Shown: one piece after another, positions 1 to 44,180 of the stretch
Position numbering within the stretch: the stretch's first letter is position 1
Layout: each line of letters begins with the position of its first letter
From: Treponema sp.
GTDB taxonomy: Bacteria; Spirochaetota; Spirochaetia; Treponematales; Breznakiellaceae
DNA length: 44,180 bases
Assembly (NCBI GenBank): GCA_009787775.1
Contig: WQSQ01000001.1
Location: forward strand, 65,924-110,103
Direction: 5' to 3'
Program-made: the position numbers and the translations under genes
Notes under the pieces: model-generated
The model's input: the letters and a program-made list of their open reading frames with translations, nothing else
What the model was told of the DNA's origin: nothing
The model's database searches: none

Positions 1-1166
1 CTATCCTTTGGATCGTTTCCTTTCGGGAAAGTTGCTCCTGCGGGAGTCAGGGAAACACCGGCTTGTGTGCAAAGAGCGGCAATCCGTTTCGCGCAGCCGT
101 CAAGTGAATCGAAGCTGACAAAATAACCGCCTGAAGGCCTCGTCCATTCGGCGATGCCGAGAGAACCTAATTCACTTTGCAATGTATCGGAAACCAGTTT
201 AAACTTGGGTCGCAGGATATCAGCATGTTTTTCCATATGTGCCATAACACCCGCGGCATCTTTAAAGAAACGCGCATGGCGCAGCTGGTTTAATTTATCC
301 GGTCCTATTGTCTGCACTGTTAACCGTTTGCGTATGTACTCGCAGTTTGATTTTGACGAAGCTATACAGGAAACGGAAGCGCCCGCGAAGCTCACCTTTG
401 AGAATGATGCAAATTGGTACACCATATTCGGGTTTCCAGCTTCCTCACAAAGACGGATTATATTCGGGATTGTTATATTGGTATTGCCAAGATCATGGAA
501 AGCATAGGCATTGTCCCAGTAGATTCGAAAATCATTAGCCGCAGGTTTTAGATTCGCGAAACGCTTTACTGTTTTATCACAATAAACTATACCTGTCGGA
601 TTTGAGAATTTCGGTACGCACCATATACCTTTTATCATTGGATCAGATGAAACAAGCTTTTCAATTTCATCCATGTCAGGGCCGTCATTTCCTATTGCAA
701 CAGGAATCATATCAATATGGAAATAATCGCAGATTGTAAAATGGCGGTCGTATCCGGGAGAAGGACACAGGAATTTTATTTGTCCCTGAGTCTGCCATGG
801 CTTTCCGTCACGTACTCCGTGAGTCATGTTTACAGCGACATTGTCAAACATTAAGGCAAGCGAAGAGTTACCGCCCACAATCACTTCATCAGGCGTTAAA
901 TCCAGAAGATCCGCAAAGATTTTCTTTAACTCAGGGATACCGTCTATCCCGCCGTAATTGCGGCAGTCTGTACCGTTTAAAGCTTTATAATCATCTGCTG
1001 AAAGGCAGGTAAGTATTCCGTTGCAAATGGAAAGCTGTTCATCGGAAGGAACACCCCTTGTCATATTGAGTTTTTTTCCCTTTTCTTTATGTTTTAAAAA
1101 GGCTTCTTCCAGCTCTTGCTTTAACGCAGATAATTCCGCTGCGCTCATTTGTGAATATTGTTTCAT
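1..1166 (-). CDS. PLP-dependent aminotransferase, MocR-like fold type I (3' end outside window)
   Basis: Translation from ATG 1166 (SD AGGA in the leader) runs to the window edge with no stop, giving about 388 codons. The protein starts MKQYSQMSAAELSALKQELE and continues with a fold-type-I aminotransferase pattern: a glycine-rich cofactor region (GGNSSLALMFDN), the segment FSNPTGIVY, then DNAYAFHDL and a SFSKVSFAGA segment whose Lys is the expected PLP Schiff-base residue. The family resembles the aspartate/alanine-glyoxylate aminotransferases annotated as 'Aminotran_MocR', usually about 430 aa, so about 40 C-terminal residues are probably missing. It lies 87 nt downstream of the MFS gene on the same strand but has its own promoter candidate. 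Substrate cannot be read from sequence; amino-acid transamination in the cytosol is the safe call. Confidence 0.85.
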   Translation of the reverse strand, partial: MKQYSQMSAAELSALKQELEEAFLKHKEKGKKLNMTRGVPSDEQLSICNGILTCLSADDYKALNGTDCRNYGGIDGIPELKKIFADLLDLTPDEVIVGGNSSLALMFDNVAVNMTHGVRDGKPWQTQGQIKFLCPSPGYDRHFTICDYFHIDMIPVAIGNDGPDMDEIEKLVSSDPMIKGIWCVPKFSNPTGIVYCDKTVKRFANLKPAANDFRIYWDNAYAFHDLGNTNITIPNIIRLCEEAGNPNMVYQFASFSKVSFAGASVSCIASSKSNCEYIRKRLTVQTIGPDKLNQLRHARFFKDAAGVMAHMEKHADILRPKFKLVSDTLQSELGSLGIAEWTRPSGGYFVSFDSLDGCAKRIAALCTQAGVSLTPAGATFPKGNDPKD

Positions 1167-1186
1167 GCTTATTCCTATCGCCTTAT

Positions 1187-1214
1187 TTTATACATTTTTA
1201 ATACCTTTCGCCAA
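1187..1214 (-). promoter_or_regulatory. Candidate sigma70 promoter for the aminotransferase gene
   Basis: On the minus strand TTGGCG (1209-1214) and TATAAA (1187-1192) are separated by 16 nt, and the -10 lies 20 nt before the ATG with an SD between. The match is moderate. Confidence 0.35.
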
Positions 1215-1253
1215 TAGGCATAATAGAAATATTATCCGTGAACCTTGCGAAAA

Positions 1254-2432
1254 TCATGAACCTGAATGATTTTTTCCTTTCAGAAAAACAATCAATAGAA
1301 CTGCGGCTAACAGAGATAGACAAGCGCCGAATATAAACGGAACCTTTGATCCGAAGTTTGTCCATAAAACTCCCGCTATTATACTTGCCGGAAGAAGAGC
1401 GGCTCCCGCTACAGTAGAATGAAGGCCCAGCATTGTTCCTTTTAATTCGCCCGGAGCGATTTCAGCTACAAAGGCGCGTTCTACACCTGTTATCATCGCG
1501 GTATAAAGTCCGTAAAGAATAAATGTAAAAACAAACGCCGCCGGAGCCGCGGCGAAAGCAAAACCGAAATAGCAAACAGAGAAAATGATGTAACCGGGAA
1601 CCAGCAGGTTTTTTCGCCCTATTTTATCTGATAATTTTCCAAGCGGTATGGAAAAAACAGCGGCAACCGCGTGGTAAAGCAGAAACAGCAGAATAACATT
1701 TATTTCGTTAAATCCCGCATCGCTTGCCTTCAGAATCATAAATGCTTTAGACGAGTTTCCCAATGTAAAAATAAAAACAACAACAAGATATAGTTTTAAC
1801 TGATTATCAATATTCTTAATGTTTTTCCAGAATGGCTGCTTTTTTACTTCAATTGATTCGGTTTCTTTTACACGTTTCTTTTCTTTAACAAAAATAAACA
1901 TGATAAGCCCTATAACCGCGGGGATCATTGAAAGCGCAAAAAGATTCTTATAATCATAATTGCCGTCTAAGTTTCTTATTAATAAATAAATAATCAATAT
2001 ACCAGTTCCGGCTCCCGCCATGTCAAGCGCTTTGTGAATACCGAATGCCTTGCCCATGTTTTGCGCTCCCGCGCTTTCGCTTACAAGAACATCGCGCGGA
2101 GAAGTGCGTATGCCTTTTCCAAGTCTGTCAATAACACGCGCTCCCAGTATTCCTGCCCATGAGGATGCGAATAACAAACCTATCTTGTATATAAGACCGG
2201 CAGCGTAACCGGAAAAAGCCAGTAATTTCTTTTTCTGAAACCTGTCGGTAAGGTAACCTGAATAGACTTTTAGCAGACTTGCAAGGCTTTCCGCGATACC
2301 TTCTATTATTCCGACCAAAACGTGAGTCGCGCCGAACGCGCCTACCAGATACAGCGGAATAAGAGGATATACCATCTCAGTGCTTAAATCGGTGAAAAAG
2401 CTGATTAATCCCAGAAAGAAAATATTAAGCAT
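1254..2432 (-). CDS. Major facilitator superfamily (MFS) transporter
   Basis: A 392-aa hydrophobic protein with about 12 predicted membrane segments. The loop between helices 2 and 3 has an MFS motif A-like sequence (GYLTDRFQKKK, about residues 58-68), and the equivalent loop of the second half reads GKLSDKIGRKN. The N-terminus (LISFFTDLSTEMVYPLIPLY) is typical of inner-membrane MFS permeases of the multidrug or sugar efflux type; the substrate is unknown. A basic cytoplasmic loop around residues 185-210 (KEKKRVKETESIEVKKQ) separates the two six-helix halves. No SD precedes the ATG; the -10 box is only 11 nt upstream, so translation may start on a near-leaderless mRNA. It is followed on the same strand by the aminotransferase gene. 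Confidence 0.88.
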   Translation of the reverse strand: MLNIFFLGLISFFTDLSTEMVYPLIPLYLVGAFGATHVLVGIIEGIAESLASLLKVYSGYLTDRFQKKKLLAFSGYAAGLIYKIGLLFASSWAGILGARVIDRLGKGIRTSPRDVLVSESAGAQNMGKAFGIHKALDMAGAGTGILIIYLLIRNLDGNYDYKNLFALSMIPAVIGLIMFIFVKEKKRVKETESIEVKKQPFWKNIKNIDNQLKLYLVVVFIFTLGNSSKAFMILKASDAGFNEINVILLFLLYHAVAAVFSIPLGKLSDKIGRKNLLVPGYIIFSVCYFGFAFAAAPAAFVFTFILYGLYTAMITGVERAFVAEIAPGELKGTMLGLHSTVAGAALLPASIIAGVLWTNFGSKVPFIFGACLSLLAAVLLIVFLKGKNHSGS

Positions 2433-2443
2433 ACAGTTGATAC

Positions 2444-2472
2444 AATATAATTAAAACCATGTATAAAATCAA
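2444..2472 (-). promoter_or_regulatory. Sigma70-like promoter of the MFS gene with very short leader
   Basis: TTGATT (2467-2472), a 17-nt spacer, and TATATT (2444-2449) on the minus strand. Only 11 nt separate the -10 from the ATG at 2432, and no SD is present in that gap, so the mRNA leader would be about 4-5 nt. Confidence 0.6.
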
Positions 2473-2480
2473 TGCGCGTT

Positions 2481-5204
2481 TTACTTTGAAGTCAGGTTAT
2501 ATACGCCGTCCCAGGAATCCTCAGGCGGTGATTTATGGAACTTAATGCTGCGTTCAAGGAAGATTTTAGAAGGTTCGTCGTTACTCTTGATTGAACGCGC
2601 TTCCTTGAAACCTAATGCCGCCTGTTTCCAGTTGCGCTGTTCAAAATCGGCAAGCGCTTGGTGAAAAACCATTACCATTCTTTTGTCAGGTTCGTCTGCG
2701 GTATCCGCCATGTCAATAAGTTCGCAAAGACGCACCGGCTCATTAATGCCGACAACGCGGACCCTGTCAAGCTGCCTGTAAAGAAGGTTGTTCTCTGTTT
2801 CATTTATAGTATATTCCGACGCAAGTATCCATGTTCCGTATTGTTTATTTACACCCTCAAGGCGCGCGGCAAGATTAACCGCGTTTCCCATGATTGTATA
2901 GTTCATCTTGTCTGCTGTACCCATGTTGCCAGCGACCATGCTGCCTGTATTGACACCTATGCGGGTTAAAAGGGGAAGAGGCGATAATTTATGCTCTAGA
3001 ATAGTTTTGTTTAATTCTGCTTCTGCTTTCTTTAATTTGATTGCGGAAATACATGCGCGAAGCGCATGATCCTTTAGTTCAAGAGGAGCGCCGAAGAACG
3101 CTATAATCGCGTCTCCTTCGTATTTATCGATTGTGCCTTTTTCCACAAGAATAATATCGCTCATCGCGCTCAGATATTTATTAAGCAGCCTTACAAGTTC
3201 TTCAGGATCAAGCTGTTCTGAAATGGAGGAAAATCCTTTAACATCGGTGAATATTGCCGTCATGTGGCGTTTTGTGCCTCCAAGCTGAAGGCGCGAAGGA
3301 TTGGAGATAATTTCTTTAACTACATCGCCTGAAACATATGTGGAGAACGCTGTGCGGATAAAGTGCTTTTCCTTTTCTGAATGAGCATAGGAATATATCT
3401 CGCGGATTATAAGCGCAGATAGCATTGCGAGTGTAATTCCGAGAGACCCGATATAAATCCCTGTAAAACGGAACAGCAGTACAGCGCCTGCAAGTAATAT
3501 CAGGACGGCGGCGAATCCGAAAGCCGCGCGGATTACAGGAGCAAGGCTGCCTGTAACATGGAAGAAAAGCGGAACAAAAACAATCATTATCAGAATGCTC
3601 CACCAGAAACTTAAAGGAGTAATGAAAGAGCCCGCAAGGATTGTATTAAGCACAACACCGTGAGTGCCTACATTGTTATACTGTCCGTGAAACGGATTAA
3701 CGCCGATATCTGTTGTTCCCATATCAACGCGTCCAATAATGACAAATTTATCATTGAAAGCAAGAAAATTATCTGCGGTAAGTTCCCTGTAACGGTTTAA
3801 ATTGACAGCAAGAACATTGATTAAAGACAGGATATATTCAGCTTCATCTTCGATTACATCAGCTAAATCCTCGTATTCTTCGCTTAACAGTACTGTCAGC
3901 TGCCGCATTCTTTCTTCAATGTCCAGCTCCAGTATTTCACCCAATAGTTCATGCGCGTAATTGCGGCATTCAAGATATTCATTAAAAATATTACTGCCTG
4001 TCTCTTCCATTGCGGTGTTCCTGGCTGCTGCCGCTTCGTCAAAAAGCATGCTGATATAATTTAGGGTATCGGGGATATCGCTTATTAAAGGATCAAACTG
4101 CGTAAAAAAGCTGATTTGCGAAGAGGCAAGAGCGCGGCTGTAGGAATCCAGTTCAGCTTCCATTTGATCCAGAAGGGAAAAATTGGCGAATGAAACGTGA
4201 GTATAGCTTTCATAATAGTTTTCTTTTGGCCAGTCAAGCATGACTCTGCCAAGATGATCCATGGGAATGACAATATCTTTTATTCCGCCGTCCGGCATAT
4301 GCGCCTGCTTAAGCGTCATCTTCCTCTTTTCCAGATATATTTCAGGGTTTCCCAGATAATTTAAAAGCGGAGCGAAAGCAAGCTGAGTATACCAGTGATC
4401 AAAAATATTCTGGACAAGATAAATCCGCCTTCTTACTCCGTCTCTGTCAACTTCGGCGTTTGTAAAACCGGCTCCTTTTGCCGCGCGGGAAAAAATCGGC
4501 AGCGCGGGAAGGATATCGATATATTTATCTCCCATCGAAACATTGGGGGCGGCATTTACTGTAATGGAGAATCTTTCTTGCGCAAGAAAACGGCGTTCAG
4601 CTTCTTCGCCTTCAAGATGAAAAGGACGCAGACCGAGAGTAGACCACCCTCTGCCGAAAAGGGCAATTGCCTGCGCAAGATAAAGATCGTTATCTCGCGC
4701 TACTGTCTGCGCTTTTATGTAAAGATCGTTTCTTTTTTCATCAATTACACGCGAGAATGAATTTGCATAATCATCCACATCGCTTAGAGGTATCCAGCCG
4801 TTCCTTATAGCGGAGAAAAGTTCCCGCGCCGATATATCAATTTCTGTAAAGCTGCGGTCAAAATCATTGCTTAGCCCGTAATCAAGGTACAGGCTGTCTA
4901 CTCCCTGAGGTCCTTTGTCAATATACTCAATATCCAGAATTGCCGCTCTTGCTCCGTACTCTTTAAGGCGCAAAAGACCGTCCGCAGGAATGGCGCGCGG
5001 CCAGGGAAAGATACCGTAATATGAGATAGCTAAATCGTCGACATCAAGAAAAACAATATCGGATAATAATTCGCGTTCAGGTCTGAACCGCAGGAACAGA
5101 TCATAAAGCCGGTCTTCCAGCAAGGAAAGCGTATCTGTTGCATACAAAACTGAAAACACTAACGCGGCGCTTAAGCCTAACAGTAAGTTTCTTATCTTTT
5201 TCAT
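2481..5204 (-). CDS. CHASE2-domain class III adenylate cyclase
   Basis: 907 aa. After an N-terminal membrane anchor (about residues 5-25) comes an extracytoplasmic CHASE2 sensor domain (IVFLDVDD near residue 50, FPWPRA, then ...FVIIGRVDMGTTD) with a long, probably helical, acidic insert at about 345-470. Three membrane helices (about 525-605) lead to a class III cyclase domain. Metal-binding Asp residues are seen in AIFTDVKGF (near 654) and KYEGDAI (near 697). The Lys of DKYEGD and the Thr of NYTIMGNAVNLAARLE match the Lys/Thr pair of class IIIb adenylate (not guanylate) cyclases, and the Asn and Arg of the latter motif are the transition-state residues. The C-terminal about 70 residues look TPR-like. 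It is the last gene of a four-gene module, 21 nt after fecR. Predicted to make cAMP in response to a periplasmic cue. Confidence 0.92.
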   Translation of the reverse strand: MKKIRNLLLGLSAALVFSVLYATDTLSLLEDRLYDLFLRFRPERELLSDIVFLDVDDLAISYYGIFPWPRAIPADGLLRLKEYGARAAILDIEYIDKGPQGVDSLYLDYGLSNDFDRSFTEIDISARELFSAIRNGWIPLSDVDDYANSFSRVIDEKRNDLYIKAQTVARDNDLYLAQAIALFGRGWSTLGLRPFHLEGEEAERRFLAQERFSITVNAAPNVSMGDKYIDILPALPIFSRAAKGAGFTNAEVDRDGVRRRIYLVQNIFDHWYTQLAFAPLLNYLGNPEIYLEKRKMTLKQAHMPDGGIKDIVIPMDHLGRVMLDWPKENYYESYTHVSFANFSLLDQMEAELDSYSRALASSQISFFTQFDPLISDIPDTLNYISMLFDEAAAARNTAMEETGSNIFNEYLECRNYAHELLGEILELDIEERMRQLTVLLSEEYEDLADVIEDEAEYILSLINVLAVNLNRYRELTADNFLAFNDKFVIIGRVDMGTTDIGVNPFHGQYNNVGTHGVVLNTILAGSFITPLSFWWSILIMIVFVPLFFHVTGSLAPVIRAAFGFAAVLILLAGAVLLFRFTGIYIGSLGITLAMLSALIIREIYSYAHSEKEKHFIRTAFSTYVSGDVVKEIISNPSRLQLGGTKRHMTAIFTDVKGFSSISEQLDPEELVRLLNKYLSAMSDIILVEKGTIDKYEGDAIIAFFGAPLELKDHALRACISAIKLKKAEAELNKTILEHKLSPLPLLTRIGVNTGSMVAGNMGTADKMNYTIMGNAVNLAARLEGVNKQYGTWILASEYTINETENNLLYRQLDRVRVVGINEPVRLCELIDMADTADEPDKRMVMVFHQALADFEQRNWKQAALGFKEARSIKSNDEPSKIFLERSIKFHKSPPEDSWDGVYNLTSK

Positions 5205-5225
5205 TTAGTTCAGCATAGTAATAAA

Positions 5226-5882
5226 TTAATCATAATCAAGGTTTATGGACATGTCTCCGTAATTAATCACTGCGGCAGCAGTCGTTGTTTCAGGTGGCGG
5301 CGCGCCGACAGGCGAAGAAGGAGCGAGGGATGAAGAGGCAACAACAACAGGGTTTACAGGAGCGCCGTCATTTCCTACAAAGGTATTGTTTCCCGGGTTA
5401 ACCATGACAACAGGCCCGCTGCTGCCGCCGAAAACCACACTGCCTTCATTGACGTTGAGGTTATAGGTATCAAACTCAAAAACAGTGCCGCGTACAGAAG
5501 CGCTCGCTACCGTACTTTGGACTGTCAGATTTGTCTTTGTTCCCGCAGGCGGGTTTACGTCCACCCTGACCCTTCCTGTCTGAAGATTCACATTAACATT
5601 TTCCGTATTTGAAGAACGCTGTATTTCCGAAAGGGAAAGACGCGTAAGGGGACGTACGGTAATTAAGGAACTGCCGACTTCGATTACAGCGGTGCCTCTG
5701 AAACCTGTTGATACAATTGTATTCTGCGCGATTGTATCGCCGATTCTGGCTGCGGAAAATGATGATGCGCCTGCAGCCTTAATTTCCACTTCGCCGGACA
5801 TCTCGCGCAGCACACCGTTCTGGCCGAACGCGCAGAATACAATCCCGGCTGACATTAAAATAACCGTTAAAAAACTTCTCAT
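5226..5882 (-). CDS. FecR-domain exported protein
   Basis: 218 aa, with a cleavable signal peptide (MRSFLTVILMSAGIVFCAFG) and then a FecR core: LREMSGEVEIK, then FSAARIGDTIAQNTIVSTGF, RGTAVIEVGSSLITVRPLTR and the typical VASASVRGTVFEFDTYNLNV with the G-S/T-x-F pattern. The C-terminus is low-complexity (Ala/Pro/Ser/Thr) with no further membrane segment. Unlike the classical Fe-dicitrate FecR it has no cytoplasmic anti-sigma part, so it is probably a soluble periplasmic or surface scaffold. The start at 5882 is fixed by an AAGGAG SD. It lies between the barrel gene (13 nt upstream) and the CHASE2 cyclase (21 nt downstream); FecR/CHASE2-cyclase pairs recur in bacterial genomes, which suggests a shared envelope-sensing role (inference). 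Confidence 0.85.
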   Translation of the reverse strand: MRSFLTVILMSAGIVFCAFGQNGVLREMSGEVEIKAAGASSFSAARIGDTIAQNTIVSTGFRGTAVIEVGSSLITVRPLTRLSLSEIQRSSNTENVNVNLQTGRVRVDVNPPAGTKTNLTVQSTVASASVRGTVFEFDTYNLNVNEGSVVFGGSSGPVVMVNPGNNTFVGNDGAPVNPVVVASSSLAPSSPVGAPPPETTTAAAVINYGDMSINLDYD

Positions 5883-5895
5883 TGCATCTCCTTAT

Positions 5896-7173
5896 TTAAA
5901 AAACAGATATAGTAACTGTCAGCTCAAGGCGCCATTTAGCTTTTTCATCCCGCCCTGCATTACCCATTGACGGAATAAACACTCCGGCTCTGGCGTTTAT
6001 CTGCAAATCAGAAGCCGGGCTCCAGATAAAACGGGTAAATAATTCAGGGCCAAGAAAGTACCCGTCAGAGTCCGCGCTTACGGGATAACCCTGAACAGTA
6101 CCAAGATCATTTCTTATAAAATACGAGGCGGCTAAAGAAAATCCTGTTTCCCGTGTAAAACGCGCCGAGTAATTCAGGCTGTACATGGAAAGCCCGGATA
6201 TTTTAAGTTTCAATACCTCGCCGAAATATTTTCCGGTTACAGTAGTAAAAGCGGTATTCCTGTCATTAACAGCGCCGCCTATAATCCTTGCGGTGAGTGA
6301 AAGACGGCTTTGAAAACTTGCCGGAAGCTGCCAGAACAGGCCAAAGTCGCCTGCAAACATCAGACCGTTTTTATTATTGTTATTTAATGCAGACTGCCAT
6401 AAACCAAGACTCCCGCCTGCCTCAAAAAGAAAACTGCCGAACGGAATACCCGCTTTTAAGGTAAAGTACTGGCTGTTATATCTTGAATCAGCGCCGTTTA
6501 CATCAAACTGACCGAGAAAGGAGATATTAAGATGCAGGAATTCAGCAATTGAAGGATGATCCCATTCAACAGCCGTTATAATCCTTTTGGAAGCAAAGTA
6601 AGTATTTACAAAGTCGCTGTAATCAAGCGGTAAATTAAAGGTTGTCAAGTCGTAATCTGTCAGATTAATACCGGCGTTTTTTTTGTAAAGCAAACCTGTA
6701 TACATGGCTCCGGCGCTGAATTTGCCGGACATTGTGTTAAAATTAAACTGAACCCCGTCAAAAAGCCCGTCTGCGATTAATGACAGAGGATCATTGTAGA
6801 ATATACGTCCAAACTTGATTCCCATACTGCCGAAACGAAATGAAAGCTCTGTGCGCAGAAGTTCCGGTACAATATAAGAACTGGTTTCTGTACTGGCGGC
6901 TTTGGTGCGTGTTACACCCAAAGTCAGACCTGCCGAAAGGTAGAACTCCCCGTTACCGCCGATAATGCCGGACAAGCGCGGCCAGATATCAGCTTTAAAC
7001 TCAAATGTATTTTCATCGCCGCCTACGCCGTCGAATCCTGTATATAAATTGGTAACTAGTCCTAAATCAACAGCGGAAACAGAGAGCGGCATTATAAAAA
7101 ATATCAATAAACAAAAGATTATCTTCCTGATACGGCGGCTGAGGCAGAAATAGATGTTACCGAAGCCTTTCAT
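5896..7173 (-). CDS. Probable outer-membrane beta-barrel protein
   Basis: 425 aa. The N-terminus is basic and hydrophobic with a signal-peptide-like stretch ending VSA about 35 residues in (IIFCLLIFFIMPLSVSA). The remainder is rich in alternating polar/aromatic residues and Gly, as in barrel strands (FYLSAGLTLGVTR, FLFEAGGSLGLWQ, LTARIIGGAVND), and ends in LELTVTISVF, with a terminal Phe, the classic outer-membrane insertion signature. It starts directly after the stop of the preceding gene (TAA then ATG, no gap), so translation is probably coupled. No specific family was recognised. Context with FecR and CHASE2 cyclase suggests an envelope sensing or secretion complex. Confidence 0.65.
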   Translation of the reverse strand: MKGFGNIYFCLSRRIRKIIFCLLIFFIMPLSVSAVDLGLVTNLYTGFDGVGGDENTFEFKADIWPRLSGIIGGNGEFYLSAGLTLGVTRTKAASTETSSYIVPELLRTELSFRFGSMGIKFGRIFYNDPLSLIADGLFDGVQFNFNTMSGKFSAGAMYTGLLYKKNAGINLTDYDLTTFNLPLDYSDFVNTYFASKRIITAVEWDHPSIAEFLHLNISFLGQFDVNGADSRYNSQYFTLKAGIPFGSFLFEAGGSLGLWQSALNNNNKNGLMFAGDFGLFWQLPASFQSRLSLTARIIGGAVNDRNTAFTTVTGKYFGEVLKLKISGLSMYSLNYSARFTRETGFSLAASYFIRNDLGTVQGYPVSADSDGYFLGPELFTRFIWSPASDLQINARAGVFIPSMGNAGRDEKAKWRLELTVTISVF

Positions 7174-7638
7174 TTAAAAGCCTTCCTGAGTCAAAATACG
7201 GTTAACATAGAAAAGAAATCTTTCTCCTGTTACATTCATTCCTGGATCGGCTCTGCCCTGAATAACATCCCTGTAAACCAGCTCCCTGTAAGCATAATGC
7301 GGATTTTTAAACATTGAATAAAAGAGACCGCCCTTTAAATTAAAGGATTTCATTAAAAGCAAAGATAAACCATCCAGCCGCATTGTCTGGTTCATTGAAA
7401 TATTCTTCGGCAGCAAGCTGCGTTCAGAGGCATAATGATAGGCTTCCTCATAACCGGAAACCGCTGTAATATTGGCCGCTTCCAGCACAAAGCGAACCGC
7501 CTGTGCATAAGTGACCGCCTTTGTGTTCAGCAGGTTTTCAATTTCATCCGCTGTAGACTGCGCGGCAAGAAAACAGGGCGCTGTAATAAAATAAAGAATT
7601 AAAAAAGTATACAAATAGCAGCTTCGCAGGTTTTTCAT
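7174..7638 (-). CDS. Exported protein of unknown function, first gene of the CHASE2 module
   Basis: 154 aa with a signal peptide (about residues 1-26, ending FLAAQS). The mature part is helical and charged: DEIENLLNTKAVTYAQAVRFVLEAA, then RLDGLSLLLMKSFNLKGGLFY, YRELVYRDVIQG and a GERFLFYVNRIL tail. The pattern resembles S-layer-homology-like or treponemal periplasmic helical repeats, but no domain can be named with certainty. It is the promoter-proximal gene of the operon reading to the CHASE2 cyclase and abuts the barrel gene. Probably a periplasmic partner of the barrel; this is inference from position alone. Confidence 0.7.
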   Translation of the reverse strand: MKNLRSCYLYTFLILYFITAPCFLAAQSTADEIENLLNTKAVTYAQAVRFVLEAANITAVSGYEEAYHYASERSLLPKNISMNQTMRLDGLSLLLMKSFNLKGGLFYSMFKNPHYAYRELVYRDVIQGRADPGMNVTGERFLFYVNRILTQEGF

Positions 7639-7685
7639 TTTGATCTTTTAATCCACTTCTTAACACACTAATAAACATTTAAATA

Positions 7686-7892
7686 TTGATCAATACGATA
7701 AGGGTAACTAACGGTCCGGGACCGGAGCAGAAGATAGAAGGTCTTACAGGCGTTACATTCCAGGGTACAATTAACCAGGATGATTTCGTAGATGCACATT
7801 TCCCCGGCGATTTACGCGATAAATACCTTGCAGGCGGCGTCGGTACCCATACACGTGCTGACAATGGTGCAGTGTGGACAAAGCAACCGTAG
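7686..7892 (+). pseudogene. C-terminal fragment of a repeat-type surface protein (gene remnant)
   Basis: An open frame of 68 codons with no credible start: the only initiator is a TTG and there is no SD. The residues IEGLTGVTFQGTINQDDF, then HFPGDLRDKYLAGGVGTHT and RADNGAVWTKQP, resemble the end of large treponemal surface proteins, where GPGTYTR...WTKQ-like motifs close repeat units. That comparison is from memory and not a search. The frame is flanked by non-coding sequence on both sides, so I read it as the tail left after loss of the rest of a gene. Alternatively it could be a small gene using TTG. Confidence 0.4.
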
Positions 7893-8290
7893 GAGTGACT
7901 CTGGTTATAAGCTGAAACCGCAGGCAGTTTAAGCGCTCACATGCTTCTCTTTCTGCCTTAGAACTGGTTCATCCTGCAGTCTATAGTGATATATCACTTT
8001 AGCCTATAGTGGCAGTTCACTTTAGACTGTAGTTAACATTCACTATAGCCTATAGTGATATTTCACTATGGACTAATGTGATACGTTATACAAGGCTGGA
8101 CTTTTATATCAGAATATCAATGAACAATGCAGGAAAATACCTTAAATATGTATATACGGCTGTCGTTTCTGCGTGTTTAAGCAAATGAAGAAACGTAAAA
8201 ATATTTCCCTTTTCGGTCATGCAAACCGGCAGTTTCAACCCATATATGGCATGAAAACAAAATTTAAACAAAAAAATCTTGTCATTATTT
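7893..8290. other. Non-coding region containing a palindromic tandem array
   Basis: About 400 bp without a convincing gene. It contains the five-unit 23-bp array at 7979-8085. The rest is AT-rich, with an A-rich stretch leading to the GGAGG SD of the kinase gene; no clear -35/-10 pair was identified. Confidence 0.6.
7979..8085. repeat. 23-bp palindromic tandem array 1
   Basis: Contiguous units at 7979-8001, 8002-8024, 8025-8047 and 8048-8070, plus a partial fifth at 8071-8085, each exactly 23 bp. A unit reads roughly GCCTATAGTGATATTTCAC followed by TATA: inverted arms CTATAGTG / CACTTTAG or CACTATAG around a 5-nt centre. Because units abut, the junctions are also palindromic; at 8041-8057 CACTATAGCCTATAGTG is a near-perfect inverted repeat. 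Units differ by several substitutions, yet the arms mostly remain complementary. There are no spacers, so it is not a CRISPR. Confidence 0.85.
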
Positions 8291-8300
8291 GGAGGAAGAA

Positions 8301-8834
8301 ATGAAGAACATTATTTTTACCGGTATTCCCGGGAGCGGGAAATCAACGCTCGGCAGATACGCAGCTGACATATTGGGGTTGCCGTTCTATGACACCGACA
8401 CGTTAACAATTGAAAGACATCAATCATCAAGCAGCAGGCTCGATTTATTTGATTTAGCCAATGCAGGACAGTACCAGATTTCCCAAATCAGGATAATGGA
8501 CGAGCTGTCAAGGCTTAAAAGACCGGCGGTAATTTCTACCGGCGCCGAAGTAGCTTTAATACCGGAATGCGCGAAAATAATGAAAGAGAGCGGAATAGTT
8601 ATACTTGTTCAGCGCAAACCCAGGCTCATACTTAAGGATATGAAAAAAGACAGAAAAACCATCTTTGAGCATAACAGCAGGATGATTGACATCCACAGGG
8701 AAGAAATCAGGCTTTACAGGGAAGAATATTCAAAATATGAAGCATTAGCAGATTATGTTCTTGAAAATAACGGCAGCATGAATGAAGGGCTGGAAAAACT
8801 ATTAAAGATTGAAGCTATTACGGAGCTCGGTTAG
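8301..8834 (+). CDS. Shikimate kinase-like P-loop kinase
   Basis: 177 aa from ATG 8301, chosen because GGAGG (8291-8295) sits directly upstream; a longer in-frame TTG start overlaps that SD. Walker A is GIPGSGKST (residues 8-16). The DTD at 31-33 matches the Asp pair that binds shikimate and Mg in shikimate kinases, and STGAEVAL corresponds to the substrate glycine-rich G-G-G motif (here S-T-G-A). A lid-like basic segment (KDMKKDRKT) follows. Family length (about 170 aa) fits. The third-motif GGG is degenerate, so another small-molecule kinase of this fold is possible. The gene stands alone on the plus strand, converging with the V-ATPase genes. If real, it phosphorylates shikimate in aromatic amino-acid synthesis. 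Confidence 0.7.
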   Translation: MKNIIFTGIPGSGKSTLGRYAADILGLPFYDTDTLTIERHQSSSSRLDLFDLANAGQYQISQIRIMDELSRLKRPAVISTGAEVALIPECAKIMKESGIVILVQRKPRLILKDMKKDRKTIFEHNSRMIDIHREEIRLYREEYSKYEALADYVLENNGSMNEGLEKLLKIEAITELG

Positions 8835-8853
8835 TTTCGGAAAACCGCAATTA

Positions 8854-9204
8854 TTAAACATGGAGCCCAATCGCTTCGCGGATTGCTTCCACAAGCGTTT
8901 TCCTTCCTTCAAGCCTGCCTGAGATTCCAGGTATTTCAACCAATAGGGGATAGTGGCCTGACAGCTGCCAGTCAATTACCATGCTGCCCAGCCAGTCGGA
9001 TGTCTCCTCTGTCAGGAGCAATACCTGACATTCACTTGCGCTTGGAATAAAGGCAGGTAAATCGGCATTGCCGCTTTCTGAACCTTCGGTGATTTTTCTG
9101 AAAGCGGCGATTGCTTCCCCGGAGTTTCTTACAGCTATTCCGTTTATTCCGACAAAACGGAAAGCTGTTACAAGTTCTTCATCTCCAAGAAAGAAATAAT
9201 CCAA
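8854..9204 (-). CDS. V-type ATPase subunit F
   Basis: 116 aa. The start MDYFFLGDEELVTAFRFVGI plus VLLLTEETSDWL and PLLVEIPG are characteristic of the small Rossmann-like F subunit of V/A-type ATPases, which binds the central stalk. It follows subunit K by 12 nt in the same transcript and is its last gene, converging with the kinase gene 19 bp away. In a host-associated spirochete the complex probably couples Na+ or H+ movement to ATP. Confidence 0.85.
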   Translation of the reverse strand: MDYFFLGDEELVTAFRFVGINGIAVRNSGEAIAAFRKITEGSESGNADLPAFIPSASECQVLLLTEETSDWLGSMVIDWQLSGHYPLLVEIPGISGRLEGRKTLVEAIREAIGLHV

Positions 9205-9216
9205 TCATTGTCCCTT

Positions 9217-9525
9217 TTACATGAACAATATCAAAAGAGCGACAAGGAATCCCCAAAGGCAAATGCCTTCCGCAAGACCGGCATAAGGCAGGGCTTTCCC
9301 GAAAAGATCGGGGTTTTCGCTCATCGCGCCCATTGCGGCAGATCCTATCCGGCCTACAGCTATGCCGCCTGCAATGCAGGAGATTCCTACAGCAAGGGCC
9401 GCTGCGATATATCTGAGCGATCCTGCAAGGGATTCTTCGGAAGCATCGGCGTCCGCTGACTGTTCCTGGGCGAAGACTGCTGCGCCTGCAAGCAAAATAC
9501 ATAAAATTAAAAAAAGGCGTTTCAT
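9217..9525 (-). CDS. V-type ATPase subunit K (proteolipid, c-ring)
   Basis: 102 aa from ATG 9525, picked because AGGAG lies 7 nt upstream; a longer in-frame reading begins 30 nt earlier without an SD. The N-terminus is a cleavable-looking hydrophobic segment ending VFAQEQS. Two glycine/alanine-rich helices follow: LAVGISCIAGGIAVGRIGSA and LAEGICLWGFLVALLILF. The Glu of GLAEGI in the second helix is the ion-binding carboxylate expected in the rotor ring. It lies between subunits I and F. Confidence 0.92.
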   Translation of the reverse strand: MKRLFLILCILLAGAAVFAQEQSADADASEESLAGSLRYIAAALAVGISCIAGGIAVGRIGSAAMGAMSENPDLFGKALPYAGLAEGICLWGFLVALLILFM

Positions 9526-9585
9526 GTTAACTCCTAAGATATTATACTCACGCACTGTTTCAGGGAGAAGCGCTGCTTCTCGGCT

Positions 9586-11634
9586 TCACAGGGATGCGCT
9601 CTTATCCTTAAAACTGAAAGGCGCAAACTCTACGCCTGTCTCTATAAAAAATTTATTAAAGAACTCATAATATTGCAAGCGTATCACCTGTATAGCTACG
9701 ATTAAGCCTTCAAGCACAATTATTATAGCATTTCCCGCTATCATTATTAAAGCGGCTGATAAAGTACCCGTAATGCCGGAACTTGCAAGCTGAGCCGTAA
9801 AATAAAAAACAATAAACGAGAATACTGCGTGAGCGAGAGCGAACGCGCCAACTCTCAGAAAACTTACGGTATTGGAGAAATAAGTAGAAACCGTATCCAG
9901 AACTTCCACAAATCCTTCCATAACGAACGAAAGAAGCCCGTTTTCCAGAACAGGCTTTTCTCCTGCAATTAACCGCCAGATTACAGGTCCGAAGAAGATG
10001 CAAACGACAGGGACTAAAAGCCCGGCAAAATCATAAGCTTCAAAGCGTCCTCCCAGGATGATTCTAATAGCGATGAACAGGGCGTACCAGAAAAACACAA
10101 GCCCTGCAAGTCCTGTTTTGGAAAAGAAAGCTGCCTGAAATTTCCTGAACACGCAGCGGTTAAATATATTAATGATAAGGCCCAGTGAGTTTATTATTAC
10201 TCCGATGGCAACGGTAAAAGCGAAGAAATACAAAAGCTTTGTAATGCTTCCTCCTTCGCTTGCCATGGGCAGAATATGTAAAATCCGATCCATCGGATAT
10301 CCTGTAACGGCGGCGGTTACAGCTCTTGTTGGAGCGACAAGCAGATGTTCGTTTGTAAAAACAGAACCTGCAAGCAGTCCCATTATCATCGACGCGATTC
10401 CTACAGAGACAAGCGGAGTAGAATACTTTTTAAACTTTGATAGTCTCTTTGGAAACCATTTTATTAAAAACCCCGAAAAAAACAGCAGGAATCCCTGTCC
10501 TGCGTCACCGAACATTATTCCGAACATCAGCGTAAAAAAGAACGCGACAATTGCCGTAGGGTCAATTGTTCCGTATACAGGCGCGCCGTATGAAAATACA
10601 ATGCCTTCAAAACCCTTTACAAACGCGTTATGTTTCATTGCGACAGGAACTTTTTCCTTTCCGCTCTTTACAGACGGTATTTCATTGGGCGAATACGAAT
10701 GAACAGCAATTCTGCCTCCTGTCAATTTTGAAAGCTCCCTGATAATTTCCGCTTGTCTGTCAGCTACAATCCATCCGGAAAAATGGTACATGCTCTCTGT
10801 TGCGGTAAACCGTAACTTAATCTCCTCTATCACAAGCGCAATATTCCATTCATATGCAAGCTTCTTTAAATCTGGCGCGTAATTACTTCTTGCCTTTTCT
10901 TTCTCAGCATTTATATTTTCAAGTTCCTGCCCCAGTTTTTCATATTGTTCATTCATGCTTGTCATCATCTGCGCGGGTATTCCCCTGTAATTATCAGGTA
11001 CGGCAATAGGTTCAAAAGAAACTTTTTTAAGCTGCGAATCAAGGGCAAACCGTCCTTTCTTTGAACTTGCCGCAAGAATTCTGTTTTCATCCAGCGGAAT
11101 GATTACTGCGCGGTTTTTAAGGCTTTCGTTCAGTTCGGAGATTCCCTTTGAATCAAGTCGGCCGAAACGAAGGCACAGAAACGAAAGATGTTCAAAATCG
11201 GAAAAAGGCATGTTCATTTTTGAAAAAGCCCTTGCTTCGTTAATCGCTTCGCGTACGCGGCTTTTTTCATATTCTGTTTTGTTCTGACGATCTTTTAATC
11301 TCTCAATTTCGGAACAAAGACTTTCAACTAACGTCTCGTTTTTTTGCCGCCGTGTTTGAAAGTCGACGCCCTGAAAACCGGAAAACTGATTGTCTCCGCC
11401 GGAAGAAAGCGTCTCTTCATTCTTTGCCTCATGAAGATTAACGCCGATATATTCACCGGCATCGCCAAGGCGGGTAATAATATTTCTGATATTGGATATT
11501 TCCGGATTGTCGAATGTGCCTTCCTTTTCCGGAAATTGTATCGCGGCCTTTCTTCCCAGATAGTCAAGCACGTTGTCCATGTCGTTCTTCATGACAACCA
11601 GCTCAATAAATTTCATCTTGCGGGGACGCAGCAT
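9586..11634 (-). CDS. V-type ATPase subunit I (membrane stator, a-subunit homologue)
   Basis: 682 aa. The N-terminal about 330 residues are soluble and coiled-coil rich (MLRPRKMKFIELVVMKNDMD, repeated EKEKARSNYAPDLKK), and the C-terminal half has about 7-8 membrane helices with the typical FFFTLMFGIMFGDAGQGFLL segment, then NTVSFLRVGAFALAHAVFSF, which carries the essential Arg of the ion channel. Length and order match bacterial NtpI/AtpI. The start overlaps the stop of subunit C (ATGA), indicating translational coupling. Confidence 0.93.
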   Translation of the reverse strand: MLRPRKMKFIELVVMKNDMDNVLDYLGRKAAIQFPEKEGTFDNPEISNIRNIITRLGDAGEYIGVNLHEAKNEETLSSGGDNQFSGFQGVDFQTRRQKNETLVESLCSEIERLKDRQNKTEYEKSRVREAINEARAFSKMNMPFSDFEHLSFLCLRFGRLDSKGISELNESLKNRAVIIPLDENRILAASSKKGRFALDSQLKKVSFEPIAVPDNYRGIPAQMMTSMNEQYEKLGQELENINAEKEKARSNYAPDLKKLAYEWNIALVIEEIKLRFTATESMYHFSGWIVADRQAEIIRELSKLTGGRIAVHSYSPNEIPSVKSGKEKVPVAMKHNAFVKGFEGIVFSYGAPVYGTIDPTAIVAFFFTLMFGIMFGDAGQGFLLFFSGFLIKWFPKRLSKFKKYSTPLVSVGIASMIMGLLAGSVFTNEHLLVAPTRAVTAAVTGYPMDRILHILPMASEGGSITKLLYFFAFTVAIGVIINSLGLIINIFNRCVFRKFQAAFFSKTGLAGLVFFWYALFIAIRIILGGRFEAYDFAGLLVPVVCIFFGPVIWRLIAGEKPVLENGLLSFVMEGFVEVLDTVSTYFSNTVSFLRVGAFALAHAVFSFIVFYFTAQLASSGITGTLSAALIMIAGNAIIIVLEGLIVAIQVIRLQYYEFFNKFFIETGVEFAPFSFKDKSASL

Positions 11635-12707
11635 CAGGACACCTCTCTTTTAAAAGACGGCAGTATTTTAAAAATTGTACCGCTGTCCATACCGAGAGCA
11701 AGTCCTTCCGCGACGCTTGTAAGGAGATCTTCTTCAAACATTTTCAGTTTGATAAAGCAAAAGATCGCGCCTACCGACATGGGAGAGGAGTGAAAACCGT
11801 GAAACGCAAGATGGTACAGATATTCAGATGCGGCATTCTGAAAATAACGCGGATCCGCTGACCAGTGCGCCGCTGAAGGGTGTACAGTTCCGGAAGGATA
11901 CACCGTATCCTCATGATTTAAAAACCTCTCCCATCTCCAGCCTTGCCAGTTCTCCCGGATATCCAGAGAAAAATCCAGAGAGCTTTTTGCTTCTGCGTTA
12001 AGTGACGCTCTTTTTTGATGAATATTGCCGAGCAGTTTATAATCCATCAGGTATTTTGCCGTTTCAATCTCACTTTTTTGATAATAAGTCCGAAGCCGCA
12101 ATGCCCAGAAGCAATTACGAAGCGATATTTCATCGGCGATAAGGCGGGAAGCTGTTTCGCGATCATCATAATCAAGCTGTGACAGACTCTCTATGAGGCT
12201 TTGGTAAAAGCGGTAATCAATTTTTGCGTCAATGGAAATCAGGTCAGCTCCTTTTTTAATGGATTTAATATCGGAAGAAAGCAGACTTTCAAACTCTGTT
12301 TTTTTAATCATTGCCTCAATATCAGGGTATGCGTCAAAGCGGACAGTTTTAAAACGGCCAATGTCGCTGATTACTGGCAAATCGTCTTTTCCGCCTGCTA
12401 TATGCGCAAGACACTCTTTTAGATCGCTGTATTCAAACCCTTTAAGCATGCGTATTAAGAGCCTCGGCGGCTGCGAATAAGATTTAACAACTCCCAATAT
12501 CTGCTTTACACACCTCTGGATAATCCGCTTTTCAAGACTCGGGAGCAATTCTCTGCCGGGAAGTTCACGGTAGCTGTCGGGAAATATTTGCCTGTCAAAA
12601 TCACTTAATGTATGCAGCCCTGAGAGAAATGATATTCGTTTCCCCAAAAAAGACTTTCCGATGATCCAGCTTGCTTTGGCATAGGCATAGCCTGAGTCAG
12701 TCCACAT
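11634..12707 (-). CDS. V-type ATPase subunit C (d-like, central-stalk adaptor)
   Basis: 357 aa, soluble and mostly helical. It begins MWTDSGYAYAKASWIIGKSF, and the YAYAKARI-like N-terminal helix is typical of V-type ATP synthase subunit C (NtpC/AtpC), which seats the stalk on the K ring. The C-terminal part AFHGFHSSPMSVGAIFCFIK, then LKMFEEDLLTSVAEGLALGM, matches the family's closing 'Y-x-K-x-x-E-x-x-N-L-R-x-I' region in position but is divergent. A GGGAG-type SD precedes ATG 12707. Gene order (small coiled-coil, C, I, K, F) supports the call. Divergence makes confidence lower than for I and K. Confidence 0.78.
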   Translation of the reverse strand: MWTDSGYAYAKASWIIGKSFLGKRISFLSGLHTLSDFDRQIFPDSYRELPGRELLPSLEKRIIQRCVKQILGVVKSYSQPPRLLIRMLKGFEYSDLKECLAHIAGGKDDLPVISDIGRFKTVRFDAYPDIEAMIKKTEFESLLSSDIKSIKKGADLISIDAKIDYRFYQSLIESLSQLDYDDRETASRLIADEISLRNCFWALRLRTYYQKSEIETAKYLMDYKLLGNIHQKRASLNAEAKSSLDFSLDIRENWQGWRWERFLNHEDTVYPSGTVHPSAAHWSADPRYFQNAASEYLYHLAFHGFHSSPMSVGAIFCFIKLKMFEEDLLTSVAEGLALGMDSGTIFKILPSFKREVS

Positions 12708-12719
12708 TGTCGGCTCTCC

Positions 12720-13040
12720 CTATTTTGAGCCGGTTGATTCAATTAATATACATTCATTAAAGAGAGCGCAAAACGCTTCCTTATCAACGCTTAATGCGGA
12801 AATCTCTCTGCGGTAATCATCCAGCGCCCTGTTATACTGTGTTTTAACTTTTTCAATTTCTTCATTCAGCAGGGACAGATGTTTCTTTATTTCCGACTTG
12901 TACCGTTCATCAAAGGCAAGGCGGTTTTTCTCATTGTTTTCGTGTATGCGCCGATCCGCTTCCTTTTGCGCGTCTTCTACAATAGCAGCGGCTGATGCTT
13001 CGACTTCCAGCAAATGATCAAGTGTCTTGTTATTTACCAT
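12720..13040 (-). CDS. Coiled-coil peripheral-stalk subunit candidate (V-ATPase H/G-like)
   Basis: 106 aa from ATG 13040; a TTG at 13049, overlapping the preceding TGA stop, is an alternative start 3 codons earlier, and neither has a clear SD. The sequence is one long charged helix: LDHLLEVEASAAAIVEDAQK, then EADRRIHENNEKNRLAFDER and EIKKHLSLLNEEIEKVKTQ. The 'EA-A-IVEDA-EADR' opening is typical of the E/G/H peripheral-stalk subunits of A/V-type ATPases. It lies between ptsN and subunit C and probably tethers V1 to subunit I. No separate long E subunit is visible in the window. Confidence 0.65.
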   Translation of the reverse strand: MVNNKTLDHLLEVEASAAAIVEDAQKEADRRIHENNEKNRLAFDERYKSEIKKHLSLLNEEIEKVKTQYNRALDDYRREISALSVDKEAFCALFNECILIESTGSK

Positions 13041-13045
13041 AACGA

Positions 13046-13519
13046 TCAATTCTGGGTGGAAAGCATTTCTTCAAATTTGCGTATTACTTTAAAAGCGCTT
13101 TGCGGATCCTTCTGTGCCTGAAGCTCAATCTGGAACTGCGGAATTTCAATCAGCTCAGCAAGATGTTTCAAAAGCCGTAGATATTTTTCCGAATCCTCCA
13201 AAGGTGAAATAATCAGGAAAAACAGATACACAGGCTCCCCGTCAAGAGCGTCGTAGTGTACGCCTTTCTGCGATATTCCGAGAGTGCCGCGCAGTGTATT
13301 TACGGCGTTTGTTTTACCGTGGGGAACAGCAATGCCTTTGTGAATTCCTGTCGACATTTTCGCTTCACGCCGTGTTATCGCCTTCAGGATTTCATCATGG
13401 GAACGGGAATTATCAACCAGACAATAATGGGCGACCAATTCCTCGAATACTTCGTCTTTATCTTCAGCCTCAATGCCTATTTTGATAAACTCAGGCAGCA
13501 ATACATCCTGCAGAATCAT
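13046..13519 (-). CDS. ptsN: PTS EIIA-Ntr-type regulatory phosphocarrier
   Basis: 157 aa. It has the fructose-type EIIA fold: ILQDVLLPEFIKIGIEAEDK, then TRREAKMSTGIHKGIAVPHG with the phosphorylatable His67 in GIAVPHGK, and LGISQKGVHYDALDGEPVYL. No EIIB/EIIC or HPr genes are adjacent, which favours a regulatory EIIA-Ntr role over sugar uptake. It lies 39 nt after secG, and its stop overlaps or abuts the start of the V-ATPase stalk gene, so it may be co-transcribed with the ATPase. Known EIIA-Ntr proteins regulate nitrogen, potassium and stress responses; a role in ion-pump control here is speculation. Confidence 0.88.
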   Translation of the reverse strand: MILQDVLLPEFIKIGIEAEDKDEVFEELVAHYCLVDNSRSHDEILKAITRREAKMSTGIHKGIAVPHGKTNAVNTLRGTLGISQKGVHYDALDGEPVYLFFLIISPLEDSEKYLRLLKHLAELIEIPQFQIELQAQKDPQSAFKVIRKFEEMLSTQN

Positions 13520-13558
13520 AATATACCTCTGCTATAAAACCTATAAAATCCCCGCGCC

Positions 13559-13981
13559 CTAATTATTATTTCCAAAGTTTTCATTGAAAAAATCATCATC
13601 CAGTAATTGTTCAAACGTGAAATCCTCAAAAGGAAGATTATTAACGGGGGGCAGCGGGGACGGATTCAACTCTTCTTCCAGCCAGTTAACACCTGCTTCC
13701 TGGGAAGAGATTCTTCTGGCTTCCTCTTCAACACCGGCTCCCACCGTAGTGCGGCTGAGAAACGCCAGACCAAGACTGATAATAAGGAATAACGATCCAA
13801 GTACAGTGGTAGCGCGCGTAAGAACATTGCCGGAGCGCGATCCAAACGCGGTATTTGCTCCCCCGCCAAACATGCCGCCGAAACCGCCGCCGCCTTCATC
13901 ATTCTGAATCAAAACTAATAATATAAGCAACACCGCAACTATTACAAAAAAGACCAGTAAAACCACATTTAAAATTCCCAT
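13559..13981 (-). CDS. secG: Protein translocase subunit SecG
   Basis: 140 aa from ATG 13981 (SD GGAG 9 nt upstream; an upstream TTG is part of the SD and rejected). It has two membrane helices: ILNVVLLVFFVIVAVLLILL, then the conserved QNDEGGGGFGGMFGGG loop followed by TAFGSRSGNVLTRAT, and the second helix TVLGSLFLIISLGLAFLS. The acidic, Pro/Asn-rich tail (about residues 82-140) is longer than in many SecG proteins. It forms the SecYEG channel. First gene of the transcript running into ptsN and the V-ATPase genes. Confidence 0.93.
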   Translation of the reverse strand: MGILNVVLLVFFVIVAVLLILLVLIQNDEGGGGFGGMFGGGANTAFGSRSGNVLTRATTVLGSLFLIISLGLAFLSRTTVGAGVEEEARRISSQEAGVNWLEEELNPSPLPPVNNLPFEDFTFEQLLDDDFFNENFGNNN

Positions 13982-14022
13982 TTCTACAAGCTCCAAAATT
14001 AATATAAATTAATATGGACTTC

Positions 14023-14051
14023 AGTATATAGAATCTAAAAAATAAATGCAA
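14023..14051 (-). promoter_or_regulatory. Sigma70-like promoter of the secG transcript
   Basis: Minus strand TTGCAT (14046-14051), 17-nt spacer, TATACT (14023-14028), 41 nt before the secG ATG. Good match and spacing. Confidence 0.65.
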
Positions 14052-14076
14052 GTTACTCTTGTTCTTTATACCCGAG

Positions 14077-14121
14077 GCTGTTCCAAAACTTTCAAATCGA
14101 AGGTTGTGTTTTTGGAACAGC
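14077..14121. repeat. Long inverted repeat (12-bp arms)
   Basis: GCTGTTCCAAAA (14077-14088) pairs perfectly with TTTTGGAACAGC (14110-14121) across a 21-nt loop. There is no T-tract on either side, so a simple rho-independent terminator is not supported. The loop resembles part of the GTTGT-type interspersed element. Confidence 0.7.
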
Positions 14122-14240
14122 TGCCTAACTAAAACACAGAAAAAAGACCAGACCTGTTCGGCAACTTGGTCGGTTGTCCCACAAGTCCTGTATTTTTTCG
14201 GGATAAAGCATTATTTAAATGCGGTTACATAAGTAAGTTT

Positions 14241-14285
14241 CAAACTTCGTTTGGCCCGGAAACTTCAGTTTCCGGACAACTCTTA
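14241..14285 (-). repeat. Interspersed double-hairpin element, copy A
   Basis: Small hairpin CAAAC-TTC-GTTTG (14241-14253), then CCGGAAAC-TTCA-GTTTCCGG (14256-14275), closing with ACAACTCT. It shares the first hairpin and the closing GGAC/GAAC-AACTCT with copy B at 33.7 kb, but the main stem sequence differs while staying paired. It lies downstream of the minus-strand rubrerythrin gene. Confidence 0.8.
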
Positions 14286-14392
14286 TGTTTTCTAACCGCA
14301 AAGGCGCACAAACATCATAAAGGAAGGATGAAGTTTTTTCTTCTCTTTGCTCACCTGCGAACCCTTGGTTCGATTCGCTTTTGCGGTTTATT

Positions 14393-14932
14393 TTAAAAGT
14401 ATCTTTTAAGCAAACCCTTAAAGCCGGAGCAGTGGCGGGCTTCATCGCGGGCCATTTCGTGTACCGTATCGTGAATAGCGTCCAGGCCCTTTTCTTTCGC
14501 TCTTTTTGCTATGTCGGTTTTTCCGGCGCAGGCTCCTTTTTCGGCTTCAATTCTCAATTCAAGGTTTTTCTTTGTGCTGTCTGTTATCACTTCGCCTAAC
14601 AGTTCCGCGAATTTGGCGGCATGTTCGGCTTCTTCAAACGCATAACGCTGATAAGCGTCTGCTATTTCCGGATAACCTTCACGCTCTGCAACACGACTCA
14701 TTGCCAGATACATTCCGACTTCGCAGCATTCACCGTTAAAATGCGCCTGTAAATCTTTTATAATGTCCGCATCAACTCCCTTTGCGACTCCTACAACATG
14801 TTCTGCCGCATAGCCGCCTTCTGCCGTCTGTTCTTTGAATTTTGATGCCGGAACTTTACATACAGGGCAGGCGTCAGGCGCACTGTCTCCTGTATGAACA
14901 TAACCGCAAACTGTACAAACCCATTTCTTCAT
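14393..14932 (-). CDS. Reverse rubrerythrin (NADH/peroxide-detoxifying non-haem iron protein)
   Basis: 179 aa. An N-terminal rubredoxin-like [Fe(SCys)4] knuckle (C6-x2-C9, C22-x2-C25) precedes the ferritin-like four-helix diiron domain, with helix motifs [20 protein letters not shown], then [18 protein letters not shown] and a final [16 protein letters not shown]. The domain order (rubredoxin first) is the reverse of classical rubrerythrin, as in clostridial 'revRbr', which reduces H2O2 in anaerobes. AGGAG SD before ATG 14932. The leader holds TTATAATGATAGAAA, an imperfect match (11 of 14 informative positions) to the PerR box, so peroxide control is possible but weakly supported. Confidence 0.9.
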
Positions 14933-15023
14933 AATGATCTCCTGAAATTAAATTTCTATCATTATAATGCACGGTACCAGAATTTGATAGTTTAAATTTA
15001 AATATTACAAACTGCTAAATGTA

Positions 15024-15752
15024 TCAATCAGGATTCAAATTCATATCATCATTACCAGGCGGAAAGATGTATAAATCAGGAAGTTTATATGTGCGGTTCA
15101 AGGCGTACGACTGTGGATTATGGAATTTGCTTGTAGCTGTAATGTTAAAAAAGTGATTAACAGGTTCATAATCGGGAGAATTGATCCTTACTGAGAATTT
15201 AAAATCTTCGGTAATGTCAGGCGCGTTTGCTGTTATTGGAAGCGGCCAGAAACTGAACGCGCCAGGAGTGCTCGGAACCAGCATAAAGGGATTCTGCCAG
15301 TTGCTGTTTCTCATATCGACTAACTCTCCGTTGCAATAAAGAAATATTTCAATGCCGGTTACAGGCTCAAAACTTATACCGTTAAAAATACGCCCTGCGA
15401 TTGTCGGAATATCAAACATGGGGTTATTAATTTTATGGAAAGTTACAGGCGTACCGTCGTGGGGAGCAGTCGGACGCATATTATGATTTACCAGACGTAA
15501 ACCCTTGTAAATAAGAGTTGTTATATCCGCCTCAATCTGCTGTCTTTTAATACTGGTCGGTTCTAACCTGGTAAAACCGCGGTTTGACACAATATAATGC
15601 GGCTCAATACGGTTTAACGTATAACAAATCGTATCTATCCGGCATTGGTAGCAAAGACAGAAATTTTCCGGATTACCGCTGTTTTGTATTACATCAAAAA
15701 TTGTTTGTACCGTACCGAATACAAGGTCTTCATTGGTATTGTGAATATCCAT
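15024..15752 (-). CDS. ComFB-family protein with C-terminal beta-sandwich-like domain
   Basis: 242 aa. Residues about 10-60 match the ComFB (late competence) domain: NFCLCYQCRIDTICYTLNRI followed by PHYIVSNRG, with C32, C34, C37 and C43 placed as in zinc-binding ComFB proteins. Residues about 120-205 (IAGRIFNGISFEPVTGIEIF, FSVRINSPDYEPVNHFF) look like a carboxypeptidase-regulatory or Ig-like module, not usual in ComFB. There is no signal peptide. Translation starts immediately after the stop of the HD gene (TAA then ATG), so the two are coupled. ComFB-type domains have been linked to cyclic-dinucleotide binding and motility/competence control; a regulatory role is inferred. Confidence 0.75.
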   Translation of the reverse strand: MDIHNTNEDLVFGTVQTIFDVIQNSGNPENFCLCYQCRIDTICYTLNRIEPHYIVSNRGFTRLEPTSIKRQQIEADITTLIYKGLRLVNHNMRPTAPHDGTPVTFHKINNPMFDIPTIAGRIFNGISFEPVTGIEIFLYCNGELVDMRNSNWQNPFMLVPSTPGAFSFWPLPITANAPDITEDFKFSVRINSPDYEPVNHFFNITATSKFHNPQSYALNRTYKLPDLYIFPPGNDDMNLNPD

Positions 15753-17099
15753 TTAAATCCTCCAGTTCTCTTTATTAAGTATACTATAGCTTTGAAAAAA
15801 TGTCTTTAAAGTTTCTTTAAATTTTTGATTAATATATATTCTAGCAGTGTACAGGGTTTTTATAAATGCGTTTACAGTTTCAATCTTAAAAGCGCTTGAA
15901 CTTTCACTGAAATTACATTGCTCGTCTGTTACATAAAGACCGGTTTCAAACGATATGGGTTCTGGAATATCAATAATAATATCATCACCTCTTATTCCGG
16001 ATAAGCCGCTTTCACCTGTTTCCCGAAGCTCCTGGGCAAGATTTTCCTCGAATTGCGCCCTGTTCTTTACATTCCTGATGGCATCAATATCGATTTTTAA
16101 CGGATTAATATCTGTTTTTCCCGTTTTATTATTATTTTGCTCCCCGCAGGCAGTTTCACATACTGCAGATTCAACAGATATTTCCATCGCTGTCGTATAA
16201 ATTTGTCCTTTTTGTACGGATTCTACAAGAGATCCGCCGATTCTTTGTTCAAGAAGTGAAAAAAGACTATAATCATCAAGATTATACATATCTTCAATTG
16301 ATAATTTTCCCGATTCAAGACCATACATAAGAGCTTTTTTGACCATCGCGGTAACCGCGCGTACATTGCGGTGCCAATATACAGTACGGTACATTAGGTA
16401 TTTTGAGAAAAGAACAGATTCAACATTGGGAATCAGGCGTGAGTCAATGTCTGCACCTCTTTTTTTATCCGGATTTAATCTTGAGAATATGAAATCAACA
16501 TCCTGCGCGCCGTATGGAACTCCGCAGTACCGGGCATCGCGGTTCAGGTAATCCAGTTTATCAGGGTCAAGCGCGCCCGATAGTAGCTTACGGTAGAATA
16601 GAAGCTCCTCATCAAATGATGGTATTTCCTTGTCTACAATTGCGGCGGTTAAAGTTGGATCCGCTCCTGATGTGTTTACAAGACTTTTTATCGGTTCATT
16701 TAGAATAATAATACCAGAAAGCTTTTCATGCGAAGAAAGAGACAGTTCTTTAAGGGAGTGAGTATACGGAAAATGGCCTAAATCGTGTAATAGGCAAGCA
16801 GCGAGAAAGGATTTTACTCCTTCATGAGTAAGCCAGGAAGAAGCGCCCCGCTGTGCCAAATTTTGAAGAAGCCTTCTTCCAAGATGATAAACGCCGATAG
16901 AGTGGCTTGCTCTTGTATGGGTAGCGCCAGGATACACAAGATATACAGGGCCAAGCTGTAAAATTCGATTTAACCGCATAAAAGGAACTGACTCTGTCAG
17001 CATTGCCTGTTCTTCAGTCATATAGATATGCCCCCATAAAACATCTCTGACAGGATGAGTATAATCTTCGTTTAACGAGGCTTCTATTGTTTTTTTCAT
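15753..17099 (-). CDS. HD-superfamily phosphohydrolase (SAMHD1/dGTPase-like)
   Basis: 448 aa. The first part carries the metal-binding HD pattern: THTRASHSIGVYHLG (H66), CLLHDLGHFPYTHSLKEL (H105-D106) and a distal Asp in LDPDKLDYLNRDARYCG. The order and spacing fit the COG1078 family related to dGTPase and SAMHD1, which hydrolyse (d)NTPs or phosphomonoesters. Residues about 300-345 are a charged low-complexity linker with unclear function. It is the first gene of a two-gene transcript with the ComFB gene and diverges from the exported-protein gene at 17172. Substrate cannot be determined from sequence. Confidence 0.85.
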   Translation of the reverse strand: MKKTIEASLNEDYTHPVRDVLWGHIYMTEEQAMLTESVPFMRLNRILQLGPVYLVYPGATHTRASHSIGVYHLGRRLLQNLAQRGASSWLTHEGVKSFLAACLLHDLGHFPYTHSLKELSLSSHEKLSGIIILNEPIKSLVNTSGADPTLTAAIVDKEIPSFDEELLFYRKLLSGALDPDKLDYLNRDARYCGVPYGAQDVDFIFSRLNPDKKRGADIDSRLIPNVESVLFSKYLMYRTVYWHRNVRAVTAMVKKALMYGLESGKLSIEDMYNLDDYSLFSLLEQRIGGSLVESVQKGQIYTTAMEISVESAVCETACGEQNNNKTGKTDINPLKIDIDAIRNVKNRAQFEENLAQELRETGESGLSGIRGDDIIIDIPEPISFETGLYVTDEQCNFSESSSAFKIETVNAFIKTLYTARIYINQKFKETLKTFFQSYSILNKENWRI

Positions 17100-17171
17100 T
17101 TATACCTGCATTATAGATTAATTGATTTTTTTTTACTAGAATATATATATGTATGAATAATTCAGGAAAAT

Positions 17172-17744
17172 ATGTATAGATTATTAGTTAGTTGTATACT
17201 GATATTAATTCCGGTTTTATCCGTATCTCAGGAAAGACTGCCCAGAGGCTCTATTCCTGAAGAGCTGCTGCGTCCTGCGAGAGGAGAATCTCCGCGTTAT
17301 CCCGTTGATGTTGTTATAGGTGAAATTGGGCGCGGGAACGCAACAGCAGCAGCCTATTTTTTTGCCAACTCTGTGGGAACAGGACTTCTTTCAGGGCAAA
17401 TGGGGCACCCTGCGCTTTCTTCAGTTAATGCCGTTACGCGTGAAAGTTATTTGACTGCACTGCAGGCTGTAAGTCCCGTTAATTTCAGAATTGGAGGCGG
17501 AAGAGAAGAAGCAGACGGATCTGTATCATTTCTTGTAAGGTTTTTGGGCAGAGAGCTGGGAATAACCGGAGAGCTTTATATAAGGTATGTAACAAGACAA
17601 ATTGAGGGAGATGACGGGGAGATAAGGTCGGTCGGAAACTGGATTTTTGAGGAACTGCTCCTTGATGAACCTGGAGAGCGTTCAATTGAAATACAGGAGC
17701 CTAATTATCGAAATGATTTTAACCCGTATGAGAGGTTTTTTTAG
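17172..17744 (+). CDS. Exported protein of unknown function
   Basis: 190 aa with a signal peptide (MYRLLVSCILILIPVLSVSQ). The mature part contains PRYPVDVVIGEIGRGNATAA, FFANSVGTGLLSGQM, then mixed beta segments such as FRIGGGREEADGSVSFLVRF and GELYIRYVTRQIEGDDGEIR. I recognise no domain; it is probably periplasmic. SD AGGA sits 5 nt before the ATG. It is the first gene of an operon with the PilZ-like protein, 2 nt downstream, suggesting related roles. Confidence 0.7.
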   Translation: MYRLLVSCILILIPVLSVSQERLPRGSIPEELLRPARGESPRYPVDVVIGEIGRGNATAAAYFFANSVGTGLLSGQMGHPALSSVNAVTRESYLTALQAVSPVNFRIGGGREEADGSVSFLVRFLGRELGITGELYIRYVTRQIEGDDGEIRSVGNWIFEELLLDEPGERSIEIQEPNYRNDFNPYERFF

Positions 17745-17746
17745 AT

Positions 17747-18982
17747 ATGGCGACACCTGTAGGACGTATTGAAAAAGAATTCCTTTTTAAAGCCATATAC
17801 GATGAAAGGCTGCCTGTAATGTATATTAAAGACGGGAATGAATATGCTTTTACGCTTGAGTGTCCTGCAGGAGAAGAATTGATTTTTAATTCAGACAAAC
17901 CATTGGCAAAAATCAAGAATAATTCCAGACTGCCGCTATTGTTTAATTACCGCGGACAGGTGATTGATTTTACTATTGACATTTTAACAGTTAAGGATGA
18001 CTCAATTACATGCAAAATACCGGATATTTTATATAAAAATCTGGATAGAAATTTCCTGAGGGTTGGCGCTCCTTCGGATATGAAGATTCTTTTTACATTT
18101 TGCGGGGATCGCTATAATCTTGCGTTTCCCAGAGTTATGGAGTACGAGCAAATTACAAATGAAGACATGGCACGGAATATGGATCCTCATAATCTTTCCG
18201 GGTTAATGAAGCAGATAAAAAGCTTATTAAGCAAATTTGCAGACGGCTACAGGATTATAAATTTTAAAGATAAAAAACCGGAAACAACAGAAGAAAGAAT
18301 TGTATCTGAAACCGGCAAGGCTCTTTTTATTCCTTCGACCGCAGACTTTATCCCGAAAGTGGATCCTTATCCCAAAAAAAGGATTATTACAGAAGAGCTG
18401 TTTAAACGCTATCTTGAGTCTACAGGCATTGGTACTATTTATCTTGACGATAACTGCGCCCGTTTTCTAAAATACAAATTTGATAATGGTATTTACTCTG
18501 ACGCATGGGTGCCGATTCTGTTTCACGAATATGTTATTGGCTATATTCATATCTGGATAGACAAACAGGGCCGCCTTCCGTTTGATTTCAGCGTGCTTGA
18601 TCATGTGTATCAATATGCAAAAATACTGGCTTTTGCGCTTAAGGAAAACGGATATTTTGAACACGGTAAAGTTGAAAACGAACCTTTTGCGGGCAGGGTT
18701 CTTGACATCAGCGCATCAGGATTACTCTTTGCCTGCCCTCTTGGAACTGTACTTTTATCGACTATTTTAATTGACTCAGAATTGACCGTTATTATCGAAA
18801 CACCCAATCGCACAATAAATGTTATCGCGAAAATCGTACGCCGTTTTAAAGATAAATCCGCAGGTTACTTTGGCTGCCGTTTTATGAACATAGAACCTGA
18901 GGACACTCGTTTTTTATTTGAACACCTATACGGCAGGCAAATTGACGCGGCAGATACCGCTTTTTTGGCAGGACAGGTTTAA
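17747..18982 (+). CDS. PilZ-type c-di-GMP-binding protein with interrupted domain
   Basis: 411 aa, cytosolic. The two PilZ signatures are present but far apart: R101-x3-R105 in LDRNFLRVGAPSDMKILF, and D320-x-S322-x2-G325 in RVLDISASGLLF. In ordinary PilZ domains they lie about 30 residues apart; here about 210 residues (about 110-318) intervene, with IIRTEELFKRY-like helices and a GAF-like core (WVPILFHEYVIGYIHIWID). The C-terminus continues as a PilZ barrel (IVRRFKDKSAGYFGCRFMNI). It resembles spirochete PilZ-like proteins of the DUF1577 type. It probably reads c-di-GMP to control motility or envelope functions. It starts 2 nt after the preceding gene, with GAGG upstream. Confidence 0.75.
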   Translation: MATPVGRIEKEFLFKAIYDERLPVMYIKDGNEYAFTLECPAGEELIFNSDKPLAKIKNNSRLPLLFNYRGQVIDFTIDILTVKDDSITCKIPDILYKNLDRNFLRVGAPSDMKILFTFCGDRYNLAFPRVMEYEQITNEDMARNMDPHNLSGLMKQIKSLLSKFADGYRIINFKDKKPETTEERIVSETGKALFIPSTADFIPKVDPYPKKRIITEELFKRYLESTGIGTIYLDDNCARFLKYKFDNGIYSDAWVPILFHEYVIGYIHIWIDKQGRLPFDFSVLDHVYQYAKILAFALKENGYFEHGKVENEPFAGRVLDISASGLLFACPLGTVLLSTILIDSELTVIIETPNRTINVIAKIVRRFKDKSAGYFGCRFMNIEPEDTRFLFEHLYGRQIDAADTAFLAGQV

Positions 18983-19018
18983 TTATTTTTACATATGTAC
19001 AAGGAGGTAAGGATTAAT

Positions 19019-19588
19019 ATGAAGAAATGTTTATTTATGGCTTTAATTGTTGTTTGTTTTCTTTTGATTGCTGGATGCGCTACTCGTGCGCGTGAGCCTG
19101 CATCGGTTCCCGAGACTGTCCGAACTCCCACAGTAGAACCTGCTCCGGCTCCTGTGAGAGAACCTTCTCCAGTTACCACGCCTGCTGCAGCTCCCGCAAT
19201 AGAGCCTGTTCAGACAGTTGTGAGAGAACCCTCTCCAGTTACGCCTGCTCCAACTCCCGTTCCGGTGCGCCAGGAGATAGTTCTGACAGGAGCGTCATAC
19301 CACATGACAGTAAACGGAGATATGCTCCACCTTATCGCTGCAACAGCATACGGAGATGAAAACATGTATTACTTTCCCCTTATCAGGCTTGCCAATCCGG
19401 CCATTGTAAATCCCGATATTATTGAAATAGGGGTAAATTTAGTCATTCCAGATCTTCAGGCGAACCTTAACAATGAAGGAGCAAGAACCCTTTTAAAAGC
19501 GGATATGCTTTCAATCGCCACATATTATGAGGGATTAAACCGGCCAATTGCTGTAGCACGGTTAAGGGAACTCGCTAATCAACTTTAG
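19019..19588 (+). CDS. LysM-like lipoprotein with proline-rich linker
   Basis: 189 aa from ATG 19019, fixed by the AAGGAGG SD; an upstream in-frame ATG overlaps that SD and is rejected. Signal peptide II with lipobox LIAGC (Cys about residue 19). A Pro/Glu/Val-rich linker follows, containing a 66-bp DNA repeat (VREPSPVT twice, from 19154 and 19220). The C-terminal domain MTVNGDMLHLIAATAYGDEN, then PLIRLANPAIVNPDIIEIGV and NLVIPDL, is the order of a LysM module (D-x-L-x-x-IA...Y-G...NP-x-I-x-x-G-x-x-L-x-IP). Probably anchors in the outer membrane or periplasm and binds peptidoglycan. It lies 36 nt after the PilZ gene. Confidence 0.82.
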   Translation: MKKCLFMALIVVCFLLIAGCATRAREPASVPETVRTPTVEPAPAPVREPSPVTTPAAAPAIEPVQTVVREPSPVTPAPTPVPVRQEIVLTGASYHMTVNGDMLHLIAATAYGDENMYYFPLIRLANPAIVNPDIIEIGVNLVIPDLQANLNNEGARTLLKADMLSIATYYEGLNRPIAVARLRELANQL

Positions 19589-19606
19589 CGTTAGTTTCTT
19601 TTTATC
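19573..19606 (+). terminator. Probable rho-independent terminator of the exported/PilZ/LysM operon
   Basis: CGCTAA (19573-19578) and TTAGCG (19585-19590) form a 6-bp stem overlapping the stop codon of the lipoprotein gene, followed by TTAGTTTCTTTTT. The stem is short, so strength is uncertain. The facing ettA gene ends at 19602. Confidence 0.5.
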
Positions 19607-21299
19607 TCTCCAGCTTTCTGTAAACATACCTGTGTGGACTGTCGGCGGCATTACCCAGTTTTTCCCGTCTCCACTGGGCGTACTCTGACCAGTTGCCGTC
19701 GTACCAGATCACTTCGCCGTCTTCAAAGGCCAGAATATGCGTGACGATTCTGTCCAAAAACCAGCGATCATGGCTTATAATAAGGCTGACACCGGCGAAT
19801 GTGTCAAGCGCTTCTTCCAGTGCGCGTAACGTGTTTACGTCAAGGTCGTTTGTGGGTTCGTCAAGAAGAAGAACATTTGCTCCTTCCTTTAACATCATCG
19901 CGAGGTTCAGCCTGTTTCGCTCTCCGCCTGAAAGGACTCCTACCTTTTTTGACTGATCAGCACCTGAGAAATTATACCATGCACAGTAGGCGCGTGAGTT
20001 TACTTCCCTTGCTCCGGCACCTAAACCTATCTTAATCAAATCCTGTCCGTCTGAAAGCTGTTCCCAAACGCTTTTTTTATCGTCCAGGTTACCCCGCATT
20101 TGATCTGCGTAGCCAAGCTGAACGCTCTCGCCAAGCTTTAAAATGCCGCAGTCCGGCTTTTCGCTCCCGGTTATCAGTTTAAAAAGAGTAGTTTTTCCCG
20201 CACCGTTTGGGCCGATAATACCGACGCAGGCTCCAGGCGGAACGGTAAAGCTCATGTTGTCAAATAACAACCGCTCACCGAATGATTTACAGAGTCCTTG
20301 CGCTTCGATTACAAGTTTGCCAAGATGAGGGCCAGCGGGAATCGTAATTCTATTGTTTTGAGCTCCGCTTTTTGAGCGTTCTCTCTCATCATCCTGATAT
20401 AGTTTTTCATAGTTGGATATACGGGCCTTGCTCTTTGCGTGTCTCCCTTTCGGGCTCATGCGAATCCATTCAAGTTCGCGCTGCAGGGTTTTGCGGCGTT
20501 CGCTCTCTCCTTTTTCTTCCTGCGCCATGCGATTTTCTTTTTGCTCAAGCCATCCTGAATAATTACCCTTCCACGGAATACCTTCACCCCGATCAAGTTC
20601 CAGTATCCAGCCTGCGACATTATCCAGAAAGTAGCGGTCATGGGTAACCGCTATAACAGTTCCGGTGTATTCCTTAAGGTGGCGTTCAAGCCATGCTACA
20701 GTTTCCGCGTCAAGATGATTGGTCGGTTCGTCGAGTAACAGGATGTCAGGCTTTTGTAAAAGCAGCCGACATAAAGCTACGCGCCGCCTCTCTCCTCCTG
20801 AAAGATGGTCAACAACTTCCTCTCCTGAAGGACAGCGAAGCGCTTCCATCGCAAGCTCAAGACGGCTGTCGAGGTTCCAGCCGTCAGCAGCCTCGATCTT
20901 TTCTTGCAACTGCGCCTGCTTTGCGCCGAGCTTGTCATAATCCGCATCAGGTTCGCCGAACGCTTCGCTTACTTTATTAAATTCTTCAAGGAGCGATACA
21001 AGCTCAGCGGCTCCTTCTGACACAATTTCTTTCACGGTCTTTCCAGGCTGCAGGTACGGCTCCTGTTCAAGAAATCCAATAGAAAAACCGGGGCTGATTG
21101 AAGTTTCGCCTGCGAACTCCGTGTCAGCACCTGCGAGTATTTTTAAAAGACTTGACTTTCCTGATCCGTTAAGACCTATTACACCGATCTTCGCACCGTA
21201 AAAGTAGGATATACTGATGTCTTTTAAAACCTGCTTTGTTCCGTGCTTTTTGGAAACCTTATACATTGTATAAATAATTTTTTTTTCATCTGTAGACAT
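19602..21299 (-). CDS. ettA: Energy-dependent translational throttle protein EttA (ABC-F ATPase)
   Basis: 565 aa with two ABC domains in tandem and no membrane part. Walker A motifs are GLNGSGKSS (about residue 42) and GPNGAGKTT (about 360); signatures LSGGERRR and LSGGERNR; Walker B LLLDEPTNHLDA and LLLDEPTNDLDV. The linker between domains (NRMAQEEKGESERRKTLQRE, then WIRMSPKGRHAKSKARI) is the ABC-F P-site tRNA-interaction region typical of EttA. It binds the ribosomal E site and gates the first elongation step according to ATP/ADP. No SD: the ATG is 6 nt after a TAGAAT -10-like hexamer, so the transcript may be leaderless. Confidence 0.93.
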   Translation of the reverse strand: MSTDEKKIIYTMYKVSKKHGTKQVLKDISISYFYGAKIGVIGLNGSGKSSLLKILAGADTEFAGETSISPGFSIGFLEQEPYLQPGKTVKEIVSEGAAELVSLLEEFNKVSEAFGEPDADYDKLGAKQAQLQEKIEAADGWNLDSRLELAMEALRCPSGEEVVDHLSGGERRRVALCRLLLQKPDILLLDEPTNHLDAETVAWLERHLKEYTGTVIAVTHDRYFLDNVAGWILELDRGEGIPWKGNYSGWLEQKENRMAQEEKGESERRKTLQRELEWIRMSPKGRHAKSKARISNYEKLYQDDERERSKSGAQNNRITIPAGPHLGKLVIEAQGLCKSFGERLLFDNMSFTVPPGACVGIIGPNGAGKTTLFKLITGSEKPDCGILKLGESVQLGYADQMRGNLDDKKSVWEQLSDGQDLIKIGLGAGAREVNSRAYCAWYNFSGADQSKKVGVLSGGERNRLNLAMMLKEGANVLLLDEPTNDLDVNTLRALEEALDTFAGVSLIISHDRWFLDRIVTHILAFEDGEVIWYDGNWSEYAQWRREKLGNAADSPHRYVYRKLER

Positions 21300-21305
21300 A
21301 GGATT

Positions 21306-21311
21306 ATTCTA
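21306..21311 (-). promoter_or_regulatory. -10-like hexamer 6 nt before the ettA start codon
   Basis: TAGAAT, 6 nt, ATG (21297-21299). No SD lies between. No good -35 was found 16-18 nt upstream, so this relies on the -10 alone. Confidence 0.4.
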
Positions 21312-21484
21312 CCATAATTAAATAGAAATTAAAATATTGCCTCTGATATAGTGTTTTTTTTCCATAAAAAGCCGCAGTAACTGTTTGTTTTCATTAATAA
21401 CTAACAAAAATTGCAAATGTTTCCATATTTTTATAGCCGGTTTTAATTTATTTTTTTAATTTATAATATATGCGGAGGAGTATT

Positions 21485-21961
21485 ATGGTTAAAGAAAACA
21501 CAGAATTAATTACATGGAATAATAAACTCTCATGCGGGATAAAAATGATAGATGATCAGCATAAAAAACTTATTATTCTTGTAAATGAGATGTTTAAACA
21601 TGTTACTGGAAATGAAATACAGGAAAAAGACTATTTTAACAGGGTTATTCATGAAACAGTCAATTATATTAAAGTTCATTTTTCCGCGGAAGAGAAAATT
21701 ATGCTTATAACAAGATTTGAAGGTTTCGCTGAACACAAAAAAGAACATGAAAAGTTTATTATCTCCGTTATTGAAAATACCCGTGATTATGAAGCGGGAA
21801 AACGATATACCCTTTCATCTTTTACTAGATTCTTAAAAGACTGGATATTATCGCACATTGCGATGATGGATAAACAATACTTTGAGTATTTAAAAAGAAT
21901 AGCCTCCCTCAAAGAAGACGGCAAGATGTCCATTAGCATGAATGATATGCCCAACGTTTAA
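21485..21961 (+). CDS. Bacteriohemerythrin
   Basis: 158 aa from ATG 21485 (GGAGG SD; an upstream ATG at 21470 overlaps it). A single four-helix hemerythrin domain: WNNKLSCGIKMIDDQHKKLI (H26), HETVNYIKVHFSAEEKIM (H56, H65, E69), then FAEHKKEHEKF and WILSHIAMMDKQYFEYL giving the remaining His/Asp ligands of the diiron-oxo centre. Binds O2 (or NO) in the cytosol; in microaerophiles and anaerobes it is proposed to sense or buffer oxygen. A monocistronic gene between ettA and the NFACT gene. A TATAAT just upstream of the SD could be the -10. Confidence 0.9.
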   Translation: MVKENTELITWNNKLSCGIKMIDDQHKKLIILVNEMFKHVTGNEIQEKDYFNRVIHETVNYIKVHFSAEEKIMLITRFEGFAEHKKEHEKFIISVIENTRDYEAGKRYTLSSFTRFLKDWILSHIAMMDKQYFEYLKRIASLKEDGKMSISMNDMPNV

Positions 21962-21995
21962 GCTTTAATGCGTATTAAAAAGGAATTTTTTCCGC

Positions 21996-22001
21996 TATAC
22001 T
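21996..22001 (+). promoter_or_regulatory. -10-like hexamer 6 nt before the NFACT gene start
   Basis: TATACT, then GTCTTT, then ATG at 22008. An AAGGA lies more than 20 nt before the ATG, too far to act as SD. No convincing -35. Confidence 0.45.
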
Positions 22002-22007
22002 GTCTTT

Positions 22008-23462
22008 ATGTCTTTAAACTGGAAAGAAATCAACCTAATTCTTGAAGAACTCAATCTCCAGGGCGCGCAGATTCAATGCGCTATACAAAGCGCTTTTGAT
22101 GTAATTATGCTGCGTCTTCACAGGAAAGGCGAAACAAAGCAGATACTTGTAAGCTTGAGTCCCGGCGCGTGCCGGATTCATGAAACATTCCACGCGATTC
22201 CAAAGAGCGAGAAACCCCTGCGGTTTGCGCAATTTCTGTCTTCCAAAATAGTAAACGGCTGGATTACCGAAGCGGTTCAGCTTGGTGACAACCGCATTGT
22301 ACGCCTTACTGTTAAACGGCAGGACAGTGTTTATAAACTTTATATCCGACTCTGGTCAAACGCTGCGAATTTTATCGTAACAAACGAAGTCGGTCTTGTG
22401 CTGGACGCAATGCGCCGCCTGCCTAAACGCGGTGAGGTTACAGGCGGAAATTATTCCCCTGAAACTCCTGCGCATAAGCAAAACGAATTATTTGAGAGTC
22501 CGTTAAAAAAGATAGATAAACAAAAACGCGAATATGAAGTGCGTGATCTTCCCGGCGAAGGATCATTTAATAAAAGAACTGACGAGTTTTATGCCTCTCA
22601 GGGAGGGCCTCTTTCTCTTGAGGCGTTAAAGGAACAGGCAAGGCGTCAATACGAAGGCAATATGGGACGCATTAGCGCTGCTCTTGAAAGACTTAGGGAA
22701 AAGGAAGCTTCCTGCTCCGGCGCGGAGCGTTTTAAAAATTATGGCGATTTAATCCTGTCAAATTTCGCTTCCATAAACCCAAATGATAAATGGCTTGAAA
22801 TTGAAGATGGAAACGAAATTATACGAATTGAACTTGAAAGCCGCACCACCCCAGCGAGAATAGCGGAGAGATATTACGATCAATACAGGAAAGCCAAGAA
22901 CGGACTTTTTGAAATCCAGCGGGAAATCGCCGAAGGAGAGCGGGAGTTAAAGGAAGTATCCGAAAAACTGGAACGTCTGCTAAGTGAAACCAATCCATTA
23001 ATGCTGGCAAAGCTGCTGAAGTCTTTAAAACCAAACCAGTCAGGAAGTCGCGCAGGATTATCAAAAAAAGAAAAAGCACGTCCTGGGCTTTCGTTCAAAC
23101 GAGGCGACTGGCTTATCATCGTAGGCAGGGATGCTGCGGAAAACGACGAGCTCTTACGCCGTTATGTAAAAGGGAATGATATGTGGCTTCACGCCAGGGA
23201 TTACCGAGGCTCATATGTGTTTATCAGGCAGAGAGCAGGGAAGTCTGTCCCTCTCGATGTTCTTTTGGACGCGGGTAACCTCGCGGTGTTTTATTCTAAA
23301 GGAAGAAATAACGGCGAAGGTGATTTGTTTTACACGCTGGTAAAATACCTTCGCCGCGCAAAGAACGGCCCGAAAGGTCTTGTAATTCCCACACAGGAAA
23401 AAAATCTTCATGTTATAGTGGAAGACAAAAGGCTTCGCGCTCTTGAAAATTGCAAGGTTTGA
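22008..23462 (+). CDS. NFACT-family ribosome quality control-like protein (RqcH homologue, divergent)
   Basis: 484 aa versus about 560-570 for typical RqcH/FbpA proteins. An NFACT-N domain (LNWKEINLILEELNLQGAQI, then YIRLWSNAANFIVTNE) is followed by helical coiled-coil sequence (about 205-340) and an NFACT-R domain (WLIIVGRDAAENDELLRRYV, DMWLHARDYRGSYVFIRQ, AVFYSKGRNNGEGDLFYTLV). RqcH binds 60S/50S subunits carrying stalled peptidyl-tRNA and adds alanine tails. The DR dipeptide needed for tail synthesis appears as N95-R96 (QLGDNRIVRL), and MGRHSN is replaced by LWSNAAN, so tailing activity is doubtful. No SD; see the -10-like hexamer just upstream. Confidence 0.85.
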   Translation: MSLNWKEINLILEELNLQGAQIQCAIQSAFDVIMLRLHRKGETKQILVSLSPGACRIHETFHAIPKSEKPLRFAQFLSSKIVNGWITEAVQLGDNRIVRLTVKRQDSVYKLYIRLWSNAANFIVTNEVGLVLDAMRRLPKRGEVTGGNYSPETPAHKQNELFESPLKKIDKQKREYEVRDLPGEGSFNKRTDEFYASQGGPLSLEALKEQARRQYEGNMGRISAALERLREKEASCSGAERFKNYGDLILSNFASINPNDKWLEIEDGNEIIRIELESRTTPARIAERYYDQYRKAKNGLFEIQREIAEGERELKEVSEKLERLLSETNPLMLAKLLKSLKPNQSGSRAGLSKKEKARPGLSFKRGDWLIIVGRDAAENDELLRRYVKGNDMWLHARDYRGSYVFIRQRAGKSVPLDVLLDAGNLAVFYSKGRNNGEGDLFYTLVKYLRRAKNGPKGLVIPTQEKNLHVIVEDKRLRALENCKV

Positions 23463-23559
23463 TGTTTGCACTTTTCTGGCTGGAATCGCGGATATTGTAA
23501 TTATCTATGAAATAGTGTAAATAACAGATATTACAATTTAAAAATTATTCCGCATCCCG

Positions 23560-23588
23560 TTGATATTATTTCTGCTTGACGGTACTAT
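23560..23588 (+). promoter_or_regulatory. Sigma70-like promoter of tRNA-Pro
   Basis: TTGATA (23560-23565), 17-nt spacer, TACTAT (23583-23588); the mature tRNA begins 27 nt later. Confidence 0.65.
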
Positions 23589-23614
23589 GAAACAACTCAC
23601 TGATGGGAGTGTAG

Positions 23615-23687
23615 CGGGCATTAGCGCAGTTGGTAGCGCGCTTGGTTTGGGACCAAGATGTCGCCTGTTCAAGTCAGGCATGCCCGA
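23615..23687 (+). tRNA. tRNA-Pro (anticodon TGG)
   Basis: 73 nt, full cloverleaf: acceptor CGGGCAT/ATGCCCG, D stem GCGC/GCGC with loop AGTTGGTA, anticodon stem CTTGG/CCAAG with loop TTTGGGA (anticodon TGG), T stem GCCTG/CAGGC with loop TTCAAGT, and discriminator A. CCA is not encoded. It converges with the DNA-metabolism gene ending at 23698. Confidence 0.97.
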
Positions 23688-23697
23688 AAAACATGCA

Positions 23698-24483
23698 TCA
23701 TTTTTCAGGTAAATATTTCCAGTAACGTTGAGGCATTAACTGTCTTTGAAGGTCTGGATTGTTCCGGTCTTCATTATTTATAATATTGTGATAATGTTTC
23801 CACAGTTCTTCCCACTCATCATTGTTTGCGGCGCTTTCCATGACATCTTCACTATTTAATATAAAGATTTTTACCTTTTCCCTGTTGTGCCGGCGCAGGC
23901 ATAAACGTCTTTTTTCATCAATTACAGACCATGAGGTTTCGCCGAAACGTGATGTGAAATATTCACTCAATGCCGGGAGAACGAAATGATCAGGTTCGCA
24001 TCTTGCGATAAACTCTCCATTGTCATTCGGAGAAAAACGCAAAAGACCCATCATCCTGTCTGTTTCGCGGTATACTTTGGCCATGGTGTTAATCACCGCA
24101 AGCGTGTCAGAATCAAGCCGGTCAGAGACGGCTTTTTCCGCCGCGACACGTTTCTTCTCTGAACTGTCCGCGGTGATGGAAGCGGCAATAACTTTTTTGC
24201 CGAATGCGATTGTTTCCCTTTCTACAGGCAGTTCGCTTAACCACGCGTGCAAAATGTTGTCAAACGCGTTAAATGATAATTCAAAAAGATCACGCATGAT
24301 TCCGTTTAAAAGAGATACATTAAAGCCTCTTGAAAAATACGAAGTAACAAAATCCATATCCTCCCGTTTATATTTTCTTTTATAACATGCTTCATTGGTA
24401 TTGCCAAAAAGATCAACGCTCTCGCAGTTAATCTGTTTACTATTATTAATTATGGAAAATAGTTCGTATAAACCTAACAACAT
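23698..24483 (-). CDS. TIGR03915-type DNA-metabolism protein (uracil-glycosylase-like fold)
   Basis: 261 aa. The C-terminal RCEPDHFVLPALSEYFTSRF, then ETSWSVIDEKRRLCLRRHN and YHNIINNEDRNNPDLQRQLM-P-x-R-Y-W-x-x-LPE, match the conserved tail of the 'probable DNA metabolism protein' family that always pairs with a radical SAM protein. The middle (VINTMAKVYRETDRMMGLLR) fits a glycosylase-like helical core. AAGGA SD before ATG 24483. It lies 35 nt after the radical SAM gene on the same transcript. The biochemical reaction is not established; base modification or repair is inferred from the pair. Confidence 0.85.
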   Translation of the reverse strand: MLLGLYELFSIINNSKQINCESVDLFGNTNEACYKRKYKREDMDFVTSYFSRGFNVSLLNGIMRDLFELSFNAFDNILHAWLSELPVERETIAFGKKVIAASITADSSEKKRVAAEKAVSDRLDSDTLAVINTMAKVYRETDRMMGLLRFSPNDNGEFIARCEPDHFVLPALSEYFTSRFGETSWSVIDEKRRLCLRRHNREKVKIFILNSEDVMESAANNDEWEELWKHYHNIINNEDRNNPDLQRQLMPQRYWKYLPEK

Positions 24484-24518
24484 TGATTATTCCTTAAAAG
24501 ACATATTTAAATGCGTTA

Positions 24519-25880
24519 TCAAAACTCAAAAAGCGGAAGCTGTAATCCAGCACCGTCTGTATCCACGAGCAGGCGGCGGATACGCTCAGGATCATCGGGC
24601 CGCTCTATGTACATGCCGCCAGCTGTCATAAAATAACGGGCGCGTTTCAGCGCCGCGCCTATGCGGTGAAGGTTTTCTATTGTCAGGCTGCGCGATCGGC
24701 GGCTTTCTATAATGCGCCTTGCTGTTTTAGCGCCGATACCGGGAATACGCAGAAGCGTTTCGTAATCAGCGCGGTTTATTTCTATTGGGAAAAAATCAAG
24801 GTTTTTAAGCGCCCATGCTGTTTTAGGATCGATGTGTGCGTCAAGGAAAAGCTGATCTTCACCTAATATTTCACCTGCGTTAAAATGATAGAAACGCAAA
24901 AGCCAGTCCGCCTGATACAGACGATGTTCCCTTACTAAAGGGGGGCCTGCAGTTTCAGGAAGGCGGGGGTCTGTTATCCGCAGATGGGAAGAATTAACAC
25001 GGTTTTCCGTATCTGGCTGAAAACCGCTTGTTGTATTTTGCATAACAATGTTTTTATGCGCGTAACTTCCAGGATGAATAAACGCTGAATAATAAACCCG
25101 CTTTAATGAAAACTTATTGTAAAGAGAACTGGTTAGATTAATGATTTGCCTGTCGTCTTCGCCTGTCGCACCGACAATAAGCTGTGTACTTTGCCCCGCG
25201 GGCGCGAAAAATGGAGAAGAAGTTTTTCCCTGCGGAAGAAATTTGCTTTTTTGACGCGCTTCTTCTGTCTCATGTTTAATCTGCGAGAAATCATTCATAG
25301 CTCCGATAATGTCTTCTTTTGATTTTTCAGGCGCGAGGCATAATAGACTTTTTTCTGTCGGCAGTTCTATATTGACGCTTAACCTGTCAGCCCATTTTCC
25401 TGCTTCGCGGATCATCTTATCCCCGGCGCCTGGAATTAATTTAAGATGGATATAGCCGCCAAAACCCATTTCTGTTCTGAGCGACCTTGCTGTCTCTGTC
25501 AGTTTCTCCATTACAATATCGGGGTCAGTGAAAATTCCCGATGATAAAAAAAGCCCTTCAATATAATTGCGCTTATAAAACTCGCTCGTTAAATCGGCAA
25601 GTTCCTTAACTGTAAAACTGGATCTTTTAATATCCGCGGAAGCGCGGTTAACGCAATATGCGCAATCGTATCTGCATACATTGGAATAGAGTACCTTTAA
25701 AAGGCTTACGCAGCGGCCGTCCTGGGTCCAGCTGTGGCAGATGCCCATAGGCAAAGTAGCGCCCAGTTTGTTTCCGCCCAGACTTTTAAAGCCGCTGCTT
25801 CCTGAGGTAGCGCAGGAAGCGTCATACTTAGCAGCGCCAGAGAGGATGGATATTTTTTCATGCAGATCTACAGCAGTCAT
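24519..25880 (-). CDS. Radical SAM protein, putative DNA modification/repair (TIGR03916 type)
   Basis: 453 aa. The [4Fe-4S]-binding CxxxCxxC motif is in SNVCRYDCAYCVNRASAD (near residue 70). A TIM-barrel-like body follows (GLFLSSGIFTDPDIVMEKL, GYIHLKLIPGAG), and the C-terminus has a helix-hairpin-helix DNA-binding motif (YETLLRIPGIGAKTARRIIE, near 385-405). This architecture matches the radical SAM partner of TIGR03915 proteins. The promoter is strong (TTGACA-17-TATAGT) but only 11 nt from the ATG, with no SD, so the leader is about 4 nt. Probably acts on DNA bases in the cytosol; substrate unknown. Confidence 0.87.
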   Translation of the reverse strand: MTAVDLHEKISILSGAAKYDASCATSGSSGFKSLGGNKLGATLPMGICHSWTQDGRCVSLLKVLYSNVCRYDCAYCVNRASADIKRSSFTVKELADLTSEFYKRNYIEGLFLSSGIFTDPDIVMEKLTETARSLRTEMGFGGYIHLKLIPGAGDKMIREAGKWADRLSVNIELPTEKSLLCLAPEKSKEDIIGAMNDFSQIKHETEEARQKSKFLPQGKTSSPFFAPAGQSTQLIVGATGEDDRQIINLTSSLYNKFSLKRVYYSAFIHPGSYAHKNIVMQNTTSGFQPDTENRVNSSHLRITDPRLPETAGPPLVREHRLYQADWLLRFYHFNAGEILGEDQLFLDAHIDPKTAWALKNLDFFPIEINRADYETLLRIPGIGAKTARRIIESRRSRSLTIENLHRIGAALKRARYFMTAGGMYIERPDDPERIRRLLVDTDGAGLQLPLFEF

Positions 25881-25891
25881 TATTAACAGAT

Positions 25892-25920
25892 ACTATACAA
25901 CAGTGTAGATATTTTGTCAA
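25892..25920 (-). promoter_or_regulatory. Strong sigma70-like promoter of the radical SAM gene, near-leaderless
   Basis: Minus strand TTGACA (25915-25920), 17-nt spacer, TATAGT (25892-25897). Gap to the ATG is 11 nt (25881-25891), without an SD. Confidence 0.72.
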
Positions 25921-25924
25921 GTAT

Positions 25925-28900
25925 TCAATTTGTTATTTCAGGGGATTTCAATATTCCCTGAGGCCAGAATTTGTACTCATATGACCATGCGGCTCCTTCC
26001 GTTCTCCAGGAGTTAGGTCCCCACCAGAATGAAGGATCCTTTTCTACGCAGTGAAGCTGCCCGAAAGTGTTAATTCTGCTGCCGTAATAAACAATATCAA
26101 TCTTGTGCCTGCCTTTTCCGTTACAGGGGATATCCATTTTATAGGGAGAAAAAACAAGCGGCCCCAAGTCTTTACTGTCCAGTTTTATTTTCAATAAATG
26201 ACCGCGGTAATTTGTTACCTGTATTGCAGGTTTTTCTCCGGAGATTTCAATCTCCAGATGATAGACAATGTTACCGCCATAGAAAGGCAGTCCCTGATTT
26301 GTGATGTCGCCGAAAGATAACGCGCGCACTGGTTTAATAATTCTACAGACAGTGCCCGTCACATTCACGCCGAAATCACCTAACAGATACATCGCTTCAA
26401 CATCGATCTTGCGTCCGTACGGAAAACTCACTTCCAATGTGTTCGCACCCTGTTTTATTGCGGGAAGGCTTACTTTGCCTATACATTTATCAACGTAAAA
26501 GCCGCGAGCCTGACTTGCTCTTTCACAGTTAAGCGTGACACTTGCGTTAGCTGCGTTTTCAAGCGCAAGTTCCGCTCCGTTTAATTGAATATCGCTTTCA
26601 AACGAAAAACGCAACTTCAGCCTGTGAGGAGTACTTGTGTCGTTTTCAACCCATGGCTGTGCGGCAGCATTACGGCGGACAGGCCATTTAAGCTCTGCCC
26701 TTAGAATATTATCAAGCCTGAGTATTTCTTCTTTCGGCCTGTAATCCTGCGAGTCTATAGCGTATTCAGCCATATCCAGCAACAGAACATTCGGCTCTTC
26801 AAGCGTTACCGGAACTGGTCCTGTAAAGTGGATTGCAGGTGTTACGGGATTTTTATTACCGCTGTTTACAATGTTAAAGGATTTCACTGTATCGCTTGTA
26901 TGTTCTGAAGTCCCCTGCATCTGACCGGGTTTTTCAAGTCTTATTAGCAGGCTGTCATGATCATAAAAAGGCTGAATGACGCATGTCACACCGTTATGCA
27001 AATTTACAGGGAGAGTTGTAATCTCTCCGTTTGTTGTATTGTAAAGCTGTGCAGACCATTCTCCCATGATATTAATTCTTATATCATCGCCTTCCGGGAG
27101 GTCAGGATTTTTGGGATTATATGCATGAGCGATAAAAAGCCAGCGGCTCCCGTCTGGTTCTTCCTTTAACTGATACAGAAGATCGGCCGCAGGTGAACTG
27201 TCGCTATAGCGGATTTCTATTTCGCGTATATCGTTTAACGTGTTAAGAATATCAACTTTTTCAAAGTTTACCTTTTGGGAGACTTCATATAATTTTTTAA
27301 CGTCATCGCAATTAAGCCCATCAATGTATTCAGGCACGTTTCCAAGGAAGATTATCCTTCCCCCGTTTTTGCTGAATGCTTCAAGGCGTTCAAGTGTTGT
27401 CCTTCTTATTGTAACAAGTGCGGGCACAATTATAACTTTATATTTCATCTCTCCTGCTGGGAAATATTTACCGTAGATATCTTGTGTTTTACACAGCAGC
27501 GGCAGCGTGGATTCGCAGATATAATCAAAATCTATAAGCCCAAGCAAAAGCCAGTTGCAAAGATTTAAAAATTTTTCATCCATCTCTTTTCTTATTGACG
27601 CGGTTTTATCTCCCGGACCCCAATGAAGCCAGAAACTTTCAATTGGATGAATTACCGCGGCACGGCAGACAGCTTTGCCGCGCGTCATGGCTGAAGCAAC
27701 GCGTGCGAAGTGATCTTCAATATAAGAGTACTCCTTATACCACGGAGACTGGTAATTAAATGTACATGGGTAATCCCTTTTTGCTTCGCCGTTCATGGAA
27801 ACCCATGACAGGTGCGGAACCCTGACAGTGACACCTAACGCCACCTGCCAGTCACCCTGAAGCTTGTGTCCGCGGAAATCAAAGTTCCAGTTTGTAACCC
27901 CGTATAGCTCAGATAAAACGCCAGAGCTTCCGTTCTGTCTTGCTGCGGACTGAGCCTGTTTCGCGGTTGTAAACTCGCGCTTGTCGCATAACATATCAAT
28001 ACCCGGCAGATGGAAATAATGAAGCGATCTCATGGCTTCGCCGATTGTTAAAGTCTGGCTTTCAAGCGTTTCTTCTCCGTTCATGTGGCCGGTGAGCATG
28101 ATGTTATTTTGTGAGCACCATGCGCTGCATTGCTTTGCAAATGCTGCTGAAAAACGATCCGTTATGTGGTCATGATAATGATAGCGTACAGAGGAAATTC
28201 TTCCGTAAGAAAGATTCCATATAAGTTCGGGAAGCTTATCGGTAAGGCTTTGGTTATACGCGGTTTTGAAGGAATCTTCAATATCGAAAGTCCAGGGCAG
28301 GGTAATATCTTTCTCATCATAAGCGCCGCCTAAGGTCATCATTTGAGAAAACTGCGGTTCGTCTGTAAAAATTGCCGGAATAAGACTGCCAAAATCTTTC
28401 TTAAAATGTTTTTCGTAAGCTCCGTAAGTTACACGTATAAACTCATGCATGCTTTGCGAATCAAGAGTGTTAATATAAGCCTGATTATTATACCAGGGAT
28501 TACCTGAAAGCGCTGTTTCTGAATACGCATAAAGTTTAACGCCAATGGCATCGCTGTCTTTGTTAATTAATTTATAACTCTCCAAATCGCCGTTTTTATC
28601 AAGAACAACATCAAAACAAGCGATAAGTTCTCCGTTTTCGCTTCTCTCAAAAGTAGCTCTGGCATATCTTCCCGGAACAGTTTTTACCGGAGTTCCGTAA
28701 GGAAAGCGTGTTAAAAGAAGGTGCTGGATCCTGTACTTTGGATTTTTTGTGACAATACCGCCTGCCGCTCCTGAAGGCCAGCGGTCTTCATCATAAAGCC
28801 ACGCGAGCATATTTTCTTTGCGCGCTTTTTCTATACAAGCTCCGGTTATTTCCATATATTCTGGGCTTAAATATTCTGTAGCCATACCTGTCCTGACATG

Positions 28901-29068
28901 CATGTGAAATCCGCCGTAGCCCATTTTCTTTAATTGATCTATTTGCCATAAAAGTTCATCTTTATCAAGTTTATTGTTCCATGCCCAAAAAGGCGTTCCT
29001 CTGTATTCGCTTGACGGGTTTTTAAACTGATCGGGGGTTAGTTTTTGACTGAGTTTTGGATATAACAT
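25925..29068 (-). CDS. Large glycoside hydrolase, GH106/alpha-L-rhamnosidase-like
   Basis: 1047 aa with no obvious signal peptide. The N-terminal TIM-barrel start EYRGTPFWAWNNKLDKDELL, then QIDQLKKMGYGGFHMHVRTG and ENMLAWLYDEDRWPSG, matches large GH106-like hydrolases that act on rhamnosides or other plant polysaccharide side chains. The middle has FTDEPQFSQ and GHMNGEETLES, with likely catalytic Glu residues. The C-terminal beta-sandwich region (FSFESDIQLNGAELALENAA, then EVSFPYGRKIDVEAMYLLGD) fits accessory galactose-binding-like domains. An AGGAG SD precedes ATG 29068, 16 nt after paaK. A cytosolic location would imply prior uptake of oligosaccharides. Exact specificity is uncertain. Confidence 0.72.
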   Translation of the reverse strand: MLYPKLSQKLTPDQFKNPSSEYRGTPFWAWNNKLDKDELLWQIDQLKKMGYGGFHMHVRTGMATEYLSPEYMEITGACIEKARKENMLAWLYDEDRWPSGAAGGIVTKNPKYRIQHLLLTRFPYGTPVKTVPGRYARATFERSENGELIACFDVVLDKNGDLESYKLINKDSDAIGVKLYAYSETALSGNPWYNNQAYINTLDSQSMHEFIRVTYGAYEKHFKKDFGSLIPAIFTDEPQFSQMMTLGGAYDEKDITLPWTFDIEDSFKTAYNQSLTDKLPELIWNLSYGRISSVRYHYHDHITDRFSAAFAKQCSAWCSQNNIMLTGHMNGEETLESQTLTIGEAMRSLHYFHLPGIDMLCDKREFTTAKQAQSAARQNGSSGVLSELYGVTNWNFDFRGHKLQGDWQVALGVTVRVPHLSWVSMNGEAKRDYPCTFNYQSPWYKEYSYIEDHFARVASAMTRGKAVCRAAVIHPIESFWLHWGPGDKTASIRKEMDEKFLNLCNWLLLGLIDFDYICESTLPLLCKTQDIYGKYFPAGEMKYKVIIVPALVTIRRTTLERLEAFSKNGGRIIFLGNVPEYIDGLNCDDVKKLYEVSQKVNFEKVDILNTLNDIREIEIRYSDSSPAADLLYQLKEEPDGSRWLFIAHAYNPKNPDLPEGDDIRINIMGEWSAQLYNTTNGEITTLPVNLHNGVTCVIQPFYDHDSLLIRLEKPGQMQGTSEHTSDTVKSFNIVNSGNKNPVTPAIHFTGPVPVTLEEPNVLLLDMAEYAIDSQDYRPKEEILRLDNILRAELKWPVRRNAAAQPWVENDTSTPHRLKLRFSFESDIQLNGAELALENAANASVTLNCERASQARGFYVDKCIGKVSLPAIKQGANTLEVSFPYGRKIDVEAMYLLGDFGVNVTGTVCRIIKPVRALSFGDITNQGLPFYGGNIVYHLEIEISGEKPAIQVTNYRGHLLKIKLDSKDLGPLVFSPYKMDIPCNGKGRHKIDIVYYGSRINTFGQLHCVEKDPSFWWGPNSWRTEGAAWSYEYKFWPQGILKSPEITN

Positions 29069-29084
29069 GGAATCTCCTGTAATT

Positions 29085-30398
29085 CTATATATCCTTTGGA
29101 CGTGTGTCTTTTACCCTGACCGCCTTGCCTTCAGAAATGGGAAGAGAGCCGCTTTCATGCAGTTCAACCTTTGGATTAATTGAGATTGATACTTTCAGCA
29201 TTTCTTTGATTTTATCTTTAAGCGCATTTAAAAGACGGGAGTCATCCATGAATGTGTTTGCGTTTACTTCTGTTTTTACGGTAAGTCTGTCAAGTGCGCC
29301 ATCTTTTTCTACAACAATAAGGTAATTGTTGCCTACTTCCTTCATTGCCATGATCACTTCTTCGATCTGGCTTGGAAAAACATTTACTCCGTTGATGATA
29401 AGCATATCATCGCTTCGTCCTGTTATACGCCGGAGTTTTCTGTGTGTTCTTCCGCAGGCACATGGTTCTGTGTAAAAGGAAGTAAGGTCTCTGGTTCTGT
29501 AGCGCAGTAAAGGAGTTGTTTCCCTGCAAAGGATTGTAAGGACGAGCTCTCCGCTCTCGCCTTCTTTTACAGGCTCCAAAGTATCGGGATTTACAATCTC
29601 TGCGATGTATCCGTCTTCCCAGATATGAAGCCCGTCTTTACACTGACATTCAAAGGCAACACCGGGCCCGTTCATTTCCGAAAGGCCGTATGAATTATAA
29701 ACATCGACTTTTAGTAAAGTCTCAATCCGCTTTCTTGTATCTTCCGAGTAAGGCTCCGCTCCTCCAAATGCTTTTTTAATTGACAGGCTTTCCCTTTCTA
29801 CTCCCGCTTCTTTCATTTTTGTTTCCAAATGAAGAAGAAAGCTCGGTGTTGCGTGTAACACTGTTGTTCCGTAATCCTGCATCATTTTGAACTGGCGCGC
29901 AGTGTTTCCGGCTCCGGCGGGAATTACAAGCATTCCAACTTCTTCGCCGCCCTGATGAAAGCCCAGCCCGCCTGTGAAAAGGCCGTATGTGATCATGTTC
30001 TGAAACACGTCGTTTTTGGTGCAACCTGTTCCGTAAATGCAGCGCGCCATGAAGCTCGCCCAATTTTTTATATCATCGCGGTTAAAATAGATGACAGTGG
30101 GCGTGCCTGTAGTGCCGCTTGATGAATGAAGGCGGATAACGTCATCCTTGGGGATTGATAAAAATCCATAGGGGAAACCGTCTCGGAGGTCGCTTTTTGT
30201 GGTAAAAGGGATTCTGTTTAGATCGTTTAACGTTTTAATATCGTCAGGAGAGTTAATTCCGCATTTTGAAAGACGCTCTTTATAAAAAGGTGTACGAAGC
30301 GAATAACCGATTTCTGTTTTCAATTTCTGCAATTGCAGCGCTTCAAGATCGCCTCTCTGCATTTTTTCTATTTGAGGATCCCAATACTGATATGTCAT
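29085..30398 (-). CDS. paaK: Phenylacetate-CoA ligase
   Basis: 437 aa adenylate-forming enzyme. Core A3 motif SSGTTGTPTVIYFNRDD (near residue 92), A5 YNSYGLSEMNGPGVAFE, A7/A8 LRYRTRDLTSFYTEPCACGR and RITGRSDDMLIINGVNVFPS. Length and motifs match PaaK-type phenylacetate-CoA ligases, which activate aryl acetates with CoA and ATP. It starts 1 nt after iorB, an arrangement known from anaerobes where IorAB oxidatively decarboxylates aryl pyruvates to aryl-acetyl-CoA and PaaK-like ligases conserve or use the thioester. The GH gene follows on the same transcript. Confidence 0.92.
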   Translation of the reverse strand: MTYQYWDPQIEKMQRGDLEALQLQKLKTEIGYSLRTPFYKERLSKCGINSPDDIKTLNDLNRIPFTTKSDLRDGFPYGFLSIPKDDVIRLHSSSGTTGTPTVIYFNRDDIKNWASFMARCIYGTGCTKNDVFQNMITYGLFTGGLGFHQGGEEVGMLVIPAGAGNTARQFKMMQDYGTTVLHATPSFLLHLETKMKEAGVERESLSIKKAFGGAEPYSEDTRKRIETLLKVDVYNSYGLSEMNGPGVAFECQCKDGLHIWEDGYIAEIVNPDTLEPVKEGESGELVLTILCRETTPLLRYRTRDLTSFYTEPCACGRTHRKLRRITGRSDDMLIINGVNVFPSQIEEVIMAMKEVGNNYLIVVEKDGALDRLTVKTEVNANTFMDDSRLLNALKDKIKEMLKVSISINPKVELHESGSLPISEGKAVRVKDTRPKDI

Positions 30399-30399
30399 A

Positions 30400-30981
30400 T
30401 TATCCCGCTTTAGCGCAGGCTGCCTGCCCCAGTTTAAAAGCTTTTATATTGGAGAGAACTATATTCTCATCTTTTTTTGCGAAGACCTGCGAGATGATTT
30501 TTTCTATGTTTATTCCTTCTACTGGCAGGAAACACGAAGCCGCTCCTGTCATTACTGTATTTACCGATTTTTCTAGTCCTGCTTCTTTTGCGAGAGAGGC
30601 AGCTTCTATTATGCGCCATTTCGGGAGGCGTTTTATTGAAGAATGAACTCCGTTTATATCCGGATAATTTACCATATTGTTAAATGGTTCTGCTGCAGTA
30701 ACAAGGCATCCGTCAGGCTTTAAATAAGAAAGGTAGCGAAGGCTTTCAAGAGGTTCCATCGAAATAATTAAATCCGCTCCTCCCTTGGGCACAAGATCGC
30801 CTGCGATATCTTTATCAGAGATACGCAGATGAGCAAGAACTGCTCCTCCCCTTTGAGCCATGCCATGCACTTCGCTCTGGCGAACATTAAGCCCTTCGCT
30901 CATTGCCGCCTGAGCGATTATGGAAGCAACAGATAAAACTCCCTGCCCTCCGACACCCGCTAAAATAACATCGTACTTCAT
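30400..30981 (-). CDS. iorB: Indolepyruvate oxidoreductase subunit beta
   Basis: 193 aa. The gamma-type pyruvate-ferredoxin-oxidoreductase fold is evident: YDVILAGVGGQGVLSVASII, then VRQSEVHGMAQRGGAVLAHL and DLVPKGGADLIISMEPLESL. It matches IorB, the small subunit of indolepyruvate:ferredoxin oxidoreductase. IorA (TPP-binding, with ferredoxin-like clusters) would be required for activity but is not in the window: the next upstream gene is an ABC ATPase. No SD; the ATG is 6 nt after a CATAAT -10 with a TTGATT at 17-nt spacing, suggesting leaderless initiation. Confidence 0.9.
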   Translation of the reverse strand: MKYDVILAGVGGQGVLSVASIIAQAAMSEGLNVRQSEVHGMAQRGGAVLAHLRISDKDIAGDLVPKGGADLIISMEPLESLRYLSYLKPDGCLVTAAEPFNNMVNYPDINGVHSSIKRLPKWRIIEAASLAKEAGLEKSVNTVMTGAASCFLPVEGINIEKIISQVFAKKDENIVLSNIKAFKLGQAACAKAG

Positions 30982-30987
30982 GGGAAT

Positions 30988-31016
30988 ATTATGGTGAAAA
31001 AATTGAATTAAATCAA
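30988..31016 (-). promoter_or_regulatory. Promoter of iorB, leaderless arrangement
   Basis: Minus strand TTGATT (31011-31016), 17 nt, CATAAT (30988-30993), then 6 nt to the ATG (30979-30981). The predicted start of transcription falls on or next to the A of ATG. Confidence 0.55.
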
Positions 31017-31026
31017 CATAATTTTG

Positions 31027-31998
31027 TTATTCTGTAAATATTCGCTGAACGATATCCTCAATATCCTGCTCGTGAACAGAGATATTTTCAGGGTTATAAT
31101 GATTAATCAATGTGTTCAGCGCATCTTTGCAGCGGATGTTTTTTTCAACTTTGATATTCCAGATATTATTATCATTTCCTTTAAGCGTGAAACCCGGAAG
31201 CGCTTCCCATTCCGGAAGATCCGCAAATTCCATTTTTATCATAAAGCCGTCTTCGTAGAGGTTTTTAAAGTTCTCAAGACTGCCGTCAAAAAGTTTCCGC
31301 CCAAGGTCTATGACTATAAGCCGGTCGCAGACAGCTTCAATGTCGCTCATGTCATGAGTTGTTAAAATTATAGTCGTGTTCTTTTCGCGGTTCAAAGCTT
31401 TTATACCGCGGCGCAAATTTTTCCTGCTCATGACATCAAGTCCGATAGTCGGTTCATCAAGATAAAGCACATCAGGATCGTGCAGCATTGAAAGCGCGAG
31501 GTTAGCCTTCATTTTCTGTCCAAGGCTGAGCTGGCGTACGCTCTGATTGATAAATCCGCTCATGTCAAAAAGATCGATATACATTTCCTTATTATGATCG
31601 TATAACGCTTTTGGAATTTCATATAATTTTTGATAAAGGCTGAATGTATCGGACACCGGCAGATCCCAATAAAGCTGCGACCTCTGGCCGAAAACAACTC
31701 CGATTCTTTTCGCGTTTTTTTTACGTTCTTTATACGGAATAATGTCTCCTACTTTTATTTCACCTTCATCCGGGGTCAGCACTCCGCTCAGCATCTTGAT
31801 TGTGGTAGATTTCCCCGCGCCATTTGGTCCTATATATCCTGTTATTTCACCTTTTTCCAGCGAGAATGAAATATCCGATACGGCTTTTTTTATTTCGTAT
31901 TCACGATGAAAAAGCGATATAACGGCTCCGCAGAGTCCGGGTCGGTTCTTGAATATTTTAAAATTTTTTGATACATTCTTAACTTCGATAAAGGGCAT
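31027..31998 (-). CDS. ABC-2 exporter ATP-binding protein
   Basis: 323 aa, one ABC domain plus C-terminal extension. Walker A GPNGAGKST (about residue 57), Q-loop GVVFGQRSQLYWDLPV, signature LSLGQKMKANLA (a variant of LSGGQ typical of this subfamily), Walker B VLYLDEPTIGLD, H-loop LTTHDMSD. Third gene of the operon after two permeases (DUF990-type); the set forms a three-component exporter of unknown substrate (drug, lipid or polysaccharide). Confidence 0.88.
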   Translation of the reverse strand: MPFIEVKNVSKNFKIFKNRPGLCGAVISLFHREYEIKKAVSDISFSLEKGEITGYIGPNGAGKSTTIKMLSGVLTPDEGEIKVGDIIPYKERKKNAKRIGVVFGQRSQLYWDLPVSDTFSLYQKLYEIPKALYDHNKEMYIDLFDMSGFINQSVRQLSLGQKMKANLALSMLHDPDVLYLDEPTIGLDVMSRKNLRRGIKALNREKNTTIILTTHDMSDIEAVCDRLIVIDLGRKLFDGSLENFKNLYEDGFMIKMEFADLPEWEALPGFTLKGNDNNIWNIKVEKNIRCKDALNTLINHYNPENISVHEQDIEDIVQRIFTE

Positions 31999-32007
31999 AA
32001 TTTCTCC

Positions 32008-32823
32008 CTATGTTCCCGTACTTTGATATTTTGAAAGCGCCCAGTTCCAAAAAAGTATGCTTAAAACAAATAAAACAATTCCTGCCAAAGGAGAAAAATA
32101 GCCCAGATGAACGGGAAATGCGAACGGCATTTCCTTTTGTAAAACCGCGGATGAAGGATAGAAATTCATAAATGCAACCGGCACTATAAAGGTGAGAAAA
32201 ATCTGCAGGAACACAGGATAAATCCGTATCGGGTAATTTGTAAATGCTTTTATATCCCATAATAAATTAAAGATCGGGTTTTCATTTATCAGAAAAAAAC
32301 TGAAAGCCGAAGCGGCGATTAGGAAAGCTGATTGCACCAAAACCGCTCCAATCAACATTCCGAAAAATGTCAGTATTGATAATGGAGAAATGACAAATCC
32401 TGCGCTGATAAGGGCGAAAATCATTACTATTACAGATAAGGTTACATGGCTTAAATAACCGAAATTGAATCCCATATAAAACTCATGCCCAAAAGGGCTT
32501 ACAGGTTTTGTAAGAGCCGCGTCAAACTCGCCTGTGCGGATTTTAGACGCGAGATTTATGCACGGATTAAAGAAAAAACTTGCGCCTAACGCATAGGAAA
32601 GGAGGTTCATGGCGTAAAGAAACAGCACTTCCTGCGCCGTCCAGTCCGCTAGAAACTGAAAATTGCTTACCATGATGTACAGTGTGGCAAAAGCGGAACC
32701 ATAAGAGAGCCATTGGCCTGCGATCCCAGCCCAGAACGCGCTGCGGTGAGCCATCTGGCTGCGTATCGTAATTTTCGCGAAACTGAGGTACAGGCTTATT
32801 CTGCTTTGAATGTTATCCGCCAT
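32008..32823 (-). CDS. ABC-2 permease, DUF990 type (second of pair)
   Basis: 271 aa with about six membrane helices and a short amphipathic N-terminus (MADNIQSRISLYLSFAKIT). The motif AALTKPVSPFGHEFYMGF around residues 98-115 (basic, Pro/Gly) and the paired arrangement with the next gene match permeases of the COG3694/COG4587 families. It overlaps the upstream permease by 11 nt, indicating coupled translation. Confidence 0.85.
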   Translation of the reverse strand: MADNIQSRISLYLSFAKITIRSQMAHRSAFWAGIAGQWLSYGSAFATLYIMVSNFQFLADWTAQEVLFLYAMNLLSYALGASFFFNPCINLASKIRTGEFDAALTKPVSPFGHEFYMGFNFGYLSHVTLSVIVMIFALISAGFVISPLSILTFFGMLIGAVLVQSAFLIAASAFSFFLINENPIFNLLWDIKAFTNYPIRIYPVFLQIFLTFIVPVAFMNFYPSSAVLQKEMPFAFPVHLGYFSPLAGIVLFVLSILFWNWALSKYQSTGT

Positions 32824-33625
32824 TTATGGTTATTTTCCTTTGAGCTTTTATCCAGATAAGCTGTCCAATCAGAAACAAAAGCAATACCCACGAAAATGAA
32901 ACGCAAAGGGAAAACATTGAGTTTTCCAAAGACGCTTTTCCAAGATAATAATTAATTCCTTCAAATGAAATGTAGCGGAACGGCAGATAGACAGTAAGCC
33001 TTTCAAGAAAGCGCGGATAAAACCAAAGAGGAACGACAGTTCCGCCGAAAAATGTCACTCCGGCTCCCAAATACCATGACAGATACCATGTTGCCTGAGT
33101 CCAGAATGCCAAAAGCCCTGTTATATAAATCAGTTGAAACATAATAATAACGCCTGATAAAGTTAACGCCATGAATACAATTAAATGCGAAAAATCCGGC
33201 GGAGGCGGAAGACCGATAACAAGAGCGCATAAAATTACAACAGGAATAACCTGAGTAACCAATCTGTAAACATTTTTTCCCGTATGGACGCTGAATAAAT
33301 AAAGCTGATATGACACAGGACGCAGAAAATGCATTACAACAGAACCGTCCCGTATGGAATCACCCAGTTCATTGGCGAAGTTACCTCGGGTTAAAGCGCT
33401 TACCGCTTCTGTTAGTATTACAAACGCGATTATATCATTTACTGTTATTCCCTGACGAACACCTGAACCTATAAGGGAACTCCATAAAAAGAACTGTATT
33501 ACAACAAGTAAAAGTGATCCAAAAAACCCCATCACAGTCGCAAGATGATAGCTGATTTGTGATTTAAAAGCACCTGAAAAAAATGCTATATATTTAATAA
33601 AGCTGATGTAAAACCCCGATGCCAT
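32813..33625 (-). CDS. ABC-2 permease, DUF990 type (first of pair)
   Basis: 270 aa with about six membrane helices (FFGSLLLVVIQFFLWSSL, VIPVVILCALVIGLP, LTLSGVIIMFQLIYITGLL). The DGSVVMHFLRPVSYQLYLFS segment is the cytoplasmic loop also seen in its partner. First gene of the three-gene exporter. The ATG lies 5 nt after a consensus TATAAT with no SD, a leaderless layout. Confidence 0.85.
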   Translation of the reverse strand: MASGFYISFIKYIAFFSGAFKSQISYHLATVMGFFGSLLLVVIQFFLWSSLIGSGVRQGITVNDIIAFVILTEAVSALTRGNFANELGDSIRDGSVVMHFLRPVSYQLYLFSVHTGKNVYRLVTQVIPVVILCALVIGLPPPPDFSHLIVFMALTLSGVIIMFQLIYITGLLAFWTQATWYLSWYLGAGVTFFGGTVVPLWFYPRFLERLTVYLPFRYISFEGINYYLGKASLENSMFSLCVSFSWVLLLFLIGQLIWIKAQRKITINGG

Positions 33626-33630
33626 GACAT

Positions 33631-33660
33631 ATTATACATGAATTAGTTAAATGTATACAA
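33631..33660 (-). promoter_or_regulatory. Promoter of the ABC-2 exporter operon, leaderless arrangement
   Basis: Minus strand TTGTAT (33655-33660), 18-nt spacer, TATAAT (33631-33636), then 5 nt to the ATG (33623-33625). Confidence 0.62.
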
Positions 33661-33674
33661 TGGCAAGGAAGTAT

Positions 33675-33716
33675 CAAACTTCGTTTGGTTCAATAACTGA
33701 AGTTATCGAACAACTC
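33675..33716 (-). repeat. Interspersed double-hairpin element, copy B (supplies a stop codon)
   Basis: CAAAC-TTC-GTTTG (33675-33687) is followed by GTTCAATAACT / AGTTATCGAAC (33688-33711, one mismatch), then AACTCT. The minus strand reads GAGTTGTTCGATAACTTCAG: its GAT-AA.. gives the TAA stop at 33703 and the C-terminal VVR residues of the ribbon-helix-helix gene. Same layout as copy A but a different main stem. Confidence 0.8.
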
Positions 33717-33900
33717 TAATGTCATTTTTCTTCTTTCTTTTCTTTACACATTCGCTTAAAAGGAACTCTATCTGCCCATTTGTCGAACGAAAATCATCCT
33801 CTGCCCAGGCAGATAGTTCTCTCCACAACGAATCCGAAAGGCGAAGCAGAAATTGCTTTTTATCGCGCGGTGCTTCGCCGCAGGGCTCATCTTTACCCAT
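33703..33900 (-). CDS. Arc/ribbon-helix-helix-like small protein
   Basis: 65 aa. KKQFLLRLSDSLWRELSAWA, then EDDFRSTNGQIEFLLSECVK and KRKKKN, fits an Arc-type ribbon-helix-helix: a short strand (FLLRL), two helices, and the 'RS-N-x-x-I-E-x-L-L' feature. It starts 6 nt after the SPFH gene. Such Arc-family genes recur next to SPFH genes in many bacteria; it may bind DNA as an autoregulator. No toxin partner is visible. Its last residues and stop codon lie inside repeat element copy B, so the 3' end may have been altered by the element. Confidence 0.72.
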   Translation of the reverse strand: MGKDEPCGEAPRDKKQFLLRLSDSLWRELSAWAEDDFRSTNGQIEFLLSECVKKRKKKNDIRVVR

Positions 33901-33906
33901 TTTAAT

Positions 33907-34944
33907 TTAATATAATGAACCTGAGTTTACTACAGGCTGCGCATCACGGTTTCCGCACAATACGACAAGAAGATTGCTTACCATTGCCGCTTTTCTTTCT
34001 TCGTCAAGTTTGACTATACCGGTCTCATTTAATTTAGAAAGAGCCATTTCGACCATGCCTACAGCTCCCTGTACAATAAGTTGCCTTGCATCCACTACCG
34101 CAGAAGCCTGCTGACGCTGAAGCATTGCCGCAGCGATTTCCGGAGCGTAGTAAAGGTTTGTTATGCGCGCTTCTTGAATTTCAAGCCCGGCTATTTCAAC
34201 CTTGCTTTGTATCTCTTCTTTAAGTTTTACGGCAATTTCCTGGCTGGAACCGTGCAGGGATTTCTCGCCTGCGTCCTCGGACGCTCCGCTGTTGTATGAG
34301 TCATACGGATAAAGACGCACAATGTTGCGTAACGCAGAGTCGCATTGAATTGATAAAAATTCCTTGTAGTTGTCGACATTAAAAACAGCCTTTGCCGTGT
34401 TTACAACTTTCCAGATTACCACTATGCCAATCATTATCGGGTTTCCCAGCTGGTCGTTTACCTTTTGCTTTTCGTTATTCAATGTGGACGCTTTAAGCGA
34501 TATTTTCCTGCTTCCGGTACCAGGATTTACGTTTATTCTGGTTCCTTCGCTGAATGCCGATACCGTCTGGTTTAATGTCTGGGATTGGGTAGTGGTGCTC
34601 TGCGCGGGATTCACTCCGACGCAGAAGGGGTTTACATAGAAGAATCCTTCTTTCTTGATTGTGCCGACATACTTTCCGAAAAGGGTAAGTACTATAGCCT
34701 CGTTCGGTTTTATTATTTTCAGCCCCATGTAAAAAATTGGGCAGATAATAAAACCAACAAGAGTGCCGCCTATTACGCAGGCTAAACCAAGAGTGAAGTC
34801 TCTTTCGCCGTCCAAAAGTATAATACCGTAAACAAATACGGCAGTGCCGACAAGAATAAATAATGTAATAACAATTAATGCAAACATACCGCTTGAGGTT
34901 TTTTTCTCCATTTCCTCATAATGTATTTTTTCCGAATTTACCAT
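33907..34944 (-). CDS. SPFH/prohibitin-domain membrane protein
   Basis: 345 aa from ATG 34944 (GGAGG SD; an upstream in-frame TTG is part of it). Two N-terminal membrane helices (MFALIVITLFILVGTAVFVY, ACVIGGTLVGFIICPIFY), then an SPFH domain: LKIIKPNEAIVLTLFGKYVG, FFYVNPFCVGVNPAQ, GIVVIWKVVNTAKAVFNVDN, and the helical AGLEIQEARITNLYYAPEIA-x-x-M-L-Q-R-Q-Q-A. It is of the stomatin/flotillin-like type that forms membrane microdomain assemblies. Paired with the RHH gene. Upstream is the 23-bp palindromic array 2. Confidence 0.88.
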   Translation of the reverse strand: MVNSEKIHYEEMEKKTSSGMFALIVITLFILVGTAVFVYGIILLDGERDFTLGLACVIGGTLVGFIICPIFYMGLKIIKPNEAIVLTLFGKYVGTIKKEGFFYVNPFCVGVNPAQSTTTQSQTLNQTVSAFSEGTRINVNPGTGSRKISLKASTLNNEKQKVNDQLGNPIMIGIVVIWKVVNTAKAVFNVDNYKEFLSIQCDSALRNIVRLYPYDSYNSGASEDAGEKSLHGSSQEIAVKLKEEIQSKVEIAGLEIQEARITNLYYAPEIAAAMLQRQQASAVVDARQLIVQGAVGMVEMALSKLNETGIVKLDEERKAAMVSNLLVVLCGNRDAQPVVNSGSLY

Positions 34945-35030
34945 AAAACCCTCCAATATTAATATAATATCAAAATGATATCACAACAGTGAATTATTGT
35001 CAAGAAGATTTATCATAATCGAAAAAGAAA

Positions 35031-35345
35031 TTAATTCCTTTGTGCACCTTTGCCGTCTTTACAGCAAAAACACACAGCTATTATTTCCGGCAAAGAGAGT
35101 TTTACGGTAATATACTCTGTTGTACAAGGCTGGTACAACACACTGTACAAGGCTAGTACAACCCTTTGTACAAAGCTAGTACAACAGGCTAAATTAGGCT
35201 TAGTAAGCCTGTTGATACAGTCACATCTGGAATTCCAGGGCAGATTTAGCCGGATTTTATCTGTTTCCGGCATAAAGAGACTGTTATTACCTGAGATTCT
35301 TTGAGGGACAATGGAAAAGAATGAAATATGGTAAATGTAAAATCC
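35031..35345. other. Non-coding region containing palindromic array 2
   Basis: About 315 bp between the SPFH gene's upstream region and the lipoprotein stop. It carries the array at 35121-35189 and, just after, AGGCTTA-G-TAAGCCT (35196-35211), an odd palindrome. Small open frames here have no SD and low coding character; I call none. Confidence 0.6.
35121..35189. repeat. 23-bp palindromic tandem array 2
   Basis: Three contiguous 23-bp units, 35121-35143, 35144-35166 and 35167-35189. Each has TTGTAC / GTACAA arms (first T from the preceding base) around a 7-nt centre AAGGCTG, AAGGCTA or AAAGCTA. Same period and inverted-repeat design as array 1, but no sequence similarity to it. Confidence 0.85.
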
Positions 35346-35359
35346 CAGGTTAAATAAAT

Positions 35360-36010
35360 CTATTCCATGTATTTAATTTTAAAGAAATTCAAGTTTGGAG
35401 GAAACCATGCGGGATCCATGGCTATTCCGTCATACAGTTCAAAATCATCGTAAATTCCGCTCCCGAATTGCTCCTCATTATCGATAGCAAGATCGTATTC
35501 AATGCCCATTCGTGAATATATATTTCCTTTTTCATACTCACTGATTATTTCATCCATTTCGCTTTCATTAATAAATCTTTCAATAAAAATATAATAATGA
35601 TTAATTACACTACCTGGATCTTTAGCCACTAAAGGTTCATTTATTTTCGAGCGTAATGTTCTGCCGTTTTCTTGTGAATGAATTAAATTAAACATACCGG
35701 TTGAACCTCCGGATTCGTCCGCTGATTCATTAAGGTATATTGCAATATTGACATTTTCCATGTTTAAAAGGATCTCGCAGCCGCCAATTGAAATATTACC
35801 GTTTTTAAATTCAAAACTTTGAATTTGATAATCTCCCATATATTGAACCGGTATGCATAAAAAAGCGCCATTTTCATTATTTAGCATGAATATTGATAAT
35901 GTATTTTTTAATGTAAAATCATAACGGCGTTCGCGCTGTATTAACCGCGCTGTTGCGCAATTTGAGAGAACAATCATTATTAATAAACATAAATATATAT
36001 TTTTTTTCAT
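35360..36010 (-). CDS. Lipoprotein of unknown function
   Basis: 216 aa with a type II signal peptide (MKKNIYLCLLIMIVLSNC; lipobox VLSNC). The mature part is mixed alpha/beta with YDFTLKNTLSIFMLNNENGA, FLCIPVQYMGDYQIQSFEF, then a second half rich in Glu/Asp. No domain recognised. Probably anchored to the inner face of the outer membrane or facing the periplasm. No SD; a TATAAT (36024-36029) lies 13 nt upstream. Interspersed element copy C lies just upstream, in the gap to the Sel1/ankyrin gene. Confidence 0.75.
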   Translation of the reverse strand: MKKNIYLCLLIMIVLSNCATARLIQRERRYDFTLKNTLSIFMLNNENGAFLCIPVQYMGDYQIQSFEFKNGNISIGGCEILLNMENVNIAIYLNESADESGGSTGMFNLIHSQENGRTLRSKINEPLVAKDPGSVINHYYIFIERFINESEMDEIISEYEKGNIYSRMGIEYDLAIDNEEQFGSGIYDDFELYDGIAMDPAWFPPNLNFFKIKYME

Positions 36011-36023
36011 ATAGTATGCATTT

Positions 36024-36029
36024 ATTATA
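36024..36029 (-). promoter_or_regulatory. -10 box of the lipoprotein gene
   Basis: TATAAT 13 nt before the ATG at 36010, no SD between. A -35 is not convincing (TTTCAG at 17-nt spacing). Confidence 0.4.
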
Positions 36030-36033
36030 ATGA

Positions 36034-36065
36034 AGTTGTTCGTTAACTGAAATTATCGAACAACT
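36034..36065 (-). repeat. Interspersed hairpin element, copy C (main hairpin only)
   Basis: AGTTGTTCG (36034-36042) pairs with CGAACAACT (36057-36065) around TTAACTGAAATTAT, which is itself partly self-complementary. It shares the GTTGTTCG...CGAACAACTC outer arms with copy B; the small CAAAC/GTTTG hairpin is absent. Confidence 0.75.
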
Positions 36066-36081
36066 CCATTATTCCGTTCAT

Positions 36082-38661
36082 TCAGTACGCACATGCTCCG
36101 TATTTCAGCAGCAGCTCTTCTGCATCGGACAAGTTATTATCCATTGCAATTGATAACGGCGTATTTTTTTTTGAATCAGTGAAGTTAACATTTGCTCCTT
36201 TTTTAATTAATAGTTCCAGAAACTCAATAATACAGGGCGCGCTTTCTCCGATGGTTGGCCCGCCGGCAGTTTTAAACCCATTTCTTACTGCCATTACAAG
36301 GGGCGGGAGATCCTGCAATACAGAGCTTGTAAGGTTCGGATCTGCGCCATGTTCCAAAAGAAGCTTTGCTTGTTTGATTGCCAATTCGTTAAAAGGCTGA
36401 AAAATCTCCTCTGTATTTCTCTCTTCCTTATACTCCGGAGCAAGACAGTGAACAAGAGGAGTCCATTCAATATCGCTGAAAACAGCTGTTTTATCAGGGT
36501 TAGCGCCATACTCAAGCAATAACTGAAGAATTTCTGCAGACTCACAATCATTGCATGTTTGATTTATAAGAGCGGTAGAATTATCAGCTGCTAATGCATT
36601 AACATCCGCGCCGTTATCAACAAGGAACTTCAGCATCTTCCTGGGGTCTTTCATTTTTTTCCACGGTTTCCTTGTTGTAATAAAATAAAGCGGCGCCGGT
36701 CCCCAGGAAACAAATTTTGGGCTGACTGGGGTGTTTAAAAGAGAGAAGTCAGGAACCAAACCAAAGGTTTGATGGAATGAGGAGTCTGCAGCTTCGTCCA
36801 GTAATCGTTTTAACAGTTCGTATTCTTCAAAAAAAGAGAGAGCTGCCGCAAAATCAACATAATCGCCTGTGGTTTTGAAATTAAGAAAATCACCTATAGG
36901 CTTTGACGCACCGTTTTTTAACTTATCAATCATTTGCGCGTAAGGTGCCAGTCTCTCATCAAGTGTTTGAGCGCTGTGTTTCTCGCTGCATACTTTAATC
37001 ATCCAACTGCGGAATTTCTCATGCTCGTTCGCGTCTTCTGTAAGCTCCAGTGCTGTTTGGAAGTCTGTTATTGCGGCATCAAGACTTCCGCGGTTATAAT
37101 ATATCCTGCCCCTTTGAAAATAGTTTTCAGCATTTTCATGCTTTTTATTCCTCTGTTTCCATTCTTTCTCGAGAGAATTAATATCTTCTCCGCAAATATC
37201 CAATAACTGCATTCTGACTACATCCGGGCCATAGTTTTGCTGTATGCTGACAATACCCTGCGTTATTATCTTTCTTGCGGTATGATCCGCTCCTTCTTTC
37301 TTGTATGTTTCAAGGAGATTTTCAATAATTACTTTGATAATATCGACATCTGTCCCGTCCGCCGCGAGGGAAAAACCTGTTTTTAGAAAAAAGTTCTGTT
37401 CCGCTTCCGCTAAATCGCTAAAAGACAAAGTCTTTTTTAGAGCCTGTTCAGACAACGCAAGGAATCTGTTGATTAATGCATTACAGTCTTCATTGCAAAA
37501 CGTAATCCCTTTGCTGTGATCATCCAGCGGATAAAAATTGTTTGCAAAATACGCGATTTTATCAGTATCAGGCGGTCTATCTTTTCCATACTCCTTATTG
37601 TAGTTATAAAGCATAACAAGCTGATGAAAAGATATGTTATGGAGTGTTTCCGCCGCGCACTCAAGCCAGAGGATACCTTTATCGTAGCCGTCCTCATTAT
37701 TATTGATGACCCTATACAGCCAGCAATCATCAGGCAAAGCGGCAATGGTTCGTTTACTATGTTTATTAGTTTCAGAAATAAAATCTTCGCTGTGAACAAG
37801 AATATATCCCAGTTGATCTGCGACTCTTCCGTAAATTTGAGTGTCAATATACCACTGAGATGCCGATTTAAATCCGCAGTATTGAATCTTTCCTGTTTCA
37901 TACATATAGTCAAGACAATCAAGCGCTGCGTAATAACCTTGCTTAACTGCAATTTCAAGACAGAGCCTTGCTTTATCGTAATTCTTTTCTAAAATGCCGC
38001 CCTTTAAATATTCCAGTCCCAGATAATAATTTGATACCCCATCTTCTCCGTTATTTTCAACAGCCTTTTTAAAACATTCAATTGCTTTCTCTCGGTTCTG
38101 AGGTAAGCCCTCCTCGCCGCTGTAGTAAATAATTCCAGCACAGCTTAACCCTCTGTTAATCCAGTTTATTTTTCTGTCTTCGTCCGTCTCTGCGCTGTTA
38201 ATGGCTTTGCTTTTTCCCGCTTCTTCATACCAAGAAACTGCCTGTTTATAATCCTGTTTAACCCCTTCGCCTTCTTCGTACATTTCGCCGATGTTATATT
38301 TCGCTTTTGCGCTTCCTTTTTCAGATGCTTTTATAAACCAGTGCAATGCCTTTGTATAAAAAGGAAACACGGCGCGCTTGTATTGAAAAGCCAATTCAAT
38401 CATTGCTTTCATACAGCCGTGTTCAGCAGCTGCCTGATAATATTTTTTCGCAATGTCGTAATCCCACTCCCTGTTGTTTTCACCGTCGTAGTGATCTTTG
38501 CCAATCCTGAACATTTCGTCAGGAGAAAGCCCGTCAAGTTTAAGATCAGAGTAGTTTATATCTTTCATAAATGAAGTGTAATGATCTGCATTGTCAGGGT
38601 TATCTTGAATCATTTTATTAAGGTCTTCGCCGTCAAAATCTTTCTTAATTATTTCGCCCAT
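36082..38661 (-). CDS. Sel1/TPR/ankyrin-repeat protein
   Basis: 859 aa, cytosolic (no signal peptide). The N-terminal half has about six Sel1 repeats (DEMFRIGKDHYDGENN, DIAKKYYQAAAEHGCMKAMI, AKYNIGEMYEEGEGVKQDYK, NYYLGLEYLKGGILEKNYDK). Near residues 515-550 is a TPR (ENYFQRGRIYYNRGSLDAAI). The C-terminal third (about 665-859) holds about four ankyrin repeats (LKFLVDNGADVNALAADNST, ILQLLLEYGANPDK, KQAKLLLEHGADPN, LELLIKKGANVNFTDSKKNT). AGGAG SD before ATG 38661. A modular protein-interaction scaffold; in host-associated bacteria such proteins may act in host interaction, but nothing here shows secretion. Confidence 0.87.
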   Translation of the reverse strand: MGEIIKKDFDGEDLNKMIQDNPDNADHYTSFMKDINYSDLKLDGLSPDEMFRIGKDHYDGENNREWDYDIAKKYYQAAAEHGCMKAMIELAFQYKRAVFPFYTKALHWFIKASEKGSAKAKYNIGEMYEEGEGVKQDYKQAVSWYEEAGKSKAINSAETDEDRKINWINRGLSCAGIIYYSGEEGLPQNREKAIECFKKAVENNGEDGVSNYYLGLEYLKGGILEKNYDKARLCLEIAVKQGYYAALDCLDYMYETGKIQYCGFKSASQWYIDTQIYGRVADQLGYILVHSEDFISETNKHSKRTIAALPDDCWLYRVINNNEDGYDKGILWLECAAETLHNISFHQLVMLYNYNKEYGKDRPPDTDKIAYFANNFYPLDDHSKGITFCNEDCNALINRFLALSEQALKKTLSFSDLAEAEQNFFLKTGFSLAADGTDVDIIKVIIENLLETYKKEGADHTARKIITQGIVSIQQNYGPDVVRMQLLDICGEDINSLEKEWKQRNKKHENAENYFQRGRIYYNRGSLDAAITDFQTALELTEDANEHEKFRSWMIKVCSEKHSAQTLDERLAPYAQMIDKLKNGASKPIGDFLNFKTTGDYVDFAAALSFFEEYELLKRLLDEAADSSFHQTFGLVPDFSLLNTPVSPKFVSWGPAPLYFITTRKPWKKMKDPRKMLKFLVDNGADVNALAADNSTALINQTCNDCESAEILQLLLEYGANPDKTAVFSDIEWTPLVHCLAPEYKEERNTEEIFQPFNELAIKQAKLLLEHGADPNLTSSVLQDLPPLVMAVRNGFKTAGGPTIGESAPCIIEFLELLIKKGANVNFTDSKKNTPLSIAMDNNLSDAEELLLKYGACAY

Positions 38662-38893
38662 AACGATTCTCCTGATTTATGAAATACTGCTGTAATAACA
38701 TCATTTGTTGTTTAATATTAGCACAGGTTTATAGGATATATCTATATAACATTATGGAAAAGACGGGATAGAACATACTGGATGAATATAATGTTATTGT
38801 TCCGTAACAAATCGTTATTTTTGGCTAATTATCTCACGTGCGGCGGTATAACCTCCTGTATTTTTTATGCCGTACCATGTTATTATAAAAATA
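38662..38893. other. Intergenic region between divergent genes
   Basis: AT-rich, 232 bp. It contains the SD of the Sel1/ankyrin gene and a weak hairpin TTGTT-CCGT-AACAA near 38796-38810. No gene seen. Confidence 0.5.
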
Positions 38894-38922
38894 TTGACAT
38901 TTATACCAATATATGATACAAT
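38894..38922 (+). promoter_or_regulatory. Consensus sigma70 promoter of the small gene at 38965
   Basis: TTGACA (38894-38899), 17 nt, TACAAT (38917-38922), followed by about 40 nt with an AAGGA SD. Confidence 0.75.
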
Positions 38923-38964
38923 TTCTTCTCGTAGGTTGAAAATATTTATTATAAGGATGAAAGA

Positions 38965-39267
38965 ATGATAAATGTAGAAGCTGAAGTAAATAAACACAAA
39001 AACTGCAAAAACAAAGATGAGCTTGCAATGATTATTAAAGGGTACAAGAGCCTTGCGCTCCAAAATGCAAGTGATCTTATGATGGCAGGGCAAATTAATT
39101 CGGTGGTGTTTAAATTGCAGGAAATCTGTGATAAACTTCCGGCTGCGCCTTTAAAGAAAATACCCACCGGCAGATCAGATGCCCAGACAAAAACAGCAAA
39201 GATTACAAATGAAGAAAAAGCTAAAATAAATGCCGCATGGAAGAAAAAGGCAGGAAGCACAGGCTAG
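38965..39267 (+). CDS. Small protein of unknown function
   Basis: 100 aa, charged, helical and soluble: MINVEAEVNKHKNCKNKDEL, then IIKGYKSLALQNASDLMMAG and a lysine-rich tail ITNEEKAKINAAWKKK. Strong promoter and AAGGA SD upstream make it a likely real gene. I recognise no family. It stands at the left edge of the decayed mobile-element region, so it may be accessory DNA. Confidence 0.65.
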   Translation: MINVEAEVNKHKNCKNKDELAMIIKGYKSLALQNASDLMMAGQINSVVFKLQEICDKLPAAPLKKIPTGRSDAQTKTAKITNEEKAKINAAWKKKAGSTG

Positions 39268-39588
39268 GGCGGTATTTGGATAGGAGTGAGCTCAAATCCG
39301 GAAAAACATCATGGCAATTGAGTCGTTTCCGAAGCTCTGTGAATTTTGGAAATAGCTCTTGAAAGAGCGATCTATTGAACCTGAACCGAGGGTTCGCACT
39401 CATTTTGTACTTAAATTTATTAGTGCTTTTCTAAAGGTTGAAGCGTTAGAAAAGCCTCGGTCATTAAGTATTATTACGAGTGTTTTTGAATATTGGAAGA
39501 AATGAATATAGATTATTCTGAACCTTGACAATTTGTGGTGAACTAAACCAGTATTACCAATATTTCATAGTTGGTATTGGTATTTGCG
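39268..39588. other. Non-coding degraded region
   Basis: No frame longer than about 40 codons looks coding. It contains a TACCAATA...TATTGGTA inverted repeat (39555-39582) just before the tRNA-like remnant. Confidence 0.5.
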
Positions 39589-39660
39589 CCACCTAAGCTC
39601 AGTTGGTAGAGCAGTAGACTGAAAAGCTGTATGCTTAATGTTCAATGTTATAGTTAGGTA
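39589..39660 (+). pseudogene. Degenerate tRNA-Phe-like sequence
   Basis: The 5' half is tRNA-like: an acceptor-like GCCACCT, perfect D arm GCTC-AGTTGGTA-GAGC, and an anticodon loop CTGAAAA (anticodon GAA, Phe). The anticodon stem GTAGA/GCTGT has an A-G mismatch and two wobbles, the T arm (TAATG/TTATA) does not pair, and the D arm is preceded by AA instead of the usual TA. A decayed gene or a displaced attachment-site copy. Confidence 0.6.
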
Positions 39661-39725
39661 GAACGAATTTAGCGCTATTATGGCAAAGTTACCTTATAAC
39701 AGCTAATTGCGATTATCTGCATAAC

Positions 39726-40079
39726 TTTTGGGATTTCTCTACTTCACAGTACTTTCATGAACTTGAAACAATGGGGAAAAGAACCTCAACCTGAACATGC
39801 ATTTGAAATGCAAAAAATAGTAAAACGGTATTATGACCCTTTTTTTCATAAAAGATTACTATGCGAAATTGATGTGTGTTCTATGCAGAAATTTATCCTT
39901 CATTAAAAACATGAGAAAAAACTTGCAAGTTCCACTATTAATTCTGCCAGGAATACTGCGCTTAAGGCGCTTCGATATGCCTTGCGTAAAAAAATTATTT
40001 TAAATTTGAATTTCAAAATGTTCTCTGGGTAAGCAGGAAAACTATCGAACGAGGAATCCTTTCATCCTATGAGCTTGAA
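39726..40079 (+). pseudogene. Tyrosine recombinase (integrase) N-terminal remnant
   Basis: Conceptual translation gives FWDFSTSQYF, a frameshift, then MNLKQWGKEPQPEHAFEMQK and IVKRYYDPFFHKRLLCEID, a TAA at 39904-39906, HEKKLASSTINSARNTALKA and LRYALRKK, a TAA at 40030-40032, and TIERGILSSYELE. This is the SAM-like core-binding domain of a phage-type integrase (pattern LASSTINSARN...ALRYA...I). No catalytic R-H-R-Y part remains. It lies about 65 nt after the tRNA-like remnant, as expected of a tRNA-integrating island. Confidence 0.75.
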
Positions 40080-40365
40080 GTGGAAATGGCGGACTCAGGC
40101 AGTGCGGTGATAAAAAAAACGGAAAAAATATGATGTAATATTCATGGATCACATGATACCGAAAATGGGCGTTGTAGCTATGATGGCAAACGCTTTGGTA
40201 GGAAATAACAGGATGTTTGAGAATAACAGTTTTGACGATTTTATACCTAAACCAGTCGATATAAATTAAATAAATACAATATTAGTTAAATTTGTGAGGG
40301 ACATGCATCCGGAAGAAGTTAAAAAATATAAACTTGGAACAGTTGCAAAGAACGAAAATATTTAA
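40080..40365 (+). pseudogene. Response-regulator receiver remnant, fused to the integrase fragment
   Basis: Directly after the integrase segment the frame continues with VEMADSGSAVIKKTEK, meets TGA (40131-40133), and after a -1 shift reads KYDVIFMDHMIPKMGVVAMM, then ANALVGNNRMFENNSFDDFI and PKPVDIN. YDVIFMDHMIPKM carries the phospho-acceptor Asp and KP the conserved Lys of a receiver domain, but residues between M-P-K-M and ANAL are deleted. A third frame adds KFVRDMHPEEVKKYKLG up to TAA at 40365. Probably the tail of a hybrid sensor kinase. Confidence 0.75.
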
Positions 40366-40420
40366 GAAAATTAAAGCTGTCCTTATTGTATATAATTCTT
40401 CGTAAATCCCGTAAAACCTA

Positions 40421-40449
40421 TTGACATAGTAAGTATTTTAGCCTATCAT
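40421..40449 (+). promoter_or_regulatory. Sigma70 promoter of the ABC importer operon
   Basis: TTGACA (40421-40426), 17-nt spacer, TATCAT (40444-40449), about 69 nt before the first gene. Confidence 0.75.
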
Positions 40450-40463
40450 GTCATTAAAACATA

Positions 40464-40495
40464 ATACATATTAATAACATATGTTTAATATGTAT
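40464..40495 (+). promoter_or_regulatory. Operator-like inverted repeat in the ABC operon leader
   Basis: Perfect 11-bp arms ATACATATTAA (40464-40474) and TTAATATGTAT (40485-40495) around a 10-nt centre containing ACATATGT. It lies 15 nt after the -10, so over the transcription start and leader, which suits a repressor site. Confidence 0.6.
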
Positions 40496-40517
40496 ACAAC
40501 AATTTAGGAGGATCAAA

Positions 40518-41540
40518 ATGATCAATTTTCAGGGAATTTTATGCGTCGCGGGTAACATCGCTGGAGGTACCCGGCAGGCGCGCCGCTCAATTATTCTAAG
40601 GGGCGCAATAGTAACATTTCTAGCTCTTATTCTGCCTATTCAATTAATGGCAGGAGGCAGAAGCGAAACAAGAACCACAACGGAAAAAACCACTATTGTC
40701 GTAGCTGATGCCAAAACCACCCATCACCTGAACCTTTATGTAGCAAAAGAACTCGGTATTTTTGATAAATATAACCTTGATGTTCAAATTAGAGAAGTGG
40801 ATGATAATGCCGCTGCCCGTGACCTTGCTGTCTCGGGAGCCGCGGACGTATTTTGGAGCTGCCCGACTGTCGCAATCGCCGCAATCGCCAACGGCGCGCC
40901 GTTAAAAATTATCTCTCAGGTAAAAGTGCCATGCACAAGCGTATTGGTAGTTCCTCAAGACTCCCCGATAATAAGATTGTCCGACTTGAACGGCAAGGAA
41001 ATCGCAGGGATTTCACCAACCTGCGAAGCTGTTATATCGCTAACAGTAGCAGCAAGAAACGCCGGAGCCTCATTCAATCTTAACCGCCTTGCAGGAGGAC
41101 CCGCAATATCGGCATTACAGGCCGGAAGAGTTGACGGCGCGATATTGGAAGAACCTCATACAAGCATAGCGGAACTTGAAGGTTTTAAGGTTCTTTTTCG
41201 CGAAGTATCTTCCAGTATTCCCTGCCGTACAATTAACGCAAGTGACAGGTTTTTATCAGCAAATGCCGACGCGCTCAAAAATTTAATAAAAGCGGTAGAT
41301 GAAGCAAATGCGATAATTCTTGCCAATCCGATAGCGGAAAATATCGTGAGCATTGCCGTAAAATACACAGGAGCGCCGGAAGCCGCAATCATTCATGGTA
41401 ACCACAGATTGGGATTCAGAACCGCATTGTCAGTTGACGGACTTATTGCGTTAGGCGATGAACTTCTGTCAAATAATGATATTAAAGAAAACCCACGCAA
41501 CCGATTATTCACTGACGCATTTAAGGGGATAACGTGGTAA
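40518..41540 (+). CDS. ABC transporter substrate-binding protein, NitT/TauT (NMT1-like) type
   Basis: 340 aa. GGAGG SD before ATG 40518. The N-terminus is unusually long for a signal peptide: about 25 residues precede the hydrophobic core (IVTFLALILPIQLMAGG). The mature part has TIVVADAKTTHHLNLYVAKE, LGIFDKYNLDVQIREVDD, then GAADVFWSCPTVAIAAIANG, the standard two-lobed periplasmic-binding fold of nitrate/taurine/thiamine-precursor binding proteins. First gene of the importer operon; the stop overlaps the next gene by 7 nt. Ligand unknown. Confidence 0.88.
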   Translation: MINFQGILCVAGNIAGGTRQARRSIILRGAIVTFLALILPIQLMAGGRSETRTTTEKTTIVVADAKTTHHLNLYVAKELGIFDKYNLDVQIREVDDNAAARDLAVSGAADVFWSCPTVAIAAIANGAPLKIISQVKVPCTSVLVVPQDSPIIRLSDLNGKEIAGISPTCEAVISLTVAARNAGASFNLNRLAGGPAISALQAGRVDGAILEEPHTSIAELEGFKVLFREVSSSIPCRTINASDRFLSANADALKNLIKAVDEANAIILANPIAENIVSIAVKYTGAPEAAIIHGNHRLGFRTALSVDGLIALGDELLSNNDIKENPRNRLFTDAFKGITW

Positions 41541-42328
41541 AAAAAATCCTTGTATTAACACTGCTTACTGTGGCACTGCTTTTTTCACTTTTATTATTTT
41601 CATGTGAAAAAAAGAATGACGGTGTGTTAAAAATAGGTCATGGCGGCGGATACCTTTCCGCCGCTTTGTTTGCGGCGCAGCAAACTGATTTGCAATCAAT
41701 CGACTTTCAGCAGTTTAATTCATCATCTGATATTGCCTACGGCTTGTTATCCGGTACGTTAGACGCAGGATTTGTAGAAGCTGACAGATTAGCCGCTTTT
41801 TCCAAATTAAGCGGATTTGAGCGGCTTACTGTTGTAGGGAAAATAACTTATCCTTACGGCGTGACTTTAGTTTTGCGAAAAGGTTTGAATAATAGGTTAA
41901 ATGAACTTGGCAATTTGACCGTTGCCGCTTCCGCGCCGTATTGCGTGTTATTGGAACAATTTACACAAGACGCTCAAAGATTTTCAGCGGATTTATCAAA
42001 TGTAAAATATTTGTATATGCCCTTTGACACAATGCTTCCCGCACTGGAAGCAAGAACAGTTGACGCGGTAATTATTAAAGGCACATATTCTGTCGTTGCG
42101 CTTCATGAAGGTCATTCTATCCTGTATCAAAATTGGGAAGTAAAACCGGGTGATGAATGCTGCCCTGCGGTTATCGATCAGGCTGCGCTTGTACTGCTTG
42201 CGCGTAAAGATAAAATAAAAGCGTTACAGTCTTTTTTAACAGCTCTTACAGCGACAGAAAATCTTTCTCCTGATCAACTGCGCCGCGCAGTAGCGGATAA
42301 TACAATATTGCCGTTTGAAATACTGTAG
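41534..42328 (+). CDS. Second ABC substrate-binding lipoprotein, with internal TAG near the 3' end
   Basis: 264 aa from GTG 41534. Lipoprotein signal (VALLFSLLLFSC). Periplasmic-binding fold: LKIGHGGGYLSAALFAAQQT, then YGLLSGTLDAGFVEADRLAA and YPYGVTLVLRKGLNN. The frame ends at TAG 42326-42328, but the same frame stays open for 34 more codons (GQPVPEFSLANDELAEIFIE, then AAEEHHEEKHEIHL) to TAA at 42431-42433, and looks like a natural C-terminus overlapping the next gene. I read TAG as a recent nonsense change or sequencing error. Confidence 0.82.
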   Translation: MVKKILVLTLLTVALLFSLLLFSCEKKNDGVLKIGHGGGYLSAALFAAQQTDLQSIDFQQFNSSSDIAYGLLSGTLDAGFVEADRLAAFSKLSGFERLTVVGKITYPYGVTLVLRKGLNNRLNELGNLTVAASAPYCVLLEQFTQDAQRFSADLSNVKYLYMPFDTMLPALEARTVDAVIIKGTYSVVALHEGHSILYQNWEVKPGDECCPAVIDQAALVLLARKDKIKALQSFLTALTATENLSPDQLRRAVADNTILPFEIL

Positions 42329-42433
42329 GGACAGCCTGTTCCTGAATTTTCTTTGGCAAATGATGAACTGGCGGAAATCTTTATAGAAGCCGCAGAGGAA
42401 CATCATGAGGAAAAGCATGAGATACACTTATAA
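42329..42433 (+). pseudogene. In-frame coding extension after the TAG of the second binding protein
   Basis: 34 codons in the same frame, acidic/helical, ending just inside the next gene; the overlap matches the tightly packed operon. It may be expressed by readthrough or be dead. The full-length gene would be 41534-42433, 299 codons. Confidence 0.55.
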
Positions 42434-42680
42434 AACACAAGGTACATGTTCGACAGAAATTCAATTTGATATAAATGAAAATATTATAAATGATATTTTA
42501 TTTACAAACGGCTGTAACGGTAATTTGAAAGCCATATCGCGCTTTGCCGACGGAATGACTGTTGAAGAAATAATAAAGAAATGCAAAGGAATTGTTTGTG
42601 TAGAAAAAGGAAGAAACAAGGGAACTTCCTGCGCGGATCAGCTTGCGCTTGCTGTTGAAAAGGCAAAGAGAGAAACATAA
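42417..42680 (+). CDS. TSCPD-domain protein (TIGR03905 type)
   Basis: 87 aa from ATG 42417 (GAGG 6 nt upstream; the family begins near M-x-Y-x-Y-K-T-x-G-T-C). A possible earlier start at 42405 is less likely. It has C11 (KTQGTC), C33 (TNGCNG), C56, C61 and C72 (TSCADQLALA), the pattern of the TSCPD domain also found at the C-terminus of B12-dependent ribonucleotide reductases. Function unknown, probably metal-related. It sits between a binding protein and the permease, whose start overlaps its stop by 1 nt. Confidence 0.82.
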   Translation: MRYTYKTQGTCSTEIQFDINENIINDILFTNGCNGNLKAISRFADGMTVEEIIKKCKGIVCVEKGRNKGTSCADQLALAVEKAKRET

Positions 42681-43531
42681 TGAAAACAGCAATTTACCGC
42701 TTGCATAAAAAAAGAAAAATTCTCAGCGCTTTTCAGATATTCTTTCGCGAACTTGGGTTTTTCTTTAAGGGAGCTGCTCTAAATATATTTTCATTTGAAT
42801 TTTTAACAGTGCTTATTCCCTTATTGATTCTATGGGAATGTTTTCCGCGCTTTGGTATATTGCCGCGCACGCTTATTCCGCCGCCCAGTGATGTCGCCGT
42901 AACTTTTTGGGAAATGTTTACCAAACAGAATTTTCTTAAAGACATAGGAAGCAGCATGGTAAAATTTTTTCTCGGGCTTGGTATAGCGGTTGTTACAGCT
43001 ATTCCGACAGGAATATTAATGGGATGGAATATGGCAGTGCGTAAACGCGCTTTGCCTTTGTTTCAGCTCTTGTCTCCCATTCCTCCGCCCGCATGGGTTC
43101 CCCTTACGATAATCTTGTTTGGTATCGGACTGCCAATGCAGACTTTTTTAATTTTCTTGGGCGCTTTCTATCCCATATTATTTAATACATATCAGGCGGT
43201 AAAAGATACAGAGCCGCGCTATTTGGCAAGCGCGAGAATGTTCGGCGCAAGCGAATTAACGCTTATTTTACATGTATACTTCTGGCATGCGTTAGGCGCA
43301 ATAATTATGAGCGTTAAAACAGGCGTCGCGATGGGTCTTGTAATGCTTGTAATAGCGGAAATGTACGGCGGTAGAACAGGAATCGGTTTTGCGCTGAATC
43401 AGGCAAAGGATTATTTTCAAATTTCAAAGATGGTCGTGTGTATGGTAACATTGGGTTTCATCGGCTGGTTTTTGATTGAAGTATTAAAATTTATCGAGCT
43501 AAAATTAGCAGTATGGAAAGTAGGCAGGTAA
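42680..43531 (+). CDS. ABC transporter permease, NitT/TauT (SsuC-like) type
   Basis: 283 aa with about six membrane helices. The inner-membrane-protein EAA loop is present: YQAVKDTEPRYLASARMFGA-S-E-L-T, and the helix FLIFLGAFYPILFNTYQAV precedes it. N-terminal FPRFGILPRTLIPPPSDVAV matches aliphatic-sulfonate/nitrate-type permeases. Its start and stop overlap the neighbouring genes by 1 nt, so the operon is translationally coupled. Confidence 0.92.
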   Translation: MKTAIYRLHKKRKILSAFQIFFRELGFFFKGAALNIFSFEFLTVLIPLLILWECFPRFGILPRTLIPPPSDVAVTFWEMFTKQNFLKDIGSSMVKFFLGLGIAVVTAIPTGILMGWNMAVRKRALPLFQLLSPIPPPAWVPLTIILFGIGLPMQTFLIFLGAFYPILFNTYQAVKDTEPRYLASARMFGASELTLILHVYFWHALGAIIMSVKTGVAMGLVMLVIAEMYGGRTGIGFALNQAKDYFQISKMVVCMVTLGFIGWFLIEVLKFIELKLAVWKVGR

Positions 43532-44180
43532 TGATTGAAGCGTGTAATGTAACTAAATTCTTCTCCATTATAAATGAAGACCGAACCGCAGACGGTTTAA
43601 CCGCCATACTTTCTGTTTCACTTAAAGTTGAAGACGGAAAAATAGTCAGCCTGTTAGGACCTTCAGGCTGCGGAAAATCTACATTTTTGGAAATTCTCGG
43701 CGGATTACAAGCTCCAACGGAAGGCGGAGTTTTTATTGACGGTAATCAGGTTTTAGAACCGCTTCCTTCCACGCGGAAAGAAATGGAAGCTTACAAACGA
43801 AAATATAAATTTTTATCTCCGCTTGCAAACGGTATGTTTAAAAATCAACCTAAACATGATATAGCAATGATATTTCAGGATTATGCCATATTCCCCTGGA
43901 TGACAGTTCTTCAAAATGTAGTGTTTGCCTTAAAGTTACGAGCAATTAAGCGAAGCGAAAGGGAAAAGAAAGCGGTTTTCTTTCTTAAAAAAACAGGGCT
44001 GGCTGACTCCCTTAATAAATATCCGTCTCAGCTTTCAGGCGGCATGAGGCAGCGGCTTGCTTTGGCAAGAGCGTTAGCGGTAGAACCGCGCATAATTCTT
44101 ATGGATGAACCTTTTGCCGCCGTTGATACGCTGACAAGAGAACGCTTACAGGATGATCTTTTACGTTTATGGAATGAAAC
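43531..44180 (+). CDS. ABC transporter ATP-binding protein, NitT/TauT type (3' end outside window)
   Basis: About 216 codons, open at the window end. Walker A LLGPSGCGKST, Q-loop MIFQDYAIFPWMTVLQNVVF, signature LSGGMRQRLALARAL, Walker B IILMDEPFAAVD. The residues KEMEAYKRKYKFLSPLANGM are an insertion between Walker A and the Q-loop not usual in this family. ATG 43531 overlaps the permease stop. Confidence 0.9.
   Translation, partial: MIEACNVTKFFSIINEDRTADGLTAILSVSLKVEDGKIVSLLGPSGCGKSTFLEILGGLQAPTEGGVFIDGNQVLEPLPSTRKEMEAYKRKYKFLSPLANGMFKNQPKHDIAMIFQDYAIFPWMTVLQNVVFALKLRAIKRSEREKKAVFFLKKTGLADSLNKYPSQLSGGMRQRLALARALAVEPRIILMDEPFAAVDTLTRERLQDDLLRLWNE

What the first reader, a model, noticed from the sequence alone, without database searches (positions are those of the whole stretch)
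7979..35189. Shared architecture of the two arrays despite unrelated sequence
Both arrays have exactly 23-bp period, no spacers and one inverted repeat per unit, though the nucleotides differ completely. This suggests a class of elements recognised by shape, or generated by one mechanism that tolerates any seed palindrome, rather than two independent accidents. Possible candidates are a RAYT-like nuclease, a DNA-structuring protein or replication slippage; none is encoded visibly in this window.
Basis: partly seen in the sequence, partly recalled or inferred. Interest (0 to 1): 0.7.

Follow-up and report, generated by a model that had tools for sequence, protein, structure and literature searches.

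The report
Four 23-bp dyad repeat families
The two small repeat arrays belong to a set of about 69 arrays scattered between the genes of one uncultured Treponema-like bacterium, in four sequence families that all use the same 23-base spacing around a mirror-symmetric site, which suggests that the spacing rather than the sequence is what is kept, perhaps because a protein binds it.

Summary
Arrays 1 (F1) and 2 (F2) belong to families with 25 and 20 dispersed places in the window's own assembly. A sequence-blind scan found a third family, F3 (22 places), and a small fourth, F4 (2). In 60 arrays of F1-F3, 279 of 284 intervals are exactly 23 bp and 5 are 24. Each unit reads as two 9-nt arms about one base, with AG before the centre in all four, then 4 nt that vary much in F1 and F2, less in F3. 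In 844 kb of the assembly 32 period-23 places were found, none in one Markov null. Ten congeners sampled likewise have none; among five same-order genomes one has a C-rich 23-bp array without dyad. Arms show no compensatory change, so selected hairpins are unlikely. Best reading: array-level binding sites for a dimeric DNA-binding protein, F1 spreading as a leader-array-tail element like BrickBuilt of Porphyromonas gingivalis, which also has a 23-nt unit (PMC4596501). No binding protein or mobility mechanism is identified. RAYT is unsupported; slippage alone does not explain one fixed period.

The parts
7911..7979 (+). Leader segment of the F1 element
   Evidence: Aligned in 16 of 20 F1 loci examined, 201 substitutions and 1 gap in 1087 bp; window letters
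7971..8081 (.). F1 array: five 23-bp units, core TCACTATAG-N-CTATAGTGA plus 4 variable nt; the first unit is degenerate and overlaps the leader end
8082..8145 (+). Tail segment of the F1 element; contains an F2-like TATACAAGGCTGG
   Evidence: Aligned in 18 of 20 F1 loci, 117 substitutions and 4 gaps in 1075 bp; window letters
35120..35184 (+). F2 array: three 23-bp units, core TTGTACAAG-G-CTAGTACAA plus 4 variable nt, no conserved flanks
   Evidence: only 4 of 40 F2 flanks match another F2 flank. Two ORFs of 80 and 84 aa overlap it, taken as chance

Best explanation
Arrays 1 and 2 belong to a set of about 69 short intergenic arrays (F1 25, F2 20, F3 22, F4 2 places) in one Treponema-like genome. 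Each array of F1-F3 is a row of 3-8 sites (9-1-9, AG before the centre base) set 23 bp apart (shown). Inferred: each site is bound as double-stranded DNA by a dimeric helix-turn-helix-type protein, neighbouring dimers touch, and a row of several sites, not a single site, is what works. The families would be versions read by paralogous proteins of one dimer geometry. F1 spread as a whole non-autonomous element (leader-array-tail); F2 and F3 occur mostly as bare arrays that also grow and shrink by whole units. What bound arrays do (chromosome organisation, insulation between genes, or only propagation of the element) is not known; my first guess is a nucleoid-organising or insulating role that does not depend on gene direction.
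For: Fixed spacing: 279 of 284 intervals are 23 and 5 (all F2) are 24, in 344 units of 60 arrays. F1 arrays have 395 substitutions in 2553 bp and 0 intervals other than 23, while leader plus tail have 318 substitutions and 5 gaps in 2162 bp. Symmetry with independent halves: in the 18 of 20 F1 loci orientable by the tail, mirrored columns have nearly the same spectra (mean distance 0.07; for example T 0.83 C 0.15 against A 0.85 G 0.15), but pairing is no higher than in shuffles; likewise no excess pairing in F1-F3 about both centres or for a whole-array hairpin. Centre base and spacer are the least conserved positions of F1. Single cores outside arrays at 15 matching positions: F1 0, F2 4, F3 0, against permuted motifs 0.7, 3.4, 0.3, so the array seems to be the unit. 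No direction bias: convergent 13, divergent 10, co-directional 32, contig edge 5, of 60.
Against: No binding protein was identified and no binding measured. Mirror symmetry of the columns is strong only in F1 (distance 0.07; F2 0.23, F3 0.40). The dyad of F3 and F4 is not clearly better than shuffles. F3 departs from the dyad mostly by G-T on one strand (279 G-T against 74 A-C and 129 other), which fits RNA pairing as well. F3's spacer is mostly NGAT and F2's centre base is mostly G, so 'free' positions are not free in all families. At looser or stricter cut-offs a few solitary cores exceed the permuted motif (F3 9 against 4.5 at 14; F2 1 against 0.1 at 16). Leader and tail also have few gaps, so part of the length constancy may reflect recent copying. 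F1 units are related by descent (same-index identity in variable positions 0.482, against 0.25-0.36 within arrays), so they are not independent data. 11 of 60 arrays are overlapped by a short ORF of 84-124 aa and one longer ORF ends 18 nt inside an array.
Confidence: 0.43

Rival explanations
1. Selfish interspersed minisatellites of the BrickBuilt kind with no host role: a non-autonomous element carries a 23-bp array moved by a transposase; arrays outlive the ends (bare F2 and F3), and 23 bp is a by-product of how units are copied.
For: F1 has leader and tail in 16 and 18 of 20 loci, like BrickBuilt (leader, 23-nt repeats, tail; 19 copies; intergenic: PMC4596501). Neighbouring units within an array are more alike in the variable positions than units of different arrays in F3 (lag 1 0.675 against 0.481) and F2 (0.525 against 0.450), showing local duplication. 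Near absence from congeners.
Against: Mere copying does not predict that F1 core positions stay conserved with mirrored spectra while the centre base and spacer drift, nor the same period in four families. No clear terminal inverted repeat was seen in the F1 alignment (judged by eye). No insertion sequence with matching ends was sought.
Confidence: 0.34
2. RNA or single-strand hairpin elements: each unit is a 9-bp stem with a 4-nt loop (or the whole array one long stem), acting as terminator, stabiliser or transposase substrate.
For: Predicted folds are far stronger than shuffles for F1 (z -6.8 and -7.0 for the window array, -11.1 for L030) and for the one F3 array folded (-6.2, -4.4), weak for the F2 window array (-1.6, -0.9). 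F3 arms pair through G-U on one strand.
Against: No excess pairing over shuffled arms about either centre or across the whole array; no bias towards convergent over divergent gene pairs (13 against 10 of 60). Any symmetric double-strand site folds well, so fold energies do not discriminate.
Confidence: 0.11
3. REP/BIME-like palindromes moved by a RAYT (Y1) transposase.
For: Short intergenic dyads in many copies. Y1 transposases occur in 17 of the 38 other genus genomes searched.
Against: None in the window's own assembly (71% complete, so it may be missed). Cores occur almost only in arrays.
Confidence: 0.05
4. Two independent accidents of slippage.
For: Two- and three-copy tandem duplications of 20-24 bp do occur in relatives.
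Against: 67 places of three families plus 2 of F4, one period, null 0.
Confidence: 0.01

Closest known systems
BrickBuilt minisatellite-MITE of Porphyromonas gingivalis (PMC4596501: abstract, passages and section 5 read)
   Same: 23-nt tandem unit, leader and tail segments, 19 copies, intergenic, narrow host range; its consensus also holds a dyad (8 of 11 pairs, 25 of 5000 shuffles as good).
   Different: Other phylum, unrelated-looking consensus (not aligned by tool), arrays up to 22.8 units, short terminal inverted repeats like IS5-family ISPg1/ISPg9 and 4-bp target duplications reported, also in some P. gulae strains. Here four families, 3-8 units in those measured, F2 and F3 mostly without shared ends, no clear terminal repeats.
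BOX elements of Streptococcus pneumoniae (boxA-boxB(n)-boxC layout recalled; BOX mentioned in passages of PMC10969869)
   Same: End modules around a variable number of internal repeats (recalled), intergenic.
   Different: Other unit length and sequence (recalled); not compared by tool.
STAR elements of staphylococci (PMC3532100, abstract and outline read)
   Same: Interspersed intergenic direct repeats that expand and contract by locus.
   Different: Not compared by tool; no 9-1-9 dyad is mentioned in what I read.
Phage lambda type operator rows (recalled, no call)
   Same: 17-19 bp symmetric sites centred about 23-24 bp apart, bound by touching dimers.
   Different: Lambda has three sites at two places; here about 69 arrays, and no repressor is known.
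REP/BIME with RAYT (recalled; PMC3733652 seen in search listings only)
   Same: Short intergenic palindromes in many copies.
   Different: Strict tandem arrays at 23 bp, no RAYT found in this assembly.

Membership tests
BrickBuilt-type minisatellite-MITE | Tandem 23-nt unit without longer spacers | tested here: met
   279 of 284 intervals are 23, 5 are 24
BrickBuilt-type minisatellite-MITE | Conserved leader and tail | tested here: met
   F1 only: leader 16 of 20, tail 18 of 20. Not met for F2 and F3: 4 of 40 and 3 of 40 flanks shared
BrickBuilt-type minisatellite-MITE | Terminal inverted repeats matching an insertion sequence | tested here: inconclusive
   None clear by eye in the F1 alignment; only a subterminal inverted TAC-AAGGCAG-like stretch. 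No IS comparison made
BrickBuilt-type minisatellite-MITE | Target-site duplication or empty site | not testable with these tools
   Congener DNA aligns over the genes but not over the array 2 intergene; tried at that one place
BrickBuilt-type minisatellite-MITE | Strictly intergenic | tested here: met
   55 of 60 have called ORFs on both sides, 5 on one side (contig edge); 11 of 60 overlapped by a short ORF of 84-124 aa judged spurious, and at L012 an ORF ends 18 nt inside
REP/BIME-RAYT | Y1 (RAYT) transposase in the genome | tested here: inconclusive
   PF01797: no match in G000, which is 71% complete
REP/BIME-RAYT | GTAG or CGTC tag beside the palindrome | not tested
   Only the title and abstract start of PMC3733652 were seen
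CRISPR array | Repeats separated by unique spacers of repeat-like length | tested here: not met
   Variable stretch is 4 nt
Structured RNA element | Compensatory base changes in the stem | tested here: not met
   no Rfam family reaches its gathering score at the window arrays
Operator array of a dimeric DNA-binding protein | Two-fold symmetric site with independent half-site substitution | tested here: met
   F1 clearly; F2 in part; F3 weak; F4 not resolved
Operator array of a dimeric DNA-binding protein | Known cognate protein | not testable with these tools
   No candidate gene found

The most novel reading that the evidence does not exclude
There is a geometry-defined class of bacterial interspersed repeats: rows of 23-bp two-fold-symmetric sites whose spacing is kept while the sequence is free to change, with several families side by side in one genome and a counterpart (BrickBuilt) in another phylum, read by a family of dimeric proteins that polymerise along DNA.
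Probability: 0.25. Interest if true: 0.8.

Novelty: new variant of a known kind. Interest (0 to 1): 0.55.

Why it matters
Bacterial repeats are normally sorted by sequence. Here four sequence families in one genome keep the same 23-bp period, three of them measured in detail, with almost no solitary copies, so the selected property appears to be an array of sites. If a protein binds them, about 69 loci (344 sites counted in 60 of them) would make a new kind of chromosome-wide binding system in spirochaetes. The match in unit length and dyad with BrickBuilt in another phylum makes the general question testable by a sequence-blind survey of closed genomes.

Tried and rejected
RNA hairpin selection: rejected for lack of compensation about the centre base, about the 4-nt loop and across the whole array. 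A negative association between half-sites seen by eye did not hold for F1 or F2 (1602 and 614 of 5000 shuffles as low) and held only for F3 (42 of 5000), so I do not use it.

My first symmetry score for F1 (0.047) mixed array orientations; I redid it on the 18 of 20 loci orientable by the tail (0.070). F2 and F3 scores (0.232, 0.397) were in one orientation already.

Phage or plasmid origin: no match of the joined F1-F3 query in plasmids or phages, nor of a full F1 element in plasmids. In IMG/VR an F1 half-pattern gave 10 stretches, each a single site without a 23-bp array; F3 gave none; F2 gave one single site. An exact F2 pattern gave nothing in genome contigs. These tools may leave out records of this genome or very near ones.

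23-bp repeats in relatives that are not of this kind: TRF lists two- or three-copy 23-bp repeats in G007, G008 and G014 and a C-rich 3.9-copy one in G024; none has a dyad better than shuffles. The G307 array (657 of 3000 shuffles as good) and the 24-bp array of G258 (2269 of 3000) have no clear dyad either; the 24-bp array of G009 has one (8 of 3000).

Empty-site test: tried at array 2 only; congener matches (mostly 65-80% identity) cover the neighbouring genes but not the array intergene.

RAYT: no match in G000.

Rows dropped: F1 has 25 distinct places (one, on C44, is a 33-bp match only), of which 20 were analysed; F2 20 of 20 (a 28-bp piece on C3 left out); F3 20 of 22 (a 37-bp piece on C17 left out); F4 2, leaving out two weak matches on C5, one of them at an F2 array. 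L045 and L049 (no tail) were dropped from the oriented F1 counts and from the array part. Terminal units were dropped. Five F2 arrays with a 24-bp interval were dropped.

Literature: searches found no paper with all their terms (23-bp, palindromic tandem repeats, Treponema or bacterial genome); others (32 papers, 15 listed; 8; 409, 12 listed) were seen as listings; from these and three papers were opened (PMC4596501, PMC3532100, PMC10969869); one search found 3 papers naming BrickBuilt; one search gave nothing used. Papers of subscription journals are mostly not in that library.
Full report
WHAT WAS CHECKED. The window is G000:C1:65924-110103 of a 2.04-Mb assembly in 109 contigs, 71% complete and 2.4% contaminated. 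The nearest named relative of its Band_7 protein is 77% identical and comes from 'Treponema sp. isolate Emb289P3bin139'. That this is a termite-gut sample, and that same-order genomes of 1.1 and 2.8 Mb are Treponema, is recalled. TRF confirms period 23 at both places. Array 1 lies between ORFs ending at 7638 and starting at 8289, array 2 between 34956 and 35360; two ORFs of 80 and 84 aa overlap array 2, taken as chance.

MANY LOCI, FOUR FAMILIES. The array 1 sequence (F1) recurs at 25 distinct places, one of them a 33-bp match, and array 2 (F2) at 20. A scan that ignores sequence found F3, which has 22 places, and F4, which has two good places. F4 resembles F2 (6 of 9 in the best half-sites), so the families may be fewer by descent. 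In 844 kb of this assembly (40 stretches from contigs C1-C40 and the window) the period-23 places number 32: F1 13, F2 10, F3 8, and 1 unassigned, which is F4. One first-order Markov null gives 0. Other periods found were 21, 24, 27, 42 and 48, all multiples of three, and 46, the double of 23. I checked reading frames only at L231, where the 21-bp arrays lie mostly in open frames.

ANATOMY. In 60 arrays (20 per family) I placed 344 units; 279 of 284 intervals are 23 and 5, all F2, are 24. In the phase that puts the dyad in the middle, F1 is TCACTATAG-N-CTATAGTGA, F2 is TTGTACAAG-G-CTAGTACAA and F3 is CGCGTCAAG-S-CTTGGTGTG, each followed by 4 nt. These 4 are the least conserved stretch in F1 and F2; in F3 they are mostly NGAT. 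All have AG before the centre base; after it F1, F2 and F4 have CT, F3 has C, A or T and then T. Three unrelated half-sites would share the two letters next to the centre with probability 0.0044, a figure chosen after looking. The dyad is stronger than shuffles for F1 (4 of 5000 as good) and F2 (17 of 5000), not clearly so for F3 (467) and F4 (696) (one consensus unit each).

SYMMETRIC BUT NOT PAIRED. In F1, oriented by its tail (18 of 20 loci, 111 units), mirrored positions have nearly the same substitution spectra; F2 and F3 are less symmetric. The two arms of F1 pair no better than arms shuffled among units: about the centre base 859 of 1000 shuffles reach the observed Watson-Crick value, about the 4-nt spacer 1000 of 1000. 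F2 and F3 show no excess either, nor does pairing across the whole array. The strong predicted folds follow from the symmetry itself. This is what independent half-site recognition in double-stranded DNA would leave; it is not what a selected stem would leave.

ARRAY, NOT SITE. At 15 or more matching positions, F1 has 69 cores in arrays and 0 outside (permuted motif 0.7), F2 40 and 4 (3.4), F3 39 and 0 (0.3). At 14, solitary F3 cores are 9 against 4.5; at 16, F2 has 1 against 0.1. An ordinary regulator would be expected to have solitary sites.

HOW THEY SPREAD. F1 is a composite element with leader (16 of 20) and tail (18 of 20); 31 of 40 F1 flanks match another F1 flank, against 4 of 40 for F2 and 3 of 40 for F3. 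Three F3 loci share 58-93 bp of flank at 90-94%, so some F3 copies may have moved with neighbouring DNA. F1 units at the same index from the tail agree more in the variable positions (0.482) than different units of one array (0.25-0.36), so the array was copied as a whole. F1 arrays with a tail have 4 to 7 units. In F3 and to a lesser degree F2, neighbours within an array are more alike than units of other arrays, which shows local duplication. One F1 locus (L003) lacks the leader and has an F2-like stretch there instead (F2 likeness judged by eye).

SPACING. F1 arrays carry 395 substitutions against index consensus in 2553 bp and no interval other than 23; leader and tail carry 318 substitutions and 5 gaps in 2162 bp. 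At the flank ratio about 6 gaps would be expected (my arithmetic). This suggests selection on spacing but is not strong, since copies share descent.

RELATIVES. The same scan found no period-23 place in 10 congeners (50-80 kb each, 725 kb); at the density here about 24 would be expected (my arithmetic). In 5 same-order genomes it found one outside runs of N, a C-rich array in G024; TRF also lists two- or three-copy 23-bp repeats in G007, G008 and G014. None of these has a dyad better than shuffles. By sequence, F2 has one relative, a 24-bp array in congener G009 with a clear dyad, among 38 relatives; F1 has one two-unit remnant at 23-bp spacing in congener G003, among 38 congeners; F3 has none in 38. 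In 391 other genomes of the phylum a joined query found one 23-bp array of near-identical copies, in G307, without a clear dyad; that search is insensitive, since in G000 itself it returned only 4 F3 matches. Three complete genomes of the same family, 100 kb each, have none at 23; one has a 24-bp array without a clear dyad.

CONTEXT. Of 60 arrays, 55 lie between ORFs and 5 have an ORF on one side only: 13 convergent, 10 divergent, 32 co-directional, 5 edge. 11 are overlapped by a short ORF (84-124 aa), and at L012 an ORF ends 18 nt inside. The lack of direction bias argues against a general role as terminator or promoter.

COMPARISON. BrickBuilt of P. gingivalis is the closest described thing that I found: 23-nt repeats in a leader-tail element, 19 intergenic copies, narrow host range (PMC4596501; abstract, passages and section 5 read). 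Its consensus also holds a dyad. F1 works like it in layout; membership is not claimed, since terminal repeats and target duplications were not shown. F2 and F3 fail the leader-tail feature.

VERDICT. The favoured mechanism is protein-bound arrays (0.43), with selfish minisatellites next (0.34). Shown: the loci, the spacing, symmetry without compensation (F1), the rarity of solitary sites and the near absence in sampled relatives. Inferred: a binding protein, cooperativity, and any cellular role.

Noticed in passing
L231 (G000:C40) 1490-2460: About 1 kb of 21-bp units (GTCATT... and TTTCTTACGAAAG...). A 266-aa ORF on the minus strand (1503-2303) is open through most of it, so it may code for a repeat protein.
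   Followed up: partly
window 8196-8260: A further short interspersed repeat next to the F1 element: this stretch matches five other places of the assembly (C33, C7, C3 twice, C72); similar letters stand beside the F3 array of L060 (by eye).
   Followed up: no
L004, L007 and L034 flanks: Homology beyond the F1 element: L004 and L007 share 300 bp of flank at 93%, L034 135 bp of it at 92-94%, so some copies moved or were duplicated with extra DNA.
   Followed up: no
L095, L101 and L109 flanks: Three F3 loci share 58-93 bp of flanking DNA at 90-94%, possibly another repeat that F3 arrays sit in or beside.
   Followed up: no
G015 (congener) L136:62-244 and L137:77-160: 43-bp tandem arrays of two different consensus sequences near the ends of two contigs.
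   Followed up: no
G258 L328:14712-14807: 24-bp array of four copies (TACTTGCAACGAAGTTTCCCGCGC) in a complete 4.06-Mb genome of the same family, no clear dyad.
   Followed up: partly
G307 L339:17444-17531: 23-bp array of nearly identical copies (GCTATCGGCAAACTTCTCTATAG) in a same-order genome, no clear dyad.
   Followed up: partly
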